Virus record (IMG/VR): IMGVR_UViG_3300028372_000211
Location: 1 to 40,206 of that record
Source of the DNA: a virus
DNA: 40,206 nucleotides
Strand: one strand, 5' to 3'
Shown: piece by piece, positions 1 to 40,206 of the stretch
How the letters are laid out: every line of letters begins with the position of its first letter
How positions within the stretch are numbered: position 1 is the stretch's first letter
Notes under the pieces: generated by a model
What the model was told of the DNA's origin: nothing
Seen by the model: only the letters and a program-made list of their open reading frames with translations
The model's database searches: none
Program-made: the position numbers and the translations under genes

Positions 1-933
1 ACACCGTACGAAACAGGATCAGCAGTGTACAACGGAGGAACCTTTACTCTAACATCCGACACAGAAACGAACCCAAACGGTATTGCATTTAATGACGATG
101 GGTCTAAAATGTTTATTACTGGTAGTGGAGTTAAAACTAATGCCGAAGTATATCAATATACGTTAACAACTCCGTTTGATATAACAACTGTGTCATACGA
201 CAATGTAGTGTTTAGCATGCAAGTGGATGATCGTCTCGGAGGGCTTGTGTTTAACAACAACGGAACTAAAATGTTCATTATTGGGACCTTGGCTGGTTTA
301 ATTTACCAATGCGAACTGTCAACGCCGTACGACCTTACAACAGCAGCGTATAATTCATTTGCGTTGAATACTCAGTATGACAATATAAACCTGTTTGTAG
401 GTAGTCAAAATAGCTTAATGGTTGGCTTAGCATTTAGCCTGGACGGAACAGTTTTATATACGCTCGGTGCTAACACCGAAACTGGAGTATACAAATATAC
501 ATTGACACAGCCATACGCCATAACATCAGCAAGTTATTCAGACGATTTCTACGATACCCGACCGCAGGATCAAGCTGCGTTTGGATTCACGTTTAACAAT
601 AACCAATCTAAGCTGTTTGTAGTAGGTGCAGCTACTAGTTACGCTTATCAGTATTCTTTGACACAAAACGATGTTTACGTATTAGAGTTTGCCGACGTAG
701 GGTTCGAGCCATTACTTACGGCAATACCAGATCGTTCAATTGAACACACAGGCCCTACCGGAAGACAGTGGGACGGAGAATACGTTCAAGTATCATATCC
801 TCAAATAACAGGTGATGCTAGAGGTATAAAATATAAGTTCATAGCAGACGTTGGACAAGTTGTAAACGAAGCAAGATATGATCTAACTAAGACTGCACCT
901 GGTATTAGAGACATACGAGGATTAACTCCTTAA
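1..933 (+). CDS. Repeat protein, beta-propeller-like, probable virion/adhesion protein (5' partial)
   Basis: Frame 1 is open from the first base with no stop, so the gene enters the window from the left and only its last 310 codons are visible. The visible part has four units of about 55-65 residues, each with a core like GLxFNNNGTKMFIIG followed by YxYxLxTPYDLTTAxY. This alternation resembles WD/YVTN-type beta-propeller blades. The last 70 residues are different and may be an attachment or assembly domain. A GTG at base 25 is in frame but lies inside a repeat unit (TPYETGSAVY precedes it), so I do not take it as the start. The gene converges on the minus-strand oxygenase-like gene and shares a TTAA stop palindrome with it. 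A virion role is inferred from the repeat style and the phage context. No enzymatic motif is visible. Confidence 0.7.
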   Translation, partial: TPYETGSAVYNGGTFTLTSDTETNPNGIAFNDDGSKMFITGSGVKTNAEVYQYTLTTPFDITTVSYDNVVFSMQVDDRLGGLVFNNNGTKMFIIGTLAGLIYQCELSTPYDLTTAAYNSFALNTQYDNINLFVGSQNSLMVGLAFSLDGTVLYTLGANTETGVYKYTLTQPYAITSASYSDDFYDTRPQDQAAFGFTFNNNQSKLFVVGAATSYAYQYSLTQNDVYVLEFADVGFEPLLTAIPDRSIEHTGPTGRQWDGEYVQVSYPQITGDARGIKYKFIADVGQVVNEARYDLTKTAPGIRDIRGLTP

Positions 934-941
934 TCCTCGTA
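914..941. terminator. Bidirectional terminator-like hairpin at convergent stops
   Basis: There is a perfect 12-bp inverted repeat, TACGAGGATTAA at 914-925 and TTAATCCTCGTA at 930-941, with a 4-base loop CTCC. Both convergent stop codons lie in the TTAA at 930-933. The bases after the stem are AT-rich on the plus side but do not form a clean U-tract. Termination, or 3' end protection of both mRNAs, is inferred. Confidence 0.6.
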
Positions 942-1796
942 ATAATAGTATTCTAGATTATCAACACCGATGAGTTTTCTAAATTCATCGGTGAACTTGC
1001 CTTCTACTTTTAAAGTAATAGACGTATAAGGATTGCTTTCAAAACAACCGTGCCAGTTATGATGATTAAAAAACGCCGAATATCCTTCAACAGGATATTC
1101 TTTTATTACATCCCCATTCTCTATATCTAATTCAAACAAACAAAAAGGTCTGTCTAAATCAAAACGTAACCAAATCAATTCTTGCCTGTGCGGAAATGTT
1201 TCTGGCTTATCGCCTTTTTCATAAGGAAAGTAGTTAAAGTCTCGATGAAAGTTTTGCACTACAAAATGCTCATTGTAAAACAAAGTAACCACTCCGATTT
1301 CGTCAAATGGCAGATCGTTTATAATAAAATCTTTTATCGCCGGATACTCTTCCATATATTCTTCCCAATAATACTTTGCCCAGTCTTCCTCGGTAAATAT
1401 GTAAGAGTCAGCAGCATAATAAGGACCGAACGTTTTACGTATATTAAGAATGTTATACGGATCGTATGCATCGTAACGAAGCTTCAAGTATCTTGACAAC
1501 CCGTGTAAATCATCTTTGTCTTCAAAATGTTTTAGATGCTGATTAAGTTTTTCGTCTATTTTACGGTCTTCGTTTGCTTGACGATACACGTAATACAGCA
1601 ATCCCTTTTCTCTAAAGATCTCAGGTGCGTTATAATAGTCGTGCGGGGAATGTCCGCCTGCGTTCCATACACCCGTTCTGATGTGTTCCCAACTGTTAGA
1701 TACTAGAAACTCAAAGTCATTTCTCAAATCTAGGAATTTTGGAATGTTTAAATACTTGTCTAATGTAATATAAGGGTGTCCGTTAATAGTGAGCAT
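930..1796 (-). CDS. 2OG-Fe(II) oxygenase-like protein, paralog of the gene at 2989-3771
   Basis: The protein has 288 residues. The probable iron site is HRD (residues 184-186) with a later His in HNWHG (about residue 249), the HxD...H arrangement of cupin-fold 2-oxoglutarate/Fe(II) oxygenases and Asp/Asn beta-hydroxylases. It is clearly paralogous to the 260-aa protein at 2989-3771: both have a HRxExxxxR-type strand after HRD, an AxFFNxxxWH segment, and a GKFTDEFRxxIGxxN C-terminus. The Arg that often binds 2OG is a Lys here (SITLKVEG), whereas the paralog has Arg. I chose ATG at 1796; an in-frame GTG at 1823 would run through the promoter-like box and into the divergent gene. No Shine-Dalgarno precedes 1796. 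Substrate unknown. Confidence 0.6.
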   Translation of the reverse strand: MLTINGHPYITLDKYLNIPKFLDLRNDFEFLVSNSWEHIRTGVWNAGGHSPHDYYNAPEIFREKGLLYYVYRQANEDRKIDEKLNQHLKHFEDKDDLHGLSRYLKLRYDAYDPYNILNIRKTFGPYYAADSYIFTEEDWAKYYWEEYMEEYPAIKDFIINDLPFDEIGVVTLFYNEHFVVQNFHRDFNYFPYEKGDKPETFPHRQELIWLRFDLDRPFCLFELDIENGDVIKEYPVEGYSAFFNHHNWHGCFESNPYTSITLKVEGKFTDEFRKLIGVDNLEYYYYED

Positions 1797-1800
1797 ACAA

Positions 1801-1808
1801 TATTTATG
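1801..1808 (-). promoter_or_regulatory. Late-promoter-like box CATAAATA, leaderless spacing
   Basis: On the minus strand the sequence reads CATAAATA, 4 bases, then ATG at 1796. It fits the NATAAATA form of the T4-type late promoter. In T4 the transcript starts about 5-6 bases after the octamer, so this mRNA would begin at or next to its start codon. The box overlaps the ATG of the divergent gene at 1806. Confidence 0.45.
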
Positions 1809-2369
1809 AACGAAAATAATCACACAAGTAAAGAAAGGTTCGATTGCGAAGCTCTGGTAAGTGAGTTAAACATTGACCACGGCCACTACAAAACTGCGGA
1901 AAAGCCGTATGGCACAGATGTTACTCTTAGCGACAATATACAACAGTCAGTTGATCAAATGATGCAACAGTGGCAACACGGCGGCTACTTTACTAATGAT
2001 TCTGTGGAATGGATTAACTTTTATCCAGGCGAACATTTTAACGATTCGCATGTAACAAAGGTTGCAGAGCAGTTAAACGTAACACCAAAGAACGTGTGGG
2101 TCAGTGCTATACGGCCAGGCAAGTGTGTACCTTATCACTGGGACATAGAAACCGAAGCAGACAAATGGGCAGCTGAAGGCAATCTCGTTAGATATACAAT
2201 CTTCTTAGAAACTGGCAAAGTAGGGCAAGTGTTTATAGTAGGCAATAAATGCTTCCATATGATCTCTCAAGGCACAATATACCGCTGGGATAAATGGGAC
2301 GAGTATCACCTAGGGTTTAACTGTGGATTCGCCGATAAATACGTTATGCATATTGTAGGTATAGAATGA
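1806..2369 (+). CDS. Small HxD...H (2OG-Fe(II) oxygenase/cupin-like) protein
   Basis: The protein has 187 residues. A jelly-roll-like core contains PYHWD (H111, D113), a strand VRYTIFLETG, a second half QVFIVGNKCFHM, and a second His at WDEYHLGF (H158). This is the usual spacing for a facial-triad iron site in short phage 2OG-Fe(II) oxygenases. A clear C-terminal Arg for 2OG is not visible. ATG at 1806 is used because the in-frame upstream codon at 1776 lies deep inside the divergent minus gene. The start lies 9 bases from the minus-strand ATG at 1796. The gene overlaps the next one by ATGA. Substrate unknown. Confidence 0.55.
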   Translation: MNENNHTSKERFDCEALVSELNIDHGHYKTAEKPYGTDVTLSDNIQQSVDQMMQQWQHGGYFTNDSVEWINFYPGEHFNDSHVTKVAEQLNVTPKNVWVSAIRPGKCVPYHWDIETEADKWAAEGNLVRYTIFLETGKVGQVFIVGNKCFHMISQGTIYRWDKWDEYHLGFNCGFADKYVMHIVGIE

Positions 2370-2992
2370 AAATTATAAGCTCGGCAGACGACAGAACATT
2401 CGTTTTTTTAAAAGAAAAAGGTGTACACAATCCAGTGTATATCGGATTATGGAACAGCGTTATTAATAACGAACTGCTAGAATCAATTAAACAGTTTGAC
2501 TGGAGTTCTATTACTATTAGAGACTTCGAAACAATGTCCAAAATGGCTAGAGAAAATCCTATGTACAACGAGATCAAAGGAATAACTCATACAACATCGT
2601 TTGCTGACAAAAGTAACGTGAAATGGCAAATCATTAACGCTAATCAATTAGGTGCTGATCTGAGCTATCTATACAGCAAACTATCATCGATGTTTACTCA
2701 GTACAAGATTTGGGTGACTAGAATAGATCCCGGATGCTGTATACCTCAACACGTTGACACAGTAGATGCATTCGTCGACGACTTTGAAATTCCCGAAGAA
2801 AAAATAAAGAACATTAAACGCCTAGCAATACTTCCCGAAGATATAAAACCATGGCATCATTTATGGTATGGAAATAAAATCATTTCTGAAGGAAAACAAG
2901 GCGACGTGTGGTCTTTTAATTTCTGGACTCCACACGGCGGAAGTAACTTAGGACCAGATCCTAAGTATACGATACAAGTGATTGCAATTTAA
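2366..2992 (+). CDS. Small HxD...H (2OG-Fe(II) oxygenase-like) protein
   Basis: The protein has 208 residues. The core reads WVTRIDPGCCIPQHVDT (H129, D131), then KRLAILPED, then WSFNFWTPHGGSN (H190). This HxD...H pattern with a PG-containing turn before the first His is typical of the Asp/Asn beta-hydroxylase or 2OG-Fe(II) type of phage protein. The first 100 residues are a variable N-terminal region with no motif I recognise. It starts inside the previous stop (ATGA) and so is translationally coupled. Its TAA stop shares a TTAA palindrome with the convergent gene at 2989. Function beyond an iron-dependent oxygenase fold cannot be assigned. Confidence 0.6.
   Translation: MKIISSADDRTFVFLKEKGVHNPVYIGLWNSVINNELLESIKQFDWSSITIRDFETMSKMARENPMYNEIKGITHTTSFADKSNVKWQIINANQLGADLSYLYSKLSSMFTQYKIWVTRIDPGCCIPQHVDTVDAFVDDFEIPEEKIKNIKRLAILPEDIKPWHHLWYGNKIISEGKQGDVWSFNFWTPHGGSNLGPDPKYTIQVIAI
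2946..2966. terminator. Possible terminator hairpin before convergent stops
   Basis: There is a perfect 8-bp inverted repeat, ACTTAGGA at 2946-2953 and TCCTAAGT at 2959-2966, with a 5-base loop. It lies inside the coding region about 24 bases before the stop and has no U-tract. It could serve as a terminator for this convergent junction, but the case is weak. Confidence 0.25.
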
Positions 2993-3771
2993 TAACTATC
3001 AACGTTTCCTAGTCCGATCTTTTCACGAAACTCATCTGTAAACTTACCATCTATGCGCAAGCTAAAAGTCTGAACAGGAGAAGTACCACCGGCGTGCCAG
3101 TCCTGATCGTTAAAGAACGTTGCTCGACTTTCGGTTAATACCTTTTCGTCTGTTTCAGGATCCCATATATAAAACGGCTTATCCAAACAAGTACGCATAT
3201 GAATAAACTCGTGTCTGTGATCAAAGTAGTCATGCTCGTCTGGCAATATTAGGTCCCTGTGCAGCGGCATCCAACAATTATGTTCTGCTTTAAAAAAGAT
3301 AACTCTGCCCAAGTGCGTTAATATATTCTGTTCGACTAAGTTTTCCAACCATTGTTTTAATTCTGGAAAATATTGTGCATCTGGTGTCCACGTCTTTTCT
3401 TCGAATCGTGAATCCCATCCGCCTGCTTCTGTCTTAAGAAACACAAACTGATATGGATCAAATGCTCCTAGTGCTAACTTCAAAAACAGCATGAACTGAT
3501 CTCGATTGTCGTATTCCCCAATAGCACGACCTTCTACTCTTATTTCGTGATCGTAAGGCAATGCGTGATATTCTTCTAGTGCAAGGTATAGAGGCTTAAT
3601 AGGTAATTCAAAAGCGCCATCACATCCGCCCGGCTTTACCATGTTTCCTTCTTTCTTATATTCAGATTGCACAATTCCTCGACAAATCTTATAGTGCAGT
3701 TTTGAAAACCCTTCAACGTCGATATGCTCGTCTAGATTAATATACGGTTTTTTGTTAACGCCTCGTATCAT
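2989..3771 (-). CDS. 2OG-Fe(II) oxygenase-like protein, paralog of the gene at 930-1796
   Basis: The protein has 260 residues. The iron site is likely HRD (171-173) and H226 in NDQDWHAGG, with R239 in SLRIDG as a candidate 2OG ligand. These match an Asp/Asn beta-hydroxylase-like core. The C-terminus GKFTDEFREKIGLGN matches that of the gene at 930-1796, so the two arose by duplication, although they now lie in separate operons with two plus-strand oxygenase genes between them. ATG at 3771 overlaps the upstream stop as ATGA. It is the last gene of a minus operon that runs from 6637. Substrate unknown. Confidence 0.6.
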   Translation of the reverse strand: MIRGVNKKPYINLDEHIDVEGFSKLHYKICRGIVQSEYKKEGNMVKPGGCDGAFELPIKPLYLALEEYHALPYDHEIRVEGRAIGEYDNRDQFMLFLKLALGAFDPYQFVFLKTEAGGWDSRFEEKTWTPDAQYFPELKQWLENLVEQNILTHLGRVIFFKAEHNCWMPLHRDLILPDEHDYFDHRHEFIHMRTCLDKPFYIWDPETDEKVLTESRATFFNDQDWHAGGTSPVQTFSLRIDGKFTDEFREKIGLGNVDSY

Positions 3772-4463
3772 TTATTACCCCTTTTTACTTTGTATTGTAC
3801 TTCTAACTTGTTTAATTCTTTATTCAGTCTATCTAATGACTCGTCGTTTACTTCTACTACAATGCGGTCATCAGCAAACTCGATAAACTTCATGTTCTTC
3901 TCTTTGATCAATTGTGACATTAACACAGACACAGAATTATCAATGTTATAACGCAGATTATAAGGTCTGTTCGAAAACACAAGTTCGATTCGTTCAAGAC
4001 CAGTGTCGTCGTAATTAGATAATCTAACTCTTGCAACTAACTGTACTCTTGGGCTTGATCCAAAATTTGCAGCAGTGTGAACATAGCTTCCGTCCATATA
4101 ATAGATCTTATTATCAGCGCTGGTCTTATGCATTTCGTTTGTTATGAGGTTAATCAGATAACATTGGTCGTTTGACAGGAGGTTCAAATGTATACGATCA
4201 TCAATATCTGCGTGCGACCTATAGCAGGTGCCAGGACCTAGCTTAATTAGTCTTGCTTCGCCAATAGAATACTGTTCTAACTCTATCAATAAATCTTCAA
4301 ACGGAGTACCCTTCCACTCTTGATTAACTTCGTAAGGGTCGTATAGCCGATGCCCTGTTGGGTGATTAAGGTTAGCTCTATTTGTATCGTCCCAATTAAC
4401 ATCCTCTAAGTAGTCTGCTAACGACTCTGTACTTATAGTGTGATTCAAATCTTTAAGAAACAT
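3768..4463 (-). CDS. Asp/Asn beta-hydroxylase-like oxygenase with a C-terminal extension
   Basis: The protein has 231 residues from the ATG at 4463; an in-frame TTG at 4484 would lengthen the overlap with the upstream gene and has no good ribosome-binding site. The core contains LGPGTCYRSHADIDDRIHLNL (H84, D86), then YYMDGSYVHTAANFG (H129), and R139 in SSPRVQLVARV. All three iron ligands and the 2OG-binding Arg of the aspartyl/asparaginyl beta-hydroxylase family can therefore be placed. The last 75 residues (from about NRPYNLRYN) are a charged, probably helical extension outside the core. It overlaps its neighbours on both sides within the minus operon. Substrate unknown. Confidence 0.65.
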   Translation of the reverse strand: MFLKDLNHTISTESLADYLEDVNWDDTNRANLNHPTGHRLYDPYEVNQEWKGTPFEDLLIELEQYSIGEARLIKLGPGTCYRSHADIDDRIHLNLLSNDQCYLINLITNEMHKTSADNKIYYMDGSYVHTAANFGSSPRVQLVARVRLSNYDDTGLERIELVFSNRPYNLRYNIDNSVSVLMSQLIKEKNMKFIEFADDRIVVEVNDESLDRLNKELNKLEVQYKVKRGNK

Positions 4464-5145
4464 AAATCTGTCTTGCTCTGTCAATAAAACTGTCTGGATA
4501 GTTAAACCGAAAACTTTCTAACGCAATGAGCTGATAAGCAGTCCACGTTAGTGTGCTCTCCCAGGATAATCCTTCTTTTTCAAAATATTCTAGAAGTTTG
4601 GCTTGTCTGTCGTGACTGATATGGCTTTGGAATATTTGCATAGGGTGTACTGCTTCACTATTGTCATGACAGAAAAAGTAATTAATACTCTTTAGCTGGC
4701 CGTCTATTAAGAAATAACTACTTGGGTGCAGGCTATACTTATAAAAGCCTAAATCTTTGTGCGCCTGTAGTATCTCTAACATTTGACCTTCCCAGTCTGG
4801 CAACACCTCTTCAAAGCTCTTTTCAGCATCTAAGCACTGTTGCCAAAAATCAACGCCATCTATTTTTAAGTACAGTTCCTTTCGTTCGTGATCAATAAAA
4901 TCTGTCTCCGGAACTAGATTAGGATAGTTCTTTTGCATCAATTTCAAGAAGTAAATTTCTCTATTCCATTTTTCTTCCATTAACTCAGAATCTATTACTT
5001 GGTTCTGGTCTTTATGATATATCTTATCATTATAAAACCACTGCACAAAACGTTTCTTGTCTTCGGATATAAGACTAGTGTAAACCAGATTATTTCTTAC
5101 TAAGCCGTGTTCAGGAGTATTGTTGTAATAATATTCGTACTTCAT
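4453..5145 (-). CDS. Divergent kinase-like protein, probably a pseudokinase
   Basis: The protein has 230 residues. Order along the chain: an N-lobe-like part with WNREIYFLKLM (candidate helix-C Glu63), a hinge-like ELYLKIDG, then a C-lobe segment at about 121-158 in which AHKDLGFYKYSLHPSSYFL resembles the catalytic loop of LPS- or RIO-type kinases (HGDLHPSN). In this reading the catalytic Asp is Ser138, the Asn is Ser, and the DFG Asp is Asn155 (SINYFF). If the match is right, the protein keeps the fold but not the chemistry and could be a binding or scaffold protein. Start ATG at 5145 has AGAGG upstream and overlaps the previous stop as ATGA. It lies between a beta-hydroxylase-like gene and the small repeated protein. 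The fold call is inference. Confidence 0.4.
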   Translation of the reverse strand: MKYEYYYNNTPEHGLVRNNLVYTSLISEDKKRFVQWFYNDKIYHKDQNQVIDSELMEEKWNREIYFLKLMQKNYPNLVPETDFIDHERKELYLKIDGVDFWQQCLDAEKSFEEVLPDWEGQMLEILQAHKDLGFYKYSLHPSSYFLIDGQLKSINYFFCHDNSEAVHPMQIFQSHISHDRQAKLLEYFEKEGLSWESTLTWTAYQLIALESFRFNYPDSFIDRARQIYVS

Positions 5146-5399
5146 TTATAATCCTCTTCTTGTCTATGGAACGGGGCATCGTCTCTTATCACAAACGTAA
5201 AATCGTCAAAGTATACCTCGATCCTGCGATACTTTCCCGGATAGCCTTTGACGTCCAGCCCCCATTCGGCTAACCACATGCCTTCTAAAGAGCTGTCGCC
5301 GCCTCTACCCGCTTGTACTAGGTGTAAAGGGATTTCACCACTGATTAACGGCTCGCCTGCTTCAAATACAGTATACTTTACAATACAATTTTTATCCAT
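5142..5399 (-). CDS. Small conserved protein, paralog of the gene at 9902-10150
   Basis: The protein has 85 residues. I do not recognise its family. It aligns with the 82-aa protein at 9902-10150 through YTVxxxGxxLxSGxxPxxL, then a Gly-rich GRGGDSSLEG turn and a WL motif, so both genes are real and homologous. It has no signal peptide, membrane segment or Cys pair. ATG at 5399 (GAGAG upstream) is preferred to an in-frame TTG at 5411. Both copies lie just downstream of the larger unknown partner; here an oxygenase gene is inserted between the two. It could be a carrier, chaperone or substrate peptide for the neighbouring enzymes, but none of these is shown. Confidence 0.6.
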   Translation of the reverse strand: MDKNCIVKYTVFEAGEPLISGEIPLHLVQAGRGGDSSLEGMWLAEWGLDVKGYPGKYRRIEVYFDDFTFVIRDDAPFHRQEEDYK

Positions 5400-5979
5400 T
5401 ATCACTCTCAATTGGTAGTTTTTCTATTAGCTGTTTCCAGTTGGCCCTGTGCTCGTTTCTATCTGTTTCTTTCAACACCAGTGTAACTGCACACCAGGGT
5501 TCGTCAGTGTTATTTTCTACTCCGTGCAGTTTATCCACTCTAATTAGACTAGGGTTTTTAATTATTGAAGACTCAGCGAATTGATAGTTGTCCGACTCAC
5601 AGGTAAGGTAATACCCGCCTATAGAATTATTCTCATAAACAACCTTATCTTGATCATATACGCTGTACCAAACCAAAGGAACACTGCTACTGCCATATGT
5701 CCAAATTAGCTTGCAGCAGCCTTCTGGTTCTATGTCATCAAAATGATCAGGCACCTTTGATCCAGGCATGCAATAAAACATCTCTGCTAGTTTAATCTCT
5801 AAGCCTAAGCTGTTAAGCCAAGTAATCAGCTCAGGGTTAACTGCGTCTTTGTCTATTTCTTTTTGCACAAAACTGTTCTCTGTACATTCAACATCTAGGA
5901 CTGACTTGCTTTGCACTACCTCGGGCACTTCTTGAGACAATGCTACAACATAATCACTTAGCCCATTGATCTTTTGCAT
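5392..5979 (-). CDS. Small HxD...H (2OG-Fe(II) oxygenase/cupin-like) protein
   Basis: The protein has 195 residues. PGSKVPDHFDD (H79, D81) and RVDKLHGVEN (H152) give the HxD...H metal site. The following AVTLVL strand lacks an obvious Arg. The region between them (LIWTYGSSSVPLVWYSVY, GGYYLTC) looks like jelly-roll strands. ATG at 5979 overlaps the upstream gene by 26 bases. The gene is inserted between the large and small members of the repeated cassette, an arrangement the second cassette lacks. Substrate unknown. Confidence 0.55.
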   Translation of the reverse strand: MQKINGLSDYVVALSQEVPEVVQSKSVLDVECTENSFVQKEIDKDAVNPELITWLNSLGLEIKLAEMFYCMPGSKVPDHFDDIEPEGCCKLIWTYGSSSVPLVWYSVYDQDKVVYENNSIGGYYLTCESDNYQFAESSIIKNPSLIRVDKLHGVENNTDEPWCAVTLVLKETDRNEHRANWKQLIEKLPIESDNG

Positions 5980-6637
5980 AGTCTGCTAGTTCCCATCCTA
6001 TATCTTGACCGTTGTGTTCCGCTCGATTAATTGCCTTCTGCACTTCACCCACATGCTTGTTATAAAAACTCTCGAAGCTGTTGTCCCAAAACTTGATATC
6101 TTTCCAAAAGAATCCTTGATCATCTTTGAGACGGTTTGTCATCTTAACTTTTGAAGGGTACTGACATCCGAATTCTTCGTCTAGCTTATCAAAGTACTTT
6201 ATCAGCACAGTTATGTCATCAATCCAATGTTTAGTGTATGTATAAGTGTCTTTCACTAGTCCCTTGTAATGAGAAGAGTATCCTATGTCGTCTCCTGGAT
6301 GACGGATTACTGTGTAGGTCCATTCTTCGCCGTTAATAGTCACTGGTTCGCAGTACATCGGCTCTGAAATCCTAAATTCTCCAGATTCGATACTGTACTC
6401 GTAGAGCCTTTTGTGACACTTCCAATCAGACTCATACCATTTTTTCTGTACAGAAAACACCAGGCCGTCGTGACGATAAAAATCAACAGCATCTTTGCCC
6501 CAATAATAAAACCCATTGTTCTGCGGCAGCCAGATATAGCTGCCTTTAACTGGGTTTACCCTAGGAATATTGTTGTGAAACTGGTCTGCACGCTCGGCAC
6601 TCCAGTTTTTTGCTTTGTTTACTAAGTCTTGTTTCAT
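5954..6637 (-). CDS. Conserved protein, larger member of the duplicated cassette (paralog of 10126-10884)
   Basis: The protein has 227 residues. The C-terminal third matches the protein at 10126-10884: YPSKVKMTNR then GFFWKDIKFWDNSFESFYNK and VGEVQK align with YPSSKFALLTR, GLYWRYLHNWNRSKEDFYHQ and VGELQK. The N-terminal half has alternating strands (FYRHDGLVFSVQKKW, GEEWTYTVIRHPG) that could be a divergent kinase N-lobe, but I cannot confirm this. The start is decided by the ribosome-binding site: AGAGG lies 6 bases before ATG 6637 but directly abuts an in-frame ATG at 6643. A minus-strand TATAAATA lies upstream at 6654-6661. It is the first gene of the minus operon and diverges from a radical SAM gene. 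Function unknown. Confidence 0.6.
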   Translation of the reverse strand: MKQDLVNKAKNWSAERADQFHNNIPRVNPVKGSYIWLPQNNGFYYWGKDAVDFYRHDGLVFSVQKKWYESDWKCHKRLYEYSIESGEFRISEPMYCEPVTINGEEWTYTVIRHPGDDIGYSSHYKGLVKDTYTYTKHWIDDITVLIKYFDKLDEEFGCQYPSKVKMTNRLKDDQGFFWKDIKFWDNSFESFYNKHVGEVQKAINRAEHNGQDIGWELADYAKDQWAK

Positions 6638-6653
6638 ATGCATCCTCTTTTTC

Positions 6654-6661
6654 TATTTATA
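6654..6661 (-). promoter_or_regulatory. T4-type late promoter TATAAATA (minus)
   Basis: This is an exact minus-strand match to the T4 late octamer TATAAATA, 16 bases before ATG 6637. The transcript leader would be about 10 bases and would contain the AGAGG ribosome-binding site. It drives the operon 6637 to 2989. It forms a divergent pair with the box at 6675-6682. Confidence 0.75.
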
Positions 6662-6674
6662 AGCAGTGCCGGCG

Positions 6675-6682
6675 TATAAATA
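6675..6682 (+). promoter_or_regulatory. T4-type late promoter TATAAATA (plus), leaderless spacing
   Basis: This is an exact plus-strand match to the T4 late octamer. Only 5 bases separate it from the ATG at 6688, and there is no Shine-Dalgarno, so the mRNA would start at or next to the initiation codon. It drives the three-gene radical SAM operon 6688-9894. Confidence 0.7.
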
Positions 6683-6687
6683 ATTTC

Positions 6688-7959
6688 ATGAACAAACCTA
6701 ACTCATGCACATTCTGCATGCACCCTTTTACAGGATTAGCCACACGCGAAGACGGAGCGATCAAAGTATGCTGTCGTAGTCAACCCATAGGCTGGATACA
6801 AGAAGAATCGTTAGAAGAAGCGTGGAACAACAAAAGCATGCAGGAAGTTCGTCGGCAAGTACTGAACAACGAACGGCCAGATGTGTGCAAACCGTGTTTC
6901 GATCTCGAAGATCAAGGCGTCGAGAGCTTACGACAGCGTCACATAGCAGGTGTTATACCAGAAGCACGGGCTAACTTGTACCCTGATGCACTAGACGCAC
7001 TGGAAGACGACTACACAATGCCCTTTGAGTTTCCTACTATGGAAATTAAAATCAACAATCTCTGTAACCTCAAGTGCAGAATGTGCAATCCTTTGGACAG
7101 TACCAGCTGGAAGGACTGGGACCAGGTAACCAAGTTTTACAAAAAAGAAAATAACTACCTCATCCCCACTGTAGATGCACTAGTAGACAAGCCCGGGCAG
7201 TACATAGGACCCTTCGACGACACGGATAATTGGTGGACTAGCTTTGAAAAACTGCTTCCCTACTTCCGCAGAGTGGAGTTCGCAGGTGGCGAACCGCTGA
7301 TGGATCCAAATCACTATAAGATCTTAGACATGCTAGCGCCATGGGGACACAATATAGAGCTAAAGTACGCGACTAACGGCACCAAGACGGGCATAGGAAA
7401 AGGCCGTACCATACACGAGTACTGGCCCAAGTTTAGAAGCGTAGCTGTAAACGTGAGCATAGACGGTATACACGACGTTTACGAATATATACGCGGCAAT
7501 GGCAAGTTTAAGGAAGTCGAAGATAACATAAAAATTATGAAGACAATACCAACAGTGAGCAGAATTGTTGGTGCATTTACTGTGCAAGCTAACAACATTC
7601 TGCAAATAGACAAGGTTATTGACTATTTCCTCAACGAGATGGGTATTGTATTTTACAGTCACAGAGTAAATTATCCTAGAGCATTGTCTGCACAAGTCTT
7701 GCCCAACGAGCTAAAAGAGCGTACAATAGTACGTCTAGAAGAAATGAAAACCGAAGTGTTAACATATCCGTTTGTACAGAGCTCAGAGCTATTGCAAAAA
7801 GTAACACTACAGCAAATACAAGATAACATAAACTTTCTCAAATCGACAGACCTAAGTGAGTATTGGCAAGACTGCGTAGACTTTAACCACAACCTAGATG
7901 CCAGTAGAAACCAGGGTCCCTTTGAAGAAGTCAACCCTGAGTTTAAACCATACGTATGA
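6688..7959 (+). CDS. Radical SAM protein with N-terminal Cys-cluster (twitch/SPASM-like) domain
   Basis: The protein has 423 residues. The N-terminal domain has CTFCMHPF (C7, C10), DGAIKVCCRS (C28, C29) and LNNERPDVCKPCFDLEDQG (C67, C70), a likely site for an auxiliary iron-sulfur cluster. The radical SAM core follows, with CNLKCRMC (C126, C130, C133; CX3CX2C) and FAGGEPLMDP (about 199-207, SAM binding). Order is therefore auxiliary domain first and radical SAM second, the reverse of standard SPASM enzymes. The proteins at 10924-12336 and 25222-26625 share this layout. The ATG at 6688 sits 5 bases after TATAAATA. It overlaps the next radical SAM gene by ATGA. Likely C-H activating chemistry on a peptide or sugar; substrate unknown. 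Confidence 0.85.
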   Translation: MNKPNSCTFCMHPFTGLATREDGAIKVCCRSQPIGWIQEESLEEAWNNKSMQEVRRQVLNNERPDVCKPCFDLEDQGVESLRQRHIAGVIPEARANLYPDALDALEDDYTMPFEFPTMEIKINNLCNLKCRMCNPLDSTSWKDWDQVTKFYKKENNYLIPTVDALVDKPGQYIGPFDDTDNWWTSFEKLLPYFRRVEFAGGEPLMDPNHYKILDMLAPWGHNIELKYATNGTKTGIGKGRTIHEYWPKFRSVAVNVSIDGIHDVYEYIRGNGKFKEVEDNIKIMKTIPTVSRIVGAFTVQANNILQIDKVIDYFLNEMGIVFYSHRVNYPRALSAQVLPNELKERTIVRLEEMKTEVLTYPFVQSSELLQKVTLQQIQDNINFLKSTDLSEYWQDCVDFNHNLDASRNQGPFEEVNPEFKPYV

Positions 7960-8843
7960 AACATGTAACCAGTAAATGGCCGCATCAAGATAGTATTAAA
8001 ATAGAATGGAATCTTGGCAAACGCTGTAACCTCGATTGTGCATATTGCCCTGCTGAGATTCACGACAACTTCAGCCCGCATACAGATATCAATGTGTTAA
8101 AGAACACTGTAGATCAGCTTGCTATGCTAGAAAAGCCTGTACGCATCAGTTTGACCGGTGGCGAACCATGTGTGCATCCTAAGATAGAAGAATTCTTACA
8201 ATACGCAAGTGAAAGAGTTAGCTGGATTAACGTTACAACAAATGCTTCAAGAAAAGCAGAGTGGTACGCACTTCAGCCTATTAATCACATTGTATTCAGC
8301 CTACACTTTGATAACAAAACTGTGGACAGAATGCTTGATAACATTATCGTGTACAGCTTGTTAAACCATACTCCTTTCCATGTCAACGTTATGGCACACC
8401 ATGAACACATGGCCGAGGTTAAAGAAGCCACTAAACAACTTGACGTTGGCGGCATCCCTTACGTTGTACGCAGAATACGATGGACAGAAAAGCATGATTG
8501 GTTTGACGACTTAAAATATAACCACGAAGACCTGAAATGGATTATGGCCAGTGAAGCTACCGCTTCGGCTAACGTCCTTATCGACGGCGAAAAAGAAATG
8601 CACGCCAACGATGTAATTAAGGAACACCTGAATCAGTTCGAAGGGTGGAGTTGTGCTGCTGGTGTAGAAAGCCTAATGATAAACTGGGACGGTGAAGTAC
8701 ATCGTGCTACCTGCAGAGTAGGCGGAAGTCTAGGCAACCTCTATACTGGTACATTTGAACAGCCCAAAGAAAACGTAACCTGCACAAGAAAGTGGTGCAC
8801 TTGTGCGGCAGATATCCCACTTACTAAGACAAAGAATGATTAA
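7956..8843 (+). CDS. Radical SAM protein with C-terminal GWxC-type Cys region
   Basis: The protein has 295 residues. The core motif CNLDCAYC is at C24, C28 and C31, and the SAM-binding SLTGGEPCVHP at about 65-75. The C-terminal segment has C233 (GWSCAAG), C253 (ATCRVGG), C276, C281 and C283 (CTRKWCTC), which could ligate an additional iron-sulfur cluster. The segment GWxC...GEVxRxxC...LG recurs in the proteins at 8836-9894 and 18021-19070, so these three form one subfamily. It starts in the previous stop (ATGA) and overlaps the next gene by 8 bases, so the three radical SAM genes are translationally coupled. Substrate unknown. Confidence 0.85.
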   Translation: MKHVTSKWPHQDSIKIEWNLGKRCNLDCAYCPAEIHDNFSPHTDINVLKNTVDQLAMLEKPVRISLTGGEPCVHPKIEEFLQYASERVSWINVTTNASRKAEWYALQPINHIVFSLHFDNKTVDRMLDNIIVYSLLNHTPFHVNVMAHHEHMAEVKEATKQLDVGGIPYVVRRIRWTEKHDWFDDLKYNHEDLKWIMASEATASANVLIDGEKEMHANDVIKEHLNQFEGWSCAAGVESLMINWDGEVHRATCRVGGSLGNLYTGTFEQPKENVTCTRKWCTCAADIPLTKTKND

Positions 8844-9894
8844 AACCGAAGCAATAACACTAGCAAAACCAGAAAAGATGATGGTTACCTGGGACACTGG
8901 TAGACGCTGTAATTACGACTGTACATACTGCGAGGCTACTAGACACGACACATATAGCCCTGTGCATTCCTACAACGAACTCCTTGAAACACTGGAGTTT
9001 GTCAAAGCGTACACCGGAATATACAAAGGCGAAGATGCTGAGATTAATATTAGCTTCACAGGCGGCGAGCCAACAATAAATCCAGACTTCTGGCACTTAG
9101 CAAGGCATATCAAGAAAAACGAACCTAACATTACATGCGGTCTTACCACTAACGGAGTGTGGCATCCTAGAAAGACAGATGAAATTATAGAACTATTTCA
9201 AGGACTAACTGTAAGTTACCATCCTGAAGGCAGCGAAAAAGCAAAAGCACACGTCTTAGAGAATATAAAAAGACTGCATGAATCGGGTATTTGGTTGCAG
9301 ATTAACGTAATGATGCATGTTGACTATTTCGAAGAAGTGCAGAACGTGTGCTATATGCTCAAAGAATTAGGCATTACACATTCGCCAAGGCCCATCGGCG
9401 ACGGTACTGTAGAACGCAGTGGATGGTTCGAAGACACCGATGGTACAATGCGAAGGACCAGTCATACCTACACCGAGGAACAACAGGAATGGTTCTTTGA
9501 TTATATCGGGCAACCTAAACCGGCTAAAGAAAAGAAGGAAGGGTCTGAAGTCGGACGTAGTTGTTGTGGCGGAAGATGCTTAAAAGGCAAAGTGGACGGC
9601 GAATGGCAAGACGTCACTCATGTTGATAATAACTTTAAAGGTTGGCATTGTAGTGTAAACCACTACTTCTTGCACATTGATCAGCACGAGAAACTAGTGT
9701 ACCATCATCAGACCTGCCAAGCATTACACGGTGGCAAACGCGGTCCTTTAGGTTCGTTAGATAATATTGATGCTATTTTTGATTACGCATCTAACGCTGT
9801 AAACAGTGACCCAATTGTGTGTCCAAACGATAGATGCGGTTGCGGTATGTGTGTGCCTAAGGCTAAGAAGATAGAAGTGTACAACTTGCTCTAA
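8836..9894 (+). CDS. Radical SAM protein with long Cys-rich C-terminal region
   Basis: The protein has 352 residues from ATG 8836; an in-frame codon at 8803 would overlap the upstream gene by 41 bases. The core motif CNYDCTYC is at C25, C29 and C32, with FTGGEPTINPD at about 74-84. The C-terminal part is Cys-rich: GRSCCGGRC, GWHCSVN, HHQTCQALHGG and CPNDRCGCGMC. That is enough for one or two auxiliary clusters and more Cys than its upstream neighbour has. The N-terminal TGRRCNYDCTYCEATRHD matches the neighbour's GKRCNLDCAYCPAEIHD, so the two are tandem duplicates that have diverged. The gene ends 7 bases from the convergent minus gene. Substrate unknown. Confidence 0.85.
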   Translation: MIKTEAITLAKPEKMMVTWDTGRRCNYDCTYCEATRHDTYSPVHSYNELLETLEFVKAYTGIYKGEDAEINISFTGGEPTINPDFWHLARHIKKNEPNITCGLTTNGVWHPRKTDEIIELFQGLTVSYHPEGSEKAKAHVLENIKRLHESGIWLQINVMMHVDYFEEVQNVCYMLKELGITHSPRPIGDGTVERSGWFEDTDGTMRRTSHTYTEEQQEWFFDYIGQPKPAKEKKEGSEVGRSCCGGRCLKGKVDGEWQDVTHVDNNFKGWHCSVNHYFLHIDQHEKLVYHHQTCQALHGGKRGPLGSLDNIDAIFDYASNAVNSDPIVCPNDRCGCGMCVPKAKKIEVYNLL

Positions 9895-9901
9895 GACGGT
9901 G

Positions 9902-10150
9902 TTATTTACCTTCTTTGTATGCTAACCAGTCGTCTTTTGTGCAGTCTGAGCACAAAGACATATCAATAGCATCATTGTCAGAAAGGTCTATCTTAGTCAT
10001 AACTTCAGACTTGTAAGTCAACCAAACGCCTGCTAGGTCGTAGTTCTTGTTTGTTCCACCAACTGCTAGCAACGCCGGGACAGACCCGCTTGCTAGCTTA
10101 TTGCCGTCTTTACTAACTGTATAATTTAGATACTTAATATTGTTGCCCAT
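9902..10150 (-). CDS. Small conserved protein, paralog of the gene at 5142-5399
   Basis: The protein has 82 residues and belongs to the same unrecognised family as the 85-aa protein at 5142-5399 (shared YTVxxxGxxLxSGxxPxxL and GxWL segments). This copy ends in an acidic tail with one close Cys pair, SLCSDCTKDDW, absent from the other copy. ATG at 10150 has GAGAG upstream and overlaps its larger partner by 25 bases. It lies downstream of a radical SAM gene in the same direction, with another one converging on it. A carrier or substrate role is possible but unproven. Confidence 0.6.
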   Translation of the reverse strand: MGNNIKYLNYTVSKDGNKLASGSVPALLAVGGTNKNYDLAGVWLTYKSEVMTKIDLSDNDAIDMSLCSDCTKDDWLAYKEGK

Positions 10151-10884
10151 TTTTCTCTCGCTTTAGTTACTGTGTCCTGTGGAACTGTGATATTGTTCTT
10201 TTCAAGGTGTTGTATATACTTTTGTAACTCACCAACTTGCTGATGATAGAAATCTTCTTTCGAACGATTCCAGTTATGTAAATATCTCCAATACAGTCCA
10301 TTGCTATTTCTTGTTAGCAAAGCAAATTTAGACGAAGGATACGATGTAATTGTTTCAGAATCGTTAAGATTCTTAAGATACTTCATCATAGTTGCAATCT
10401 GATCAACAAACGTATCTAACAAATCAGCAGTACAATACAAAGCTAAAGGAACACCTAGTTCACCACCTAAATGGTTGATTAGACAATACACGTAATCTGT
10501 GCCGTCTAATGTCAAACTTTTATACCTGCTAAGACCAATGTTACTTAATTTAGAAACATTGATTGCGCCTTCGCTTGCAGCCAGATTGTACAATTCGGCA
10601 TTTGCATGCCGATGCACATCCATATCTTCAACGATCAATTTTTCTGATGTCAACAAATACTCAGCGCCGTCGTTGCGATAATAAGCAGCAACTCCTGGGC
10701 CGTAGTGTACAAATCCTGTGTACTCTCCGAAATTAGCTTCTTCCCAAATATAATCTTCTTTGCCTTCGTGTCCTTGTCTTTGGCTTTCGGCGCCATGAAA
10801 GGACAACGCAGCTTCTTTGCTCCAGCTATCAATGTAGCCTTTTAAGACTGGAATAGTCCATGGTGCACTTGTTGTGTCGGTCAT
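10126..10884 (-). CDS. Conserved protein, larger member of the duplicated cassette (paralog of 5954-6637)
   Basis: The protein has 252 residues and is homologous to the one at 5954-6637, most clearly in the C-terminal 70 residues (YPSSKFALLTR, NGLYWRYLHNWNRSKEDFYH, VGELQKYI, ending AREKWATI). The N-terminal half has strands such as DGTDYVYCLINHLGGELG that could be a divergent kinase-like hinge; this is only a suggestion. ATG at 10884 has AAAGGA 10 bases upstream and a GATAAATA box at 10911-10918. It can therefore be transcribed on its own or with the radical SAM gene that ends 39 bases upstream. No signal peptide or membrane segment. Function unknown. Confidence 0.6.
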   Translation of the reverse strand: MTDTTSAPWTIPVLKGYIDSWSKEAALSFHGAESQRQGHEGKEDYIWEEANFGEYTGFVHYGPGVAAYYRNDGAEYLLTSEKLIVEDMDVHRHANAELYNLAASEGAINVSKLSNIGLSRYKSLTLDGTDYVYCLINHLGGELGVPLALYCTADLLDTFVDQIATMMKYLKNLNDSETITSYPSSKFALLTRNSNGLYWRYLHNWNRSKEDFYHQQVGELQKYIQHLEKNNITVPQDTVTKAREKWATILSI

Positions 10885-10910
10885 TTTAAATAAATCCTTT
10901 AACGTTTTTG

Positions 10911-10918
10911 TATTTATC
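10911..10918 (-). promoter_or_regulatory. Late-promoter-like box GATAAATA
   Basis: Minus-strand GATAAATA lies 26 bases before ATG 10884, in the 39-base gap after the radical SAM stop at 10924. It fits NATAAATA. The leader would be about 20 bases and carries AAAGGA. Confidence 0.55.
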
Positions 10919-10923
10919 TTCTT

Positions 10924-12336
10924 CTATAATAAATGTGCTAGCTCAGGAAAGACTTCTTTAGCGGAATTCCCACGAATTGCATCAAGTTTGTTTACGTACT
11001 CTTTAAAGCCCGGCAGTAGATAGCTGTTGTCTTGTGCATCCATATGATTCAACACTGCCTCCCAACGCTTCCAACCGTAAGGGTTAATCTTCCAGAAGTC
11101 GTCGTCTTGTCTGTAGTTGTCCCACAACCATTCTTTGAATTCTGCAAATATTGCACGTACCTCTTGCTTGTCTGCTTCAGGTAGAATTTGTATGCTCAGG
11201 AACGTTGGAATATATAACAAGTGCATGTTTACAAGCCCTCCGCCCATCTGTACTCCACCGGGCACAGTGCCTGCGTTCAGCTTCTTAAAGTTCGAACGAA
11301 TCTTCCATTTCATAAACTCTGGCAGGTGTTTGATATTGAAAATTTGAATTGCTGTTGCTAGGCTGGTTTGAATGTTATCAGGAGTGTTGTCTAGCATGTG
11401 CAGTGTTTTTTCAACTTGAGCAAAATCTGTTGGAAAACGAATATACTCATCACGCTCATGGCTGGCATCCATGCTGATAGCAAACTTGACCTTTCTAAAT
11501 TTCTTCCAAAGCTCTATCAACTCGTCGTCAACTAGCAGTCCGTTGGAGTTATATCGCAACAGAATCTTGTCTTGGTACCCTTGGCGTATGATCTCTTCGA
11601 TAAACATTTTATGTTCTTTGATCATTAAAGGTTCGCCGCCAGCAAAATATACCTGTTTGAGATTAGGAATCTGTTTGTACATTTCCTCCCAGAAGGTATC
11701 TTTTTCGTGCCACTTGTTATTAAACTCGCTGGCATCCCATTGCATCTGATCTTTGACCTCGTCGATCTGAAGTGTAGGAATTAGTTTCTTATGGTCTGAT
11801 ACCCATTTAGAACTGTCATGCGGTGAACACATAACACATTTGATATTACAGGTGTGTCCTAGTCTTAGATCAAGGTACTGTAACTCTTCTGGTACTGTAC
11901 CGTCTTCCTGTGTCTGTTCAATAAGATGAGGAATATCAACGCCGTCTTGGTCCCACGTCATTGTTTCCCATATACGCTTCGATACAACACCTTGCTTCTC
12001 TTCTTTGAAACACTTGGTACAACTCGCTGGCACTTCTCCGTTCAACATAGTAGTGCGAACACTTTTCATGTAATCATTGTTCCATGCTGACATAGGAGTA
12101 TCCTTGCCAAAGTTTGCAGGCTTGCCGTCCTCCATTTTAACCAGTCCTACTTCGTGATCTGTGCCCGCACCGCTAGCGTTTGCACTGCAACACAAGCGCA
12201 TATCGCCGTTAGGACGGGTAGCAAAGTGTATCCACGGGAGCACGCAGTACGTAGGTGATTCTGATACTGTTTCTATAATACGCTGGTATTTGCCTAAGGA
12301 CGTATCTTCGGGTTGCATCCAGGACTCGTCTGACAT
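10924..12336 (-). CDS. Radical SAM protein with N-terminal Cys-cluster (twitch/SPASM-like) domain
   Basis: The protein has 470 residues. The N-terminal domain has YCVLPWIHFATRPNGDMRLCC (Cys at 31, 49 and 50) and MLNGEVPASCTKCFKEEKQG (C106, C109). The radical SAM core follows with CNIKCVMC (C163, C167, C170) and FAGGEPLMIKEH. Layout and motifs match the proteins at 6688-7959 and 25222-26625. ATG at 12336 is preceded by GGAGA. It is divergent from the oxygenase operon at 12423. No strong NATAAATA box is visible upstream; TCTAAATA at 12386-12393 (minus) is one mismatch off but 49 bases away. The duplicated large and small cassette lies downstream in the same direction. Substrate unknown. Confidence 0.85.
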   Translation of the reverse strand: MSDESWMQPEDTSLGKYQRIIETVSESPTYCVLPWIHFATRPNGDMRLCCSANASGAGTDHEVGLVKMEDGKPANFGKDTPMSAWNNDYMKSVRTTMLNGEVPASCTKCFKEEKQGVVSKRIWETMTWDQDGVDIPHLIEQTQEDGTVPEELQYLDLRLGHTCNIKCVMCSPHDSSKWVSDHKKLIPTLQIDEVKDQMQWDASEFNNKWHEKDTFWEEMYKQIPNLKQVYFAGGEPLMIKEHKMFIEEIIRQGYQDKILLRYNSNGLLVDDELIELWKKFRKVKFAISMDASHERDEYIRFPTDFAQVEKTLHMLDNTPDNIQTSLATAIQIFNIKHLPEFMKWKIRSNFKKLNAGTVPGGVQMGGGLVNMHLLYIPTFLSIQILPEADKQEVRAIFAEFKEWLWDNYRQDDDFWKINPYGWKRWEAVLNHMDAQDNSYLLPGFKEYVNKLDAIRGNSAKEVFPELAHLL

Positions 12337-12409
12337 TTATTTCTCCATTATTTGTTGCTAGTATATAGTCATAATTTACACAATTTATTTAGACTCTGAA
12401 CAGACTGAA

Positions 12410-12417
12410 GATAAGTA
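12410..12417 (+). promoter_or_regulatory. Late-promoter-like box GATAAGTA, leaderless spacing
   Basis: Plus-strand GATAAGTA differs from NATAAATA by one A-to-G change, lies 5 bases before ATG 12423, and no Shine-Dalgarno precedes that ATG. The spacing equals that of the exact TATAAATA box before 6688, and the same ATAAGTA variant occurs before 21913. That is why I list it despite the mismatch. Confidence 0.4.
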
Positions 12418-12422
12418 GTTTT

Positions 12423-13007
12423 ATGACTCCTTACTACTTTGAACTCAACAACTACATTCCTTTTAAGAAAGACGAGCTGTTAGATATTAGCCTAATAAAA
12501 ATCCTTGAAAATATTGATACAGATAATTTTGTACGCAAAGATAACTACAGTGTCGATATTATAAATCAGGACTTCGTTGCGTTTTTAGTAGAACGAGGTA
12601 TAGAACTACGCAAAGTTGTAGTTTGGCACTGGCTTGCAAAGAATCCTTACATTGCTCATATAGACTCTGGTCCAGATGGCGATACTATAACTGCCGCGAT
12701 AAACTGGACACTTACCAAAGGATCTAAAGTAAACTTCTACGAACCGCAAGACTTAGAGCTTGAAGTAAAGTTCGGTAATCAGGACTTACCTGATTGGAGT
12801 ACATCAAACGTAGGTTCCTACATTCCTATAAACGTTAAAGACGTAGATCCAATAACTGCATGGTCTAGCGAGGGGCCTTGTTTAATCAACCCTGCATTGC
12901 CTCATATGATTGTTGCAGAAACTCCAAGAGTTGCTGTGTCACTGCAACTAAAAGAAAACATACCATTTGATGAATTAGTTAAGAGATTTGAACATGGCCC
13001 AAAATAA
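12423..13007 (+). CDS. Small HxD...H...R (2OG-Fe(II) oxygenase-like) protein
   Basis: The protein has 194 residues. YIAHIDSGPDG gives H79 and D81, INPALPHMIVAE gives H161, and TPRVAVSLQL gives R169. This is the full HxD...H...R set of the Asp/Asn beta-hydroxylase type. The stretch AAINWTLTKGSKVNFYEP between them looks like the central jelly-roll strands. First gene of a five-gene plus operon (oxygenase, oxygenase, SDR, oxygenase, GNAT-like). Its end overlaps the next gene by 14 bases. Substrate unknown. Confidence 0.6.
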   Translation: MTPYYFELNNYIPFKKDELLDISLIKILENIDTDNFVRKDNYSVDIINQDFVAFLVERGIELRKVVVWHWLAKNPYIAHIDSGPDGDTITAAINWTLTKGSKVNFYEPQDLELEVKFGNQDLPDWSTSNVGSYIPINVKDVDPITAWSSEGPCLINPALPHMIVAETPRVAVSLQLKENIPFDELVKRFEHGPK

Positions 13008-13683
13008 ATTATCTAAACAAGTCGATTGCATTAAGGACTATAACGAATTAGACACCGGGTGGCTTATTAAAAGATGGTTGCCTATAGATCAAGCAAAGAT
13101 AGAATCTTGGTACAGTGATCTACTTGAAAATTACGGAGATTGGGTCTGGACTTACAGCAAGCATAAAAATATGTGGAAATACGATCCTAACGAAGAATTA
13201 GGAAAGTTTATGGCCGACGACGCTTCGTGGCTAATGCTTACTTGGGGCAACGACACCAAAGGGCCGGTGCCGTGGATGCGTGCTATTGCCGAAGACAAGT
13301 TCAACCCTACAATGCCGCATGATAGTCTGGGCGCAAGAGAGTGTTTTACAGGTTATGCGTTAGAAGTAGTACAGAACTTGCCTGCTAGAGCAAGAGACAT
13401 TCAAGTGTCTATTCACACGCCGGGAACTAACTTGCCACCACATCAAGACAGTCCTGAAAAACTTAGGTTCCATATTCCTATAGAAACAAACGAGCAAGCA
13501 ACGTTTACTATAGATGGCAAAAAAGTTCATATCCCAGCAGACGGATGGATATACCTTGTAAATACCACGTACTTACACAGCACAACAAATAATGGCTGTA
13601 ACACTAGATCACATATATACGGAGGTGTTATGACCGAAGACATTTTGAACTTAGATCTACAGAACTGCGAAACATTTTTATGA
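12994..13683 (+). CDS. Asp/Asn beta-hydroxylase-like oxygenase
   Basis: The protein has 229 residues. TPGTNLPPHQDSPEKLRFHIP (H150, D152), ADGWIYLVNTTYLHSTTNNG (H195) and R205 in NTRSHIYG place all ligands of the aspartyl/asparaginyl beta-hydroxylase family, including the typical LRFHIP strand after HxD. It is the most family-like of the small oxygenases here. ATG at 12994 has AAGAG upstream and is preferred to an in-frame TTG at 12988. It is coupled to the SDR gene by ATGA. The family hydroxylates Asp or Asn side chains or small molecules; the substrate here is unknown. Confidence 0.7.
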   Translation: MAQNKLSKQVDCIKDYNELDTGWLIKRWLPIDQAKIESWYSDLLENYGDWVWTYSKHKNMWKYDPNEELGKFMADDASWLMLTWGNDTKGPVPWMRAIAEDKFNPTMPHDSLGARECFTGYALEVVQNLPARARDIQVSIHTPGTNLPPHQDSPEKLRFHIPIETNEQATFTIDGKKVHIPADGWIYLVNTTYLHSTTNNGCNTRSHIYGGVMTEDILNLDLQNCETFL

Positions 13684-14246
13684 AGCTATTAATCACAGGC
13701 CATACAAGTGGCTTAGGCCAAGTCTTGTACAACACGCTAAAAGACAAGCATGACTGCACAGGCGTATCCCGTTCAACCGGATACGACTTGACTGACAGAA
13801 AAACTGTAAAAGACATTGTCGAAATGTCTTTAGACTATGACCACGTGTTGAATGTGTGCAAAATTTTTCCGGCACAAGTCGACTTACTGTTAGAGATTCA
13901 CAAGATGTGGGAGCAGAATAACAAGAACGGTAAGATTGTTAGTATAGGCGGATTGACCACAGAATTTTCGTGGAACTTAATTAGGCAAGCTCCTATTCAT
14001 CAAACAGATTACATTGCTGCGAAACACGCTTTACTCAAAGCACATCAGGATCTAAGTGTAATTCATCCCTATAACAACCAGCCGCAAAGTGTATTAATAC
14101 GTCCGTTAAATATCGGCACAAAAGACCAGGAGAGATCGGACGAACCATTTAACACAGAAGAAGAAATTGCAGACCTTGTAAAACTTGTATTAGAAAAAGA
14201 CTTCTATATATCGACCATTGACGTGAGGAGACTAAAGTGTTCTTGA
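13680..14246 (+). CDS. Short-chain dehydrogenase/reductase (short form)
   Basis: The protein has 188 residues, shorter than the usual 230-280 of the SDR family. The N-terminus LLITGHTSGLGQ (residues 4-14) is the TGxxxGxG cofactor motif. S88 (IVSIGG) and Y111/K115 (DYIAAKHALLKA) give the Ser-Tyr-Lys catalytic set. The early beta-alpha units are shortened, and the expected NNAG motif is replaced by LNVCKIF. It probably performs an NAD(P)-dependent oxidation or reduction of a hydroxyl or keto group, perhaps on a product of the flanking oxygenases (inference). It starts in the previous stop, and its last bases hold the GAGGAG ribosome-binding site of the next gene. Confidence 0.8.
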   Translation: MKLLITGHTSGLGQVLYNTLKDKHDCTGVSRSTGYDLTDRKTVKDIVEMSLDYDHVLNVCKIFPAQVDLLLEIHKMWEQNNKNGKIVSIGGLTTEFSWNLIRQAPIHQTDYIAAKHALLKAHQDLSVIHPYNNQPQSVLIRPLNIGTKDQERSDEPFNTEEEIADLVKLVLEKDFYISTIDVRRLKCS

Positions 14247-14791
14247 CACCGCAGTCTGCGGTGGACAGCAACCTATTACTCAGTAACCTAATTACCTTTC
14301 AGAAAGATTACGAGTTCCTGCGAGATAACCGTATGTTCTATGACTACAACAATATGGATGACATTGTTGAAAATCGTCGAGACACGGGACATTTTTGGCA
14401 GGTTGCTCCTTTTATCTATAACAAGGAATTGCTTAGCGGATTGCCCGACGAGTTTGCTAATCTTGAAACTGTAAAAATTATTCAGTCATTAAAAGTGCAG
14501 CCTATTCTTGCTACGTTTTCTGTATTAAAGCCCTATAGCAAAATAGACGACCACGAAGATCATGACGAAGATTGTATTGCAGGAGCAGACGACACTTATG
14601 TAATAAAGTATCATCTAGGTATTGACGTAACCGGAACGGCTGGTCTTGTAGTGAATAACGAAGCAAGCACGGTCGAAACAGGCAAATTAAATGTATTCAA
14701 CGAAAGTATGCCGCATTATGCATACAACAATTCTAGCAAGGATAGATGCGTTCTAATACTTTCATTTTTAGCGAGTGACTTATATGAGTGA
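14237..14791 (+). CDS. Asp/Asn beta-hydroxylase-like oxygenase
   Basis: The protein has 184 residues. SKIDDHEDHDEDC holds the first ligands (H106 and D108 the likely HxD), YVIKYHLGIDV is the following strand, NVFNESMPHYAYN gives H160, and R170 in SSKDRCVLIL is the 2OG-binding candidate. The start is GTG at 14237, chosen because GAGGAG lies 6 bases upstream inside the SDR gene. The frame overlaps the SDR stop by 10 bases. It ends inside the next gene's start (ATGAGTGA). Substrate unknown. Confidence 0.6.
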   Translation: MFLTPQSAVDSNLLLSNLITFQKDYEFLRDNRMFYDYNNMDDIVENRRDTGHFWQVAPFIYNKELLSGLPDEFANLETVKIIQSLKVQPILATFSVLKPYSKIDDHEDHDEDCIAGADDTYVIKYHLGIDVTGTAGLVVNNEASTVETGKLNVFNESMPHYAYNNSSKDRCVLILSFLASDLYE

Positions 14792-15356
14792 TTTTGAGAT
14801 AGTACCCTGGACGCAAGAACTTAACTTATCTGACTTTTACAAAGAAGCAGGACGCAGAGGATTCTCTAACAATTCTTCACAAAGAATGTTAGTGGATTGT
14901 TTTAGAAACGAACGCGAGAAACAAACTTGGCTCTTGTATTATAGAGGCGAAGCTATAGGCTCTGTAGTTGCACATTCGTTTGACGACGTTATGGAATCGA
15001 ACAGTTACCGCATAGCTGCAAGAACTTGCGTGTTTACAGACAGATTAAAAGGAATGACTTACGCTAATGGCCTTAGGGGCATCTATGTTATTACTAAGCA
15101 TCAAAACCCAACAGCACAATTTCTTATTCCTGCATGTATAGACTGGTGTCCACCTGATGCCAAACTGTACATTACTTCAAATGAGTTAGAGGCCGGAACT
15201 CAACAAAGAGTGCACAAAATATTCGGACCTGCCTTGGAAAAGACTGGCGTTATGAAACCTGTAAAAGAAGTGAACTACCGAGGCACTGATCAAACCGTAT
15301 GGCAGTTTGACCAGGACCTGTTTTTAGAGCAATTAGATTTTGCTGGTAGATGGTAA
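14784..15356 (+). CDS. GNAT-like acyltransferase, tentative
   Basis: The protein has 190 residues. LLYYRGEAIGSVVAHSF followed by a long strand RIAARTCVFTD resembles the central beta strands of the GNAT fold, and VHKIFGPALEKTG resembles a C-terminal helix-strand. The acetyl-CoA loop (Q/RxxGxG/A) is not clearly present, so the call is weak. ATG at 14784 is used; an in-frame GTG at 14775 is possible. Last gene of the plus operon. It overlaps the convergent TauD-like gene by 24 bases, so the two ends are read on both strands. Confidence 0.4.
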   Translation: MSDFEIVPWTQELNLSDFYKEAGRRGFSNNSSQRMLVDCFRNEREKQTWLLYYRGEAIGSVVAHSFDDVMESNSYRIAARTCVFTDRLKGMTYANGLRGIYVITKHQNPTAQFLIPACIDWCPPDAKLYITSNELEAGTQQRVHKIFGPALEKTGVMKPVKEVNYRGTDQTVWQFDQDLFLEQLDFAGRW

Positions 15357-16412
15357 TTTAAAGTTCTGAATGTTTGCTGTATCAACAAAATCAGTTATGA
15401 TCTCTTCGTATCTACTCTTGTAAGGCTCTTGTAAGTAAGGCTGCCAAAAACCGTCCTGCAGGTTCGAGTAGTCATGTTGTATACGGTAACACAACCGATC
15501 TTTGATATCGCCTAACCTTCTGTGCAAAGTAATTGAATTATCGAACATTAACAAATCATTATTGCTCTTATATTCGTGATCGTAAATGTACTTATCAACG
15601 AACAACTCCTTATTAATCTCATCAAACACTTTCTGACTGTCTTCTTCTGACATACCTTTGATGCTGTAAATTGTGTTTACAGAGTAATGCAAGCCTTTGA
15701 TGCCGCCTGGACTTTGAATTACTATCGGTATTTCAACACCGTCCGTAGGACACATATTACTGTGCATTACTTCGTCTTGTTCCATACGCAGTCCGGGATT
15801 GATCTTTCCCGGTGTAAACTTGTGAATCAACACCATTTCGTCAAGTTCAGAGCGAAACCTTTCAGAGACATTTTCATAGTAATCAGGAGTAGTTAAGAAC
15901 CCAGTCGACGAACCAATCATATTCTCGGCGCCTAGTAGACTAACACCTGGCGTAAATGCTAAATTGCCGCTTTCGTTTGAGTGCCACAGCAGTTCGCCTT
16001 CTGCAAACATACCAAGAGCATTGCCATTCTCGTCGCGCCGGCCGCTTACACGCATAACGTGTTTGCCTTCTGGACTATGCTCTTGCATTCTTGCAATACT
16101 CTTAAGACGCAGTTTATCCACATCTTCTATTTCAGGACTGTCTGCTATTGATGCTTGAACAACCTGTGTCCAAGTCATGCCAGGATACTTTTTCAAGATA
16201 TTGTAGCGTATTCCGTAGCGGGTATCTCCCCAACGCAAAACTCGATCTGTTTGCTTTTCCCAACCTAGGTTACAATCTCTAAGAATTGTAACGAGATTGT
16301 CCATTTGCAGGTTACCAATTTCCATCCATTCATCATCTGTTAGGTGATCAAAATCTACACCGTCGATGAATATGCCATAGTTTCCTAGGCCTGGTATCTT
16401 TGATACTTTCAT
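15333..16412 (-). CDS. TauD/TfdA-family-like dioxygenase with an altered iron ligand
   Basis: The protein has 359 residues, a normal length for gamma-butyrobetaine-hydroxylase or TauD-type enzymes. The N-terminal fifth has GNYGIFIDGVDFDHLTDDEW, a family-like opening. The ligand region is ELLWHSNESGN (H144), with Asn146 where the family has Asp or Glu. The second His is H297 in FDNSITLHRR, and R306 or R310 in DRLCYRIQHDY binds 2OG. An Asn at the carboxylate position would weaken the triad or leave a site open, as in halogenases that have Ala or Gly there; alternatively E147 could help. ATG at 16412 has GAGGA upstream. Last gene of the long minus operon. Substrate unknown. Confidence 0.75.
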   Translation of the reverse strand: MKVSKIPGLGNYGIFIDGVDFDHLTDDEWMEIGNLQMDNLVTILRDCNLGWEKQTDRVLRWGDTRYGIRYNILKKYPGMTWTQVVQASIADSPEIEDVDKLRLKSIARMQEHSPEGKHVMRVSGRRDENGNALGMFAEGELLWHSNESGNLAFTPGVSLLGAENMIGSSTGFLTTPDYYENVSERFRSELDEMVLIHKFTPGKINPGLRMEQDEVMHSNMCPTDGVEIPIVIQSPGGIKGLHYSVNTIYSIKGMSEEDSQKVFDEINKELFVDKYIYDHEYKSNNDLLMFDNSITLHRRLGDIKDRLCYRIQHDYSNLQDGFWQPYLQEPYKSRYEEIITDFVDTANIQNFKLPSTSKI

Positions 16413-16422
16413 TTATTTTTCC

Positions 16423-17496
16423 TCATTCAAAATTTACTACTTTGATAAACTGGTCTTTGGGTTTAGGTACATTTGGTACTTGCCCGCATGTTCGTGCACA
16501 GGTTATCAACTTGTTCTGCGTCCAATAGTAGTCCCACGCTGTTTGCCAACTTTCAGTACTAACAATATCTTTAACCGAATGCTCTAGTGCACTTGTGTTA
16601 CCCAATGTTTGCTTTAGTTCTCGATATTGCTCTAACATGCGAGTTCTTATTTCTTTAGTAATATCTGTATCCGGAGCATAATTATAAGGCGTACTTGCAA
16701 GGAAACAGCAGGGAAACACGTTACAATAAGCATCTATATAGATTTCTTTGGTATGTTTCACGTAACAATCGATCTTAACATCAGCAAGAACATCTTTATA
16801 GTTCCTAACCATGTCATTGGTAATGTACGACAATTCAGACATACTAGGCGGTTCTAAATAATACTCAGTGTTACCTTGGGTGTTGAATACTGGAAACTTT
16901 GGGCTTCCGATGAAACGTGAACTATTCTTTTCTGTAAACATAGCAAAGCCTTCTTTTTCAGCTCTTTCCCTTGCTAGGTCCACTTGATGCTCGTTGTGCT
17001 TGAACTTTATAAAACACCATTCGGCTCTGCCGCCAGCTTTCATAAATGCGCGAGCGTTTTTAATTATGCGATTAAAATCTGTACCTATGCGATAAAGGTG
17101 GTGCGTGTCCTCTAAGCCATCTAATGCAAAGATTACATTATGCTGTTTGGGCATTGCCTTCGCTAAACGCTCCCACCAAGCTATTGTCCTTGCACTACCG
17201 TTTGTATGAATACGAATGTTTAGATCAGGATTAATACGAGCTGCATATTCAATCATATCAACAAGATCTGTGTTAATAATAGGATCGCCAAAATTGCCGC
17301 ACATATAAAACCCTTTGATTTGGGTTAATACCTCTGGAGTTGCTATTGTTTTAAAATCTTCTATTGTCCAGGCTTGGTTCTTTATGAGCGGATTAATCTG
17401 GCCACCGTGATGATTGCGCGAACACATAGGGCACGCTGCTTGGCATTTGTTTGTTATCTCAAAATGTATATCTTCAAGCTCTGTAAATTTAAACAT
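16423..17496 (-). CDS. Radical SAM/SPASM-like protein
   Basis: The protein has 357 residues. It opens with IHFEITNKCQAACPMCSRNHHGG (C18, C22, C25). Next come GNFGDPI, the counterpart of the GGEP segment, and FALDGLEDTHHLYRIGTDF, a hallmark of the radical SAM/SPASM family. The C-terminal part has KIDCYVKHTKEIYIDAYCNVFPCCF and CARTCGQ, consistent with SPASM-type auxiliary clusters. Unlike the other six radical SAM proteins here, it has the normal N-core, C-SPASM order. ATG at 17496 is preferred to TTG at 17508. It overlaps the methyltransferase stop by 8 bases. Such enzymes often modify ribosomal peptides or activate sulfatases; the substrate here is unknown. Confidence 0.85.
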   Translation of the reverse strand: MFKFTELEDIHFEITNKCQAACPMCSRNHHGGQINPLIKNQAWTIEDFKTIATPEVLTQIKGFYMCGNFGDPIINTDLVDMIEYAARINPDLNIRIHTNGSARTIAWWERLAKAMPKQHNVIFALDGLEDTHHLYRIGTDFNRIIKNARAFMKAGGRAEWCFIKFKHNEHQVDLARERAEKEGFAMFTEKNSSRFIGSPKFPVFNTQGNTEYYLEPPSMSELSYITNDMVRNYKDVLADVKIDCYVKHTKEIYIDAYCNVFPCCFLASTPYNYAPDTDITKEIRTRMLEQYRELKQTLGNTSALEHSVKDIVSTESWQTAWDYYWTQNKLITCARTCGQVPNVPKPKDQFIKVVNFE

Positions 17497-18088
17497 CTCT
17501 AAATCCAATTATCATAAATCTTGTGTACTTTTGAGTTTCTAACTCGTCACTGTAGACTATCTTCAGTCCTGACTGTTTTTCGAATTCTTTCAAATCTTTT
17601 GCGCAACGAACATGTTCGCCACAGTCGAAGAAGTCATTGCTCTGTAATACTATAAGTGCACCGCGCGGTGTTAACGTTAGCCATCGTTCGTATTCTTCTT
17701 GTGTCAAATGTTCGCAGATTGTATTGATAACAAGGTTAGCGTTATACCGTTCTATCAATGAATCACATGTGACTGCTTCAAACTTTCCTTGTATGTGTTG
17801 CCGCATATTTACTGTGCGGGCTATTTCCTCGCACTCAGGATCTATGTCAAACGATTTAATACGCTTGATGTCTATTTCACTATTAAATAGCAGGCTAGCT
17901 AATACCCCGTTCCATCCTCCGTGTATAACAATATCAGCAGGCGGCCATAGCATCTTTTCGAGATGTTCTACTAACCAGACCTTAGATCTTACTTGTCCCT
18001 TCCAAAAACTTTCAAGAGTCCTATATCGGTCCTCTGAGTTCCTGATCGCGTCCATCCAGAACAATACGTCTGCTATTTCTACTTTCAT
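17489..18088 (-). CDS. SAM-dependent methyltransferase-like protein (class I)
   Basis: The protein has 199 residues. DIVIHGGWNGVLASLLF (about 52-68) is motif I, IKSFDIDPECEEIA (about 76-90) is the acidic motif II with an Asp for SAM, and ANLVINTICEHLT is motif IV. Motif I reads GGWNG rather than GxGxG. ATG at 18088 has AAGG 6 bases upstream, which supports it even though the gene then overlaps the upstream radical SAM gene by 68 bases. It lies between two radical SAM genes in the minus operon. Likely a methyl or aminocarboxypropyl transfer; acceptor unknown. Confidence 0.7.
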   Translation of the reverse strand: MKVEIADVLFWMDAIRNSEDRYRTLESFWKGQVRSKVWLVEHLEKMLWPPADIVIHGGWNGVLASLLFNSEIDIKRIKSFDIDPECEEIARTVNMRQHIQGKFEAVTCDSLIERYNANLVINTICEHLTQEEYERWLTLTPRGALIVLQSNDFFDCGEHVRCAKDLKEFEKQSGLKIVYSDELETQKYTRFMIIGFRDV

Positions 18089-19070
18089 TCTTTACCTTGG
18101 GTATTTTTGAATCTGCTGAACTTACACACGTCGGTGTTATACAAGGCTGTGCACTAGGAAACAGCGTAAAGCCGTTGTCAATAGTTCCTAGTGGTTGATC
18201 GTGACAGCTATACGAACGCTTGACTTCGCCGCCGGGCTCTCTGATTATACAGCTCTGGTATCCTGCGTTACAATCCCAACCCTGGAACTTGTTAAACCCA
18301 AATGCGTTAAACCGCTCTGCTTGGTCAATGTAATATTTATTGCCCTGGCTGTCTTCTAGTCTAACTTGCGGCAGAGCCTCGCCTTCGTATTTTTGTGGAA
18401 ATCCAATTTGAAGTAACTCTCGCTGGGACTCTGAGTAGCCCGACACAACAAAACTTGCTGTAGGGTCGCTCTGAGGCTTTAACGTGACGTTTATGCCTCT
18501 ATCTGCAAAACGTTTGCACCTCGAGTAGTATTCGTCAAATAAATCCGGAACCATTACCTGATTAATTGTGACGTACACACCTGCTCGCTGTAGCTGCAAA
18601 CACTTGTCACCAAACTCTTGCTCGTTGGCAAACTCTCCGTGAAAGCTGGCTGTGATACTGCGCCTGTCTAACGTATCAGTAACGGCCAGCCATTTCTTCC
18701 ACCATTTGCTGCCCGGCGACATGTTTGTAGTCATGTGAATACTTTGATAACCCGGATTGTTATCATCTGCATAGTGTTCTACGAGTTCGCCGAAGTGTTT
18801 GTATGCTGTGGGCTCGCCGCCTGAGAAAGAGAAGTGAAAATCTGTAAAACCGTTGGCTCTTGCTTGACTTTTGATTTCGTCTATAGTTTGTTTGTAGACT
18901 TCTAAAGGACGGTGATCCGGAATGCTTGTACGAGCATAAGGCCAGCAGTAGGAACAAGCATAATTACAGAATCGGGCTAATATCCACGACACTGTAAAAA
19001 GGTTTGTATCTAATAGTGTTTGCTGACCTAAGCTCGTAATATCCTCAAATGGAATGTCTTGATAGCTCAT
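18021..19070 (-). CDS. Radical SAM protein with C-terminal GWxC-type Cys region
   Basis: The protein has 349 residues. The core CNYACSYC is at C35, C39 and C42, FSFSGGEPTAYKH is the SAM-binding segment, and ITASFHGEF follows. The C-terminus has GWDCNAGYQSC, SYSCHDQPLG and PCITPTCVSS, like the proteins at 7956-8843 and 8836-9894. Its last 22 codons (Arg-rich, ending GRDQELRGPI) are read in another frame as the N-terminus of the methyltransferase, so that tail is doubly coded. ATG at 19070 overlaps the upstream stop as ATGA. Substrate unknown. Confidence 0.85.
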   Translation of the reverse strand: MSYQDIPFEDITSLGQQTLLDTNLFTVSWILARFCNYACSYCWPYARTSIPDHRPLEVYKQTIDEIKSQARANGFTDFHFSFSGGEPTAYKHFGELVEHYADDNNPGYQSIHMTTNMSPGSKWWKKWLAVTDTLDRRSITASFHGEFANEQEFGDKCLQLQRAGVYVTINQVMVPDLFDEYYSRCKRFADRGINVTLKPQSDPTASFVVSGYSESQRELLQIGFPQKYEGEALPQVRLEDSQGNKYYIDQAERFNAFGFNKFQGWDCNAGYQSCIIREPGGEVKRSYSCHDQPLGTIDNGFTLFPSAQPCITPTCVSSADSKIPKVKNESRNSRRIVLDGRDQELRGPI

Positions 19071-20695
19071 TCGCTAGTTTTGTTCTCCTCTAAAAATCTT
19101 TCGTACAGCCACTCGAAGTCGTTTATCTTGCCCAACTGAACGCTAGACTCAATAGAAAGCCCAAATTCACGACCGTGTATAGCGCCTCGTCTTGCATAGG
19201 ACCCTTGACTCGAACGGCGTTCATCGGAGTTACACCATTTGTCAAGCCTTTCTTTTGTTTCGTCATCTATCTGTCCTCGTATTACGCTGCTTGCTAGTTT
19301 GGCACACTCTCTAAAAGCACTGCGCCATGTTGAAAACGGGTCTGTATCGAACGCGGTTACATTTGACACCTCCGGTACTGCTTTAAACTTGTAACTTATG
19401 CTGGTTGTCATGTCTGTTGAATTAATATCAACATTCTTTGTCAGCTCTGTGGGTAATAGTTTAACACCTCCGTAGCCGTAAGTCAAGTCATTTACAGGAT
19501 TTTTGCTGCGCCATACGTGTACACAGTCTTTATCCCAATGAGCTACTTGGTAATCAAAATTGAAATCTTTTTCAATCTCGGCGTCGCCGTCTACTACCCA
19601 GAACATATCAGTATCGACAATCCCTGCTGCTTTGATATGGGCATTGTGTATGCCTTTAACGTTGTGTACACGTTTTGTTCGAGGAAACCTTTCTAACAAC
19701 GCATGGTAATTCTTTTCTGCGTTTGGTTCCTTATAGCTTATGAACACAATATCATACGGCTTCGGCATGCTTGCACAGTAGTCAACTTCTTTTCTGTTTA
19801 TTACAAAACGAAATTCAACTTCTCGGCGGGTTATTGGTGCATGCTTGCTAGCAAGTACTATACCGTCGAAGTACTTGCCGTTCTTAAATGCATGATTTTG
19901 TTTTCTGTCGTAACTATTGTGATGCGAAAAATACCAGTTAAAGTCGAAGTCATCGTTAACTTTAATTCCCGGCCAGATTATCCAGAACATATCCGTCTTG
20001 GACTTCTCAAGTGCACGTTTATAGTCGTCATACCCGTCAGCATAAAAAATATCATAGGGCTTTGGCATACTTGCTTGAATGTCGATTTCTTTCTTGTTTC
20101 TATAAAATCTATAATCAATTTCGTTCTTAGAAAGTTTGGACTGTTTGGTACAAAGTACTACACCGTCGTAATAATTTCCGTTCTTGAATACAAGATGAAA
20201 CTGTTCGTCCCATTTAGCAACTCTATATGAGAAGTCAAAATCACTTACAACTTCGACATCACTAGGTACCATCCAAAACATACTAGTCGAACTGTTTTCA
20301 TACGCTTCGCAGTAATCCTCGTACGAGTCTACGGTAAAGATCTCATAGGGTTTTGGTATACTTGCTTGAATGTCGATTTCTTTCTTGTTTCTATAAAAAC
20401 GGTACTCGAACTCTTTCTTAGAAATGTTGGCACGTTTGTTGCACAGAATAATTCCGTCATAGTACTCACCGTTCTTAAATACGTGAGTATACTCTTTACT
20501 CCATTCGTCAGGCTCAAAAGAAAAATCAAAATCATCACACACAATGACGTCAGGAGTCACTACCCAAAACATTTTTGTAAAAGTCATCTTTTGTGCTTTT
20601 TCAAGCGAGCTGGCTTTTTTAGCTGTTGGAAATCTTGATTTAAGAATTCTCCACTCGCTGCTATCTTCGCCTATGTAGATAATATCGTAAATCAT
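19067..20695 (-). CDS. Multi-repeat glycosyltransferase-like protein
   Basis: The protein has 542 residues. Four tandem units begin with MFW at residues 42, 139, 236 and 364. The first three are 97 residues apart and each carries a DFDFxxxxxxW, a FKNGxYYDGxxL and an RNKKEIDIQASMPKPYxI segment. The fourth unit continues into a region homologous to the protein at 26622-27524 (KEPNAEKNY, RVHNVKG, then VVDGDAEI as a DxD-like metal site). It is therefore a glycosyltransferase-A-like domain with expanded, non-catalytic-looking repeats; those three units lack DxD. The DNA of units 1 and 2 shares an exact 41-bp stretch. TAA of the dehydrogenase gene touches its ATG. Acceptor unknown. Confidence 0.6.
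   Translation of the reverse strand: MIYDIIYIGEDSSEWRILKSRFPTAKKASSLEKAQKMTFTKMFWVVTPDVIVCDDFDFSFEPDEWSKEYTHVFKNGEYYDGIILCNKRANISKKEFEYRFYRNKKEIDIQASIPKPYEIFTVDSYEDYCEAYENSSTSMFWMVPSDVEVVSDFDFSYRVAKWDEQFHLVFKNGNYYDGVVLCTKQSKLSKNEIDYRFYRNKKEIDIQASMPKPYDIFYADGYDDYKRALEKSKTDMFWIIWPGIKVNDDFDFNWYFSHHNSYDRKQNHAFKNGKYFDGIVLASKHAPITRREVEFRFVINRKEVDYCASMPKPYDIVFISYKEPNAEKNYHALLERFPRTKRVHNVKGIHNAHIKAAGIVDTDMFWVVDGDAEIEKDFNFDYQVAHWDKDCVHVWRSKNPVNDLTYGYGGVKLLPTELTKNVDINSTDMTTSISYKFKAVPEVSNVTAFDTDPFSTWRSAFRECAKLASSVIRGQIDDETKERLDKWCNSDERRSSQGSYARRGAIHGREFGLSIESSVQLGKINDFEWLYERFLEENKTSE
20067..20107. repeat. 41-bp direct repeat, copy 1
   Basis: This is an exact 41-base match to 20358-20398, offset 291 bases (97 codons). 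It lies inside unit 2 of the multi-repeat glycosyltransferase-like gene and encodes part of the RNKKEIDIQAS segment. Perfect identity at DNA level points to a recent duplication or gene conversion between units. Confidence 0.85.
20358..20398. repeat. 41-bp direct repeat, copy 2
   Basis: The second exact copy of the 41-base repeat, inside unit 1 of the same gene. The third unit has only a diverged version near 19765. Confidence 0.85.
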
Positions 20696-21913
20696 TTACC
20701 TCGTGTTTCCATAATGTATAACTGTGCTTACGCTAGAAGACATCTTACGCCATGGGTCTATTATAACACTGAAAGGCGGGATCGAGCAATACAATTCGTC
20801 TCTAGCTGTCATGCCTGTGTATTCGTATGTAACCTCTGCAGAGTGTGCCATTAAAAATACCCCCGGAGCAGTTGGTTGGAAGTCATCGCCGGTGTACGGA
20901 TCAATGTATGTGGGCGAATGTCCTGCTTGCTCACAATAGTGCCCTACTAGCAAACTGTAACTACCGTCTAGATAAGGAACTCTTGGCTTGTATGCTTTGC
21001 CGTGAATATAGATCGGCATGTTATTGAGCGCTGCATGCTTGACTAGTTCTTCTGCTAGATTTTTTGCTTGTACTTCTCTGGCTGTCATCACCGAGGAAAA
21101 CAAGTCATACCCTAAATCTAACTTTTCAGCAAGATAACTTAAGGCAATATTATCGCGGGGATGGCAGCCACCACCGTCACCCATGCCTGCTGTCATATAC
21201 TGTGGGCTCATAATACGCATACTAGAATTCGCAAGTGCTTGAGTTACTACGTCTACATCGATGTTGCCTTGTTTTACTGCAACATCTTGTATCATATTAA
21301 CAAGACCAATCTTTGTAGAGATAAAGGTATTGTAAAACACTTTGATACATTCACATTCGTCCCAGGTACCAACAACGTAGCGAGGATCGTTGTCCATTAC
21401 AGTCTTATAAAAATCGACCAGCTGTTTTGCGTCACCTGTTTCCTCGCCGTCTTCTGTACCAATCATAATCATCTCTGGATTCACCATGTCCCAACTTACA
21501 CTGCCCATGGCAATAAGGTAAGGATTATACACAAAACGAGTATTACCTACTAAGTCAACAAATTGGTCTCGCGTAGTACCAGGAAGCACAGTTGATACAA
21601 GCACAAGAAGCTGATCTTTATTCATGTACTTGTTAGCTTCTTCCAAGACTTCCTTGACAATTGTATAGCTAAAGTCTTTAGGTGGTAGATGGCTCGAAGG
21701 TGCATTACCGTCGTACTCGAGATCATGCGGGGTAGGCACTGCTACAAATACTACATCCTTGCCTACAACACATTCGCCTATAGTGTCTACGACATCTACA
21801 GTATCACTACAGACCTTAGCAATATCATATCCTGTAACCGAATGCCCTTTTGCTGCAATTGCTTCTGCACAGGGCATGCCGAGCTTGCCCACACCAATAA
21901 AGCCTATGTCCAT
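20696..21913 (-). CDS. UDP-glucose/GDP-mannose dehydrogenase-like protein
   Basis: The protein has 405 residues, close to the usual length. The N-terminal Rossmann motif GFIGVGKLGMP (4-14) binds NAD; VAVPTP (58-62), LVLVSTVLPGTT and ExxKVFYNT (K191, N195) are family motifs. GDGGGCHPRDNIAL has the catalytic Cys250. The usual PEFLxEG segment is NPYLIAMGS here, so both Glu residues normally found there are missing. The enzyme family makes UDP-glucuronate-type sugars from UDP-hexoses in two NAD-dependent steps; the changes could alter the second step or the substrate. ATG at 21913 has AGGAG upstream, and AATAAGTA lies at 21939-21946. First gene of the minus operon, followed by the glycosyltransferase-like gene. 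Confidence 0.8.
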   Translation of the reverse strand: MDIGFIGVGKLGMPCAEAIAAKGHSVTGYDIAKVCSDTVDVVDTIGECVVGKDVVFVAVPTPHDLEYDGNAPSSHLPPKDFSYTIVKEVLEEANKYMNKDQLLVLVSTVLPGTTRDQFVDLVGNTRFVYNPYLIAMGSVSWDMVNPEMIMIGTEDGEETGDAKQLVDFYKTVMDNDPRYVVGTWDECECIKVFYNTFISTKIGLVNMIQDVAVKQGNIDVDVVTQALANSSMRIMSPQYMTAGMGDGGGCHPRDNIALSYLAEKLDLGYDLFSSVMTAREVQAKNLAEELVKHAALNNMPIYIHGKAYKPRVPYLDGSYSLLVGHYCEQAGHSPTYIDPYTGDDFQPTAPGVFLMAHSAEVTYEYTGMTARDELYCSIPPFSVIIDPWRKMSSSVSTVIHYGNTR

Positions 21914-21938
21914 TATTTCTCCTAGTTCTGTTAAAAAT

Positions 21939-21946
21939 ACTTATTC
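21939..21946 (-). promoter_or_regulatory. Late-promoter-like box AATAAGTA
   Basis: Minus-strand AATAAGTA lies 25 bases before ATG 21913, the same distance as the boxes before 31116 and 37268. It is a one-mismatch variant of NATAAATA. It would drive the operon 21913-15333. It is divergent from the box at 21980. Confidence 0.45.
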
Positions 21947-21979
21947 AATCATTGTGAGGGGAAAGCCAAGGTCTGGCAG

Positions 21980-21987
21980 AATAAATA
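21980..21987 (+). promoter_or_regulatory. Late-promoter-like box AATAAATA, leaderless spacing
   Basis: Plus-strand AATAAATA fits NATAAATA and lies 4 bases before ATG 21992, with no Shine-Dalgarno. The same tight spacing occurs before 1796, 6688 and 12423. It would drive the operon 21992-25230. Confidence 0.5.
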
Positions 21988-21991
21988 CTTG

Positions 21992-22627
21992 ATGTTTAAC
22001 AAGGTCGAAGAGTTTGAGAAAGAAATCGCAAAATTTTACGGGGCGCCGTATGCTGTTGCTACCGATTGCTGCACTCACGCAATCGAACTATCGTTGCGAT
22101 ATCTCGACACTAGATTTGTTTTTATCCCAAAACACACTTATATTTCAATCCCATTTACTGCTGAGAAACTAGGAATATATTGGCAGTGGAACGAACGACC
22201 TTGGCAAGATTACTACTATCTCAACAGCAAAATAATCGACGCTGCTGTATACTGGAGAAGAAACGGCTATGTGCCAAGTTCTTTTATGTGTTTGAGTTTT
22301 CAATTCAAAAAGCACTTATCTCTTGGTCGAGGTGGAGCAATTCTATGTGAAAACCTAGAAGATTACGTCGAACTAAAGAAAATGAGTTATGATGGGAGAT
22401 TGCCAGATATTCCGTGGGCCAATCAAGACATAAAATCTATTGGATATCATTACTATATGACTCCAGAAACTGCACAACAAGGAATCGATCGATTGCCTTC
22501 TGCGATAGCAAGCCCGTCGAAGCAATGGAGTTGGCAAGACTACCCAGACTTATCAACTAATAGTATTTTTAAAATAGGAAACAAATGCCATCTAAAAACG
22601 AGTGGAGCCAACTTAAAAAAGTTGTAG
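21992..22627 (+). CDS. Half-length DegT/DnrJ/EryC1-like PLP aminotransferase
   Basis: The protein has 211 residues against about 370-400 for the family. The kept half includes VATDCCTHAIELSLRYL (the usual PLP-phosphate-binding region), PKHTYISIPFTAEKLG, IIDAAVYW with the Asp that pairs with the PLP nitrogen (D83), and SFQFKKHLSLGRGGAILCE with the Schiff-base Lys (K106 or K107). The C-terminal domain is nearly absent; the last 14 codons overlap the next gene in another frame. It could work as a dimer of large-domain-only subunits or be a truncated remnant. ATG 21992 has no Shine-Dalgarno and lies 4 bases after AATAAATA. The family aminates keto-sugars; its neighbour is an amidinotransferase. 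Confidence 0.7.
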   Translation: MFNKVEEFEKEIAKFYGAPYAVATDCCTHAIELSLRYLDTRFVFIPKHTYISIPFTAEKLGIYWQWNERPWQDYYYLNSKIIDAAVYWRRNGYVPSSFMCLSFQFKKHLSLGRGGAILCENLEDYVELKKMSYDGRLPDIPWANQDIKSIGYHYYMTPETAQQGIDRLPSAIASPSKQWSWQDYPDLSTNSIFKIGNKCHLKTSGANLKKL

Positions 22628-23550
22628 TAGGCGTTGCGGATTACGCTAAAATCCCAACAATAGACAAGAGTATGCGCACCGTAAACTATGCTGATGTCAC
22701 AGACCTTGATTCAGTACCTGTGGGGAACTATCCCCAGCAAGTCATTGACGAAGCTAACGAGGACTTGGATACATTTGTCAGCTTCCTAGAGAAAGAAAGT
22801 GTTAAGGTAGTTCGGCCTGAGCGAACAGATTGCAACTATTACAACTATTGTCCAAGAGACAGTGTATTCATACACGGCGATAAGACTATCGCAACTCCCA
22901 TGCCGTTGCGTGCTAGGATAAACGAATACAAAGCATTTGAACAGCATCTGCAAAATGTCGAGAACCTTAACCAGCCACACTGGGACGCGCTCTATAACAC
23001 AGAGTGCATAGGCAACCCTGACATCTTGGCCCTTAATGAAACTGCTCCAGCATTTGATGCTGCTAACGTAATACGAGCAAACGACGATGTTTTATACCTT
23101 GTGTCAAACAGCGGAAACCGGCAAGGAGCTCTGCTGTTAGAAACTATGTTAGACAATGTAAATGTACACGAACTTGAAGGCATATACAGCTATATGCACA
23201 TCGACTCAACTATTGCTTTTTTACGCGAAGGGCTGATGTTGCTCAACCCAAGTAGAATTAAAAGTAAATCTCAACTCCCAAAGCCTTTTAGACATTGGGA
23301 TGCTATATGGTGTCCTGAACCAACTGACATAGGTTATTATCCAGGATATTGTAACGCTAGCGAATGGATCAATATGAACTTGTTTAGTGTGTCGCCGAGC
23401 CTTGTAGTGCTAGAAGAAAATCAACACTCGCTTAGAAAAGAGCTGGAAAAACATGGCATAGAATGTGCTATGTTGCCTATGCGTCATCAACGTACCCTAG
23501 GCGGCGGATTTCATTGTGTAACCTTGGACTTAGATAGACATGTGGATTAA
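22585..23550 (+). CDS. Amidinotransferase (AGAT/StrB-like)
   Basis: The protein has 321 residues, close to the 345-420 of the family. CPRDSVF (89-95), FDAANVIR (D158), MHIDSTIAFLREG (H205, D207) and LGGGFHCVTLDLDR (Cys311) match the Asp/His/Cys catalytic set of glycine amidinotransferase and inosamine-phosphate amidinotransferase. These enzymes move an amidino group from arginine onto an amine, forming a guanidino group. ATG at 22585 has AGGAA upstream and lies 43 bases inside the PLP gene, so the two are coupled. A PLP-dependent amination followed by amidino transfer is the logic used in streptomycin-type guanidino-sugar synthesis; application here is inference. Glycine is an alternative acceptor. 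Confidence 0.85.
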   Translation: MPSKNEWSQLKKVVVGVADYAKIPTIDKSMRTVNYADVTDLDSVPVGNYPQQVIDEANEDLDTFVSFLEKESVKVVRPERTDCNYYNYCPRDSVFIHGDKTIATPMPLRARINEYKAFEQHLQNVENLNQPHWDALYNTECIGNPDILALNETAPAFDAANVIRANDDVLYLVSNSGNRQGALLLETMLDNVNVHELEGIYSYMHIDSTIAFLREGLMLLNPSRIKSKSQLPKPFRHWDAIWCPEPTDIGYYPGYCNASEWINMNLFSVSPSLVVLEENQHSLRKELEKHGIECAMLPMRHQRTLGGGFHCVTLDLDRHVD

Positions 23551-24034
23551 AGGAAGTGTAAAACCGCGTTGGAACAACCGCTATAAAGAGTTTGAGTACG
23601 TCAGACAACCGCTTACTGACAAGGAACTAATATATTGGAAAGACCAAGGTTATAATCATCAAAACTTTACAGGCATGATGTATGACAGTACTAATCCGAT
23701 GCCTGTTTGGGTGAGAGCCGTTGCTGCTGAAATCGGACTTAACAAATGCGGATATGTGTTTTACAAAATGGTAACCGGCGATATAATGCCTATGCATGTT
23801 GACCACTATCGTCGTTATTGCCAAGTCTTTGATGTTGAGTATAAAGACGTTTGGAGAGCTATTGTTTTCTTAGAAGATTGGCAAAGTGGACACTACTTTG
23901 AAATTAACAGGCATGCATTTTGTAACTATAAAGCAGGTGATTACATTCTTTGGCAAAGTGACACACCTCACGCTGCTTCGAACATAGGAGTGGACGATAG
24001 ATACACTTTACAAATAACAGGAGTTTTAGATTGA
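23540..24034 (+). CDS. Small HxD...H...R (2OG-Fe(II) oxygenase-like) protein
   Basis: The protein has 164 residues. TGDIMPMHVDHYRRYC gives H86 and D88, DYILWQSDTPHAASNIG gives H144, and DDRYTLQITG gives R154. The full HxD...H...R set is present in a minimal jelly-roll. The strand WRAIVFLEDW before the turn is typical. ATG at 23540 overlaps the amidinotransferase by 11 bases. It may hydroxylate the product of the two upstream enzymes, but this is inferred from position only. Confidence 0.65.
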   Translation: MWIKGSVKPRWNNRYKEFEYVRQPLTDKELIYWKDQGYNHQNFTGMMYDSTNPMPVWVRAVAAEIGLNKCGYVFYKMVTGDIMPMHVDHYRRYCQVFDVEYKDVWRAIVFLEDWQSGHYFEINRHAFCNYKAGDYILWQSDTPHAASNIGVDDRYTLQITGVLD

Positions 24035-25230
24035 TTGTACGTATTGAAATAATGCACAAGGATAAGATATATGTACAAGCCGGTTATACTAGCTATACTC
24101 GTCTTCATCCTATACACAAAAGGTCTAAGAGTAGTTCTGCCTCATACCACACAGTAACAAATAAGATTGAAAGAACAGACGGCACTGCTATCGTTACGTT
24201 ATATTCTGGATGTACTAAAACTAACATAAAAGACATAATTAGGTTTATAAAAGTTAACCGAATAAAAAACGTTTACTTCTTTATCGAAGATGTTTTTAGA
24301 TTATATTCAAAGAAACATCAATTTGCATATTTAGAAACCTACGTTTTAGATTACGATCAGAAAAGCGTTAGGTCACTCGAACTGGATATGATCTCTACGA
24401 TAATAAGCAAAACTAAATGCAACTACAAAATATATCATTGCGAACAAAACGCAGACATAGTGGGAGAAAATTACAACTTAGAAATAAACTATTTTGATTG
24501 GTTTTTTCTAGATTGTATTGACATCAAGAATTCAGGAAAGCAACGTAAATATATAGAATCGAAAATTCCTATTAAACATAAAATATCGTGCTTTAATCTA
24601 CGACGAGACTGGCACCGTACTATTATTATGTCCTTGATAAAAGACTTTGACGGCACTTTTAGTCTAAATGATTCATATACAACAAAAGAGTTGATAACGA
24701 ACCCGGCTATACCACTAAAGAATTTTGGGCGGCCTATAAGCAAACGTATTGTTAAAGGAAATAAATCCTTGCTCGAATCACCCATATTATGGGATGCTGC
24801 GCCAGACAAGAATGGCAAAATAACAGCACCGACCCACAAGAATCAGTTAGATAATACAGGGGCTATTGCCGCATCATTTGTTAACGTTGTGACAGAAACC
24901 AGATTTGCATCTAGCATGCCGAACGTGTCAGAAAAAACCCTGAAACCAATTTTAGTTAAACGACCTTTTATTATGGTTGGCCCAGTAGGAACACTAGCTC
25001 ATTTGCGCGAACTAGGGTTTAAGACATTTAGCAAGTGGTGGGACGAAGGGTATGACAGCATAACTGATCACAGCAAACGCTTAGAAATGATCTATAAAAT
25101 AATAGAATCTATTAACGATATGCCATTGGATGATCTCAACACACTGCTAGAAGATATGAACAGTGTGTTAGAACACAACTTTAACAATATGTTAAAGCTC
25201 GGGGAACAAATGGGGAAGAACTTAGATTAA
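24031..25230 (+). CDS. Protein with a marine-phage glycosyltransferase-like C-terminal domain
   Basis: The protein has 399 residues. The C-terminal part (about 287-399) reads FVNVVTETRFASS then EKTLKPILVKRPFIMVGPVG, LRELGFKTF and WWDEGYDSITD. I associate this pattern with putative phage and marine bacterial glycosyltransferases, in which ExxxxKxxxxI..RPF binds the sugar donor. The N-terminal 280 residues are Lys-rich and lack motifs I recognise. The start is TTG at 24031 because AGGAG lies 7 bases upstream and the codon overlaps the previous stop as TTGA; ATG at 24052 is the alternative. Its end overlaps the convergent radical SAM gene by 9 bases within a hairpin. Acceptor unknown. Confidence 0.5.
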   Translation: MIVRIEIMHKDKIYVQAGYTSYTRLHPIHKRSKSSSASYHTVTNKIERTDGTAIVTLYSGCTKTNIKDIIRFIKVNRIKNVYFFIEDVFRLYSKKHQFAYLETYVLDYDQKSVRSLELDMISTIISKTKCNYKIYHCEQNADIVGENYNLEINYFDWFFLDCIDIKNSGKQRKYIESKIPIKHKISCFNLRRDWHRTIIMSLIKDFDGTFSLNDSYTTKELITNPAIPLKNFGRPISKRIVKGNKSLLESPILWDAAPDKNGKITAPTHKNQLDNTGAIAASFVNVVTETRFASSMPNVSEKTLKPILVKRPFIMVGPVGTLAHLRELGFKTFSKWWDEGYDSITDHSKRLEMIYKIIESINDMPLDDLNTLLEDMNSVLEHNFNNMLKLGEQMGKNLD

Positions 25231-25238
25231 GTTCTTCC
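25214..25238. terminator. Bidirectional terminator-like hairpin at convergent stops
   Basis: There is a perfect 11-bp inverted repeat, GGAAGAACTTA at 25214-25224 and TAAGTTCTTCC at 25228-25238, with a 3-base loop GAT. It contains both convergent stop codons. No long U-tract is present. The role as a shared terminator or mRNA 3' end is inferred from position and symmetry. Confidence 0.6.
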
Positions 25239-26625
25239 ATTCTCTGTACACGCCCTCCATTTCCGGAAAAGTTCCTAAGAAATCAGTGCCACGTCGACGA
25301 TCATGCTCGTCGACAAAGATTACAAAATCTTTTCGCAGTGTTTCTAGCTCGCCTCGTGACATCTTTTCATTTGAGAATACTTCTTGCAACCTGCTAAACT
25401 TGTCGCCTTCCCATTCGTAGAATCCTTGATTACAAATACTCATATCGTGCGGCGACTCTAGGTTATTGCGAATAAACTCTAGTTGTTTAGTGATGTACTT
25501 CTCATTCCATTCCGGCGGCGCAATCTTAATAGCTTGATGATCAGGATATCTGAGATACGGCACATCTAAAATAATAGGAATAGCCTTACCTGGGCCGCCA
25601 AAGTCTTTCTTAATAGCAAGGATATCTTCTAAGAACTTGTCAAAAGATATCATGCTTAACAGATTGTAGGTACACATACAAGTAAAAGTACAGCCTGGTA
25701 CTTCTGTTAGAACGCGACGAATATTGTACAACCATTTATCGTAATCTAAGCCGTGTCTAATATACTCTGCCTGGGCACCATAAGCCTCGGCGCTTGTGAA
25801 TATCTTAAACTTCTTAACCAGATTGTTGTCGCAAATATACTTTACCTTACTAAAAAACTTTTCAAACAATTCATCCGGAATGCACATATTACTGTTGACA
25901 GAGAATTCAATATTAGGCAGTGGGTTCTCAATAATGTAATCCAATACCTTAAACGTATCTTTGGCCAGCAATGGCTCGCCGCCGGTGATTCTAAAGTGAT
26001 GCAACTTGTCAGAAATCTCAGGCCACCATTTCCAAAATGCGTCCACGTATGGATTATATTCACGCACAGGAATAGGCACTGTTCCATTCTGCTCCATTGA
26101 ATGCAAGCTGTTAAATGGCTTACTAGTTTCGTACGCGCCGTGTTGCTTTATTTCATCCATCCACTTACTGCTAACCTGCGGTCCGCAATAGCTACACTTG
26201 AAATTACATACACTGCTGAAACTAACTTCTAAGTAAGTAGGCACAACGTCATGGTCCCATGGCATTGTCTTGATTTCTTCCATGTATGGCAACGCCCATG
26301 GCTCGTAGGACTTGTACGTGCGATCGCTGACAGCATCTTCGTTGCTATCTTCTACGCGCCAACAATAGTCACATTCGCTAGGGCGCTCGCCTTGCAGCAT
26401 CTTTTTACGCTGCTCTTTTTTATACTTAGTGTTATGCAACGCGCTTGGATTGTTTTCAAGCTCTTCAACAGGAATCTTGTGTGCTGTTGGGTGATGGCAG
26501 CTATGTGTCTGGCCACTGTGAAGATGCAACGTCACCTGCTTCCACTTAGCCAAACAAAAGCCTGTCCCTACTTCGTCTAATTCTTGTGTGACTGCTATTA
26601 ATCTACTGTTTGAAAAATCGCTCAC
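25222..26625 (-). CDS. Radical SAM protein with N-terminal Cys-cluster (twitch/SPASM-like) domain
   Basis: The protein has 467 residues. The N-terminal domain has FCLAKWKQVTL (C24), THSCHHP (C43) and MLQGERPSECDYCWRVEDS (C85, C88), and the core CNFKCSYC (C140, C144, C147) follows, with ITGGEPLLAKDT later. It is the third member of the family at 6688-7959 and 10924-12336; the shared signature is RxxMLxGExPxxCxxCxxxE. Start is GTG at 26625, supported by AGGAAGG upstream and a GTGA overlap with the previous stop. Last gene of the minus operon from 30096. The other genes of this operon are glycosyltransferases and two unknown proteins, which hints at a glycan or glycosylated target. Substrate unknown. 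Confidence 0.85.
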   Translation of the reverse strand: MSDFSNSRLIAVTQELDEVGTGFCLAKWKQVTLHLHSGQTHSCHHPTAHKIPVEELENNPSALHNTKYKKEQRKKMLQGERPSECDYCWRVEDSNEDAVSDRTYKSYEPWALPYMEEIKTMPWDHDVVPTYLEVSFSSVCNFKCSYCGPQVSSKWMDEIKQHGAYETSKPFNSLHSMEQNGTVPIPVREYNPYVDAFWKWWPEISDKLHHFRITGGEPLLAKDTFKVLDYIIENPLPNIEFSVNSNMCIPDELFEKFFSKVKYICDNNLVKKFKIFTSAEAYGAQAEYIRHGLDYDKWLYNIRRVLTEVPGCTFTCMCTYNLLSMISFDKFLEDILAIKKDFGGPGKAIPIILDVPYLRYPDHQAIKIAPPEWNEKYITKQLEFIRNNLESPHDMSICNQGFYEWEGDKFSRLQEVFSNEKMSRGELETLRKDFVIFVDEHDRRRGTDFLGTFPEMEGVYREWKNLI

Positions 26626-27524
26626 TTAATCCTTCCTATAATTCTTGGTGTATTTTCGTACACTTGTTTGAAAAACTTTGATGCGTTATCGTCTAGTTCT
26701 GCAACTTCAAGATCTAATTCTTCGCGCAATGCTTGTCCTGTGTTTACTATCTTGAATTTTGCATCATCTTCTGAGAAGCTGCCGTACATTTCGTACCAAT
26801 ATTCTGTTAGATATTCGAAGTCTCTGACTTGAGTGTAATCCCAATCTGTGCAGTTTGTCATATAAACGCCTTCTCGAGCGCCTAACATACTCCAGATACC
26901 GTTCTTTACATCGGCGCCAACATTGCACCAAATAAGCAACCGGTCATAATTTTGCCACCACACGGACTTCAGCATAGATGTCTTTTCGCCTTGGTTCAAA
27001 CTCATCTTCACTCCTTCGCGGAACCCTGCTCGCCATGCCTGAAACGGTGTTTCGTTTGTGTAACTTGTACAGTAGTTCGTATTGAATTGGTAATAAAGAT
27101 CGCTGAAACAAAACTCTACAACACTACGATGATCAGTTGCGTCGGCATTTTCATGTGTCTTCATGTTGTTTACAAATTCACGAGTCCACATCTTAAGGCC
27201 ACCGTTGCCATAACGCAAGCCGTTAACATGGACGTTTCCGCACCAGCTGAAAACATGCTTGTCTGTAAGTCCTAACTCGTCTAAGTCTATCTCTATATTC
27301 AAGAAATTAGGATCAATGATGTTATCAGCATCGATTGTAACAAAATATTCTGTTTCACTTAATGCTGCACACGCTTTGTGCGCTGCATCGCTGCCTTTGA
27401 CTCCGTGAACACGCTTGGCCCATGGAATCTTGGTACAAAGGTCTGCGTAGTTCTTTTCTGCATTAGGTTCGTCATAGGACAAGAAAATGATATCTTGGTC
27501 TACAACTCTAATCTTATTGCTCAT
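26622..27524 (-). CDS. GT-A-like glycosyltransferase
   Basis: The protein has 300 residues from ATG 27524 (AGAGGA upstream). IIFLSYDEPNAEKNYADL opens the domain, RVHGVKGSDAAHKAC follows, and YFVTIDADNIID carries the DxD-like metal site (D65, D67). Further on, RYGNGGLKMWTR and FQAWRAGFREG match the C-terminal domain of the multi-repeat protein at 19067-20695, so the two are paralogs and this is the plain form without the repeats. A metal- and nucleotide-sugar-dependent transferase is likely; the acceptor is unknown. It lies between an unknown gene and a radical SAM gene. Confidence 0.7.
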   Translation of the reverse strand: MSNKIRVVDQDIIFLSYDEPNAEKNYADLCTKIPWAKRVHGVKGSDAAHKACAALSETEYFVTIDADNIIDPNFLNIEIDLDELGLTDKHVFSWCGNVHVNGLRYGNGGLKMWTREFVNNMKTHENADATDHRSVVEFCFSDLYYQFNTNYCTSYTNETPFQAWRAGFREGVKMSLNQGEKTSMLKSVWWQNYDRLLIWCNVGADVKNGIWSMLGAREGVYMTNCTDWDYTQVRDFEYLTEYWYEMYGSFSEDDAKFKIVNTGQALREELDLEVAELDDNASKFFKQVYENTPRIIGRIK

Positions 27525-28095
27525 TAAAAATCCTCTTAAACTGGTACGTGTCAAATTTGCGTGATGTAAATATGCTTATAGGCTCGTCTGAATGCTCAAA
27601 CGGCATAGTGAACGGCAGTACAACATAATTATCACGCACTACGTCAGCAAGTTCAACAAAAAGAGTTTTGTAAAGAATATTAGGATCTCCTTTAGCGGTG
27701 ACGCTTAACATCATCCTGTCGTTTACGGCAACTCCTTTCCCTCTAAGACTATCGCCAAGCACTGCACCGATGTGTACCTTCCAACAAGTGTTCACAACGT
27801 CTTGGACAATCAAAATGTCTGGAGATTTGCCGACTCCTTGTGGAACATCGTAGATAAAATTGTTTACAGAATTTCCTCTCATCTGTGTGTCGTATCGACT
27901 ACCGAACTCCATCTGCTTAATCTTGGTGTTGTACCGTACTTCAAATGCAGTAGTCGAATCTTCGCCACTAATTAGCTTTCTTACTTTGTCGAGCGGCACT
28001 GGAATCGAGTTCTCGCCCGTGTACTCTGTAGCTTTGATCCCTAGTATCGATCCTGTCTCTTTATCAAATTTTACATACATCATTTTTTCAGACAT
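27514..28095 (-). CDS. Conserved phage protein of unknown function
   Basis: The protein has 193 residues. I do not recognise a family. It is rich in beta-strand-like segments (MMYVKFDKETGSILGIK, AFEVRYNTKIKQMEFG, YVVLPFTMPFEH) and has no membrane segment or Cys pattern. This could be a small structural or DNA/RNA-binding protein, but nothing proves it. ATG at 28095 with AAGGA 9 bases upstream is preferred to TTG at 28101. It overlaps both neighbours, so it is part of the glycosyltransferase operon. Confidence 0.55.
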   Translation of the reverse strand: MSEKMMYVKFDKETGSILGIKATEYTGENSIPVPLDKVRKLISGEDSTTAFEVRYNTKIKQMEFGSRYDTQMRGNSVNNFIYDVPQGVGKSPDILIVQDVVNTCWKVHIGAVLGDSLRGKGVAVNDRMMLSVTAKGDPNILYKTLFVELADVVRDNYVVLPFTMPFEHSDEPISIFTSRKFDTYQFKRIFNEQ

Positions 28096-28915
28096 TTTCA
28101 AACTTCCTTATAATTTCTGGCGTAACAAAATCATTCTCAGTGTAATGAAATATTCCGTCTTGTAAATGATTGCCTATTTTAAGCTGTACTGAATCTGTAA
28201 GGTAAACACCAACGCGACTTTGCCAAGTAACTGGTGTAGACTCCCAGCCTTGTAATCCTGGCTGCATGTGCTTAATGTAAGGTGCCGAGTATCCTCTATT
28301 TGAGATGTCGTCGTCGATGTCTAAGATACGCGACACAATCGACGTAGTAATGTCCATACTGGGTTCTTTTGGATAGTGTTCCTTACAAAAGTTACCGTAA
28401 AATAGCTCCCAGTTTTTAGTTACTAGTTCTACCCAATCGTAAAACGTGTGCGCAAGTTCAGACTTTCTAAAGTAGTGTGCTGCATTATAAAAATTCGGTA
28501 GTTCGTTTTCGCGAAACGCCGCACGGTAAGGGTTAGTCTCCTCATTAACTAGTTCGTTGCGATAGCTAAAAACTCGGCAAGGAAAGTACAAGTCGTAATT
28601 ATCAAGAAACTCCCAGAACGGTGCTTGGTTGTCTAAGACTAACACATCGCTGTCTAGCACAATTGTTTGGTCGTAAGGAGTAGCGTGGTATAGCTTCCAC
28701 CGATGTTCTGTTTTGAAACGGCTGTTTGTTAGCTCGTACCAGGGAATTTCTATTATCTTGTCAAAAACTTTTTCTTGTTTTTTAAGCAACTTGTCGTTAG
28801 TAACAATACTGACAGGGTATTCGTTGCCACTTGCTTTTATACTTAATGCACAGAGGTAGGCTTGCGTGACATATTCTTTACCCTCTGCATATATTAGGAA
28901 TCCTTTACTGCTCAT
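28088..28915 (-). CDS. GT8-like glycosyltransferase
   Basis: The protein has 275 residues. KGFLIYAEGKEYVTQAYLCALSIK and SIVTND form the nucleotide-binding opening, and QTIVLDSDVLVLD (D88, D90) is the DxD metal site. NAAHYFRKSE and the later GLQGWESTP match retaining GT8-type enzymes in order and spacing. Paralog of the protein at 28905-29750 just upstream. ATG at 28915 lies inside the previous gene's end; an in-frame TTG at 28918 is an alternative. Donor and acceptor unknown. Confidence 0.65.
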   Translation of the reverse strand: MSSKGFLIYAEGKEYVTQAYLCALSIKASGNEYPVSIVTNDKLLKKQEKVFDKIIEIPWYELTNSRFKTEHRWKLYHATPYDQTIVLDSDVLVLDNQAPFWEFLDNYDLYFPCRVFSYRNELVNEETNPYRAAFRENELPNFYNAAHYFRKSELAHTFYDWVELVTKNWELFYGNFCKEHYPKEPSMDITTSIVSRILDIDDDISNRGYSAPYIKHMQPGLQGWESTPVTWQSRVGVYLTDSVQLKIGNHLQDGIFHYTENDFVTPEIIRKFENV

Positions 28916-29750
28916 CAATGCACCTGTTTAAGCTAAATTTGTTCATCACGTGAACATTAGCATCTTTAATTCTAAACGCTGTATACTCGCCGGCGTACTT
29001 GGGCTTCTCTAACAGAATAAACAAACTGTCGCCGTCGATGCTCCAAAGTATTGACTTGTCTGTAATGTAATAAAGACTGCCGGGCATAGGTTTAACAAAA
29101 TTGCCTGGTTGGTACCCGTTCATAACATGGATTGCCATACTAAACGCAAAATCATTTCGATACAAAGAACGACTTAGTTGAAAGACGTTGCTGTAATGTT
29201 TCCAATTTTCTTGTATGTGCTGCACTAAGTCAAAAAACACTTTGTTAGTTTCAGACTTACGGAAGAAAATAACAGTTGCCCAGTAAAAATCTACACTTGT
29301 GTCTGAGATTGTCTCAAACTCCTTGCCACGATCTATACCTGTTATGTCAACACAATCTTTGTACATCAGTAAATCGTGATGATTATCAAAACACTTCAGG
29401 AAACTGTTATTGGATATAACCACGTCAGTATCAAGAACAAGAGTTTCGTCATACGGTGACATCTCATATGACTTTGGTCGCAGGTCATTCTTCCATTCTA
29501 ATCTTTTAGAAGCTAGAGCGCCGTCGTTAAACGCTTTGACGTTGTCTGTTAGTTTGTAAGCAACAGGAATGACATTGTCGAACACTGTGTCGGCATCTTC
29601 ATAGACTGTTCGCAGGTATTTTTCACTATCTGTGACAATCGTAGTCGGAAGTCCTAGGTATTCCTTTGCTCGTTGTGCAAGAAAATATGCCTGCTTTACA
29701 TAGTCAACATGCGAATTGTTGCTCGCAAACACTAGTATGCCTTTAGTCAT
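28905..29750 (-). CDS. GT8-like glycosyltransferase
   Basis: The protein has 281 residues. GILVFASNNSHVDYVKQAYFLAQ and TTIVTDSEKYL open the domain, and DETLVLDTDVVIS (D107, D109) is the DxD site. It aligns with the downstream 275-aa protein in the first 110 residues and in the FFRKSE segment, so the pair is a tandem duplication. ATG at 29750 overlaps the stop of the 117-aa gene. Two related transferases next to each other usually add successive sugars; this is inference. Confidence 0.65.
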   Translation of the reverse strand: MTKGILVFASNNSHVDYVKQAYFLAQRAKEYLGLPTTIVTDSEKYLRTVYEDADTVFDNVIPVAYKLTDNVKAFNDGALASKRLEWKNDLRPKSYEMSPYDETLVLDTDVVISNNSFLKCFDNHHDLLMYKDCVDITGIDRGKEFETISDTSVDFYWATVIFFRKSETNKVFFDLVQHIQENWKHYSNVFQLSRSLYRNDFAFSMAIHVMNGYQPGNFVKPMPGSLYYITDKSILWSIDGDSLFILLEKPKYAGEYTAFRIKDANVHVMNKFSLNRCIDEQ

Positions 29751-30096
29751 GGTCTGTTAGTTTCTCCACAGACCGATTGTTCTTGAGTCTGGTGTATTCA
29801 GCATGGAAAGTGTTGGTGGCAGAGAAGTAGACATCAGTAATATCGTCTAAGAAGGCTTCTAAATCGCTGATCATTGCGGGAGTCTCGTTGTCGTCTACAA
29901 GCACAACGTCTTCGACATACTCTTTTTCTACTAGCATTGTTACAAATGTCATCAGTTCTTTGGTCACTGTAAACTGTGCGCCGGCATGATAAAAGATAAT
30001 TTGTTCGCGGTATTTTTCTTTGAGAATACGCTTCTGGTTGTTAAGCGTGATCATGTAATTTGAAAAGTCTAATGCTTTTTCAAGTCGTTCGTCCAT
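29743..30096 (-). CDS. Small conserved T4-like marine phage protein
   Basis: The protein has 117 residues. ALDFSNYMITLNNQKRILKEKYREQ, GAQFTVTKELMTFVTMLVE and an acidic stretch before DITDVYF give a mostly helical, charged protein. I recall similar small proteins in marine T4-like phages, but I do not know a function. ATG at 30096 has AGGAG 6 bases upstream, sequestered in a hairpin in read-through transcripts. A sigma70-like promoter lies directly upstream. First gene of the operon that continues to 25222. Confidence 0.7.
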   Translation of the reverse strand: MDERLEKALDFSNYMITLNNQKRILKEKYREQIIFYHAGAQFTVTKELMTFVTMLVEKEYVEDVVLVDDNETPAMISDLEAFLDDITDVYFSATNTFHAEYTRLKNNRSVEKLTDHD

Positions 30097-30102
30097 AGAA
30101 GT

Positions 30103-30136
30103 CTCCTAGTCATACTATATTTTATGACATTAGGAG
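30103..30136 (-). promoter_or_regulatory. RNA hairpin sequestering the ribosome-binding site of the gene at 30096
   Basis: On the minus RNA the arm CTCCTAATGTCATA (30136-30123) pairs with TATGACTAGGAG (30114-30103), two 6-bp stems with a 2-base bulge and an 8-base loop. The AGGAG of the second arm is the Shine-Dalgarno of ATG 30096. Transcripts coming from the upstream tail-fibre gene would carry both arms; transcripts from the promoter inside would lack the first arm. Confidence 0.5.
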
Positions 30137-30147
30137 CATCTAGTCAA
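30119..30147 (-). promoter_or_regulatory. Sigma70-like promoter TTGACT-N17-TAAAAT
   Basis: The minus strand has TTGACT (30147-30142), a 17-base spacer and TAAAAT (30124-30119). Each hexamer matches the sigma70 consensus at 5 of 6 positions. Expected start is near 30112, giving a leader of about 16 bases with AGGAG. It contrasts with the NATAAATA boxes elsewhere and suggests host-polymerase (early) expression of the 30096 operon. Confidence 0.5.
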
Positions 30148-30150
30148 CCA

Positions 30151-31116
30151 TTATTGGAAACTATTTACTACAACATAGGCAGGAAACGGCACTTCGACTG
30201 CGCCTACTGCGCGCCGGCCGCCATATTGCATTGTGATGTCAGCGGTTACTGGTTCGTTTACGCCGCCGTATACGCTGCCTCTTGCAAGACCGTCCGAATC
30301 ACTTTCTGGACCGCCGTCAAACAGTCTAACCCTGAATCTAACAGTAGATGCAGATGTCGAACGCACTTCAAGCGTCCAGTAGCTATTTGAATATACTGCG
30401 CCAGCAGCTTGTTTTCTAAAAATTTCGGTATAAGTGCCAGTTACTTGATCATTACCAAAGTTGTTACCTTGCGGAAACGTAAGGTTTAACGCGCCGACGT
30501 TCGTTACGCCAACTGAATTACGATCAAACAAAATAATCCCCGGGTTTTCAATCATGTCTTTCCACCCCTGGTTACGTTGTAAGCTATCTGATCCGGATGT
30601 TATATTATCAACAAAACCAGAGACACGTACTTGGCCGCCTGTATTAAAGAAATGACGTCTTTTATTGGAAGATGCAAACGAGAGTTCAAACTCCGAGGTT
30701 ATTGTAACTCGACTCCACTGGCTTGTACGTGCATTAGAGGTTATTGCAGTTACCGCTTCGACTTGAGTTGGGTCAAAATCAAACCTATTAGTCTCTAACG
30801 TGGACATTAGATCTAGGTAATCTTGAAACCCTTTTGTTTCGTCGCCACCACTTATTTCAGCAGCTACAAGATCGCCTGTTGTTATCTCTGTTAGTTGAAT
30901 AGGCTGACCGGTTTGGAACGTATATGCTTTCTCAAGATCAGTCCGTAGTTTAGCCATTCTAGCTGCTGTCACAGTACTGCCTATACCTATTTGAGAACTA
31001 GTTACTGTTTGCCCGTATCCGAACGTACTTGTACCAGTGCCTAATAGTCTTTGCAATCTGCTCTGTAAGCTGTTGTATTCTGAGGCTAAAATTCTACCGC
31101 CTGAAGTAACTGCCAT
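30151..31116 (-). CDS. Tail-fibre or virion structural protein
   Basis: The protein has 321 residues. It begins MAVTSGGRILASEYNSLQSRLQRLLG, an opening I associate with small marine T4-like structural proteins. The rest is strand-rich and Gly/Ser/Thr-rich with a middle section FNTGGQVRVSGFVDNI and SNSYWTLEVRSTSAS, consistent with an extended beta-structure. There is no enzymatic motif. ATG at 31116 has AAGGA 8 bases upstream and a TATAAATA 25 bases upstream. Last gene of the structural block. Confidence 0.7.
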   Translation of the reverse strand: MAVTSGGRILASEYNSLQSRLQRLLGTGTSTFGYGQTVTSSQIGIGSTVTAARMAKLRTDLEKAYTFQTGQPIQLTEITTGDLVAAEISGGDETKGFQDYLDLMSTLETNRFDFDPTQVEAVTAITSNARTSQWSRVTITSEFELSFASSNKRRHFFNTGGQVRVSGFVDNITSGSDSLQRNQGWKDMIENPGIILFDRNSVGVTNVGALNLTFPQGNNFGNDQVTGTYTEIFRKQAAGAVYSNSYWTLEVRSTSASTVRFRVRLFDGGPESDSDGLARGSVYGGVNEPVTADITMQYGGRRAVGAVEVPFPAYVVVNSFQ

Positions 31117-31141
31117 TATAGTTCCTTATTAAGTGTGCACT

Positions 31142-31149
31142 TATTTATA
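31142..31149 (-). promoter_or_regulatory. T4-type late promoter TATAAATA
   Basis: Exact minus-strand TATAAATA, 25 bases before ATG 31116. It overlaps the TAA stop of the upstream tail-fibre gene (GTA TAA ATA). It gives the last structural gene its own late transcript. Confidence 0.75.
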
Positions 31150-32614
31150 CTTTGAGAACGCACTCTACTAAGCCTTCCGAGTCACTGACTTTATCTTCCA
31201 ATGCAACACCTACGAGAGACAACGAAGTCATTGCAGAACCTATGCCTGCGCCGGCTACGTATATAGCCTGGCCTTTCTTAACTCGTCCGGTTACACGAAC
31301 AGGAACTCGTCCTTTAAGTGCAAGTGCTTGACCTTCGCTAGCTGAGTTCATCAAAAACGCAGGTTCTGCAGACACTACGCCAATTACAATGTCATTTAGT
31401 CCAGATGCAGTTGTTTCTTCAGCGCCGCCAACTGACATAATTGTGCCTGTTGGATATTCTTTATCTGTAGTATACTTCTCTGCCAAGTCAGCGTATTTTG
31501 CGCTAGTTGCTGTACCGTTGAACTCGCTTGCAAAGATAACATTGCCTGAAGAACGTGCAACAATAGTATCTGGCACTGCACTAACTGACGCACTTAGATA
31601 AGTGCTTGCTGAAATCTTTAGTGTATCTGCCTTTGTAGCTTGGCCGCCACTGAAATTATCAGCATAGATTGATCTAAATCGCAACGAACTTGTGCCTAGG
31701 TCAAATGTGTTTGTTGCTGCTGGCATAATACCAGCCGATGTAATAGAAACACTGTGAATACTTGCATCGTTTACGTTGTTCGCTTTAAATCTAATCTCGT
31801 TATTAGGACCACTAGTGTTACTAATAACCCCGCGCAACGGATCAGTTCCGCCTGTTTCGGCTGAAAACCCAAAGGCACCAGCTGTTAGAACGCCGTCAAC
31901 ATTAGTTGTAATCTGATTTACAAAGTCTGGGTTATCAACTGTAACAAACTCGCTAGACAATCTGTTGTTTAGCTTGTCTGCGTTAGTTGCTGTACCTTTA
32001 AAGCGATATGCTGAGGTTGTAACACCGTCAGTAGAGTCTTTTAGTGTAATACCTCTTGAAATTCTAGTAAACCCCTGCTCACTAAGTTCTTCGATACTGT
32101 TAATTTCAAATTCAGACGGCGAAAAAACAGAGATAGGAGTATTCTCAACATACGAAACAATAACAGGCCTTGCGGTATTAACAGAATCAATTACTTCGAG
32201 ACTGATCATTTGTGTAAGTCCGGAACCCGATGACTGAGGTCCAATTAGAACAAACTCCGACCCACTGTATACATACAGCTGATCATTTCCGCTGTCCCAC
32301 CAAAAATCGCCAACGCTTAACCCAACTGGCGCTGTTGCTGAAACTTCACTGCCGCCTGTTGCTCTCCAAACATCGCCGTCATAGAACTTTAGTTTGCCTT
32401 CGGCGCTGTCAAACCATACCTGGCCTTCTAGTGCTTTCGGAGGTGGATTTGCGTTTGCAAAGTTTTCTAGTAGAAACAGGAAGTTTTCGTTGTGAATCTC
32501 ACCGTAACCAGCATAATTTTTGCCAATGAACCGCAAATCGGTTGTTTGGTCGAGTGTACCGTCTTCTACTATAGTTAACAACGTCCTGTTGTATCTGTCT
32601 ATCTGATAAGCCAT
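31145..32614 (-). CDS. Tail-fibre-like protein, member 1 of three paralogs
   Basis: The protein has 489 residues. The first 125 residues form the shared module: GYGEIHNENFLFLLENFAN, LEGQVWFDSAEGKLKFYDG, WWDSGNDQLYVY and ending LIGPQ. A variable middle follows. The C-terminus has YADLAEKYTTDKEYPTGTIM and then RVPVRVTGRVKKGQAIYVAG, a pattern I associate with marine myovirus fibres. Likely a host-recognition or fibre protein. ATG 32614 has AGGGGA upstream and GATAAATA about 30 bases upstream. Confidence 0.8.
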   Translation of the reverse strand: MAYQIDRYNRTLLTIVEDGTLDQTTDLRFIGKNYAGYGEIHNENFLFLLENFANANPPPKALEGQVWFDSAEGKLKFYDGDVWRATGGSEVSATAPVGLSVGDFWWDSGNDQLYVYSGSEFVLIGPQSSGSGLTQMISLEVIDSVNTARPVIVSYVENTPISVFSPSEFEINSIEELSEQGFTRISRGITLKDSTDGVTTSAYRFKGTATNADKLNNRLSSEFVTVDNPDFVNQITTNVDGVLTAGAFGFSAETGGTDPLRGVISNTSGPNNEIRFKANNVNDASIHSVSITSAGIMPAATNTFDLGTSSLRFRSIYADNFSGGQATKADTLKISASTYLSASVSAVPDTIVARSSGNVIFASEFNGTATSAKYADLAEKYTTDKEYPTGTIMSVGGAEETTASGLNDIVIGVVSAEPAFLMNSASEGQALALKGRVPVRVTGRVKKGQAIYVAGAGIGSAMTSLSLVGVALEDKVSDSEGLVECVLKV

Positions 32615-32644
32615 GTTTGCATATCCCCTTTATGTGCTTTTTAT

Positions 32645-32652
32645 TATTTATC
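32645..32652 (-). promoter_or_regulatory. Late-promoter-like box GATAAATA
   Basis: Minus-strand GATAAATA lies 30 bases before ATG 32614, in the 57-base gap between two tail-fibre genes. It fits NATAAATA. Confidence 0.6.
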
Positions 32653-32671
32653 CGTTTTATCGTACTGAGTA

Positions 32672-34576
32672 TTATAAGATTCCAGGCACTGTAACAGGAC
32701 CTGAGACATACTGCCACGCACCGCTAACAATTTCAAATGTTCTAACTTCTCTTAGTACACTAGGGGTATACGCTACTGACAAATCAGTAGGCAAACTTAT
32801 ATCTTGTACTACTGATACTTTATCACCTGATAAGTTTATAAGTACGTCTGCAGGAGTCACGGTTGACTGTGCTTCAACATTAATACCAGTGATCTCTGTG
32901 CTAGTAATTCGTGTCGTAATTATCTTAGCCTGTTTACCGTCATTAAGAACAGCATCAGGTTCGAACACTGCATCTAAGTACTTGCGGATGTTAGTTCTTA
33001 CGTCACCTTCTGCTGTAGACCATGCTGTAATATCTATCGAAAACGCCAGCAACGAATTATCAATCTGTTCATCAACGTACACTTTATTTGCAGCATCGGT
33101 ATCCACTTCTGGTTGTACTAAATCAGTAATTTTACTGCTTGATACACTGATGTTGCCGTTGGCATTAAAAGTCAGGCCTGTCGATACTGTAACTGTCGAA
33201 CCGTCTATGAAGATGTCGTCTACTGTTAAGTCTGTTAGAGTTCCAACTGACGTTACTCCCGGCGCACTTGTAATAGTTGTTCCAAGACTGTCAACATCGA
33301 TAACCTTTGTGTTATTAATTCTATATTCTTTACCGGTTGCTAAGTCAACATTTTCACTAGAAGTCCAGCTACTAGTAGTATTAACCCAATTAAGAGTCTT
33401 GTTAGTGTTGCCTAGTAATGTTATGCCGCCTCCGTCTGCTGTTGTATCACTAGGTTGACTAGACTCGTCTGGAACAATACCTAACTCAATATTCTTGTCT
33501 GCAACACGCAAGATAGTTGATTCAATAGTAGTAATTGTGCCTTCTACCGTTAGCTCTCCTGTAATTCTGGCGTCGCCAGTTACATCTAATGTAAACTGCG
33601 GATCACGGCTGAATATACCAAGGTTGCCGGCTATCGGATCAATAGTAATAGCATCTCTTGTTGCTGTATCGCCCGGGTCGAATACTTTTAAACGAGTGTT
33701 ACGTCCTTGGTCTTGTACTTCTAATATAACATCATCGGTGTCAGGGTTGGAAGACTGAGTTTCTACAAATAGTCTTACACTGCTGTCTATTAATTGTAAT
33801 GCCGGTACTATTCCTTCTGGCGGATCTCCAAACAAAGTTAAGTCTCCGGCAACAGTGCCTCTCTGATCATTTCGAAGTACTTTGTCTGTAGAAAATTCTG
33901 TTGCAAGGTTAGTTCCTGTGATAAGGCCTTGTGCTAATGCTGCTGTGCCACGATATTGAAACTCGTAAGGATTAACAACGTTTATTCCTGGATAGATGAT
34001 TCCATCAGGGTTTCCAGTTGTTACTAACTCAGGAACTATATTTCCAAAAGTATTGCCCGGCGTAATCTGAATTCGTGATACTATCGCTTGCAATGTTTCG
34101 CCGAGCCTAATCTCTAACACTGTTCTTGGGTTAAAATTCTGATCCTGCACGGTTCGTACAAATATTCCGCTTTTGCCTTGTTGAAGTGTGAACTGAGGTC
34201 CTACAAGTTGAAAGTCTTCGCCGTCAAATAAGTATAACTGATTCGACGATGTATCGTACCATGTGTCACCTGCAATAGGATCTTGCGGCGGAAGTATGCC
34301 AACAAAACTACCTGCTGCTGGCTGAAATTCTTCACCGTTGTATATTTGCAACTTGTTTATACTAGTATCGTACCACAATTGACCTTTCAGAGGAGAAAGA
34401 GGAACGGTTGAGTTCGCAAAGTTCTCGAGCATCTTGACAAAGTTTTCGTTAATGAACTCGCCATAGCCTGTAAAATTTCGTCCTACTAATGCGATGTCAG
34501 TAGTGTCAGTGTCCAATATTCCATCTACTAACTCTACTAGAATAGTTCCATCTGTTCTATTTAAAATATAACTCAT
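32672..34576 (-). CDS. Tail-fibre-like protein, member 2 of three paralogs
   Basis: The protein has 634 residues from ATG 34576, which overlaps the upstream stop as TAATG; an in-frame ATG at 34594 is less likely. N-terminal module as in member 1: GYGEFINENFVKMLENFAN, LKGQLWYDTSINKLQIYNG, TWYDTSSNQLYLFDG and LVGPQFT. The middle has many short strands and repeats of fibre type (GDLTLFGDPPEG, GNLGIFSRDPQFTLDVTGDA) and the C-terminus differs from the other members. No enzyme motif. A long trimeric fibre is inferred. Confidence 0.8.
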   Translation of the reverse strand: MSYILNRTDGTILVELVDGILDTDTTDIALVGRNFTGYGEFINENFVKMLENFANSTVPLSPLKGQLWYDTSINKLQIYNGEEFQPAAGSFVGILPPQDPIAGDTWYDTSSNQLYLFDGEDFQLVGPQFTLQQGKSGIFVRTVQDQNFNPRTVLEIRLGETLQAIVSRIQITPGNTFGNIVPELVTTGNPDGIIYPGINVVNPYEFQYRGTAALAQGLITGTNLATEFSTDKVLRNDQRGTVAGDLTLFGDPPEGIVPALQLIDSSVRLFVETQSSNPDTDDVILEVQDQGRNTRLKVFDPGDTATRDAITIDPIAGNLGIFSRDPQFTLDVTGDARITGELTVEGTITTIESTILRVADKNIELGIVPDESSQPSDTTADGGGITLLGNTNKTLNWVNTTSSWTSSENVDLATGKEYRINNTKVIDVDSLGTTITSAPGVTSVGTLTDLTVDDIFIDGSTVTVSTGLTFNANGNISVSSSKITDLVQPEVDTDAANKVYVDEQIDNSLLAFSIDITAWSTAEGDVRTNIRKYLDAVFEPDAVLNDGKQAKIITTRITSTEITGINVEAQSTVTPADVLINLSGDKVSVVQDISLPTDLSVAYTPSVLREVRTFEIVSGAWQYVSGPVTVPGIL

Positions 34577-36660
34577 TATACGTTCCCGGTGCAAATAATA
34601 TAATTAACTGTTGTATATGGATTCATTGTATTAAGAGCAGCGCCTAAGTCTTCGCCTGCTACATCTCTATAATTGCCAGGGCCGTCTGTGCCGCCGCCTT
34701 GGATTGAACCACTTGACGGTATACCTGATACTGTGGCAGAACTTGCGCCAACTGTTTCTATATTAAGAGATTCGGCTTCTGGCGAATCGCTAAGCGAGTC
34801 AAGTGCTGCGTCTCTGATTGCATAATACTGTTTTGCATTAGTACCCGACGATACCAAGTCATGTTCGTGTGCTGGCAGATTACTCTTCGTAACGTCGGTT
34901 GTTTCACTACCTCCGACGTTACCTACAATTTCGGCCGACAACGAAGATACACGGTTAGCATTATTGCCGCCCATTGCATCGTTACCTAGCGGGAATCTTC
35001 CGCGGAAGTCAGGTAGACCGAACCATAATGAGGGACTAAGCCCTAGGTCGTCTTGAAGCGTAACTGTATCTAAAAATTGATGACCAATAATGTCAAACAA
35101 TTCAGGGTAAGTAGATCGTTCAACTGTAGACCCGTCACAAAGCAACCAGCCCGGAGGTGCAGTTGCACCACCATACGGCATCATAGCACCAGGCGGAGTA
35201 GTCGGAACACTTGCAACAAAGTCACTTTGTTTAATTCTAAACAGACTCGATCCCCTATTAACAAGAACTTCGTCGTCTGCTTCAGCAAACGAAGAAGCAG
35301 TCTTGTTAATAATAAATCCATTACTAATAGTAGTATTAAATTCTTTAGATAGGTTACCACCACCATCGAATGTAACATCAGCTTCTGTTGTTACGTCACC
35401 TGTTATACTAAAGGTAGTTACATTTAGTAATCTGCCTGCTGATTCAGCAGAGCCGTCGAATGTTCCTGTTAGGGTGCCTTGGAAATTACCAATAAACGTA
35501 CTAGCCGAAATACTATCAAATCCGTCAATTGACTGATTAGTCGGTCCGTTAGCTACTATATTTTGATTAATAAGCAAATTACCAGAAAGGTCTATATCAT
35601 CCCCGATATTTAGGTTCTTTGCTATGCTAGCACCGCCTGCTACCTGTAATGCACCCTCGTTAGGCCCGGTTGCGTTTGTGGTCAAGTCAAGTTTTACTAC
35701 GTCACTTACCTTTAAGGTACCTGTTACGTCTAGCGTTTCCTGAGGATTTAGAGTATTAACACCGATCCTAGGAGTTCCGCCCGGGTTACTGTTAAGTCTT
35801 AGTATTCTTAGGTAGTCTGCGCCTTGCTTTACTTGAAAGTCGATGCCGCCGCCATTGAAGTTGTTCCTAATAAGCGATCTCTGACCGCTGGTTAGCAAAG
35901 AAAGCTGGTTATTATCGCCAACTTCAATACCCTGATTGTTTTTAACTCTTAAAATGCCGTTAGCCGTTGTGTTTTGATCACTTCTTAGGAATCTATCAGC
36001 CGGAACATAATCGTTTTGGATTATAAGAGCTTCTGCACCTTCAGACCTACCATAATACTTTAACAGTCCGAATGGGCCGTCGGTGCTGAGGTTAAAGCCT
36101 GCATTAATTCTTGCGAAGCCAGGTATTGCTGTCTTCGGAATAAACATGTTACTTGACAAGATCACTGACGGAACTTGGTCAATGTCGATGATTAAAATTG
36201 CATAGTCTTGATTATCAGTCCCTGTAACTAGTGCAGCTCGAGGTCCTGTTGACGATCCTTGAGAAAACTGAGGACCTACTAGCACCCAGCCCGAGCCTGT
36301 GCCTAAATATAGCTGCTGGCTGCTAGTATCAACCCACAGGCCACCAGCTACTGCATCAGGAGACGAAGCAGCCTTGTATATACCGCTTGCAGGAACCCAC
36401 TCAGTGCCGTTATATATCTTTAACTGATCAATATTAGCTGTAGTATCGTACCACGTTTGTCCTTCAACCGGATTGTCCGGTGCTTCTGCGAAAGCAAAGT
36501 TTTCTAACAGATGTAACAGGTTCTCGGCAATGATGCTGCCGTATTCAGTTACGCCTTTGCCTGGGAAACTTAAACTAGTAACGTCGTCGTTAATGTCTCT
36601 ATCTTCAACAGTAATCACACCTTTATTGATATTGTCAGTGTATGAAACAAAATATGCCAT
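34576..36660 (-). CDS. Tail-fibre protein with phage tail-collar domain, member 3 of three paralogs
   Basis: The protein has 694 residues. The N-terminal module (EYGSIIAENLLHLLENFAF, VEGQTWYD, LWVDTSSQQLYLG, LVGPQFS) matches members 1 and 2. Residues 485-565 are a tail-collar domain: PPGAMMPYGGATAPPGWLLC, STYPELFDIIG and GLPDFRGRFPLGND. That domain (Pfam phage tail collar) is found in T4 gp12-like short tail fibres. The C-terminus ends in GxTDGPGNYR-like and MNPYTTVNYIICTG segments. ATG at 36660 has GGAGGT upstream and overlaps the previous stop as TAATG. Confidence 0.9.
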   Translation of the reverse strand: MAYFVSYTDNINKGVITVEDRDINDDVTSLSFPGKGVTEYGSIIAENLLHLLENFAFAEAPDNPVEGQTWYDTTANIDQLKIYNGTEWVPASGIYKAASSPDAVAGGLWVDTSSQQLYLGTGSGWVLVGPQFSQGSSTGPRAALVTGTDNQDYAILIIDIDQVPSVILSSNMFIPKTAIPGFARINAGFNLSTDGPFGLLKYYGRSEGAEALIIQNDYVPADRFLRSDQNTTANGILRVKNNQGIEVGDNNQLSLLTSGQRSLIRNNFNGGGIDFQVKQGADYLRILRLNSNPGGTPRIGVNTLNPQETLDVTGTLKVSDVVKLDLTTNATGPNEGALQVAGGASIAKNLNIGDDIDLSGNLLINQNIVANGPTNQSIDGFDSISASTFIGNFQGTLTGTFDGSAESAGRLLNVTTFSITGDVTTEADVTFDGGGNLSKEFNTTISNGFIINKTASSFAEADDEVLVNRGSSLFRIKQSDFVASVPTTPPGAMMPYGGATAPPGWLLCDGSTVERSTYPELFDIIGHQFLDTVTLQDDLGLSPSLWFGLPDFRGRFPLGNDAMGGNNANRVSSLSAEIVGNVGGSETTDVTKSNLPAHEHDLVSSGTNAKQYYAIRDAALDSLSDSPEAESLNIETVGASSATVSGIPSSGSIQGGGTDGPGNYRDVAGEDLGAALNTMNPYTTVNYIICTGNV

Positions 36661-37268
36661 TAGCTATTACCTCCACTAAGGCTCTGCACTCGCACAGTGT
36701 AATCTATTTGTATTAACCTGTTAAGCGACTTCTGTTCTGGATGAAAGATAACATGAGTAAGTAGTCTTCCACGTTCCTGACCGGCTACTGGTGCAGCTCT
36801 AAGACCGATTTCATCAAAAACAAACATAGAGTTAGTAGAAGATGCTGTATCGAACGCATCTTGACCATTAGGTTCGCCATAATCGAGCAGAGTAGTAACA
36901 ATAATGTCAGTGTAGTTTGTACCACTAACGTGTCTTGTTTCAATTTTGTTTCTTGTTGGATCCAGGTTGCTTGCATTGCGGTCATCTACAATCTTACTGT
37001 ATGTTTGGTTGTAGAGACTAGCGTTTGCTCCGGTTGAGTTAGGAGTCAAGTAAGTAATAATGCCTGTAGGATCAATACTTGTACCGCCGTTACCAAAGCT
37101 CATCTCCGAGATAGGACCAGTTCCTGCGTTAGCTAGACTTTCAGCTAACGCAATGCTCATATTCTCGTAATGGATGGCATTCTTTTTATTAACGAGGACC
37201 TCTCCTGTCTCCGGGTCGTGGATCTTAATGTGCCCTTGTATAAATACGCCGTTCATTTCATTTATCAT
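36660..37268 (-). CDS. Conserved T4-like structural protein
   Basis: The protein has 202 residues. FIQGHIKIHDPETGEVLVNKKNA followed by SIALAESLANAG, EMSFGNGGTSIDPTG and FVFDEIGLRA form a compact, mostly beta protein common in the structural block of marine T4-like phages. I do not know its exact role; a fibre-baseplate or neck-related part is plausible. ATG 37268 is preceded by GGGA, 7 bases upstream, and AATAAATA 25 bases upstream. Its last bases hold the GGAGGT ribosome-binding site of the collar gene. Confidence 0.75.
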   Translation of the reverse strand: MINEMNGVFIQGHIKIHDPETGEVLVNKKNAIHYENMSIALAESLANAGTGPISEMSFGNGGTSIDPTGIITYLTPNSTGANASLYNQTYSKIVDDRNASNLDPTRNKIETRHVSGTNYTDIIVTTLLDYGEPNGQDAFDTASSTNSMFVFDEIGLRAAPVAGQERGRLLTHVIFHPEQKSLNRLIQIDYTVRVQSLSGGNS

Positions 37269-37293
37269 GTGTTAATCCCATTTCAGTTAAGTG

Positions 37294-37301
37294 TATTTAT
37301 T
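37294..37301 (-). promoter_or_regulatory. Late-promoter-like box AATAAATA
   Basis: Minus-strand AATAAATA lies 25 bases before ATG 37268 and overlaps the TAA stop of the upstream large structural gene, the same stop-codon-overlapping arrangement as at 31142-31149. Confidence 0.6.
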
Positions 37302-40206
37302 CAGGCAGCTTACTAATACTTCCGCGTAAGAAATTAGCAATCGGATTGTCTGAATCTTTAAGAGCAACACCTTGTTCACTCCACAAACTTCCTGTTTTCC
37401 TCATCATTACAATTCTATCATTGTAAATTGTAGGGTTGTCAGGATCTCCTACGTTCGGAACTACTGTAATTGGTAACTCAGTAAGCTCTAAACTAACGTT
37501 GCCTGTGTTCGGATCTACTATAATATCAAATTCTTTCTCAACTGCTGCATCGCCTGCTGGGCTATCAGGTGCCGTAGCTTGGACAATGTCTCCATTGTCG
37601 TCTACCATATCGAATTGATACATCTGCATTGCGTTTTTACGCAGTCTTCTGCCGCCTACAAACACTTCGAAGAAGTCTCTATAGTTTTGACCTTGCTTGA
37701 GATCAAAGCCTGACAAGTTAAACACAGTGTCAAACACTGTAGAACTACCGTCGTTCTCAATCTCACGTGACTCAAGTTCGTCAGCATACGGAATATTCTT
37801 AGAGCTACTGTTGTCAAGAATAGCTGTACCTGCTGGATACTCGTCTTTTACTCCGGTGCCAAGCGTGCCGCGACGCAGTTGGCGCAACATATTGTTATTA
37901 GTATCTCTTACAAAGTACTCAATACGCTCGCCGTCCACAAAGACAATGCCGGGCTTGTTTGCACTCTTGCTTGGCACAGGTAGCTTGCTAGCGTCTAGCA
38001 CCTCCATATACAAGTCGTCTGGTAATAGTGACTCAGTAAGTTCTTGTCCCAGGTCGTTGTCGTACCTCTTGTAGTGTGTTCTGTTAAGAATATCTTTAAA
38101 CTTAGTCCAAGCCATGCGTGGCGACTGAATTGGTGCGCTGAAGTGCAAGATCTCTAACTCGTCGTCGATGTCGAGGCCATCTGTTAAGAACAGTACTCGT
38201 CTGTCTGCTGACAGTGTGTAGTCTTCTGACGGAGTTAATAGCTTGCCGTTAACTGCTACCCAAACATACTGGACACCGGCTGCTGTATTACGCAACTCAA
38301 TCTTGCCGCTTCTAAGTTCATTGTATGCATCTTCAGCGGCTTCGTTCAATGTTAGTGCACTTCTTTCAAGGACGCTATAGCTATACCTATCTGCATCTAG
38401 TACGTCGTGATTCGAGAACTGGTACACATTTACAACTGATCCAAGAGTTGGTTCTTCAGTGAACTGAAGCTCGTTACCATCTATGAAGTAATCAGCATCG
38501 CCTGTATAGTAAACTGTCAACACATCGCCTAGAACAAATGCTGTTGAGTCAAGTCTTACGCTACTTCTTGGGAAGTCAACAATAAAGTCTACGTTTCTTC
38601 TAAGCTCAACGTTGTTGTTGAATACTCTTACTTGTGAAGGCGAGATAGTACGCTGCGGAATTTGGAACGTATCTAACTGGTACTCGACTACGTTTGCATC
38701 TTCGACAACAAACTCTTTAGAGTAACCTGGACTCTTAATAAACCCATCTAGCTCGACTAGCACAAAGAACTCTACTGGCTCTTGCTCAATAGGCTCTTGA
38801 GTCAAGTTGTAAGCCGAACTATCTTCAACTACGGTAAACGTATCTTTCAACACTCTGCTGTAGCTTCGAATGTCACTCTGCGGATCAGTAATCACATATT
38901 CAATAACAGAGCCCTGTGCAGGTGCTACTGCAAATTGAATAACAAGACGGCTGTCCTCTTCTACAGTAACTACTTCTGGCGATGTAACTCTAACACCGTT
39001 TACCAGAACCAATGTTGAGAAACTCTCCTGGAAGCGCACTGCTGTGACAAAGTCTGTTGTTGACCCGTCTGCTTCGATAACATTGGTGTTAAGAACGTTG
39101 TTACCAGACATGCCAACAGTTAAGATAGTTAGCCTCTGCTGGTCTGCCAGCACTGGATCAAATGTAACTGTTAGGTCAGCATAGTTGATTGTATACAGCG
39201 AATCGTCGAGTATGTCACCGTCGACTTTAACTATGACTGCGTCTAGACTGTTTGGCCTAATGCCTATGCTGTAAGTGTCGGTTGTGCCGTCGGCAATGTA
39301 AGACTGATTGATAATCTCACCTTGGCCGTCACCTAAACGCTTAAACACCTTGATGTTAACTGTGTCGAGGACTTGACCTGGCACCATCTCTTCTGGTCCA
39401 GCACTTGTAGTCGGAGTAACAAAGTTATCACCGTCAACAATTATATCCTCGGCGTTAAGGCCAGTAGCGTTACCGTAGTCAAGGCGTCCGCCTGTTAACT
39501 GAGTATCAAAGCTATCTGGGTCCGGAGCAAAGCTGCCGTCTGACGTTGTCTTGCGAATAATAAACACGTCGCCGTCGTCTGCCGGGATGTCCCACTCACC
39601 TAAGTTTACAATTGTAGTACTGCCGTCGCCTACTAGCGTAGGAATCAATGCGTCTTCGTTAGTAACAACAGACGAAGTATCAAACGCTGGATCATCTATG
39701 CGAGTACCGTTCTTGTATACGTTATACTCAACGTTGTCTTCCAACGGAGTGTCTAGCTCCAGTATAATCGTACTTCCGTCTGGACGGAATACTAGATCCT
39801 CATAAGTGGTGTCATATACGTCCCATCCTCCGACGGACCAAGCATCGTTGTTCCAACCAGTAGCAGTATCAAAGTCGAAGCTCTTAACCTCAACGCCACC
39901 GTAGTCAACACCTGTCATCAACTGAGGAATGTCAATACCTGGCATACCACTTGTTGGAGCGTATAGGTATTCTATTCTGTCAGCAGCATTCAGCAACTCT
40001 GGTGACTTTTTGTAGTCAACAATAATAGTCTCACCTGCCAATGGCGGATTAACAAATTCAATCTGGCCATTGTATCGAGTGTACGACAGGCTACTGTCAA
40101 CAACGTTTCTAAAGCTGTACTCGCTTCTCAAAACCTCTTCGCCGTTTCTAGTGATCTCAACGTTATTGGTTTTCAAGTCCATTGGCCAGTCAAGGTCAAA
40201 TACTAC
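37297..40206 (-). CDS. Large structural protein (5' partial)
   Basis: 969 codons are visible (minus strand, 40206 to 37297). The frame is still open at the window edge, with eight codons before the ATG at 40182, so the real start probably lies outside the window. The protein is built of repeated short beta units with VxxVDY or VxVxxNG-like strands and frequent YTLxxD and GDxLTVYYTGD segments. This gives an elongated, domain-repeat virion protein, perhaps a fibre connector or baseplate wedge part. The unit FxxExFVVLVxLDG recurs in degenerate form. No enzyme motif is visible. Identity in the T4 scheme cannot be given. Confidence 0.75.
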   Translation of the reverse strand, partial: VVFDLDWPMDLKTNNVEITRNGEEVLRSEYSFRNVVDSSLSYTRYNGQIEFVNPPLAGETIIVDYKKSPELLNAADRIEYLYAPTSGMPGIDIPQLMTGVDYGGVEVKSFDFDTATGWNNDAWSVGGWDVYDTTYEDLVFRPDGSTIILELDTPLEDNVEYNVYKNGTRIDDPAFDTSSVVTNEDALIPTLVGDGSTTIVNLGEWDIPADDGDVFIIRKTTSDGSFAPDPDSFDTQLTGGRLDYGNATGLNAEDIIVDGDNFVTPTTSAGPEEMVPGQVLDTVNIKVFKRLGDGQGEIINQSYIADGTTDTYSIGIRPNSLDAVIVKVDGDILDDSLYTINYADLTVTFDPVLADQQRLTILTVGMSGNNVLNTNVIEADGSTTDFVTAVRFQESFSTLVLVNGVRVTSPEVVTVEEDSRLVIQFAVAPAQGSVIEYVITDPQSDIRSYSRVLKDTFTVVEDSSAYNLTQEPIEQEPVEFFVLVELDGFIKSPGYSKEFVVEDANVVEYQLDTFQIPQRTISPSQVRVFNNNVELRRNVDFIVDFPRSSVRLDSTAFVLGDVLTVYYTGDADYFIDGNELQFTEEPTLGSVVNVYQFSNHDVLDADRYSYSVLERSALTLNEAAEDAYNELRSGKIELRNTAAGVQYVWVAVNGKLLTPSEDYTLSADRRVLFLTDGLDIDDELEILHFSAPIQSPRMAWTKFKDILNRTHYKRYDNDLGQELTESLLPDDLYMEVLDASKLPVPSKSANKPGIVFVDGERIEYFVRDTNNNMLRQLRRGTLGTGVKDEYPAGTAILDNSSSKNIPYADELESREIENDGSSTVFDTVFNLSGFDLKQGQNYRDFFEVFVGGRRLRKNAMQMYQFDMVDDNGDIVQATAPDSPAGDAAVEKEFDIIVDPNTGNVSLELTELPITVVPNVGDPDNPTIYNDRIVMMRKTGSLWSEQGVALKDSDNPIANFLRGSISKLPE

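Follow-up and report, generated by a model that had tools for sequence, protein, structure and literature searches.

The window, a stretch of 40,206 nt spanning positions 1 to 40,206 of the IMG/VR record IMGVR_UViG_3300028372_000211, carries a large island of enzyme genes that lies between structural genes, as had been proposed from the sequence (Table 1). Virion genes were found on both sides: the left border is the end of g1, whose 2173-aa product heads a series of long structural-looking genes in another contig (G028), and the right-hand neighbours are tail-fibre and baseplate genes. An assembly chimera is an unlikely source of the window, because G028 backs its left half (99.94% across 20 kb) and a relative at 95.3% backs the right two thirds. 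A tblastn search with g43, g37 and g2 against phage records gave no matches; g42 is 54-57% identical to its Phosso/Atu_ph07 counterparts. Moreover, gp23 (PF07068), which lies outside the 40-kb window, was identified in four relatives (G015, G016, G021, G022) and in Phosso, and the G015 protein is 65-70% identical to those of Phosso (70%), GAP32, CBB and PBECO4. Judged by g42 and by the gp23 of its relatives, the phage is of the Phosso/Atu_ph07/Rak2 jumbo type; the label T4-like holds in the broad sense of having gp23-bearing relatives and needs to be refined accordingly.

Table 1. Genes and promoter motif of the window, with positions, strand and supporting features.
Feature	Position	Strand	Description	Support or remark
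g1	1..933	+	C-terminal part of large virion-type protein; left border	2173 aa in G028
g2	930..1823	-	2OG-Fe(II)-oxygenase-like, g5 paralogue	invariant HxD...H
g3	1776..2369	+	2OG-Fe(II)-oxygenase-like, g3/g4/g30 family	family profile, triad
g4	2366..2992	+	2OG-Fe(II)-oxygenase-like, g3/g4/g30 family	family profile, triad
g5	2989..3771	-	2OG-Fe(II)-oxygenase-like, g2 paralogue	triad; model matches PDB 2OG enzymes
g6	3768..4484	-	Asp/Asn beta-hydroxylase-like 2OG oxygenase	PF05118
g7	4453..5145	-	protein-kinase fold, catalytic motifs degenerate	
g8	5142..5411	-	small protein, g14 paralogue	
g9	5392..5979	-	probable 2OG-Fe(II) oxygenase	invariant HxD...H
g10	5954..6643	-	g15 paralogue	late-type TATAAATA upstream
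g11	6610..7959	+	N-terminal twitch radical SAM protein	PF04055, NF033640
g12	7956..8843	+	radical SAM protein	PF04055
g13	8803..9894	+	radical SAM protein	PF04055
g14	9902..10150	-	small protein, g8 paralogue	
g15	10126..10884	-	g10 paralogue	late-type promoter motif upstream
g16	10924..12336	-	N-terminal twitch radical SAM protein, most widely shared core	PF04055, NF033640
g17	12423..13007	+	probable 2OG-Fe(II) oxygenase	invariant HxD...H...R
g18	12988..13683	+	Asp/Asn beta-hydroxylase-like 2OG oxygenase	PF05118
g19	13680..14246	+	short-chain dehydrogenase-like	
g20	14237..14791	+	Asp/Asn beta-hydroxylase-like 2OG oxygenase	PF05118
g21	14775..15356	+	conserved along with the module	
g22	15333..16412	-	TauD-like, phrog_24590	PF02668; conserved HxN
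g23	16423..17508	-	radical SAM protein, core	PF04055
g24	17489..18088	-	putatively methyltransferase-like, core	motif
g25	18021..19070	-	radical SAM protein, core	PF04055
g26	19067..20695	-	repeat protein, tentatively glycosyltransferase-like	g33-like domain at end
g27	20696..21913	-	nucleotide-sugar dehydrogenase	
g28	21989..22627	+	short DegT/LegC-type aminotransferase-like protein	
g29	22585..23550	+	amidinotransferase, inosamine-phosphate (StrB1) type	
g30	23540..24034	+	2OG-Fe(II)-oxygenase-like, g3/g4/g30 family	family profile, triad
g31	24031..25230	+	member of widespread family	
g32	25222..26625	-	N-terminal twitch radical SAM protein, conserved behind tail genes	PF04055, NF033640
g33	26622..27554	-	highly conserved DxD protein, tentatively glycosyltransferase-like	
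g34	27514..28101	-	conserved in g37-g32 block	
g35	28088..28918	-	GT8-like glycosyltransferase	
g36	28905..29750	-	GT8-like glycosyltransferase, g35 paralogue	
g37	29743..30096	-	small conserved protein, heads block	behind sigma-70-type promoter
Sigma-70-type promoter motif	30119..30147	-	TTGACT-17-TAAAAT, in g38/g37 gap	conserved in relatives
g38	30151..31116	-	virion/tail-type protein; right border	late-type TATAAATA upstream
g39-g41	31145..36660	-	tail-fibre/collar paralogues	
g42 and C-terminal portion of g43	36660..40206	-	jumbo-phage baseplate/tail proteins	g43 about 4500 aa in relatives

The Pfam radical SAM profile PF04055 matched exactly seven proteins, the number given in the original prediction (g11, g12, g13, g16, g23, g25 and g32; E 3e-16 to 3e-6), all above the curated cut-off and all with the CX3CX2C motif. 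Three of them, g11, g16 and g32, also matched the N-terminal twitch family NF033640 (E 4e-95 to 2e-115) with 319, 386 and 342 bits against a curated cut-off of 170. The count of eleven 2OG-Fe(II)-oxygenase-like proteins was likewise borne out, by Pfam for four (PF05118 in g6, g18 and g20, PF02668 or TauD in g22) and for the others by an HxD...H triad that is invariant in diverged orthologues. The genes g3, g4 and g30 form a single family, the profile of which also matches g20, g18 and g6 (E 1e-8 to 1e-4). No Pfam match was obtained for g2/g5, g9 and g17, yet their orthologues, the most distant being 26-42% identical, all retain HxD and the distal H. Altogether the HxD/E...H facial triad is invariant in ten of the eleven; the exception is g22, which despite its PF02668 match has, like all homologues compared, HxN in place of HxD, within WH(S/A)NE. 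The AlphaFold model of g5, the one member of this group modelled, matches PDB structures of 2OG enzymes, among them L-proline cis-4-hydroxylase, with Foldseek probabilities up to 1.00 but low TM-scores, and a PDB sequence search with g2/g5 gave no credible match. When the g9 and g17 families were compared, profile against profile, with the Asp/Asn hydroxylase group, no significant similarity emerged, and both are classed as probable 2OG-Fe(II) oxygenases by motif conservation.

These enzymes are intermixed with sugar-nucleotide, aminotransferase, amidinotransferase and glycosyltransferase-like genes. By full-length homology to 1bwd (E 6e-64, residues 4-318), g29 is predicted to be a StrB1-type inosamine-phosphate amidinotransferase. 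Neither g33 nor g24 found a credible match in a PDB sequence search.

The idea that the island is unique to this phage was rejected, as contigs related to it contain 11-18 radical SAM genes each, mostly at the same location, and one contig, for which no tail flank is shown, has 21. The original prediction had called for a search for the same gene set elsewhere, and at least eight other phage contigs contain it together as a module: G032 carries 21 of the 24 genes g2-g25 (missing g14, g15 and g22), and large parts are present in G034, G030, G036, G037, G015, G021 and G007. In relatives the conserved block and the island stand directly behind the tail-fibre genes. The island, in many versions, is widespread among uncultivated phages, and its content differs strongly among relatives (G015 vs G022 vs G019), whose islands further include GDP-mannose dehydratase/epimerase, FkbM methyltransferase, asparagine synthase and UDP-sugar dehydrogenase families as well as AMP-binding, nitroreductase and subtilase families. 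Furthermore, Bdellovibrionia MAGs share the radical SAM core, in loci with relatives of g16, g23, g25, g24, g26 and g13 that neighbour genes for glycosyltransferase family 2, GDP-mannose dehydratase, acyltransferase and asparagine synthase.

The belief that no characterised phage cluster is this dense was not supported. The Campylobacter phages CP220/CPt10 encode 11-12 radical SAM proteins, five of them grouped with an amidinotransferase in a single interchangeable cluster (PMC2853527), cyanophage S-SCSM1 has 24 2OG genes (PMC9602691), and uncultivated relatives reach 18-21 radical SAM genes. CP220/CPt10 (Firehammervirus) are, like the window's relatives, T4-related myophages with an exchangeable radical SAM module near tail genes (PMC2853527), an amidinotransferase homologous to g29 and nucleotide-sugar-transferase-fold genes; however, they belong to another phage lineage, lack a PF05118 2OG oxygenase and show very low sequence similarity. 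By gene content the two modules appear alike in kind, and identity is not claimed because homology of the individual genes is weak. Phosso/Atu_ph07 share the g42 homologue, a giant structural protein and a tail protein, behind which lie three PF04055 genes. Their cluster is small, however, and Phosso has no PF05118 gene and shows no recognised family of the window's island. The amidinotransferase of S-SCSM2R is 63% identical to g29 and adjoins 2OG, short DegT-like, radical SAM and glycosyltransferase genes, but this phage has only two radical SAM genes. The pelagimyophage host-recognition cluster, between VrlC and gp14, is a hypervariable island among structural genes that combines tail fibres with glycosyltransferases and radical SAM cassettes, interpreted as changing the host surface (PMC7029224). 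The window's island is similarly placed, behind a giant baseplate protein, although pelagimyophages are a separate lineage; g16 had no pelagiphage match, and g42 had none among the matches listed. Jumbo cyanophage clusters for capsular polysaccharide modification also combine glycosyltransferases, sugar-nucleotide enzymes and 2OG hydroxylases, but the word SAM is absent from the text of that survey (PMC7824862).

Promoter motifs divide the region. The tail genes are preceded by T4-type late promoters (ATAAATA), found upstream of genes 114 times across relatives against 5.1 expected, before g42 in 49 of 49 cases and before g39 in 63 of 66. Counted in the window alone, TATAAATA shows no excess (4 vs 2.6), and it is informative only through its position relative to gene starts across relatives. 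A sigma-70 score of at least 10/12 was reached before g37 in all 13 relatives and in 36 of 48 cases in a wider set, against 0-5 per tail gene family at the same threshold; a match is expected in 0.0013 of random 75-mers at spacing 17. These motifs suggest that a host sigma-70 promoter probably drives early transcription of the g37-g32 block, while the g10-g5 and g15-g14 arms, with T4-type late motifs, may work late.

The co-occurrence of the set in phage contigs and its mixture with sugar genes agree with the proposal of a dedicated modification or biosynthesis system. Gene families, co-occurrence, position and promoter sequences lead us to favour, at somewhat below even chances, a hypervariable, tail-fibre-linked and partly early-expressed cassette that makes and oxidatively tailors a sugar-containing structure, probably of the host surface. 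The products of g19, g27, g28 and g29 would supply unusual, probably guanidino-bearing building blocks, which the GT8-like g35 and g36, perhaps with g26 and g33, would join to an acceptor. The radical SAM enzymes and 2OG oxygenases would then perform C-H chemistry on the product (oxidation, epimerisation, hydroxylation or cross-linking). Since the g37-g32 block is probably early, part of this pathway could act on the host, most likely on a surface polysaccharide, altering it against competing phages. We infer the substrate, the order of steps, the timing of expression and the surface role. Counting against this account, the predicted enzymes all lack an established substrate, and neither g33 nor g26 has a structural match. 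In the islands of three relatives the 25 most frequent Pfam families include none of glycosyltransferases, and the window did not reveal a flippase, polymerase or ligase for a polysaccharide pathway. Moreover, the window's own sigma-70 site scores just 10/12, below most relatives, and late read-through from the tail genes is possible.

The late-type motifs that precede g10 and g15, together with the tail-gene neighbours, suit modification of the virion equally, the enzymes then hydroxylating, cross-linking or glycosylating tail-fibre or other virion proteins, so that fibres vary chemically besides in sequence. Proteins are common substrates of the Asp/Asn hydroxylase family, and the island and conserved block adjoin tail-fibre genes in relatives, within virion flanks. 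We consider this unlikely, given the sigma-70 motif heading g37-g32, which suggests early expression, the module-bearing contigs without these tail genes (G030, G032, G034, G036, G037) and the radical SAM core in bacterial MAGs. A soluble product, be it a small-molecule or peptide natural product or a reprogramming of host metabolism with no surface structure, appears distinctly unlikely: no precursor peptide, carrier protein or exporter was recognised, and the island has sugar-nucleotide and GT8-like genes. Nevertheless, twitch/SPASM radical SAM enzymes frequently mature peptides, g29 is closest to StrB1 of streptomycin biosynthesis, and the AMP-binding, asparagine synthase, nitroreductase and subtilase families of the relatives' islands would fit. 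A metabolic benefit was also proposed for CP220 by Timms et al. (PMC2853527). The strong change in content among relatives, the paralogous pairs and the published interchangeable cluster of CP220/CPt10 (PMC2853527) would accord with a hot spot gathering unrelated oxidising enzymes with separate roles. This is very unlikely, as much of the gene set travels together in contigs with differing flanks. Nucleic-acid hypermodification, evading restriction or regulating the host, is highly improbable: radical SAM and 2OG enzymes do occur in DNA and tRNA modification and there are weak phrog QueE-like matches, but the island has no recognised nucleic-acid-binding domain, and the check through transglycosylase and thymidylate synthase families gave no support (no TGT/DpdA type, and thymidylate synthase in only 2, of 15 records, a weak argument because most are fragments).

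Returning to the surface-structure cassette, a bolder form of it is doubtful: a line of up to about 20 radical SAM enzymes, here with eleven 2OG-like proteins, would build a new class of glycan or glycoconjugate, heavily C-H-modified, that gives the infected cell a new coat early in infection, is swapped among jumbo phages like a serotype cassette and has a related pathway in the predatory Bdellovibrionia. The data suggest that radical SAM clusters of this density, placed behind tail genes, are recurring and modular in a widespread jumbo-phage lineage, beyond the Campylobacter phages; in the window they are combined with an equal load of 2OG oxygenases. If true, the joint action of oxygen-sensitive radical SAM enzymes and oxygen-using enzymes on a single product would be a chemistry new to phages. 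A testable prediction of timing follows from the promoter boundary, host surface versus virion, for which CP220, Phosso and Atu_ph07 are cultured relatives.

All seven radical SAM proteins in the original prediction (g11, g12, g13, g16, g23, g25 and g32 of the 43 window genes) were matched by Pfam and NCBIfam profiles; they comprise an N-terminal twitch group (g11/g16/g32), a second paralogous group (g12/g13/g25) and the singleton g23. Eleven 2OG-Fe(II)-oxygenase-like proteins had also been counted. Pfam assigns four of these (g6, g18, g20 and g22) and gives no match for the other seven (g2, g5, g9, g17, g3, g4 and g30); the HxD...H triad is invariant among orthologues of the g2/g5, g9, g17 and g3/g4/g30 families collected from other contigs, the profile of the g3/g4/g30 family reaches g20, g18 and g6, and the structure model of g5 matches 2OG enzymes of the PDB with low TM-scores. 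Thus the count proved correct as family likeness, with canonical triads in ten proteins, including g9 and g17, for which the triad is the evidence and which are probable 2OG enzymes. In g22 the HxD metal motif is replaced by HxN-E (conserved WH(S/A)NE), as in all relatives compared, including Prochlorococcus phage P-HM1, so that catalysis by g22 is uncertain; judged by sequence, an iron ligand has been lost or changed across the whole phage family.

Features of the window
Gene	Position	Description
g7	4453-5145	Protein-kinase fold
g8/g10	5142-6643	Pair of small protein and unknown protein
g14/g15	9902-10884	Second such pair
g22	15333-16412	TauD-like
g26	19067-20695	Some three tandem repeats, each of about 100 residues, then g33-like C-terminal domain
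g27		Nucleotide-sugar dehydrogenase
g28		Short DegT/LegC-type protein
g29		Amidinotransferase, StrB1 closest
g35/g36		GT8-like
g39-g41		Right flank; paralogous tail-fibre proteins
g42		Right flank, with end of giant baseplate protein whose relatives have about 4500 aa

On the left, a contig 99.94% identical to window positions 1-20011 extends past the window's end, where g1 is the C-terminal end of a 2173-aa protein and long structural-looking genes run on. On the right, g42 is 54-57% identical to its counterparts in Sinorhizobium phage Phosso and Agrobacterium phage Atu_ph07. In the related contig G015, gp23 shows 65-70% identity to those of Phosso, GAP32, CBB and PBECO4. The predicted T4-like affiliation therefore holds only in the broad sense, while by gene likeness the finer placing is the Phosso/Rak2 jumbo type.

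Relatives of g42 are encoded in at least 597 IMG/VR stretches, and in the contigs read the order g41-g40-g39-g38-g37-g36-g35-g34-g33-(g32) is conserved behind it, followed by an island of variable content. Whole-record PF04055 counts, of which the majority but not all lie inside the island behind the tail genes, reach 18 in G022, 15 in G018, 14 each in G016, G019 and G021, 13 each in G015 and G017 and 11 each in G023 and G024. The 117-kb viral contig G040, found via its amidinotransferase, has 21 radical SAM matches across about 57 kb. Phosso and Atu_ph07 carry three PF04055 matches each at the equivalent place and PBECO4 carries one; none was found in Vibrio 2.275.O, CBB or GAP32. In the islands of three relatives radical SAM proteins make up 47 of the 139 scanned, alongside epimerases/GDP-mannose dehydratase, FkbM methyltransferase, asparagine synthase, UDP-sugar dehydrogenase, AMP-binding, B12-binding and nitroreductase families. 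Vibrio phage K566 (seawater and oysters) has four radical SAM matches, of which three form a cluster beside distant g16 relatives.

The gene set recurs in other phage contigs, as had been proposed for checking: of the 24 genes g2-g25, 21 have clearly diverged counterparts in G032, where the flank is different, many are present in G034, G030, G036 and G037, and in G015, G021 and G007 a large part adjoins tail genes. A copy of the g8/g10-type pair flanks a g9 orthologue in G032, and another lies in G036. The most widely shared genes are g16, g23, g25, g24 and g26 (g26 relatives range from 226 to 656 aa). In Bdellovibrionia MAG contigs, of which one spans 936 kb, relatives of these five are grouped with extra radical SAM genes amid polysaccharide genes. 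Five such contigs (L210, L211, L212, L216 and L221) have 4-12 CX3CX2C proteins per 16-21 kb, akin to the phage core. The same search returned L214, L215 and L244, which are catalogued as contigs of Acidimicrobiaceae, Gammaproteobacteria and Neomarinimicrobiota MAGs; L244, with g38-g32 in order, is clearly phage-like, and L214 and L215 are probably so. A second unit pairs the amidinotransferase with a 2OG gene on the same strand, no more than 300 bases away; 59 of 73 loci show this pairing, and 22 have an adjoining short DegT gene; cyanophage S-SCSM2R has a similar unit.

Every single element of the island has precedent, in Campylobacter phages CP220/CPt10 (PMC2853527), cyanophage S-SCSM1 (PMC9602691), the pelagimyophage host-recognition cluster (PMC7029224) and jumbo cyanophage capsular polysaccharide clusters (PMC7824862). 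In the open-access journal papers found there is no description of the combination with eleven 2OG-like proteins, of islands with radical SAM genes numbering up to eighteen or more, of a Bdellovibrionia counterpart of the radical SAM core, or of a promoter boundary separating sigma-70 before g37 from late-type tail genes.

This boundary appears in the gap preceding g37, which has a sigma-70 motif (TTGACa-17-TATAAT; TTGACT-17-TAAAAT in the window) rather than ATAAATA, the T4 late-promoter core. ATAAATA is 22-fold enriched upstream of genes in the lineage (114 versus 5.1 expected); counted over distinct loci, it precedes g42 in 49 of 49 and g39 in 63 of 66. The sigma-70 motif, at 10-12 of 12 matches, precedes g37 in all 13 contigs compared and in 36/48 of a larger set, and tail gene families in 0/49 to 5/88; the chance of that score in a random window 75-mer at spacing 17 is 0.0013. 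Late-type motifs stand before g10 and g15 of the window, and before their orthologues too. Judged by promoter sequence, early expression is thus probable for the conserved glycosyltransferase/radical SAM block and late expression for other arms.

The best reading, based on gene families and published parallels, is a pathway that would act, at least in part, on the host, building a sugar-containing surface structure and tailoring it by oxidation, with a substrate and an order of steps that we infer. Its strongest rival is that the enzymes would modify the virion. In the module, g7 is conserved and is a possible pseudokinase: its top match is TTK, with O-antigen kinase WbdD also matched, and its catalytic loop is degenerate and devoid of the canonical catalytic residues.

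Follow-up and report, generated by a model that had tools for sequence, protein, structure and literature searches.

We propose that the four-gene operon at positions 21992-25230 (+) is probably a module for making a guanidino-sugar, set in a region of phage genes that modify surface glycans, within the window, the 40,206-nucleotide stretch of viral DNA analysed here. The first-pass annotation had read these genes as amination followed by amidino transfer onto a sugar or an amino acid; the sugar version is upheld as the best reading, while guanidino-amino-acid decoration appears less likely. Its support comes from an amidinotransferase (AMT) placed by sequence with StrB1 rather than with the glycine enzymes, from the near-absence of AMT without a trimmed DegT-family gene (mini-DegT), from a sister mini-DegT clade found beside GDP-mannose 4,6-dehydratase, and from a cellular AMT with a matching acceptor flap in an O-antigen/EPS-type cluster.

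The virus of the window is a marine phage. All four genes of the set are present, co-directional and overlapping: mini-DegT, a DegT/DnrJ/EryC1-type PLP sugar aminotransferase-like gene (21992-22627, +); AMT, a putative StrB1-like L-arginine:amine amidinotransferase (22585-23550, +); a small 2OG-Fe(II)-type oxygenase (23540-24034, +); and a glycosyltransferase-like protein with a predicted GT-B fold (24031-25230, +). The overlaps are 43 nt (DegT/AMT), 11 nt (AMT/2OG) and 4 nt (2OG/GT), the longest falling on the unconserved, low-confidence tail of mini-DegT (residues 198-212). The start of mini-DegT was taken as the ATG at 21992; the ORF tool gives a TTG at 21989. The divergent sugar-nucleotide dehydrogenase of the first-pass annotation is also in place, as a UDP-sugar dehydrogenase-like gene with the motif GGGCHPRD (20696-21913, -; TIGR03026, E 1.1e-42; phrog_9148, E 2.8e-93), whose relatives lie near AMT in about 26 loci. 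It is followed on the same strand by a protein of repeated GT-A-like modules (19067-20695, -; a weak PF08437 match below the cut-off), with homologues in 32 of 72 AMT loci, and by a radical-SAM protein (18021-19070, -; PF04055, E 6e-13), a possible partner that has homologues in 34 loci and is 66-70% conserved in many AMT loci. A radical-SAM-like protein flanks the other side of the cassette (25222-26625, -; PF04055, E 2.9e-6, narrowly below the cut-off) and has homologues in 30 AMT loci. The cassette adjoins tail-fibre genes. An Rfam search of the window returned zero matches, and the four sites for the T4-type late promoter TATAAATA in the window are not above chance.

The Asp158/His205/Cys311 triad of AMT is invariant in 33 phage homologues and aligns with the triads of StrB1 and AGAT. 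Among solved structures, AMT matches StrB1 best, along the full length (1bwd, residues 7-339; phmmer E 6e-64), with AGAT at 9e-27, and the profile comparison gives E 2.3e-80 for StrB1 (inosamine-phosphate amidinotransferase) versus 9.1e-48 for AGAT (glycine amidinotransferase). Within the amidinotransferases of the pentein fold, these comparisons group AMT with StrB1 and not with the glycine enzymes. AMT also keeps the residues aligned with AGAT Asp170, Asp305, Arg322 and Ser355, which we take to be arginine (donor) site residues in AGAT, with the same putative role in AMT. The acceptor flap reads Tyr-Ser-Tyr-Met in the phage enzymes, Pro-Asn-Pro-Met in AGAT and Tyr-Ala-Ser-Thr in StrB1; a role of the flap in acceptor handling has been described (PMC4887976). 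In AGAT, the triad is numbered Asp254/His303/Cys407 (PMC3684758).

The mini-DegT protein matches PF01041 above the Pfam cut-off (E 2e-13), and its profile matches include perosamine synthase, AHBA synthase and scyllo-inosose aminotransferases. With 212 residues, about 195 of them conserved, it falls short of the canonical length of about 370 residues by about 45%. The complete two-domain architecture of about 370 residues is absent: about 190 residues align to chains of 360-380 residues, with large stretches missing. Across 43 homologues, the PLP lysine Lys108 and Asp84 are invariant, and a total of 41 invariant residues in these sequences rules out a broken pseudogene. The AlphaFold2 model (pLDDT 91) superimposes on the sugar transaminase 7b0d with a VIA Z of 19.8 over 192 residues, and on this model mini-DegT has a sugar aminotransferase fold. 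Thus annotated, mini-DegT is a trimmed lineage of the DegT/DnrJ/EryC1/StrS family and a putative aminotransferase, and the shortened protein may accept a substrate other than a nucleotide-sugar.

The remaining two proteins of the operon were assigned by motif and by model. The Pfam search of the 2OG protein gave no match above the cut-off, and the PDB profile search gave a weak match to the 2OG enzyme AtsK (E 0.17). Among its 26 homologues, however, His86, Asp88 and His144 are invariant and Arg154 is at least 90% conserved, forming the H86-x-D88...H144 iron triad plus the arginine expected to bind 2-oxoglutarate. Family searches of the glycosyltransferase-like protein returned no match; its AlphaFold2 model (pLDDT 78.7; best Foldseek E 1.7e-3) has a VIA Z of 12.5 to T4 beta-glucosyltransferase and of about 10-12 to many GT-B enzymes.

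AMT is encoded in more than 300 viral contig stretches, and the cassette genes recur at about 50-70% identity in dozens of contigs, which is far beyond chance. Some of the AMT-bearing relatives are T4-like (gp23). Linkage was measured at the 57 AMT loci whose flanks extend for at least 4.5 kb in each direction. At these loci, mini-DegT lies beside AMT in 56 (27 of 28 after removal of redundancy) and the 2OG gene is found in 55 (26 of 28), compared with none of 38 DegT loci that have no AMT. Because at least seven different arrangements of these genes occur, the linkage has been retained despite rearrangement. One locus (L057) carries DegT, six glycosyltransferase-like genes, AMT and the UDP-sugar dehydrogenase in a single gene run; other copies are accompanied by a carbamoyltransferase (PF16861) and relatives of the phrog_2835 glucosyltransferase, and some, such as L064, contain a radical-SAM enzyme.

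The sister mini-DegT clade also has a sugar context. In 25 of 33 non-redundant AMT-less loci, it adjoins a GDP-mannose 4,6-dehydratase (TIGR01472, E 2e-119, slightly short of the curated cut-off), and relatives of sugar formyl- and acetyltransferases are found at some of these loci. All 20 tallied conserved positions are identical between the AMT-type and dehydratase-type proteins. Free swapping between the two types was rejected, as the dehydratase-linked proteins form one clade (SH-aLRT 98), and the contrast between the AMT/2OG and dehydratase contexts is a single switch in the DegT tree, so that Fisher p-values overstate its independence. The dehydratase linkage, the mini-DegT fold and the acyltransferase relatives resemble the GDP-perosamine system, in which GDP-perosamine synthase and N-acyl/N-formyl derivatives serve O-antigens; unlike that system, the AMT-type cassettes have an amidinotransferase and a 2OG gene instead of a nearby dehydratase. 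Two loci (L031 and L023) do have a dehydratase gene of the GDP-mannose type, which overlaps the AMT gene by 4 nt. On the other hand, the 40-kb window has none, and 16 larger AMT-bearing records, the complete 244-kb cyanophage S-SCSM2R among them, gave no clear candidate, a point against the module, which needs a source of keto-sugar. The idea that every AMT phage encodes this dehydratase elsewhere is unsupported: the PF16363 matches seen were weaker and fell on other short-chain dehydrogenases.

Among the bacterial AMTs sampled, only that of L076 has the phage-type acceptor flap. It is encoded between Wzz, O-antigen ligase and NodZ-like genes together with a full-length DegT, in a surface-polysaccharide cluster, and the radical-SAM enzyme of L076 is 41% identical (E 1e-80) to that of the L064 phage cassette and was called its orthologue. 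Most bacterial homologues are in other contexts, beside a protein of about 1700 residues that is a putative adenylate-forming enzyme, so StrB1-like ancestry alone is no proof of a sugar acceptor. These other clusters favor a rival in which the product is a free small molecule with a guanidino group (a modified amino acid, an aminocyclitol or a peptide-like metabolite) rather than a glycan block, with DegT providing the amine, AMT the guanidine, and 2OG and radical-SAM enzymes the tailoring. Sets of 2OG, radical-SAM and carbamoyltransferase genes do recall secondary-metabolite logic, and a cyanophage carbamoyltransferase/2OG cluster was proposed to make either a decoration or a metabolite (PMC7824862). 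However, the cassette is repeatedly accompanied by genes for glycosyltransferases and for nucleotide-sugar dehydrogenases or dehydratases, and the flap-matched cellular homologue belongs to a polysaccharide cluster. We consider a free small molecule unlikely, albeit the strongest of the rivals.

For the guanidino-sugar module, we infer the following route. A keto group would arise on a sugar, probably nucleotide-linked, and mini-DegT would aminate this keto-sugar using PLP. The StrB1-like enzyme would then transfer the amidino group of L-arginine to the sugar amine, releasing ornithine and forming a cationic guanidino-sugar. The 2OG oxygenase would act in the same pathway, either making the keto group or hydroxylating the product. 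Attachment of the guanidino-sugar to a glycan would fall to the GT-B protein and neighboring glycosyltransferases. The likely target is the surface polysaccharide of the infected host, which may alter receptors or block superinfection. An improbable alternative would place the chemistry on the polymer: the 2OG enzyme would oxidize a carbon of a finished glycan or of a glycosylated tail-fibre protein to a carbonyl, a domain-stripped and open-sited mini-DegT would aminate it, and AMT would guanidinylate it in place. If true, the three enzymes would together form a "C-H to guanidine" editor of macromolecules, and mini-DegT would be among the smallest fold-type-I PLP aminotransferases.

As to the target of the proposed guanidino-sugar, a host surface glycan probably comes first and a phage tail-fibre glycan second, with DNA less likely. 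A guanidino-sugar on a hypermodified base of phage DNA could guard against restriction, and the best match of the GT-B model to T4 beta-glucosyltransferase, followed slightly lower by the phage HY126 glycosyltransferase and T4 alpha-glucosyltransferase (Z 11-12.5), points in this direction, although other GT-B enzymes score nearly equally; the T4-like relatives are also consistent with it. Yet PF00303 (thymidylate synthase/dCMP-hydroxymethylase) was found in none of the 16 AMT-bearing records, among which S-SCSM2R is complete while the genome of the window is incomplete, so these records gave no sign of the T4-type hydroxymethylcytosine anchor. The placement of the cassette among tail-fibre genes also argues against DNA, and this reading is very doubtful. 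Equally hard to sustain is an ordinary arginine:glycine or arginine:amino-acid amidinotransferase serving host arginine, ornithine or creatine-type metabolism amid passenger neighbors: Campylobacter phage copies are annotated "glycine amidinotransferase" and creatine biosynthesis has been named an ocean-virus AMG (PMC11360552, which concerns GAMT, a different enzyme from AMT), but this leaves the DegT and 2OG linkage unexplained, the acceptor flap is unlike that of AGAT, StrB1 is the closer relative, and a methyltransferase partner was not recognised among the operon genes.

Guanidino-sugar chemistry is best known from streptomycin. The cassette resembles the StrB1/StsC steps of that pathway, DegT-family amination followed by amidino transfer from arginine, and AMT shares the StrB1 triad. 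It differs in that the streptomycin DegT (scyllo-inosose aminotransferase) has 370-440 residues versus about 200 in the phage, and in that the operon has no recognised kinase or phosphatase of the streptomycin route; the linked genes are instead those of a 2OG oxygenase and of glycosyltransferases. Among phages, the LPS-modifying islands of cyanophages and pelagimyophages likewise contain glycosyltransferases, nucleotide-sugar enzymes, 2OG, radical-SAM and carbamoyltransferase genes, often among tail-fibre genes, and the pelagimyophage glycosyltransferase-rich host-recognition cluster is placed similarly to the cassette (PMC7824862 and PMC7029224, and for the cluster PMC7029224). No mention of an amidinotransferase or DegT turned up in the parts of these papers that were searched, whereas the cassette is a three-gene guanidinylation set in hundreds of contigs. 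In Campylobacter phages CP220 and CPt10, an interchangeable module places a relative of AMT, at 25-26% identity, next to several radical-SAM genes and to genes for predicted nucleotide-diphospho-sugar transferases (PMC2853527); this AMT is distant, with several pocket positions changed, and mini-DegT was not found in these phages. These three papers were the closest in a literature search that found none linking a phage amidinotransferase with glycans. Phage glycan-modification modules are already known, and guanidino-sugar chemistry is unreported for phages in the papers searched.

The chemistry installed by phage glycan-modification genes has so far been mostly guessed from generic glycosyltransferases. 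The compact and recurrent gene set described here allows a specific class of product to be predicted, the cationic guanidino-sugars, and the L076 cluster predicts guanidino-sugars in bacterial surface polysaccharide too. The cassette also offers two tractable predicted enzymes, a StrB1-type amidinotransferase and a sugar aminotransferase of about 195 residues. If LPS, capsule or tail fibre became positively charged in this way, receptor binding and superinfection exclusion would plausibly shift.

The operon proposed in the first-pass annotation had the right coordinates: in this virus record of 40,206 bases, four overlapping same-strand genes run from the ATG at 21992 to 25230 (plus strand), and, as it had said, the gene diverging from them (20696-21913, minus) encodes a nucleotide-sugar dehydrogenase. 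The four encode a shortened DegT/DnrJ/EryC1 family protein, here mini-DegT (21992-22627, about 212 aa; PF01041, E 2e-13), an amidinotransferase, AMT (22585-23550, 321 aa), a small 2OG-Fe(II)-type oxygenase assigned by motif (23540-24034, 164 aa), and a GT-B-like protein assigned by structure model (24031-25230, 399 aa). Tail-fibre-type proteins are encoded close downstream (31145-36660), radical-SAM and probable 2OG genes are numerous around the cassette, and T4-type gp23 is present in some large relatives. Positions 930-15356 are crowded with genes for probable small oxygenases (HxD...H patterns can be made out by eye in several), and short ORFs and four radical-SAM-like genes lie there too; for a stretch adjoining tail-fibre genes, this range of enzymes is unusually large.

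The closest solved structure to AMT was StrB1 of streptomycin synthesis (E 6e-64), ahead of human arginine:glycine amidinotransferase, AGAT (E 9e-27); a 33-sequence AMT profile gave E 2e-80 and 9e-48, respectively. Asp158, His205 and Cys311 are invariant in the 33 sequences and align with AGAT Asp254, His303 and Cys407, whose catalytic roles are described (PMC3684758). The flap that sets the acceptor in AGAT, AmtA and CyrA (PMC4887976) reads Tyr-Ser-Tyr-Met in the phage AMT, unlike both AGAT (Pro-Asn-Pro-Met) and StrB1 (Tyr-Ala-Ser-Thr). AMT also keeps the positions aligned with AGAT Asp170, Asp305, Arg322 and Ser355, which we take to be donor-arginine contacts. With the donor-site positions kept and the flap changed, arginine is the likely amidino donor and glycine a doubtful acceptor; the sequence does not reveal the true acceptor.

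With about 150-170 of the usual 360-380 residues missing, mini-DegT is most aptly described as a trimmed lineage of the DegT family. The PLP Lys108 and Asp84 are kept in 43/43 aligned homologues, with 41 invariant residues overall. Its AlphaFold2 model (pLDDT 91) aligned by VIA-align with a sugar transaminase at Z 19.8 (192 residues, 3.0 A) and with perosamine synthase, ArnB and other sugar aminotransferases at Z of about 18. The protein is likely catalytic. The oxygenase carries HxD...H...R (26 homologues). The fourth protein had no family match and models as GT-B (pLDDT 78.7), with T4 beta-glucosyltransferase as the best hit (Z 12.5) and many GT-B enzymes at 10-12; a glycosyltransferase-like function is plausible but not proven.

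AMT relatives occurred in 323 viral contig stretches and mini-DegT relatives in at least 594. Flanks of at least 4.5 kb on each side were available for 57 AMT loci; mini-DegT was present in 56 of these and the 2OG gene in 55 (27/28 and 26/28 after 90% clustering). Gene order varied (DegT-AMT-2OG, DegT-x-AMT-2OG, DegT-2OG-AMT, DegT-x-2OG-AMT, DegT-2OG-radicalSAM-AMT, divergent DegT, and 2OG-AMT-AMT-DegT), so the closeness of these genes has outlasted rearrangement. The reverse linkage failed, as 38 of 57 well-flanked DegT loci had no AMT. The AMT set is nested inside that of DegT, a pattern to be expected were DegT the source of the amine used by AMT. The 2OG gene tracked AMT, being found in none of the 38 AMT-less loci. 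On one contig (L069:6001-8086), a tandem pair of amidinotransferase-like genes, echoing StrB1/StrB2, adjoins 2OG and mini-DegT; that contig also has a TctA-like transporter gene, by eye.

The context of the sister mini-DegTs points to sugars. At AMT-less loci a GDP-mannose 4,6-dehydratase gene usually adjoins mini-DegT (25/33 non-redundant; TIGR01472, E 2e-119), and subsets have relatives of sugar formyltransferase, hexapeptide acetyltransferase and nucleotidyltransferase. The dehydratase-linked mini-DegTs form one clade; all 20 conserved positions tallied are identical between the two types, which differ clearly at three others (Thr57 to Leu, Lys107 to Gln, Tyr185 to Trp). In two contigs (L031, L023) a GDP-mannose dehydratase gene overlaps AMT by 4 nt, and in another (L057) DegT, six GT-like genes, AMT and a UDP-sugar dehydrogenase share a single gene run. 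Further AMT copies accompany relatives of NodU-type carbamoyltransferase and phrog_2835 glucosyltransferase. The isolated cyanophage S-SCSM2R has the set among clustered glycosyltransferase genes. It also has a second, divergent amidinotransferase-like gene beside annotated KdsA, KdsB and a 2OG oxygenase (L254:25919-28932), which suggests guanidino chemistry on Kdo-type sugars too.

The dehydrogenase gene is unbroken in the window (empty site about 21152-21164) and in contig L002. In the relatives L001 and L003 (2807-5329), 99.8-99.9% identical to the window, it is broken at the catalytic Cys by an apparent split intein, resembling the "fractured gene" arrangement of split inteins. The N-half matches PF14890 below cut-off (E 9e-5), the C-half ends HN directly before Cys-HPRD, and a separate 269-aa ORF between them is weakly similar to phage endonuclease I. 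The adjacent 542-aa protein (19067-20695, minus), at best GT-A-like, has at least three near-repeat modules (TDMFW...DFDFSY...HVFKNG.YYDG...RFYRNKKEIDIQAS.PKPYDI) with internal DNA copies about 80% identical; a 310-aa neighbour (26622-27554, minus) resembles its terminal module.

In the most likely mechanism, a carbonyl would first be formed on a sugar, whether by the host, a dehydratase, the 2OG oxygenase or, in some phages, a radical-SAM dehydrogenase; mini-DegT would aminate it, AMT would amidinate the amine from arginine, and glycosyltransferases would transfer the sugar. Because 2OG tracks AMT whereas the dehydratase tracks AMT-less DegT, the data suggest one of two roles for the 2OG enzyme, supply of the keto group or tailoring of the product; this is a lead and not proof, since the contrast represents one evolutionary switch.

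LPS-modifying islands of phages have been published, as have cyanophage clusters in which carbamoyltransferases occur with 2OG enzymes (PMC7824862, PMC7029224). In Campylobacter phages, an amidinotransferase adjoining radical-SAM genes was already noted (PMC2853527); neither the AMT/mini-DegT/2OG set nor a phage guanidino-sugar was found in the literature searched. DNA is disfavoured as the target because PF00303 is absent from the 16 records examined. That the product is an amino-sugar of a surface polysaccharide is indicated most strongly by a cluster in a beta-proteobacterial MAG (L076). Its AMT (43% identity) alone among the bacterial homologues included in the tree has the Ser-Tyr-Met flap, most others having another flap and gene context, and is surrounded by Wzz, O-antigen ligase, NodZ-like and GT2 genes. 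The cluster also has a full-length DegT with a 4-nt overlap with an epimerase-type gene, and its radical-SAM protein shares 41% identity across 263 residues (E 1e-80) with that of one phage cassette (L064). Given this cluster and the position of the phage cassette in a host-recognition-type region (PMC7029224), the favoured target is a host surface glycan.

Follow-up and report, generated by a model that had tools for sequence, protein, structure and literature searches.

A sigma70-type promoter inside a hairpin over a ribosome-binding site: a probable read-through insulator in uncultured T4-type phages

In a 40,206-base record of an uncultured virus (the window, that is the whole stretch of DNA analysed here), a gap of 54 nt on the minus strand separates a tail-fibre-like gene from the gene for a 117-aa protein, the first gene of an operon. 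A sigma70-type promoter and a hairpin overlap in this gap, and the Shine-Dalgarno sequence of the 117-aa gene is part of the hairpin. This raises the question whether RNA that reads through from the upstream gene and RNA that is started within the gap are translated differently.

The promoter and the hairpin in the gap

The features concerned are the following:

31142..31149, minus strand: TATAAATA, a motif of T4-type late promoters, 25 nt ahead of the upstream gene's start; enriched at the orthologues
30151..31116, minus strand: upstream gene (321 aa), tail-fibre-like by its position in the tail gene cluster; putative source of the read-through RNA
30142..30147, minus strand: TTGACT, the -35 element of the internal promoter (sigma70-type); among the first relatives, 21 of 23 clusters keep TTGAC[A/T]
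30141-30125, minus strand: 17-nt spacer between TTGACT and TAAAAT
30123..30136, minus strand: left hairpin arm as predicted by folding, CTCCTA (30136-30131) and GTCATA (30128-30123) with a 2-nt bulge (at)
30119..30124, minus strand: -10 element TAAAAT, split between left arm (two bases) and loop (four)
30122-30115, minus strand: loop AAATATAG, 8 nt, as predicted by folding
30103..30114, minus strand: right hairpin arm as predicted by folding, TATGAC (30114-30109) and TAGGAG (30108-30103)
30112, minus strand: predicted transcription start within the right arm, the 7th base after the -10 element according to promoter geometry
30107-30103, minus strand: Shine-Dalgarno sequence AGGAG of the open reading frame 30096..29743, inside the right arm
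29743..30096, minus strand: gene for the 117-aa protein, with which the operon under control begins; members of its family come from uncultured phages only
28905..29750, minus strand: next gene, a conserved 281-aa protein, overlapping the 117-aa gene by 8 nt
28088..28918, minus strand: gene for a 276-aa protein, weakly glycosyltransferase-like (Pfam Mannosyl_trans3, E 0.006, below the cut-off; phrog_1903)

The stop codon of the upstream gene is located 3 nt before the -35 element, and the 12-bp hairpin (30136-30103) overlaps the promoter (30147-30119). The preliminary description had placed the promoter across the first arm and the loop. This applies to the -10 element, which straddles the end of the arm and the loop, and to the spacer, which gives most of the arm; the -35 element, in contrast, lies just 5´ of the arm. 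The fold has an energy of -19.5 kcal/mol compared to a mean of -9.3 for shuffled sequences (z -4.0), and one of 200 shuffles was equally good. Rfam covariance models gave no match to the hairpin up to an E of 1. The promoter matches at 10 of 12 positions, and since 31 such promoters were found in a 12-kb scan with 26.5 expected, the promoter alone is not significant in the window sequence. It is the comparative evidence from relatives that takes both the promoter and the pairing far beyond chance. With this z value and with pairing and promoter conserved in relatives, the promoter and the hairpin over the AGGAG, first noticed in the window alone, prove to be a real feature.

The arrangement suggests a simple mechanism. 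The spacer and the -10 element of the promoter would form the left arm, which closes the ribosome-binding site of the operon. Read-through RNA from the upstream late promoter would contain both arms and would be poorly translated at the start of the 117-aa gene. The left arm is missing from promoter-started RNA if the geometry of the promoter gives the correct start; such RNA, started at about 30112, would begin within the right arm, would not form the hairpin and would be translated. The operon would thereby be insulated from read-through, and only RNA from its own promoter would be well translated. A sigma70-type promoter behind a gene of the gp55-type late class would probably be expressed early, and the operon would be translationally silent late. 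Here, the start site, the folding in the cell, the translational block and the timing are what we infer. From the sequence data we consider it likely that the element is a read-through insulator, probably on early and off late, and thus the device of the T4 genes e, soc and I-TevI with the promoter classes exchanged.

The gene order is kept in the 10 loci checked, with a gene of about 300-370 aa, the gap, the 117-aa gene, two genes of about 280 aa and one of about 190 aa. Protein family searches gave no family match for the 321-aa upstream gene itself, and searches of Pfam, PHROGs and PDB sequences yielded nothing firm on the function of the operon proteins. The AlphaFold2 model of the 117-aa protein (pLDDT 91) resembles a protein of an uncultured phage (Foldseek, TM 0.82) and weakly the DUF4376 phage proteins (Foldseek, E 4e-4); a fold search of the model against the PDB gave no match at E<=0.001, and sequence searches gave neither a family nor a transposase match. 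The DUF4376-like fold of the model together with the tail-fibre neighbour could mean that the 117-aa protein has a role in late assembly, which would speak against a strict timing function of the hairpin.

Elsewhere in the window, a perfect 11-bp inverted repeat (25214-25238), terminator-like on both strands, is located where the convergent genes 24031..25230 and 25222..26625 meet. The 40-kb window also contains three separate radical-SAM-like genes (6610-7959, plus strand; 10924-12336 and 25222-26625, minus strand), a taurine-dioxygenase-like gene (15333-16412) and a UDP-glucose dehydrogenase-like gene (20696-21913).

Promoter and pairing in the relatives

Viral contigs were searched with five members of the family of the 117-aa protein, which yielded 188 usable loci, all of them uncultured; when the 62 nt ahead of the start are compared, these form 72 clusters at less than 80% identity. 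No cultured phage relatives of the family were found by tblastn with three different members, and a DNA search was likewise empty. Of the 23 clusters of the first set, 21 have in their gap a promoter of the form TTGAC[A/T]-N16/17-TA...T that matches at 10 or more of 12 positions; among random 75-nt stretches from the loci of the first relatives, about 3% do. The larger set has a sigma70-type promoter in the gap of 53 of 72 clusters.

Pairing was measured as the cost of opening the initiation region from -13 to +6, for read-through RNA and for RNA started 7 nt after the -10 element. This measure replaced the accessibility of the Shine-Dalgarno core alone, which reached p<0.05 in just 3 of 21 clusters, since in many clades it is the start codon or the flanks that are closed. 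For the 53 clusters with a promoter, the mean predicted opening cost is 9.2 kcal/mol in read-through RNA and 3.4 kcal/mol in promoter-started RNA. For the locus identical in sequence to the window (L002), the values are 14.0 kcal/mol with 60 nt of read-through and 2.3 kcal/mol for the promoter-started RNA. That read-through would hide the AGGAG and that RNA from the internal promoter would not, as proposed at the outset, is strongly supported by comparative sequence.

A hairpin might also arise as a by-product where an AT-rich promoter and a Shine-Dalgarno sequence meet in a short gap, and shuffled or swapped spacers do still pair to some extent, about 3 kcal/mol above the promoter-started RNA. 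Native pairing is stronger than this, with the hexamers and the Shine-Dalgarno sequence fixed. When the 17-nt spacer alone was shuffled and the hexamers and all downstream sequence were left as they are, the opening cost of the read-through RNA was 6.4 kcal/mol instead of 9.2, with p<0.05 in 24 of the 53 clusters (Fisher 6e-16). Thinning to more different clusters keeps the pairing excess (32 clusters, 7e-12; 21 clusters with less than 65% identity, 1e-7; 10 clusters, 1e-4; Fisher). Real spacers from other clusters, when swapped in, lowered the opening cost from 9.2 to 6.4 kcal/mol as well (Fisher 2e-10), which shows that the pairing is specific to each sequence, with a tendency of each left arm to match the right arm of its own cluster. 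Six long relatives have 76 other sigma70-type promoters close to starts, and at these there was no such effect (1.9 versus 1.8 kcal/mol), which further speaks against a by-product. This explanation is already disfavoured, and we regard it as very improbable.

The upstream sequence adds 6.1 kcal/mol to the opening cost here compared to 2.2 kcal/mol at 109 other Shine-Dalgarno genes in the same loci (p 4e-15), and a gain above 5 kcal/mol is found in 58% here and in 10% of those genes. In one clade the arms covary, with a 7-bp stem in which 91% of the cells are paired and with changes from G-C to C-G and from A-U to G-C. About 10 of the 53 promoter clusters have no native pairing excess (L012, L073, L296, L304, L305 and others). 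In L010, a close relative of L002, the left arm is altered such that a mismatch faces the Shine-Dalgarno sequence and the stem is weakened; the read-through opening cost of L010 is 6.6 compared to 16.3 in the sister locus L009.

The inverted repeat could instead be a DNA operator, a palindrome over the -10 element and the start that is bound by a phage or host protein and represses the promoter. In most clusters the centre of the repeat falls on the -10/+1 region, a subgroup has a similar half site (TGTTGTAT...), and in the relative G002 a TATAAC -10 element is surrounded by repeated palindromes which do not touch the ribosome site. However, the arm sequences vary freely between clades with pairing retained, and G-U pairs are frequent in the stem of the covarying clade (19 of 91 cells). 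In addition, the right arm tracks the ribosome-binding region, and spacer swaps among homologous promoters weaken the effect. An operator is in our view quite improbable.

It might also be that the hairpin acts by processing, decay or partial termination of the read-through RNA, for instance as an entry point for RNase III or RNase E, and not by hiding the site. In several clades (L019, L028, L040, L070) the stem abuts the Shine-Dalgarno sequence rather than covering it, which would suit such a role, and the T4 protein RegB, which cuts early RNAs at initiation regions (PMC3014915), has been counted in favour of it. Against processing, no terminator-like site was found in the gap in a scan of the window, and it is the opening cost of the initiation region itself that exceeds shuffles and swaps. 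The stems, mostly of 6-13 bp, are moreover short for RNase III. We think that this explanation is unlikely, and that hiding of the ribosome-binding site in read-through RNA is the better reading.

Late transcription from upstream and exchange of the promoter

The long relatives are T4-type phages: a member of the gp23 capsid family was found in nine of 10 and a gp55-like late-sigma family in all 10 tested. The motif ATAAATA shows an excess of about 20- to 50-fold ahead of genes in six long relatives, as expected of T4-type late promoters (PMC1524935, PMC2984593). In 31 of 71 clusters it occurs no more than 60 nt from where the upstream gene starts, with an expectation of about 1%; one of 71 has it before the 117-aa gene. 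Since the late motif is located upstream and the scan of the gap revealed no terminator-like site, late RNA would be expected to continue across the hairpin. The possibility that the hairpin of the window itself has a T4-late promoter was rejected, TATAAATA being absent there.

Conserved promoter, conserved pairing, the late-promoter motif upstream and the gp55 homologues in relatives are all computed, and the latter two lead to the prediction that late read-through is silenced and sigma70 RNA is translated. The switch from early on to late off, which had been suggested from the window, is therefore a reasonable reading of these data. It is probably not a fixed rule, since 13 of 72 clusters are late-like and insulation seems to be the constant feature. 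Sigma70 promoters might in addition stay active late in phages without AsiA and MotA, which would count against the reading as a timing device.

The late-like clusters are defined by NTAAATA 21-28 nt before the start, found in 13 of the 19 clusters without a sigma70 promoter and in none of the 53 with one (p 4e-10). The hairpin is retained in these 13 clusters (Fisher 6e-7) and the motif lies inside it; an RNA started 6 nt after NTAAATA, as in T4, would again miss most of the left arm. Six of the 13 have ATAAATA, CTAAATA or GTAAATA, all three of which occur in excess ahead of genes in the long relatives. TTAAATA, unlike these three, is not clearly enriched as a genome-wide late promoter in the long relatives, so that the other seven late-like clusters are weaker cases, assigned by the position of the motif only. 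On the protein tree, in which many forks are unresolved, the late-like group needs three changes.

A late-like motif in a retained hairpin in 13 clusters indicates that the constant function is probably insulation from read-through and that early/late timing is not the invariant part. The data lean slightly towards a conserved insulator in which sigma70-type promoter and NTAAATA were swapped on about three branches with the hairpin kept; most lineages would then invert the logic of T4 e, their operon being translatable only from its own early promoter.

Known devices and further loci

Hairpins with internal late promoters are described for e, soc, 49 and I-TevI of T4 and also for I-TevII, I-TevIII, segB and mobE of Aeh1 (PMC3014915, PMC2988022). 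As in e, soc and I-TevI, the helix in the read-through RNA is predicted to close the initiation region, the promoter overlaps the 5´ arm (30147-30103 and the 53 clusters, with the start predicted), and the phages are T4-type. In T4, the hairpins silence read-through RNA of the early and middle classes, and the gene is opened by a late promoter, whereas here the read-through would come from a late-type promoter, as judged by motifs (31149-31142 in the window, ATAAATA at the orthologues). The internal promoter also differs, being sigma70-type in 53 of 72 clusters and not T4-type late, and the gene is neither a homing endonuclease, like I-TevI, nor a lysozyme, like e.

The transposase genes of IS10 and IS50 (Tn5) are subject to fold-back inhibition of read-through RNA, the hairpin coming from the transposon ends. 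There too, a gene is shielded from outside transcription by a hairpin that only read-through RNA forms; here, however, the hairpin is located in the gap of a phage operon without a transposase and not at the end of an element. The stem in seg43 of Aeromonas phage 25 ends just before the Shine-Dalgarno sequence, as in L019, L040 and L070, but the part of the report considered here describes no internal sigma70 promoter for that hairpin (PMC2988022).

If the proposed insulation is correct, the promoter-in-hairpin device also works in reverse in T4-type phages, and an early-type operon can sit within a late cluster without late translation. Abundant RNA from such an operon at a late stage of infection would then not necessarily be a sign of protein. 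Since the arms change together across dozens of lineages and the promoter class is exchangeable, these loci provide a natural series for testing hairpin strength against the translation block.

The idea that sigma70-type promoters are generally located in hairpins was rejected: the 76 among 1,336 starts in six long relatives that have such a promoter are no more closed than the rest. Three sites in G002 (217241 and 223783, minus strand; 293469, plus strand) have similar sigma70-type promoters with a palindrome around the TATAAC -10 element and an open ribosome site. The palindrome GCCCTATGC...GCATAGGGC is present in two of them and partly kept in the third, and these sites are a possible operator class.

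The same combination, a sigma70-type promoter enclosed by a very strong hairpin at the ribosome site, occurs in a second gene family (MxMHL..., about 128-148 aa). In G002 its member is a 128-aa gene at 264401, plus strand (L094:4401), with an opening cost of 23 versus 5; in the relatives of this gene (L311, L312, L313) the arms are changed and still paired, and a further member with the promoter in a hairpin is found in G021 at 27753, minus strand. Finally, a promoter inside a start-closing hairpin was also observed on the plus strand at G024 155539 and G021 64378, before genes for products of 186 aa (kinase-like by its first residues) and 54 aa, respectively.
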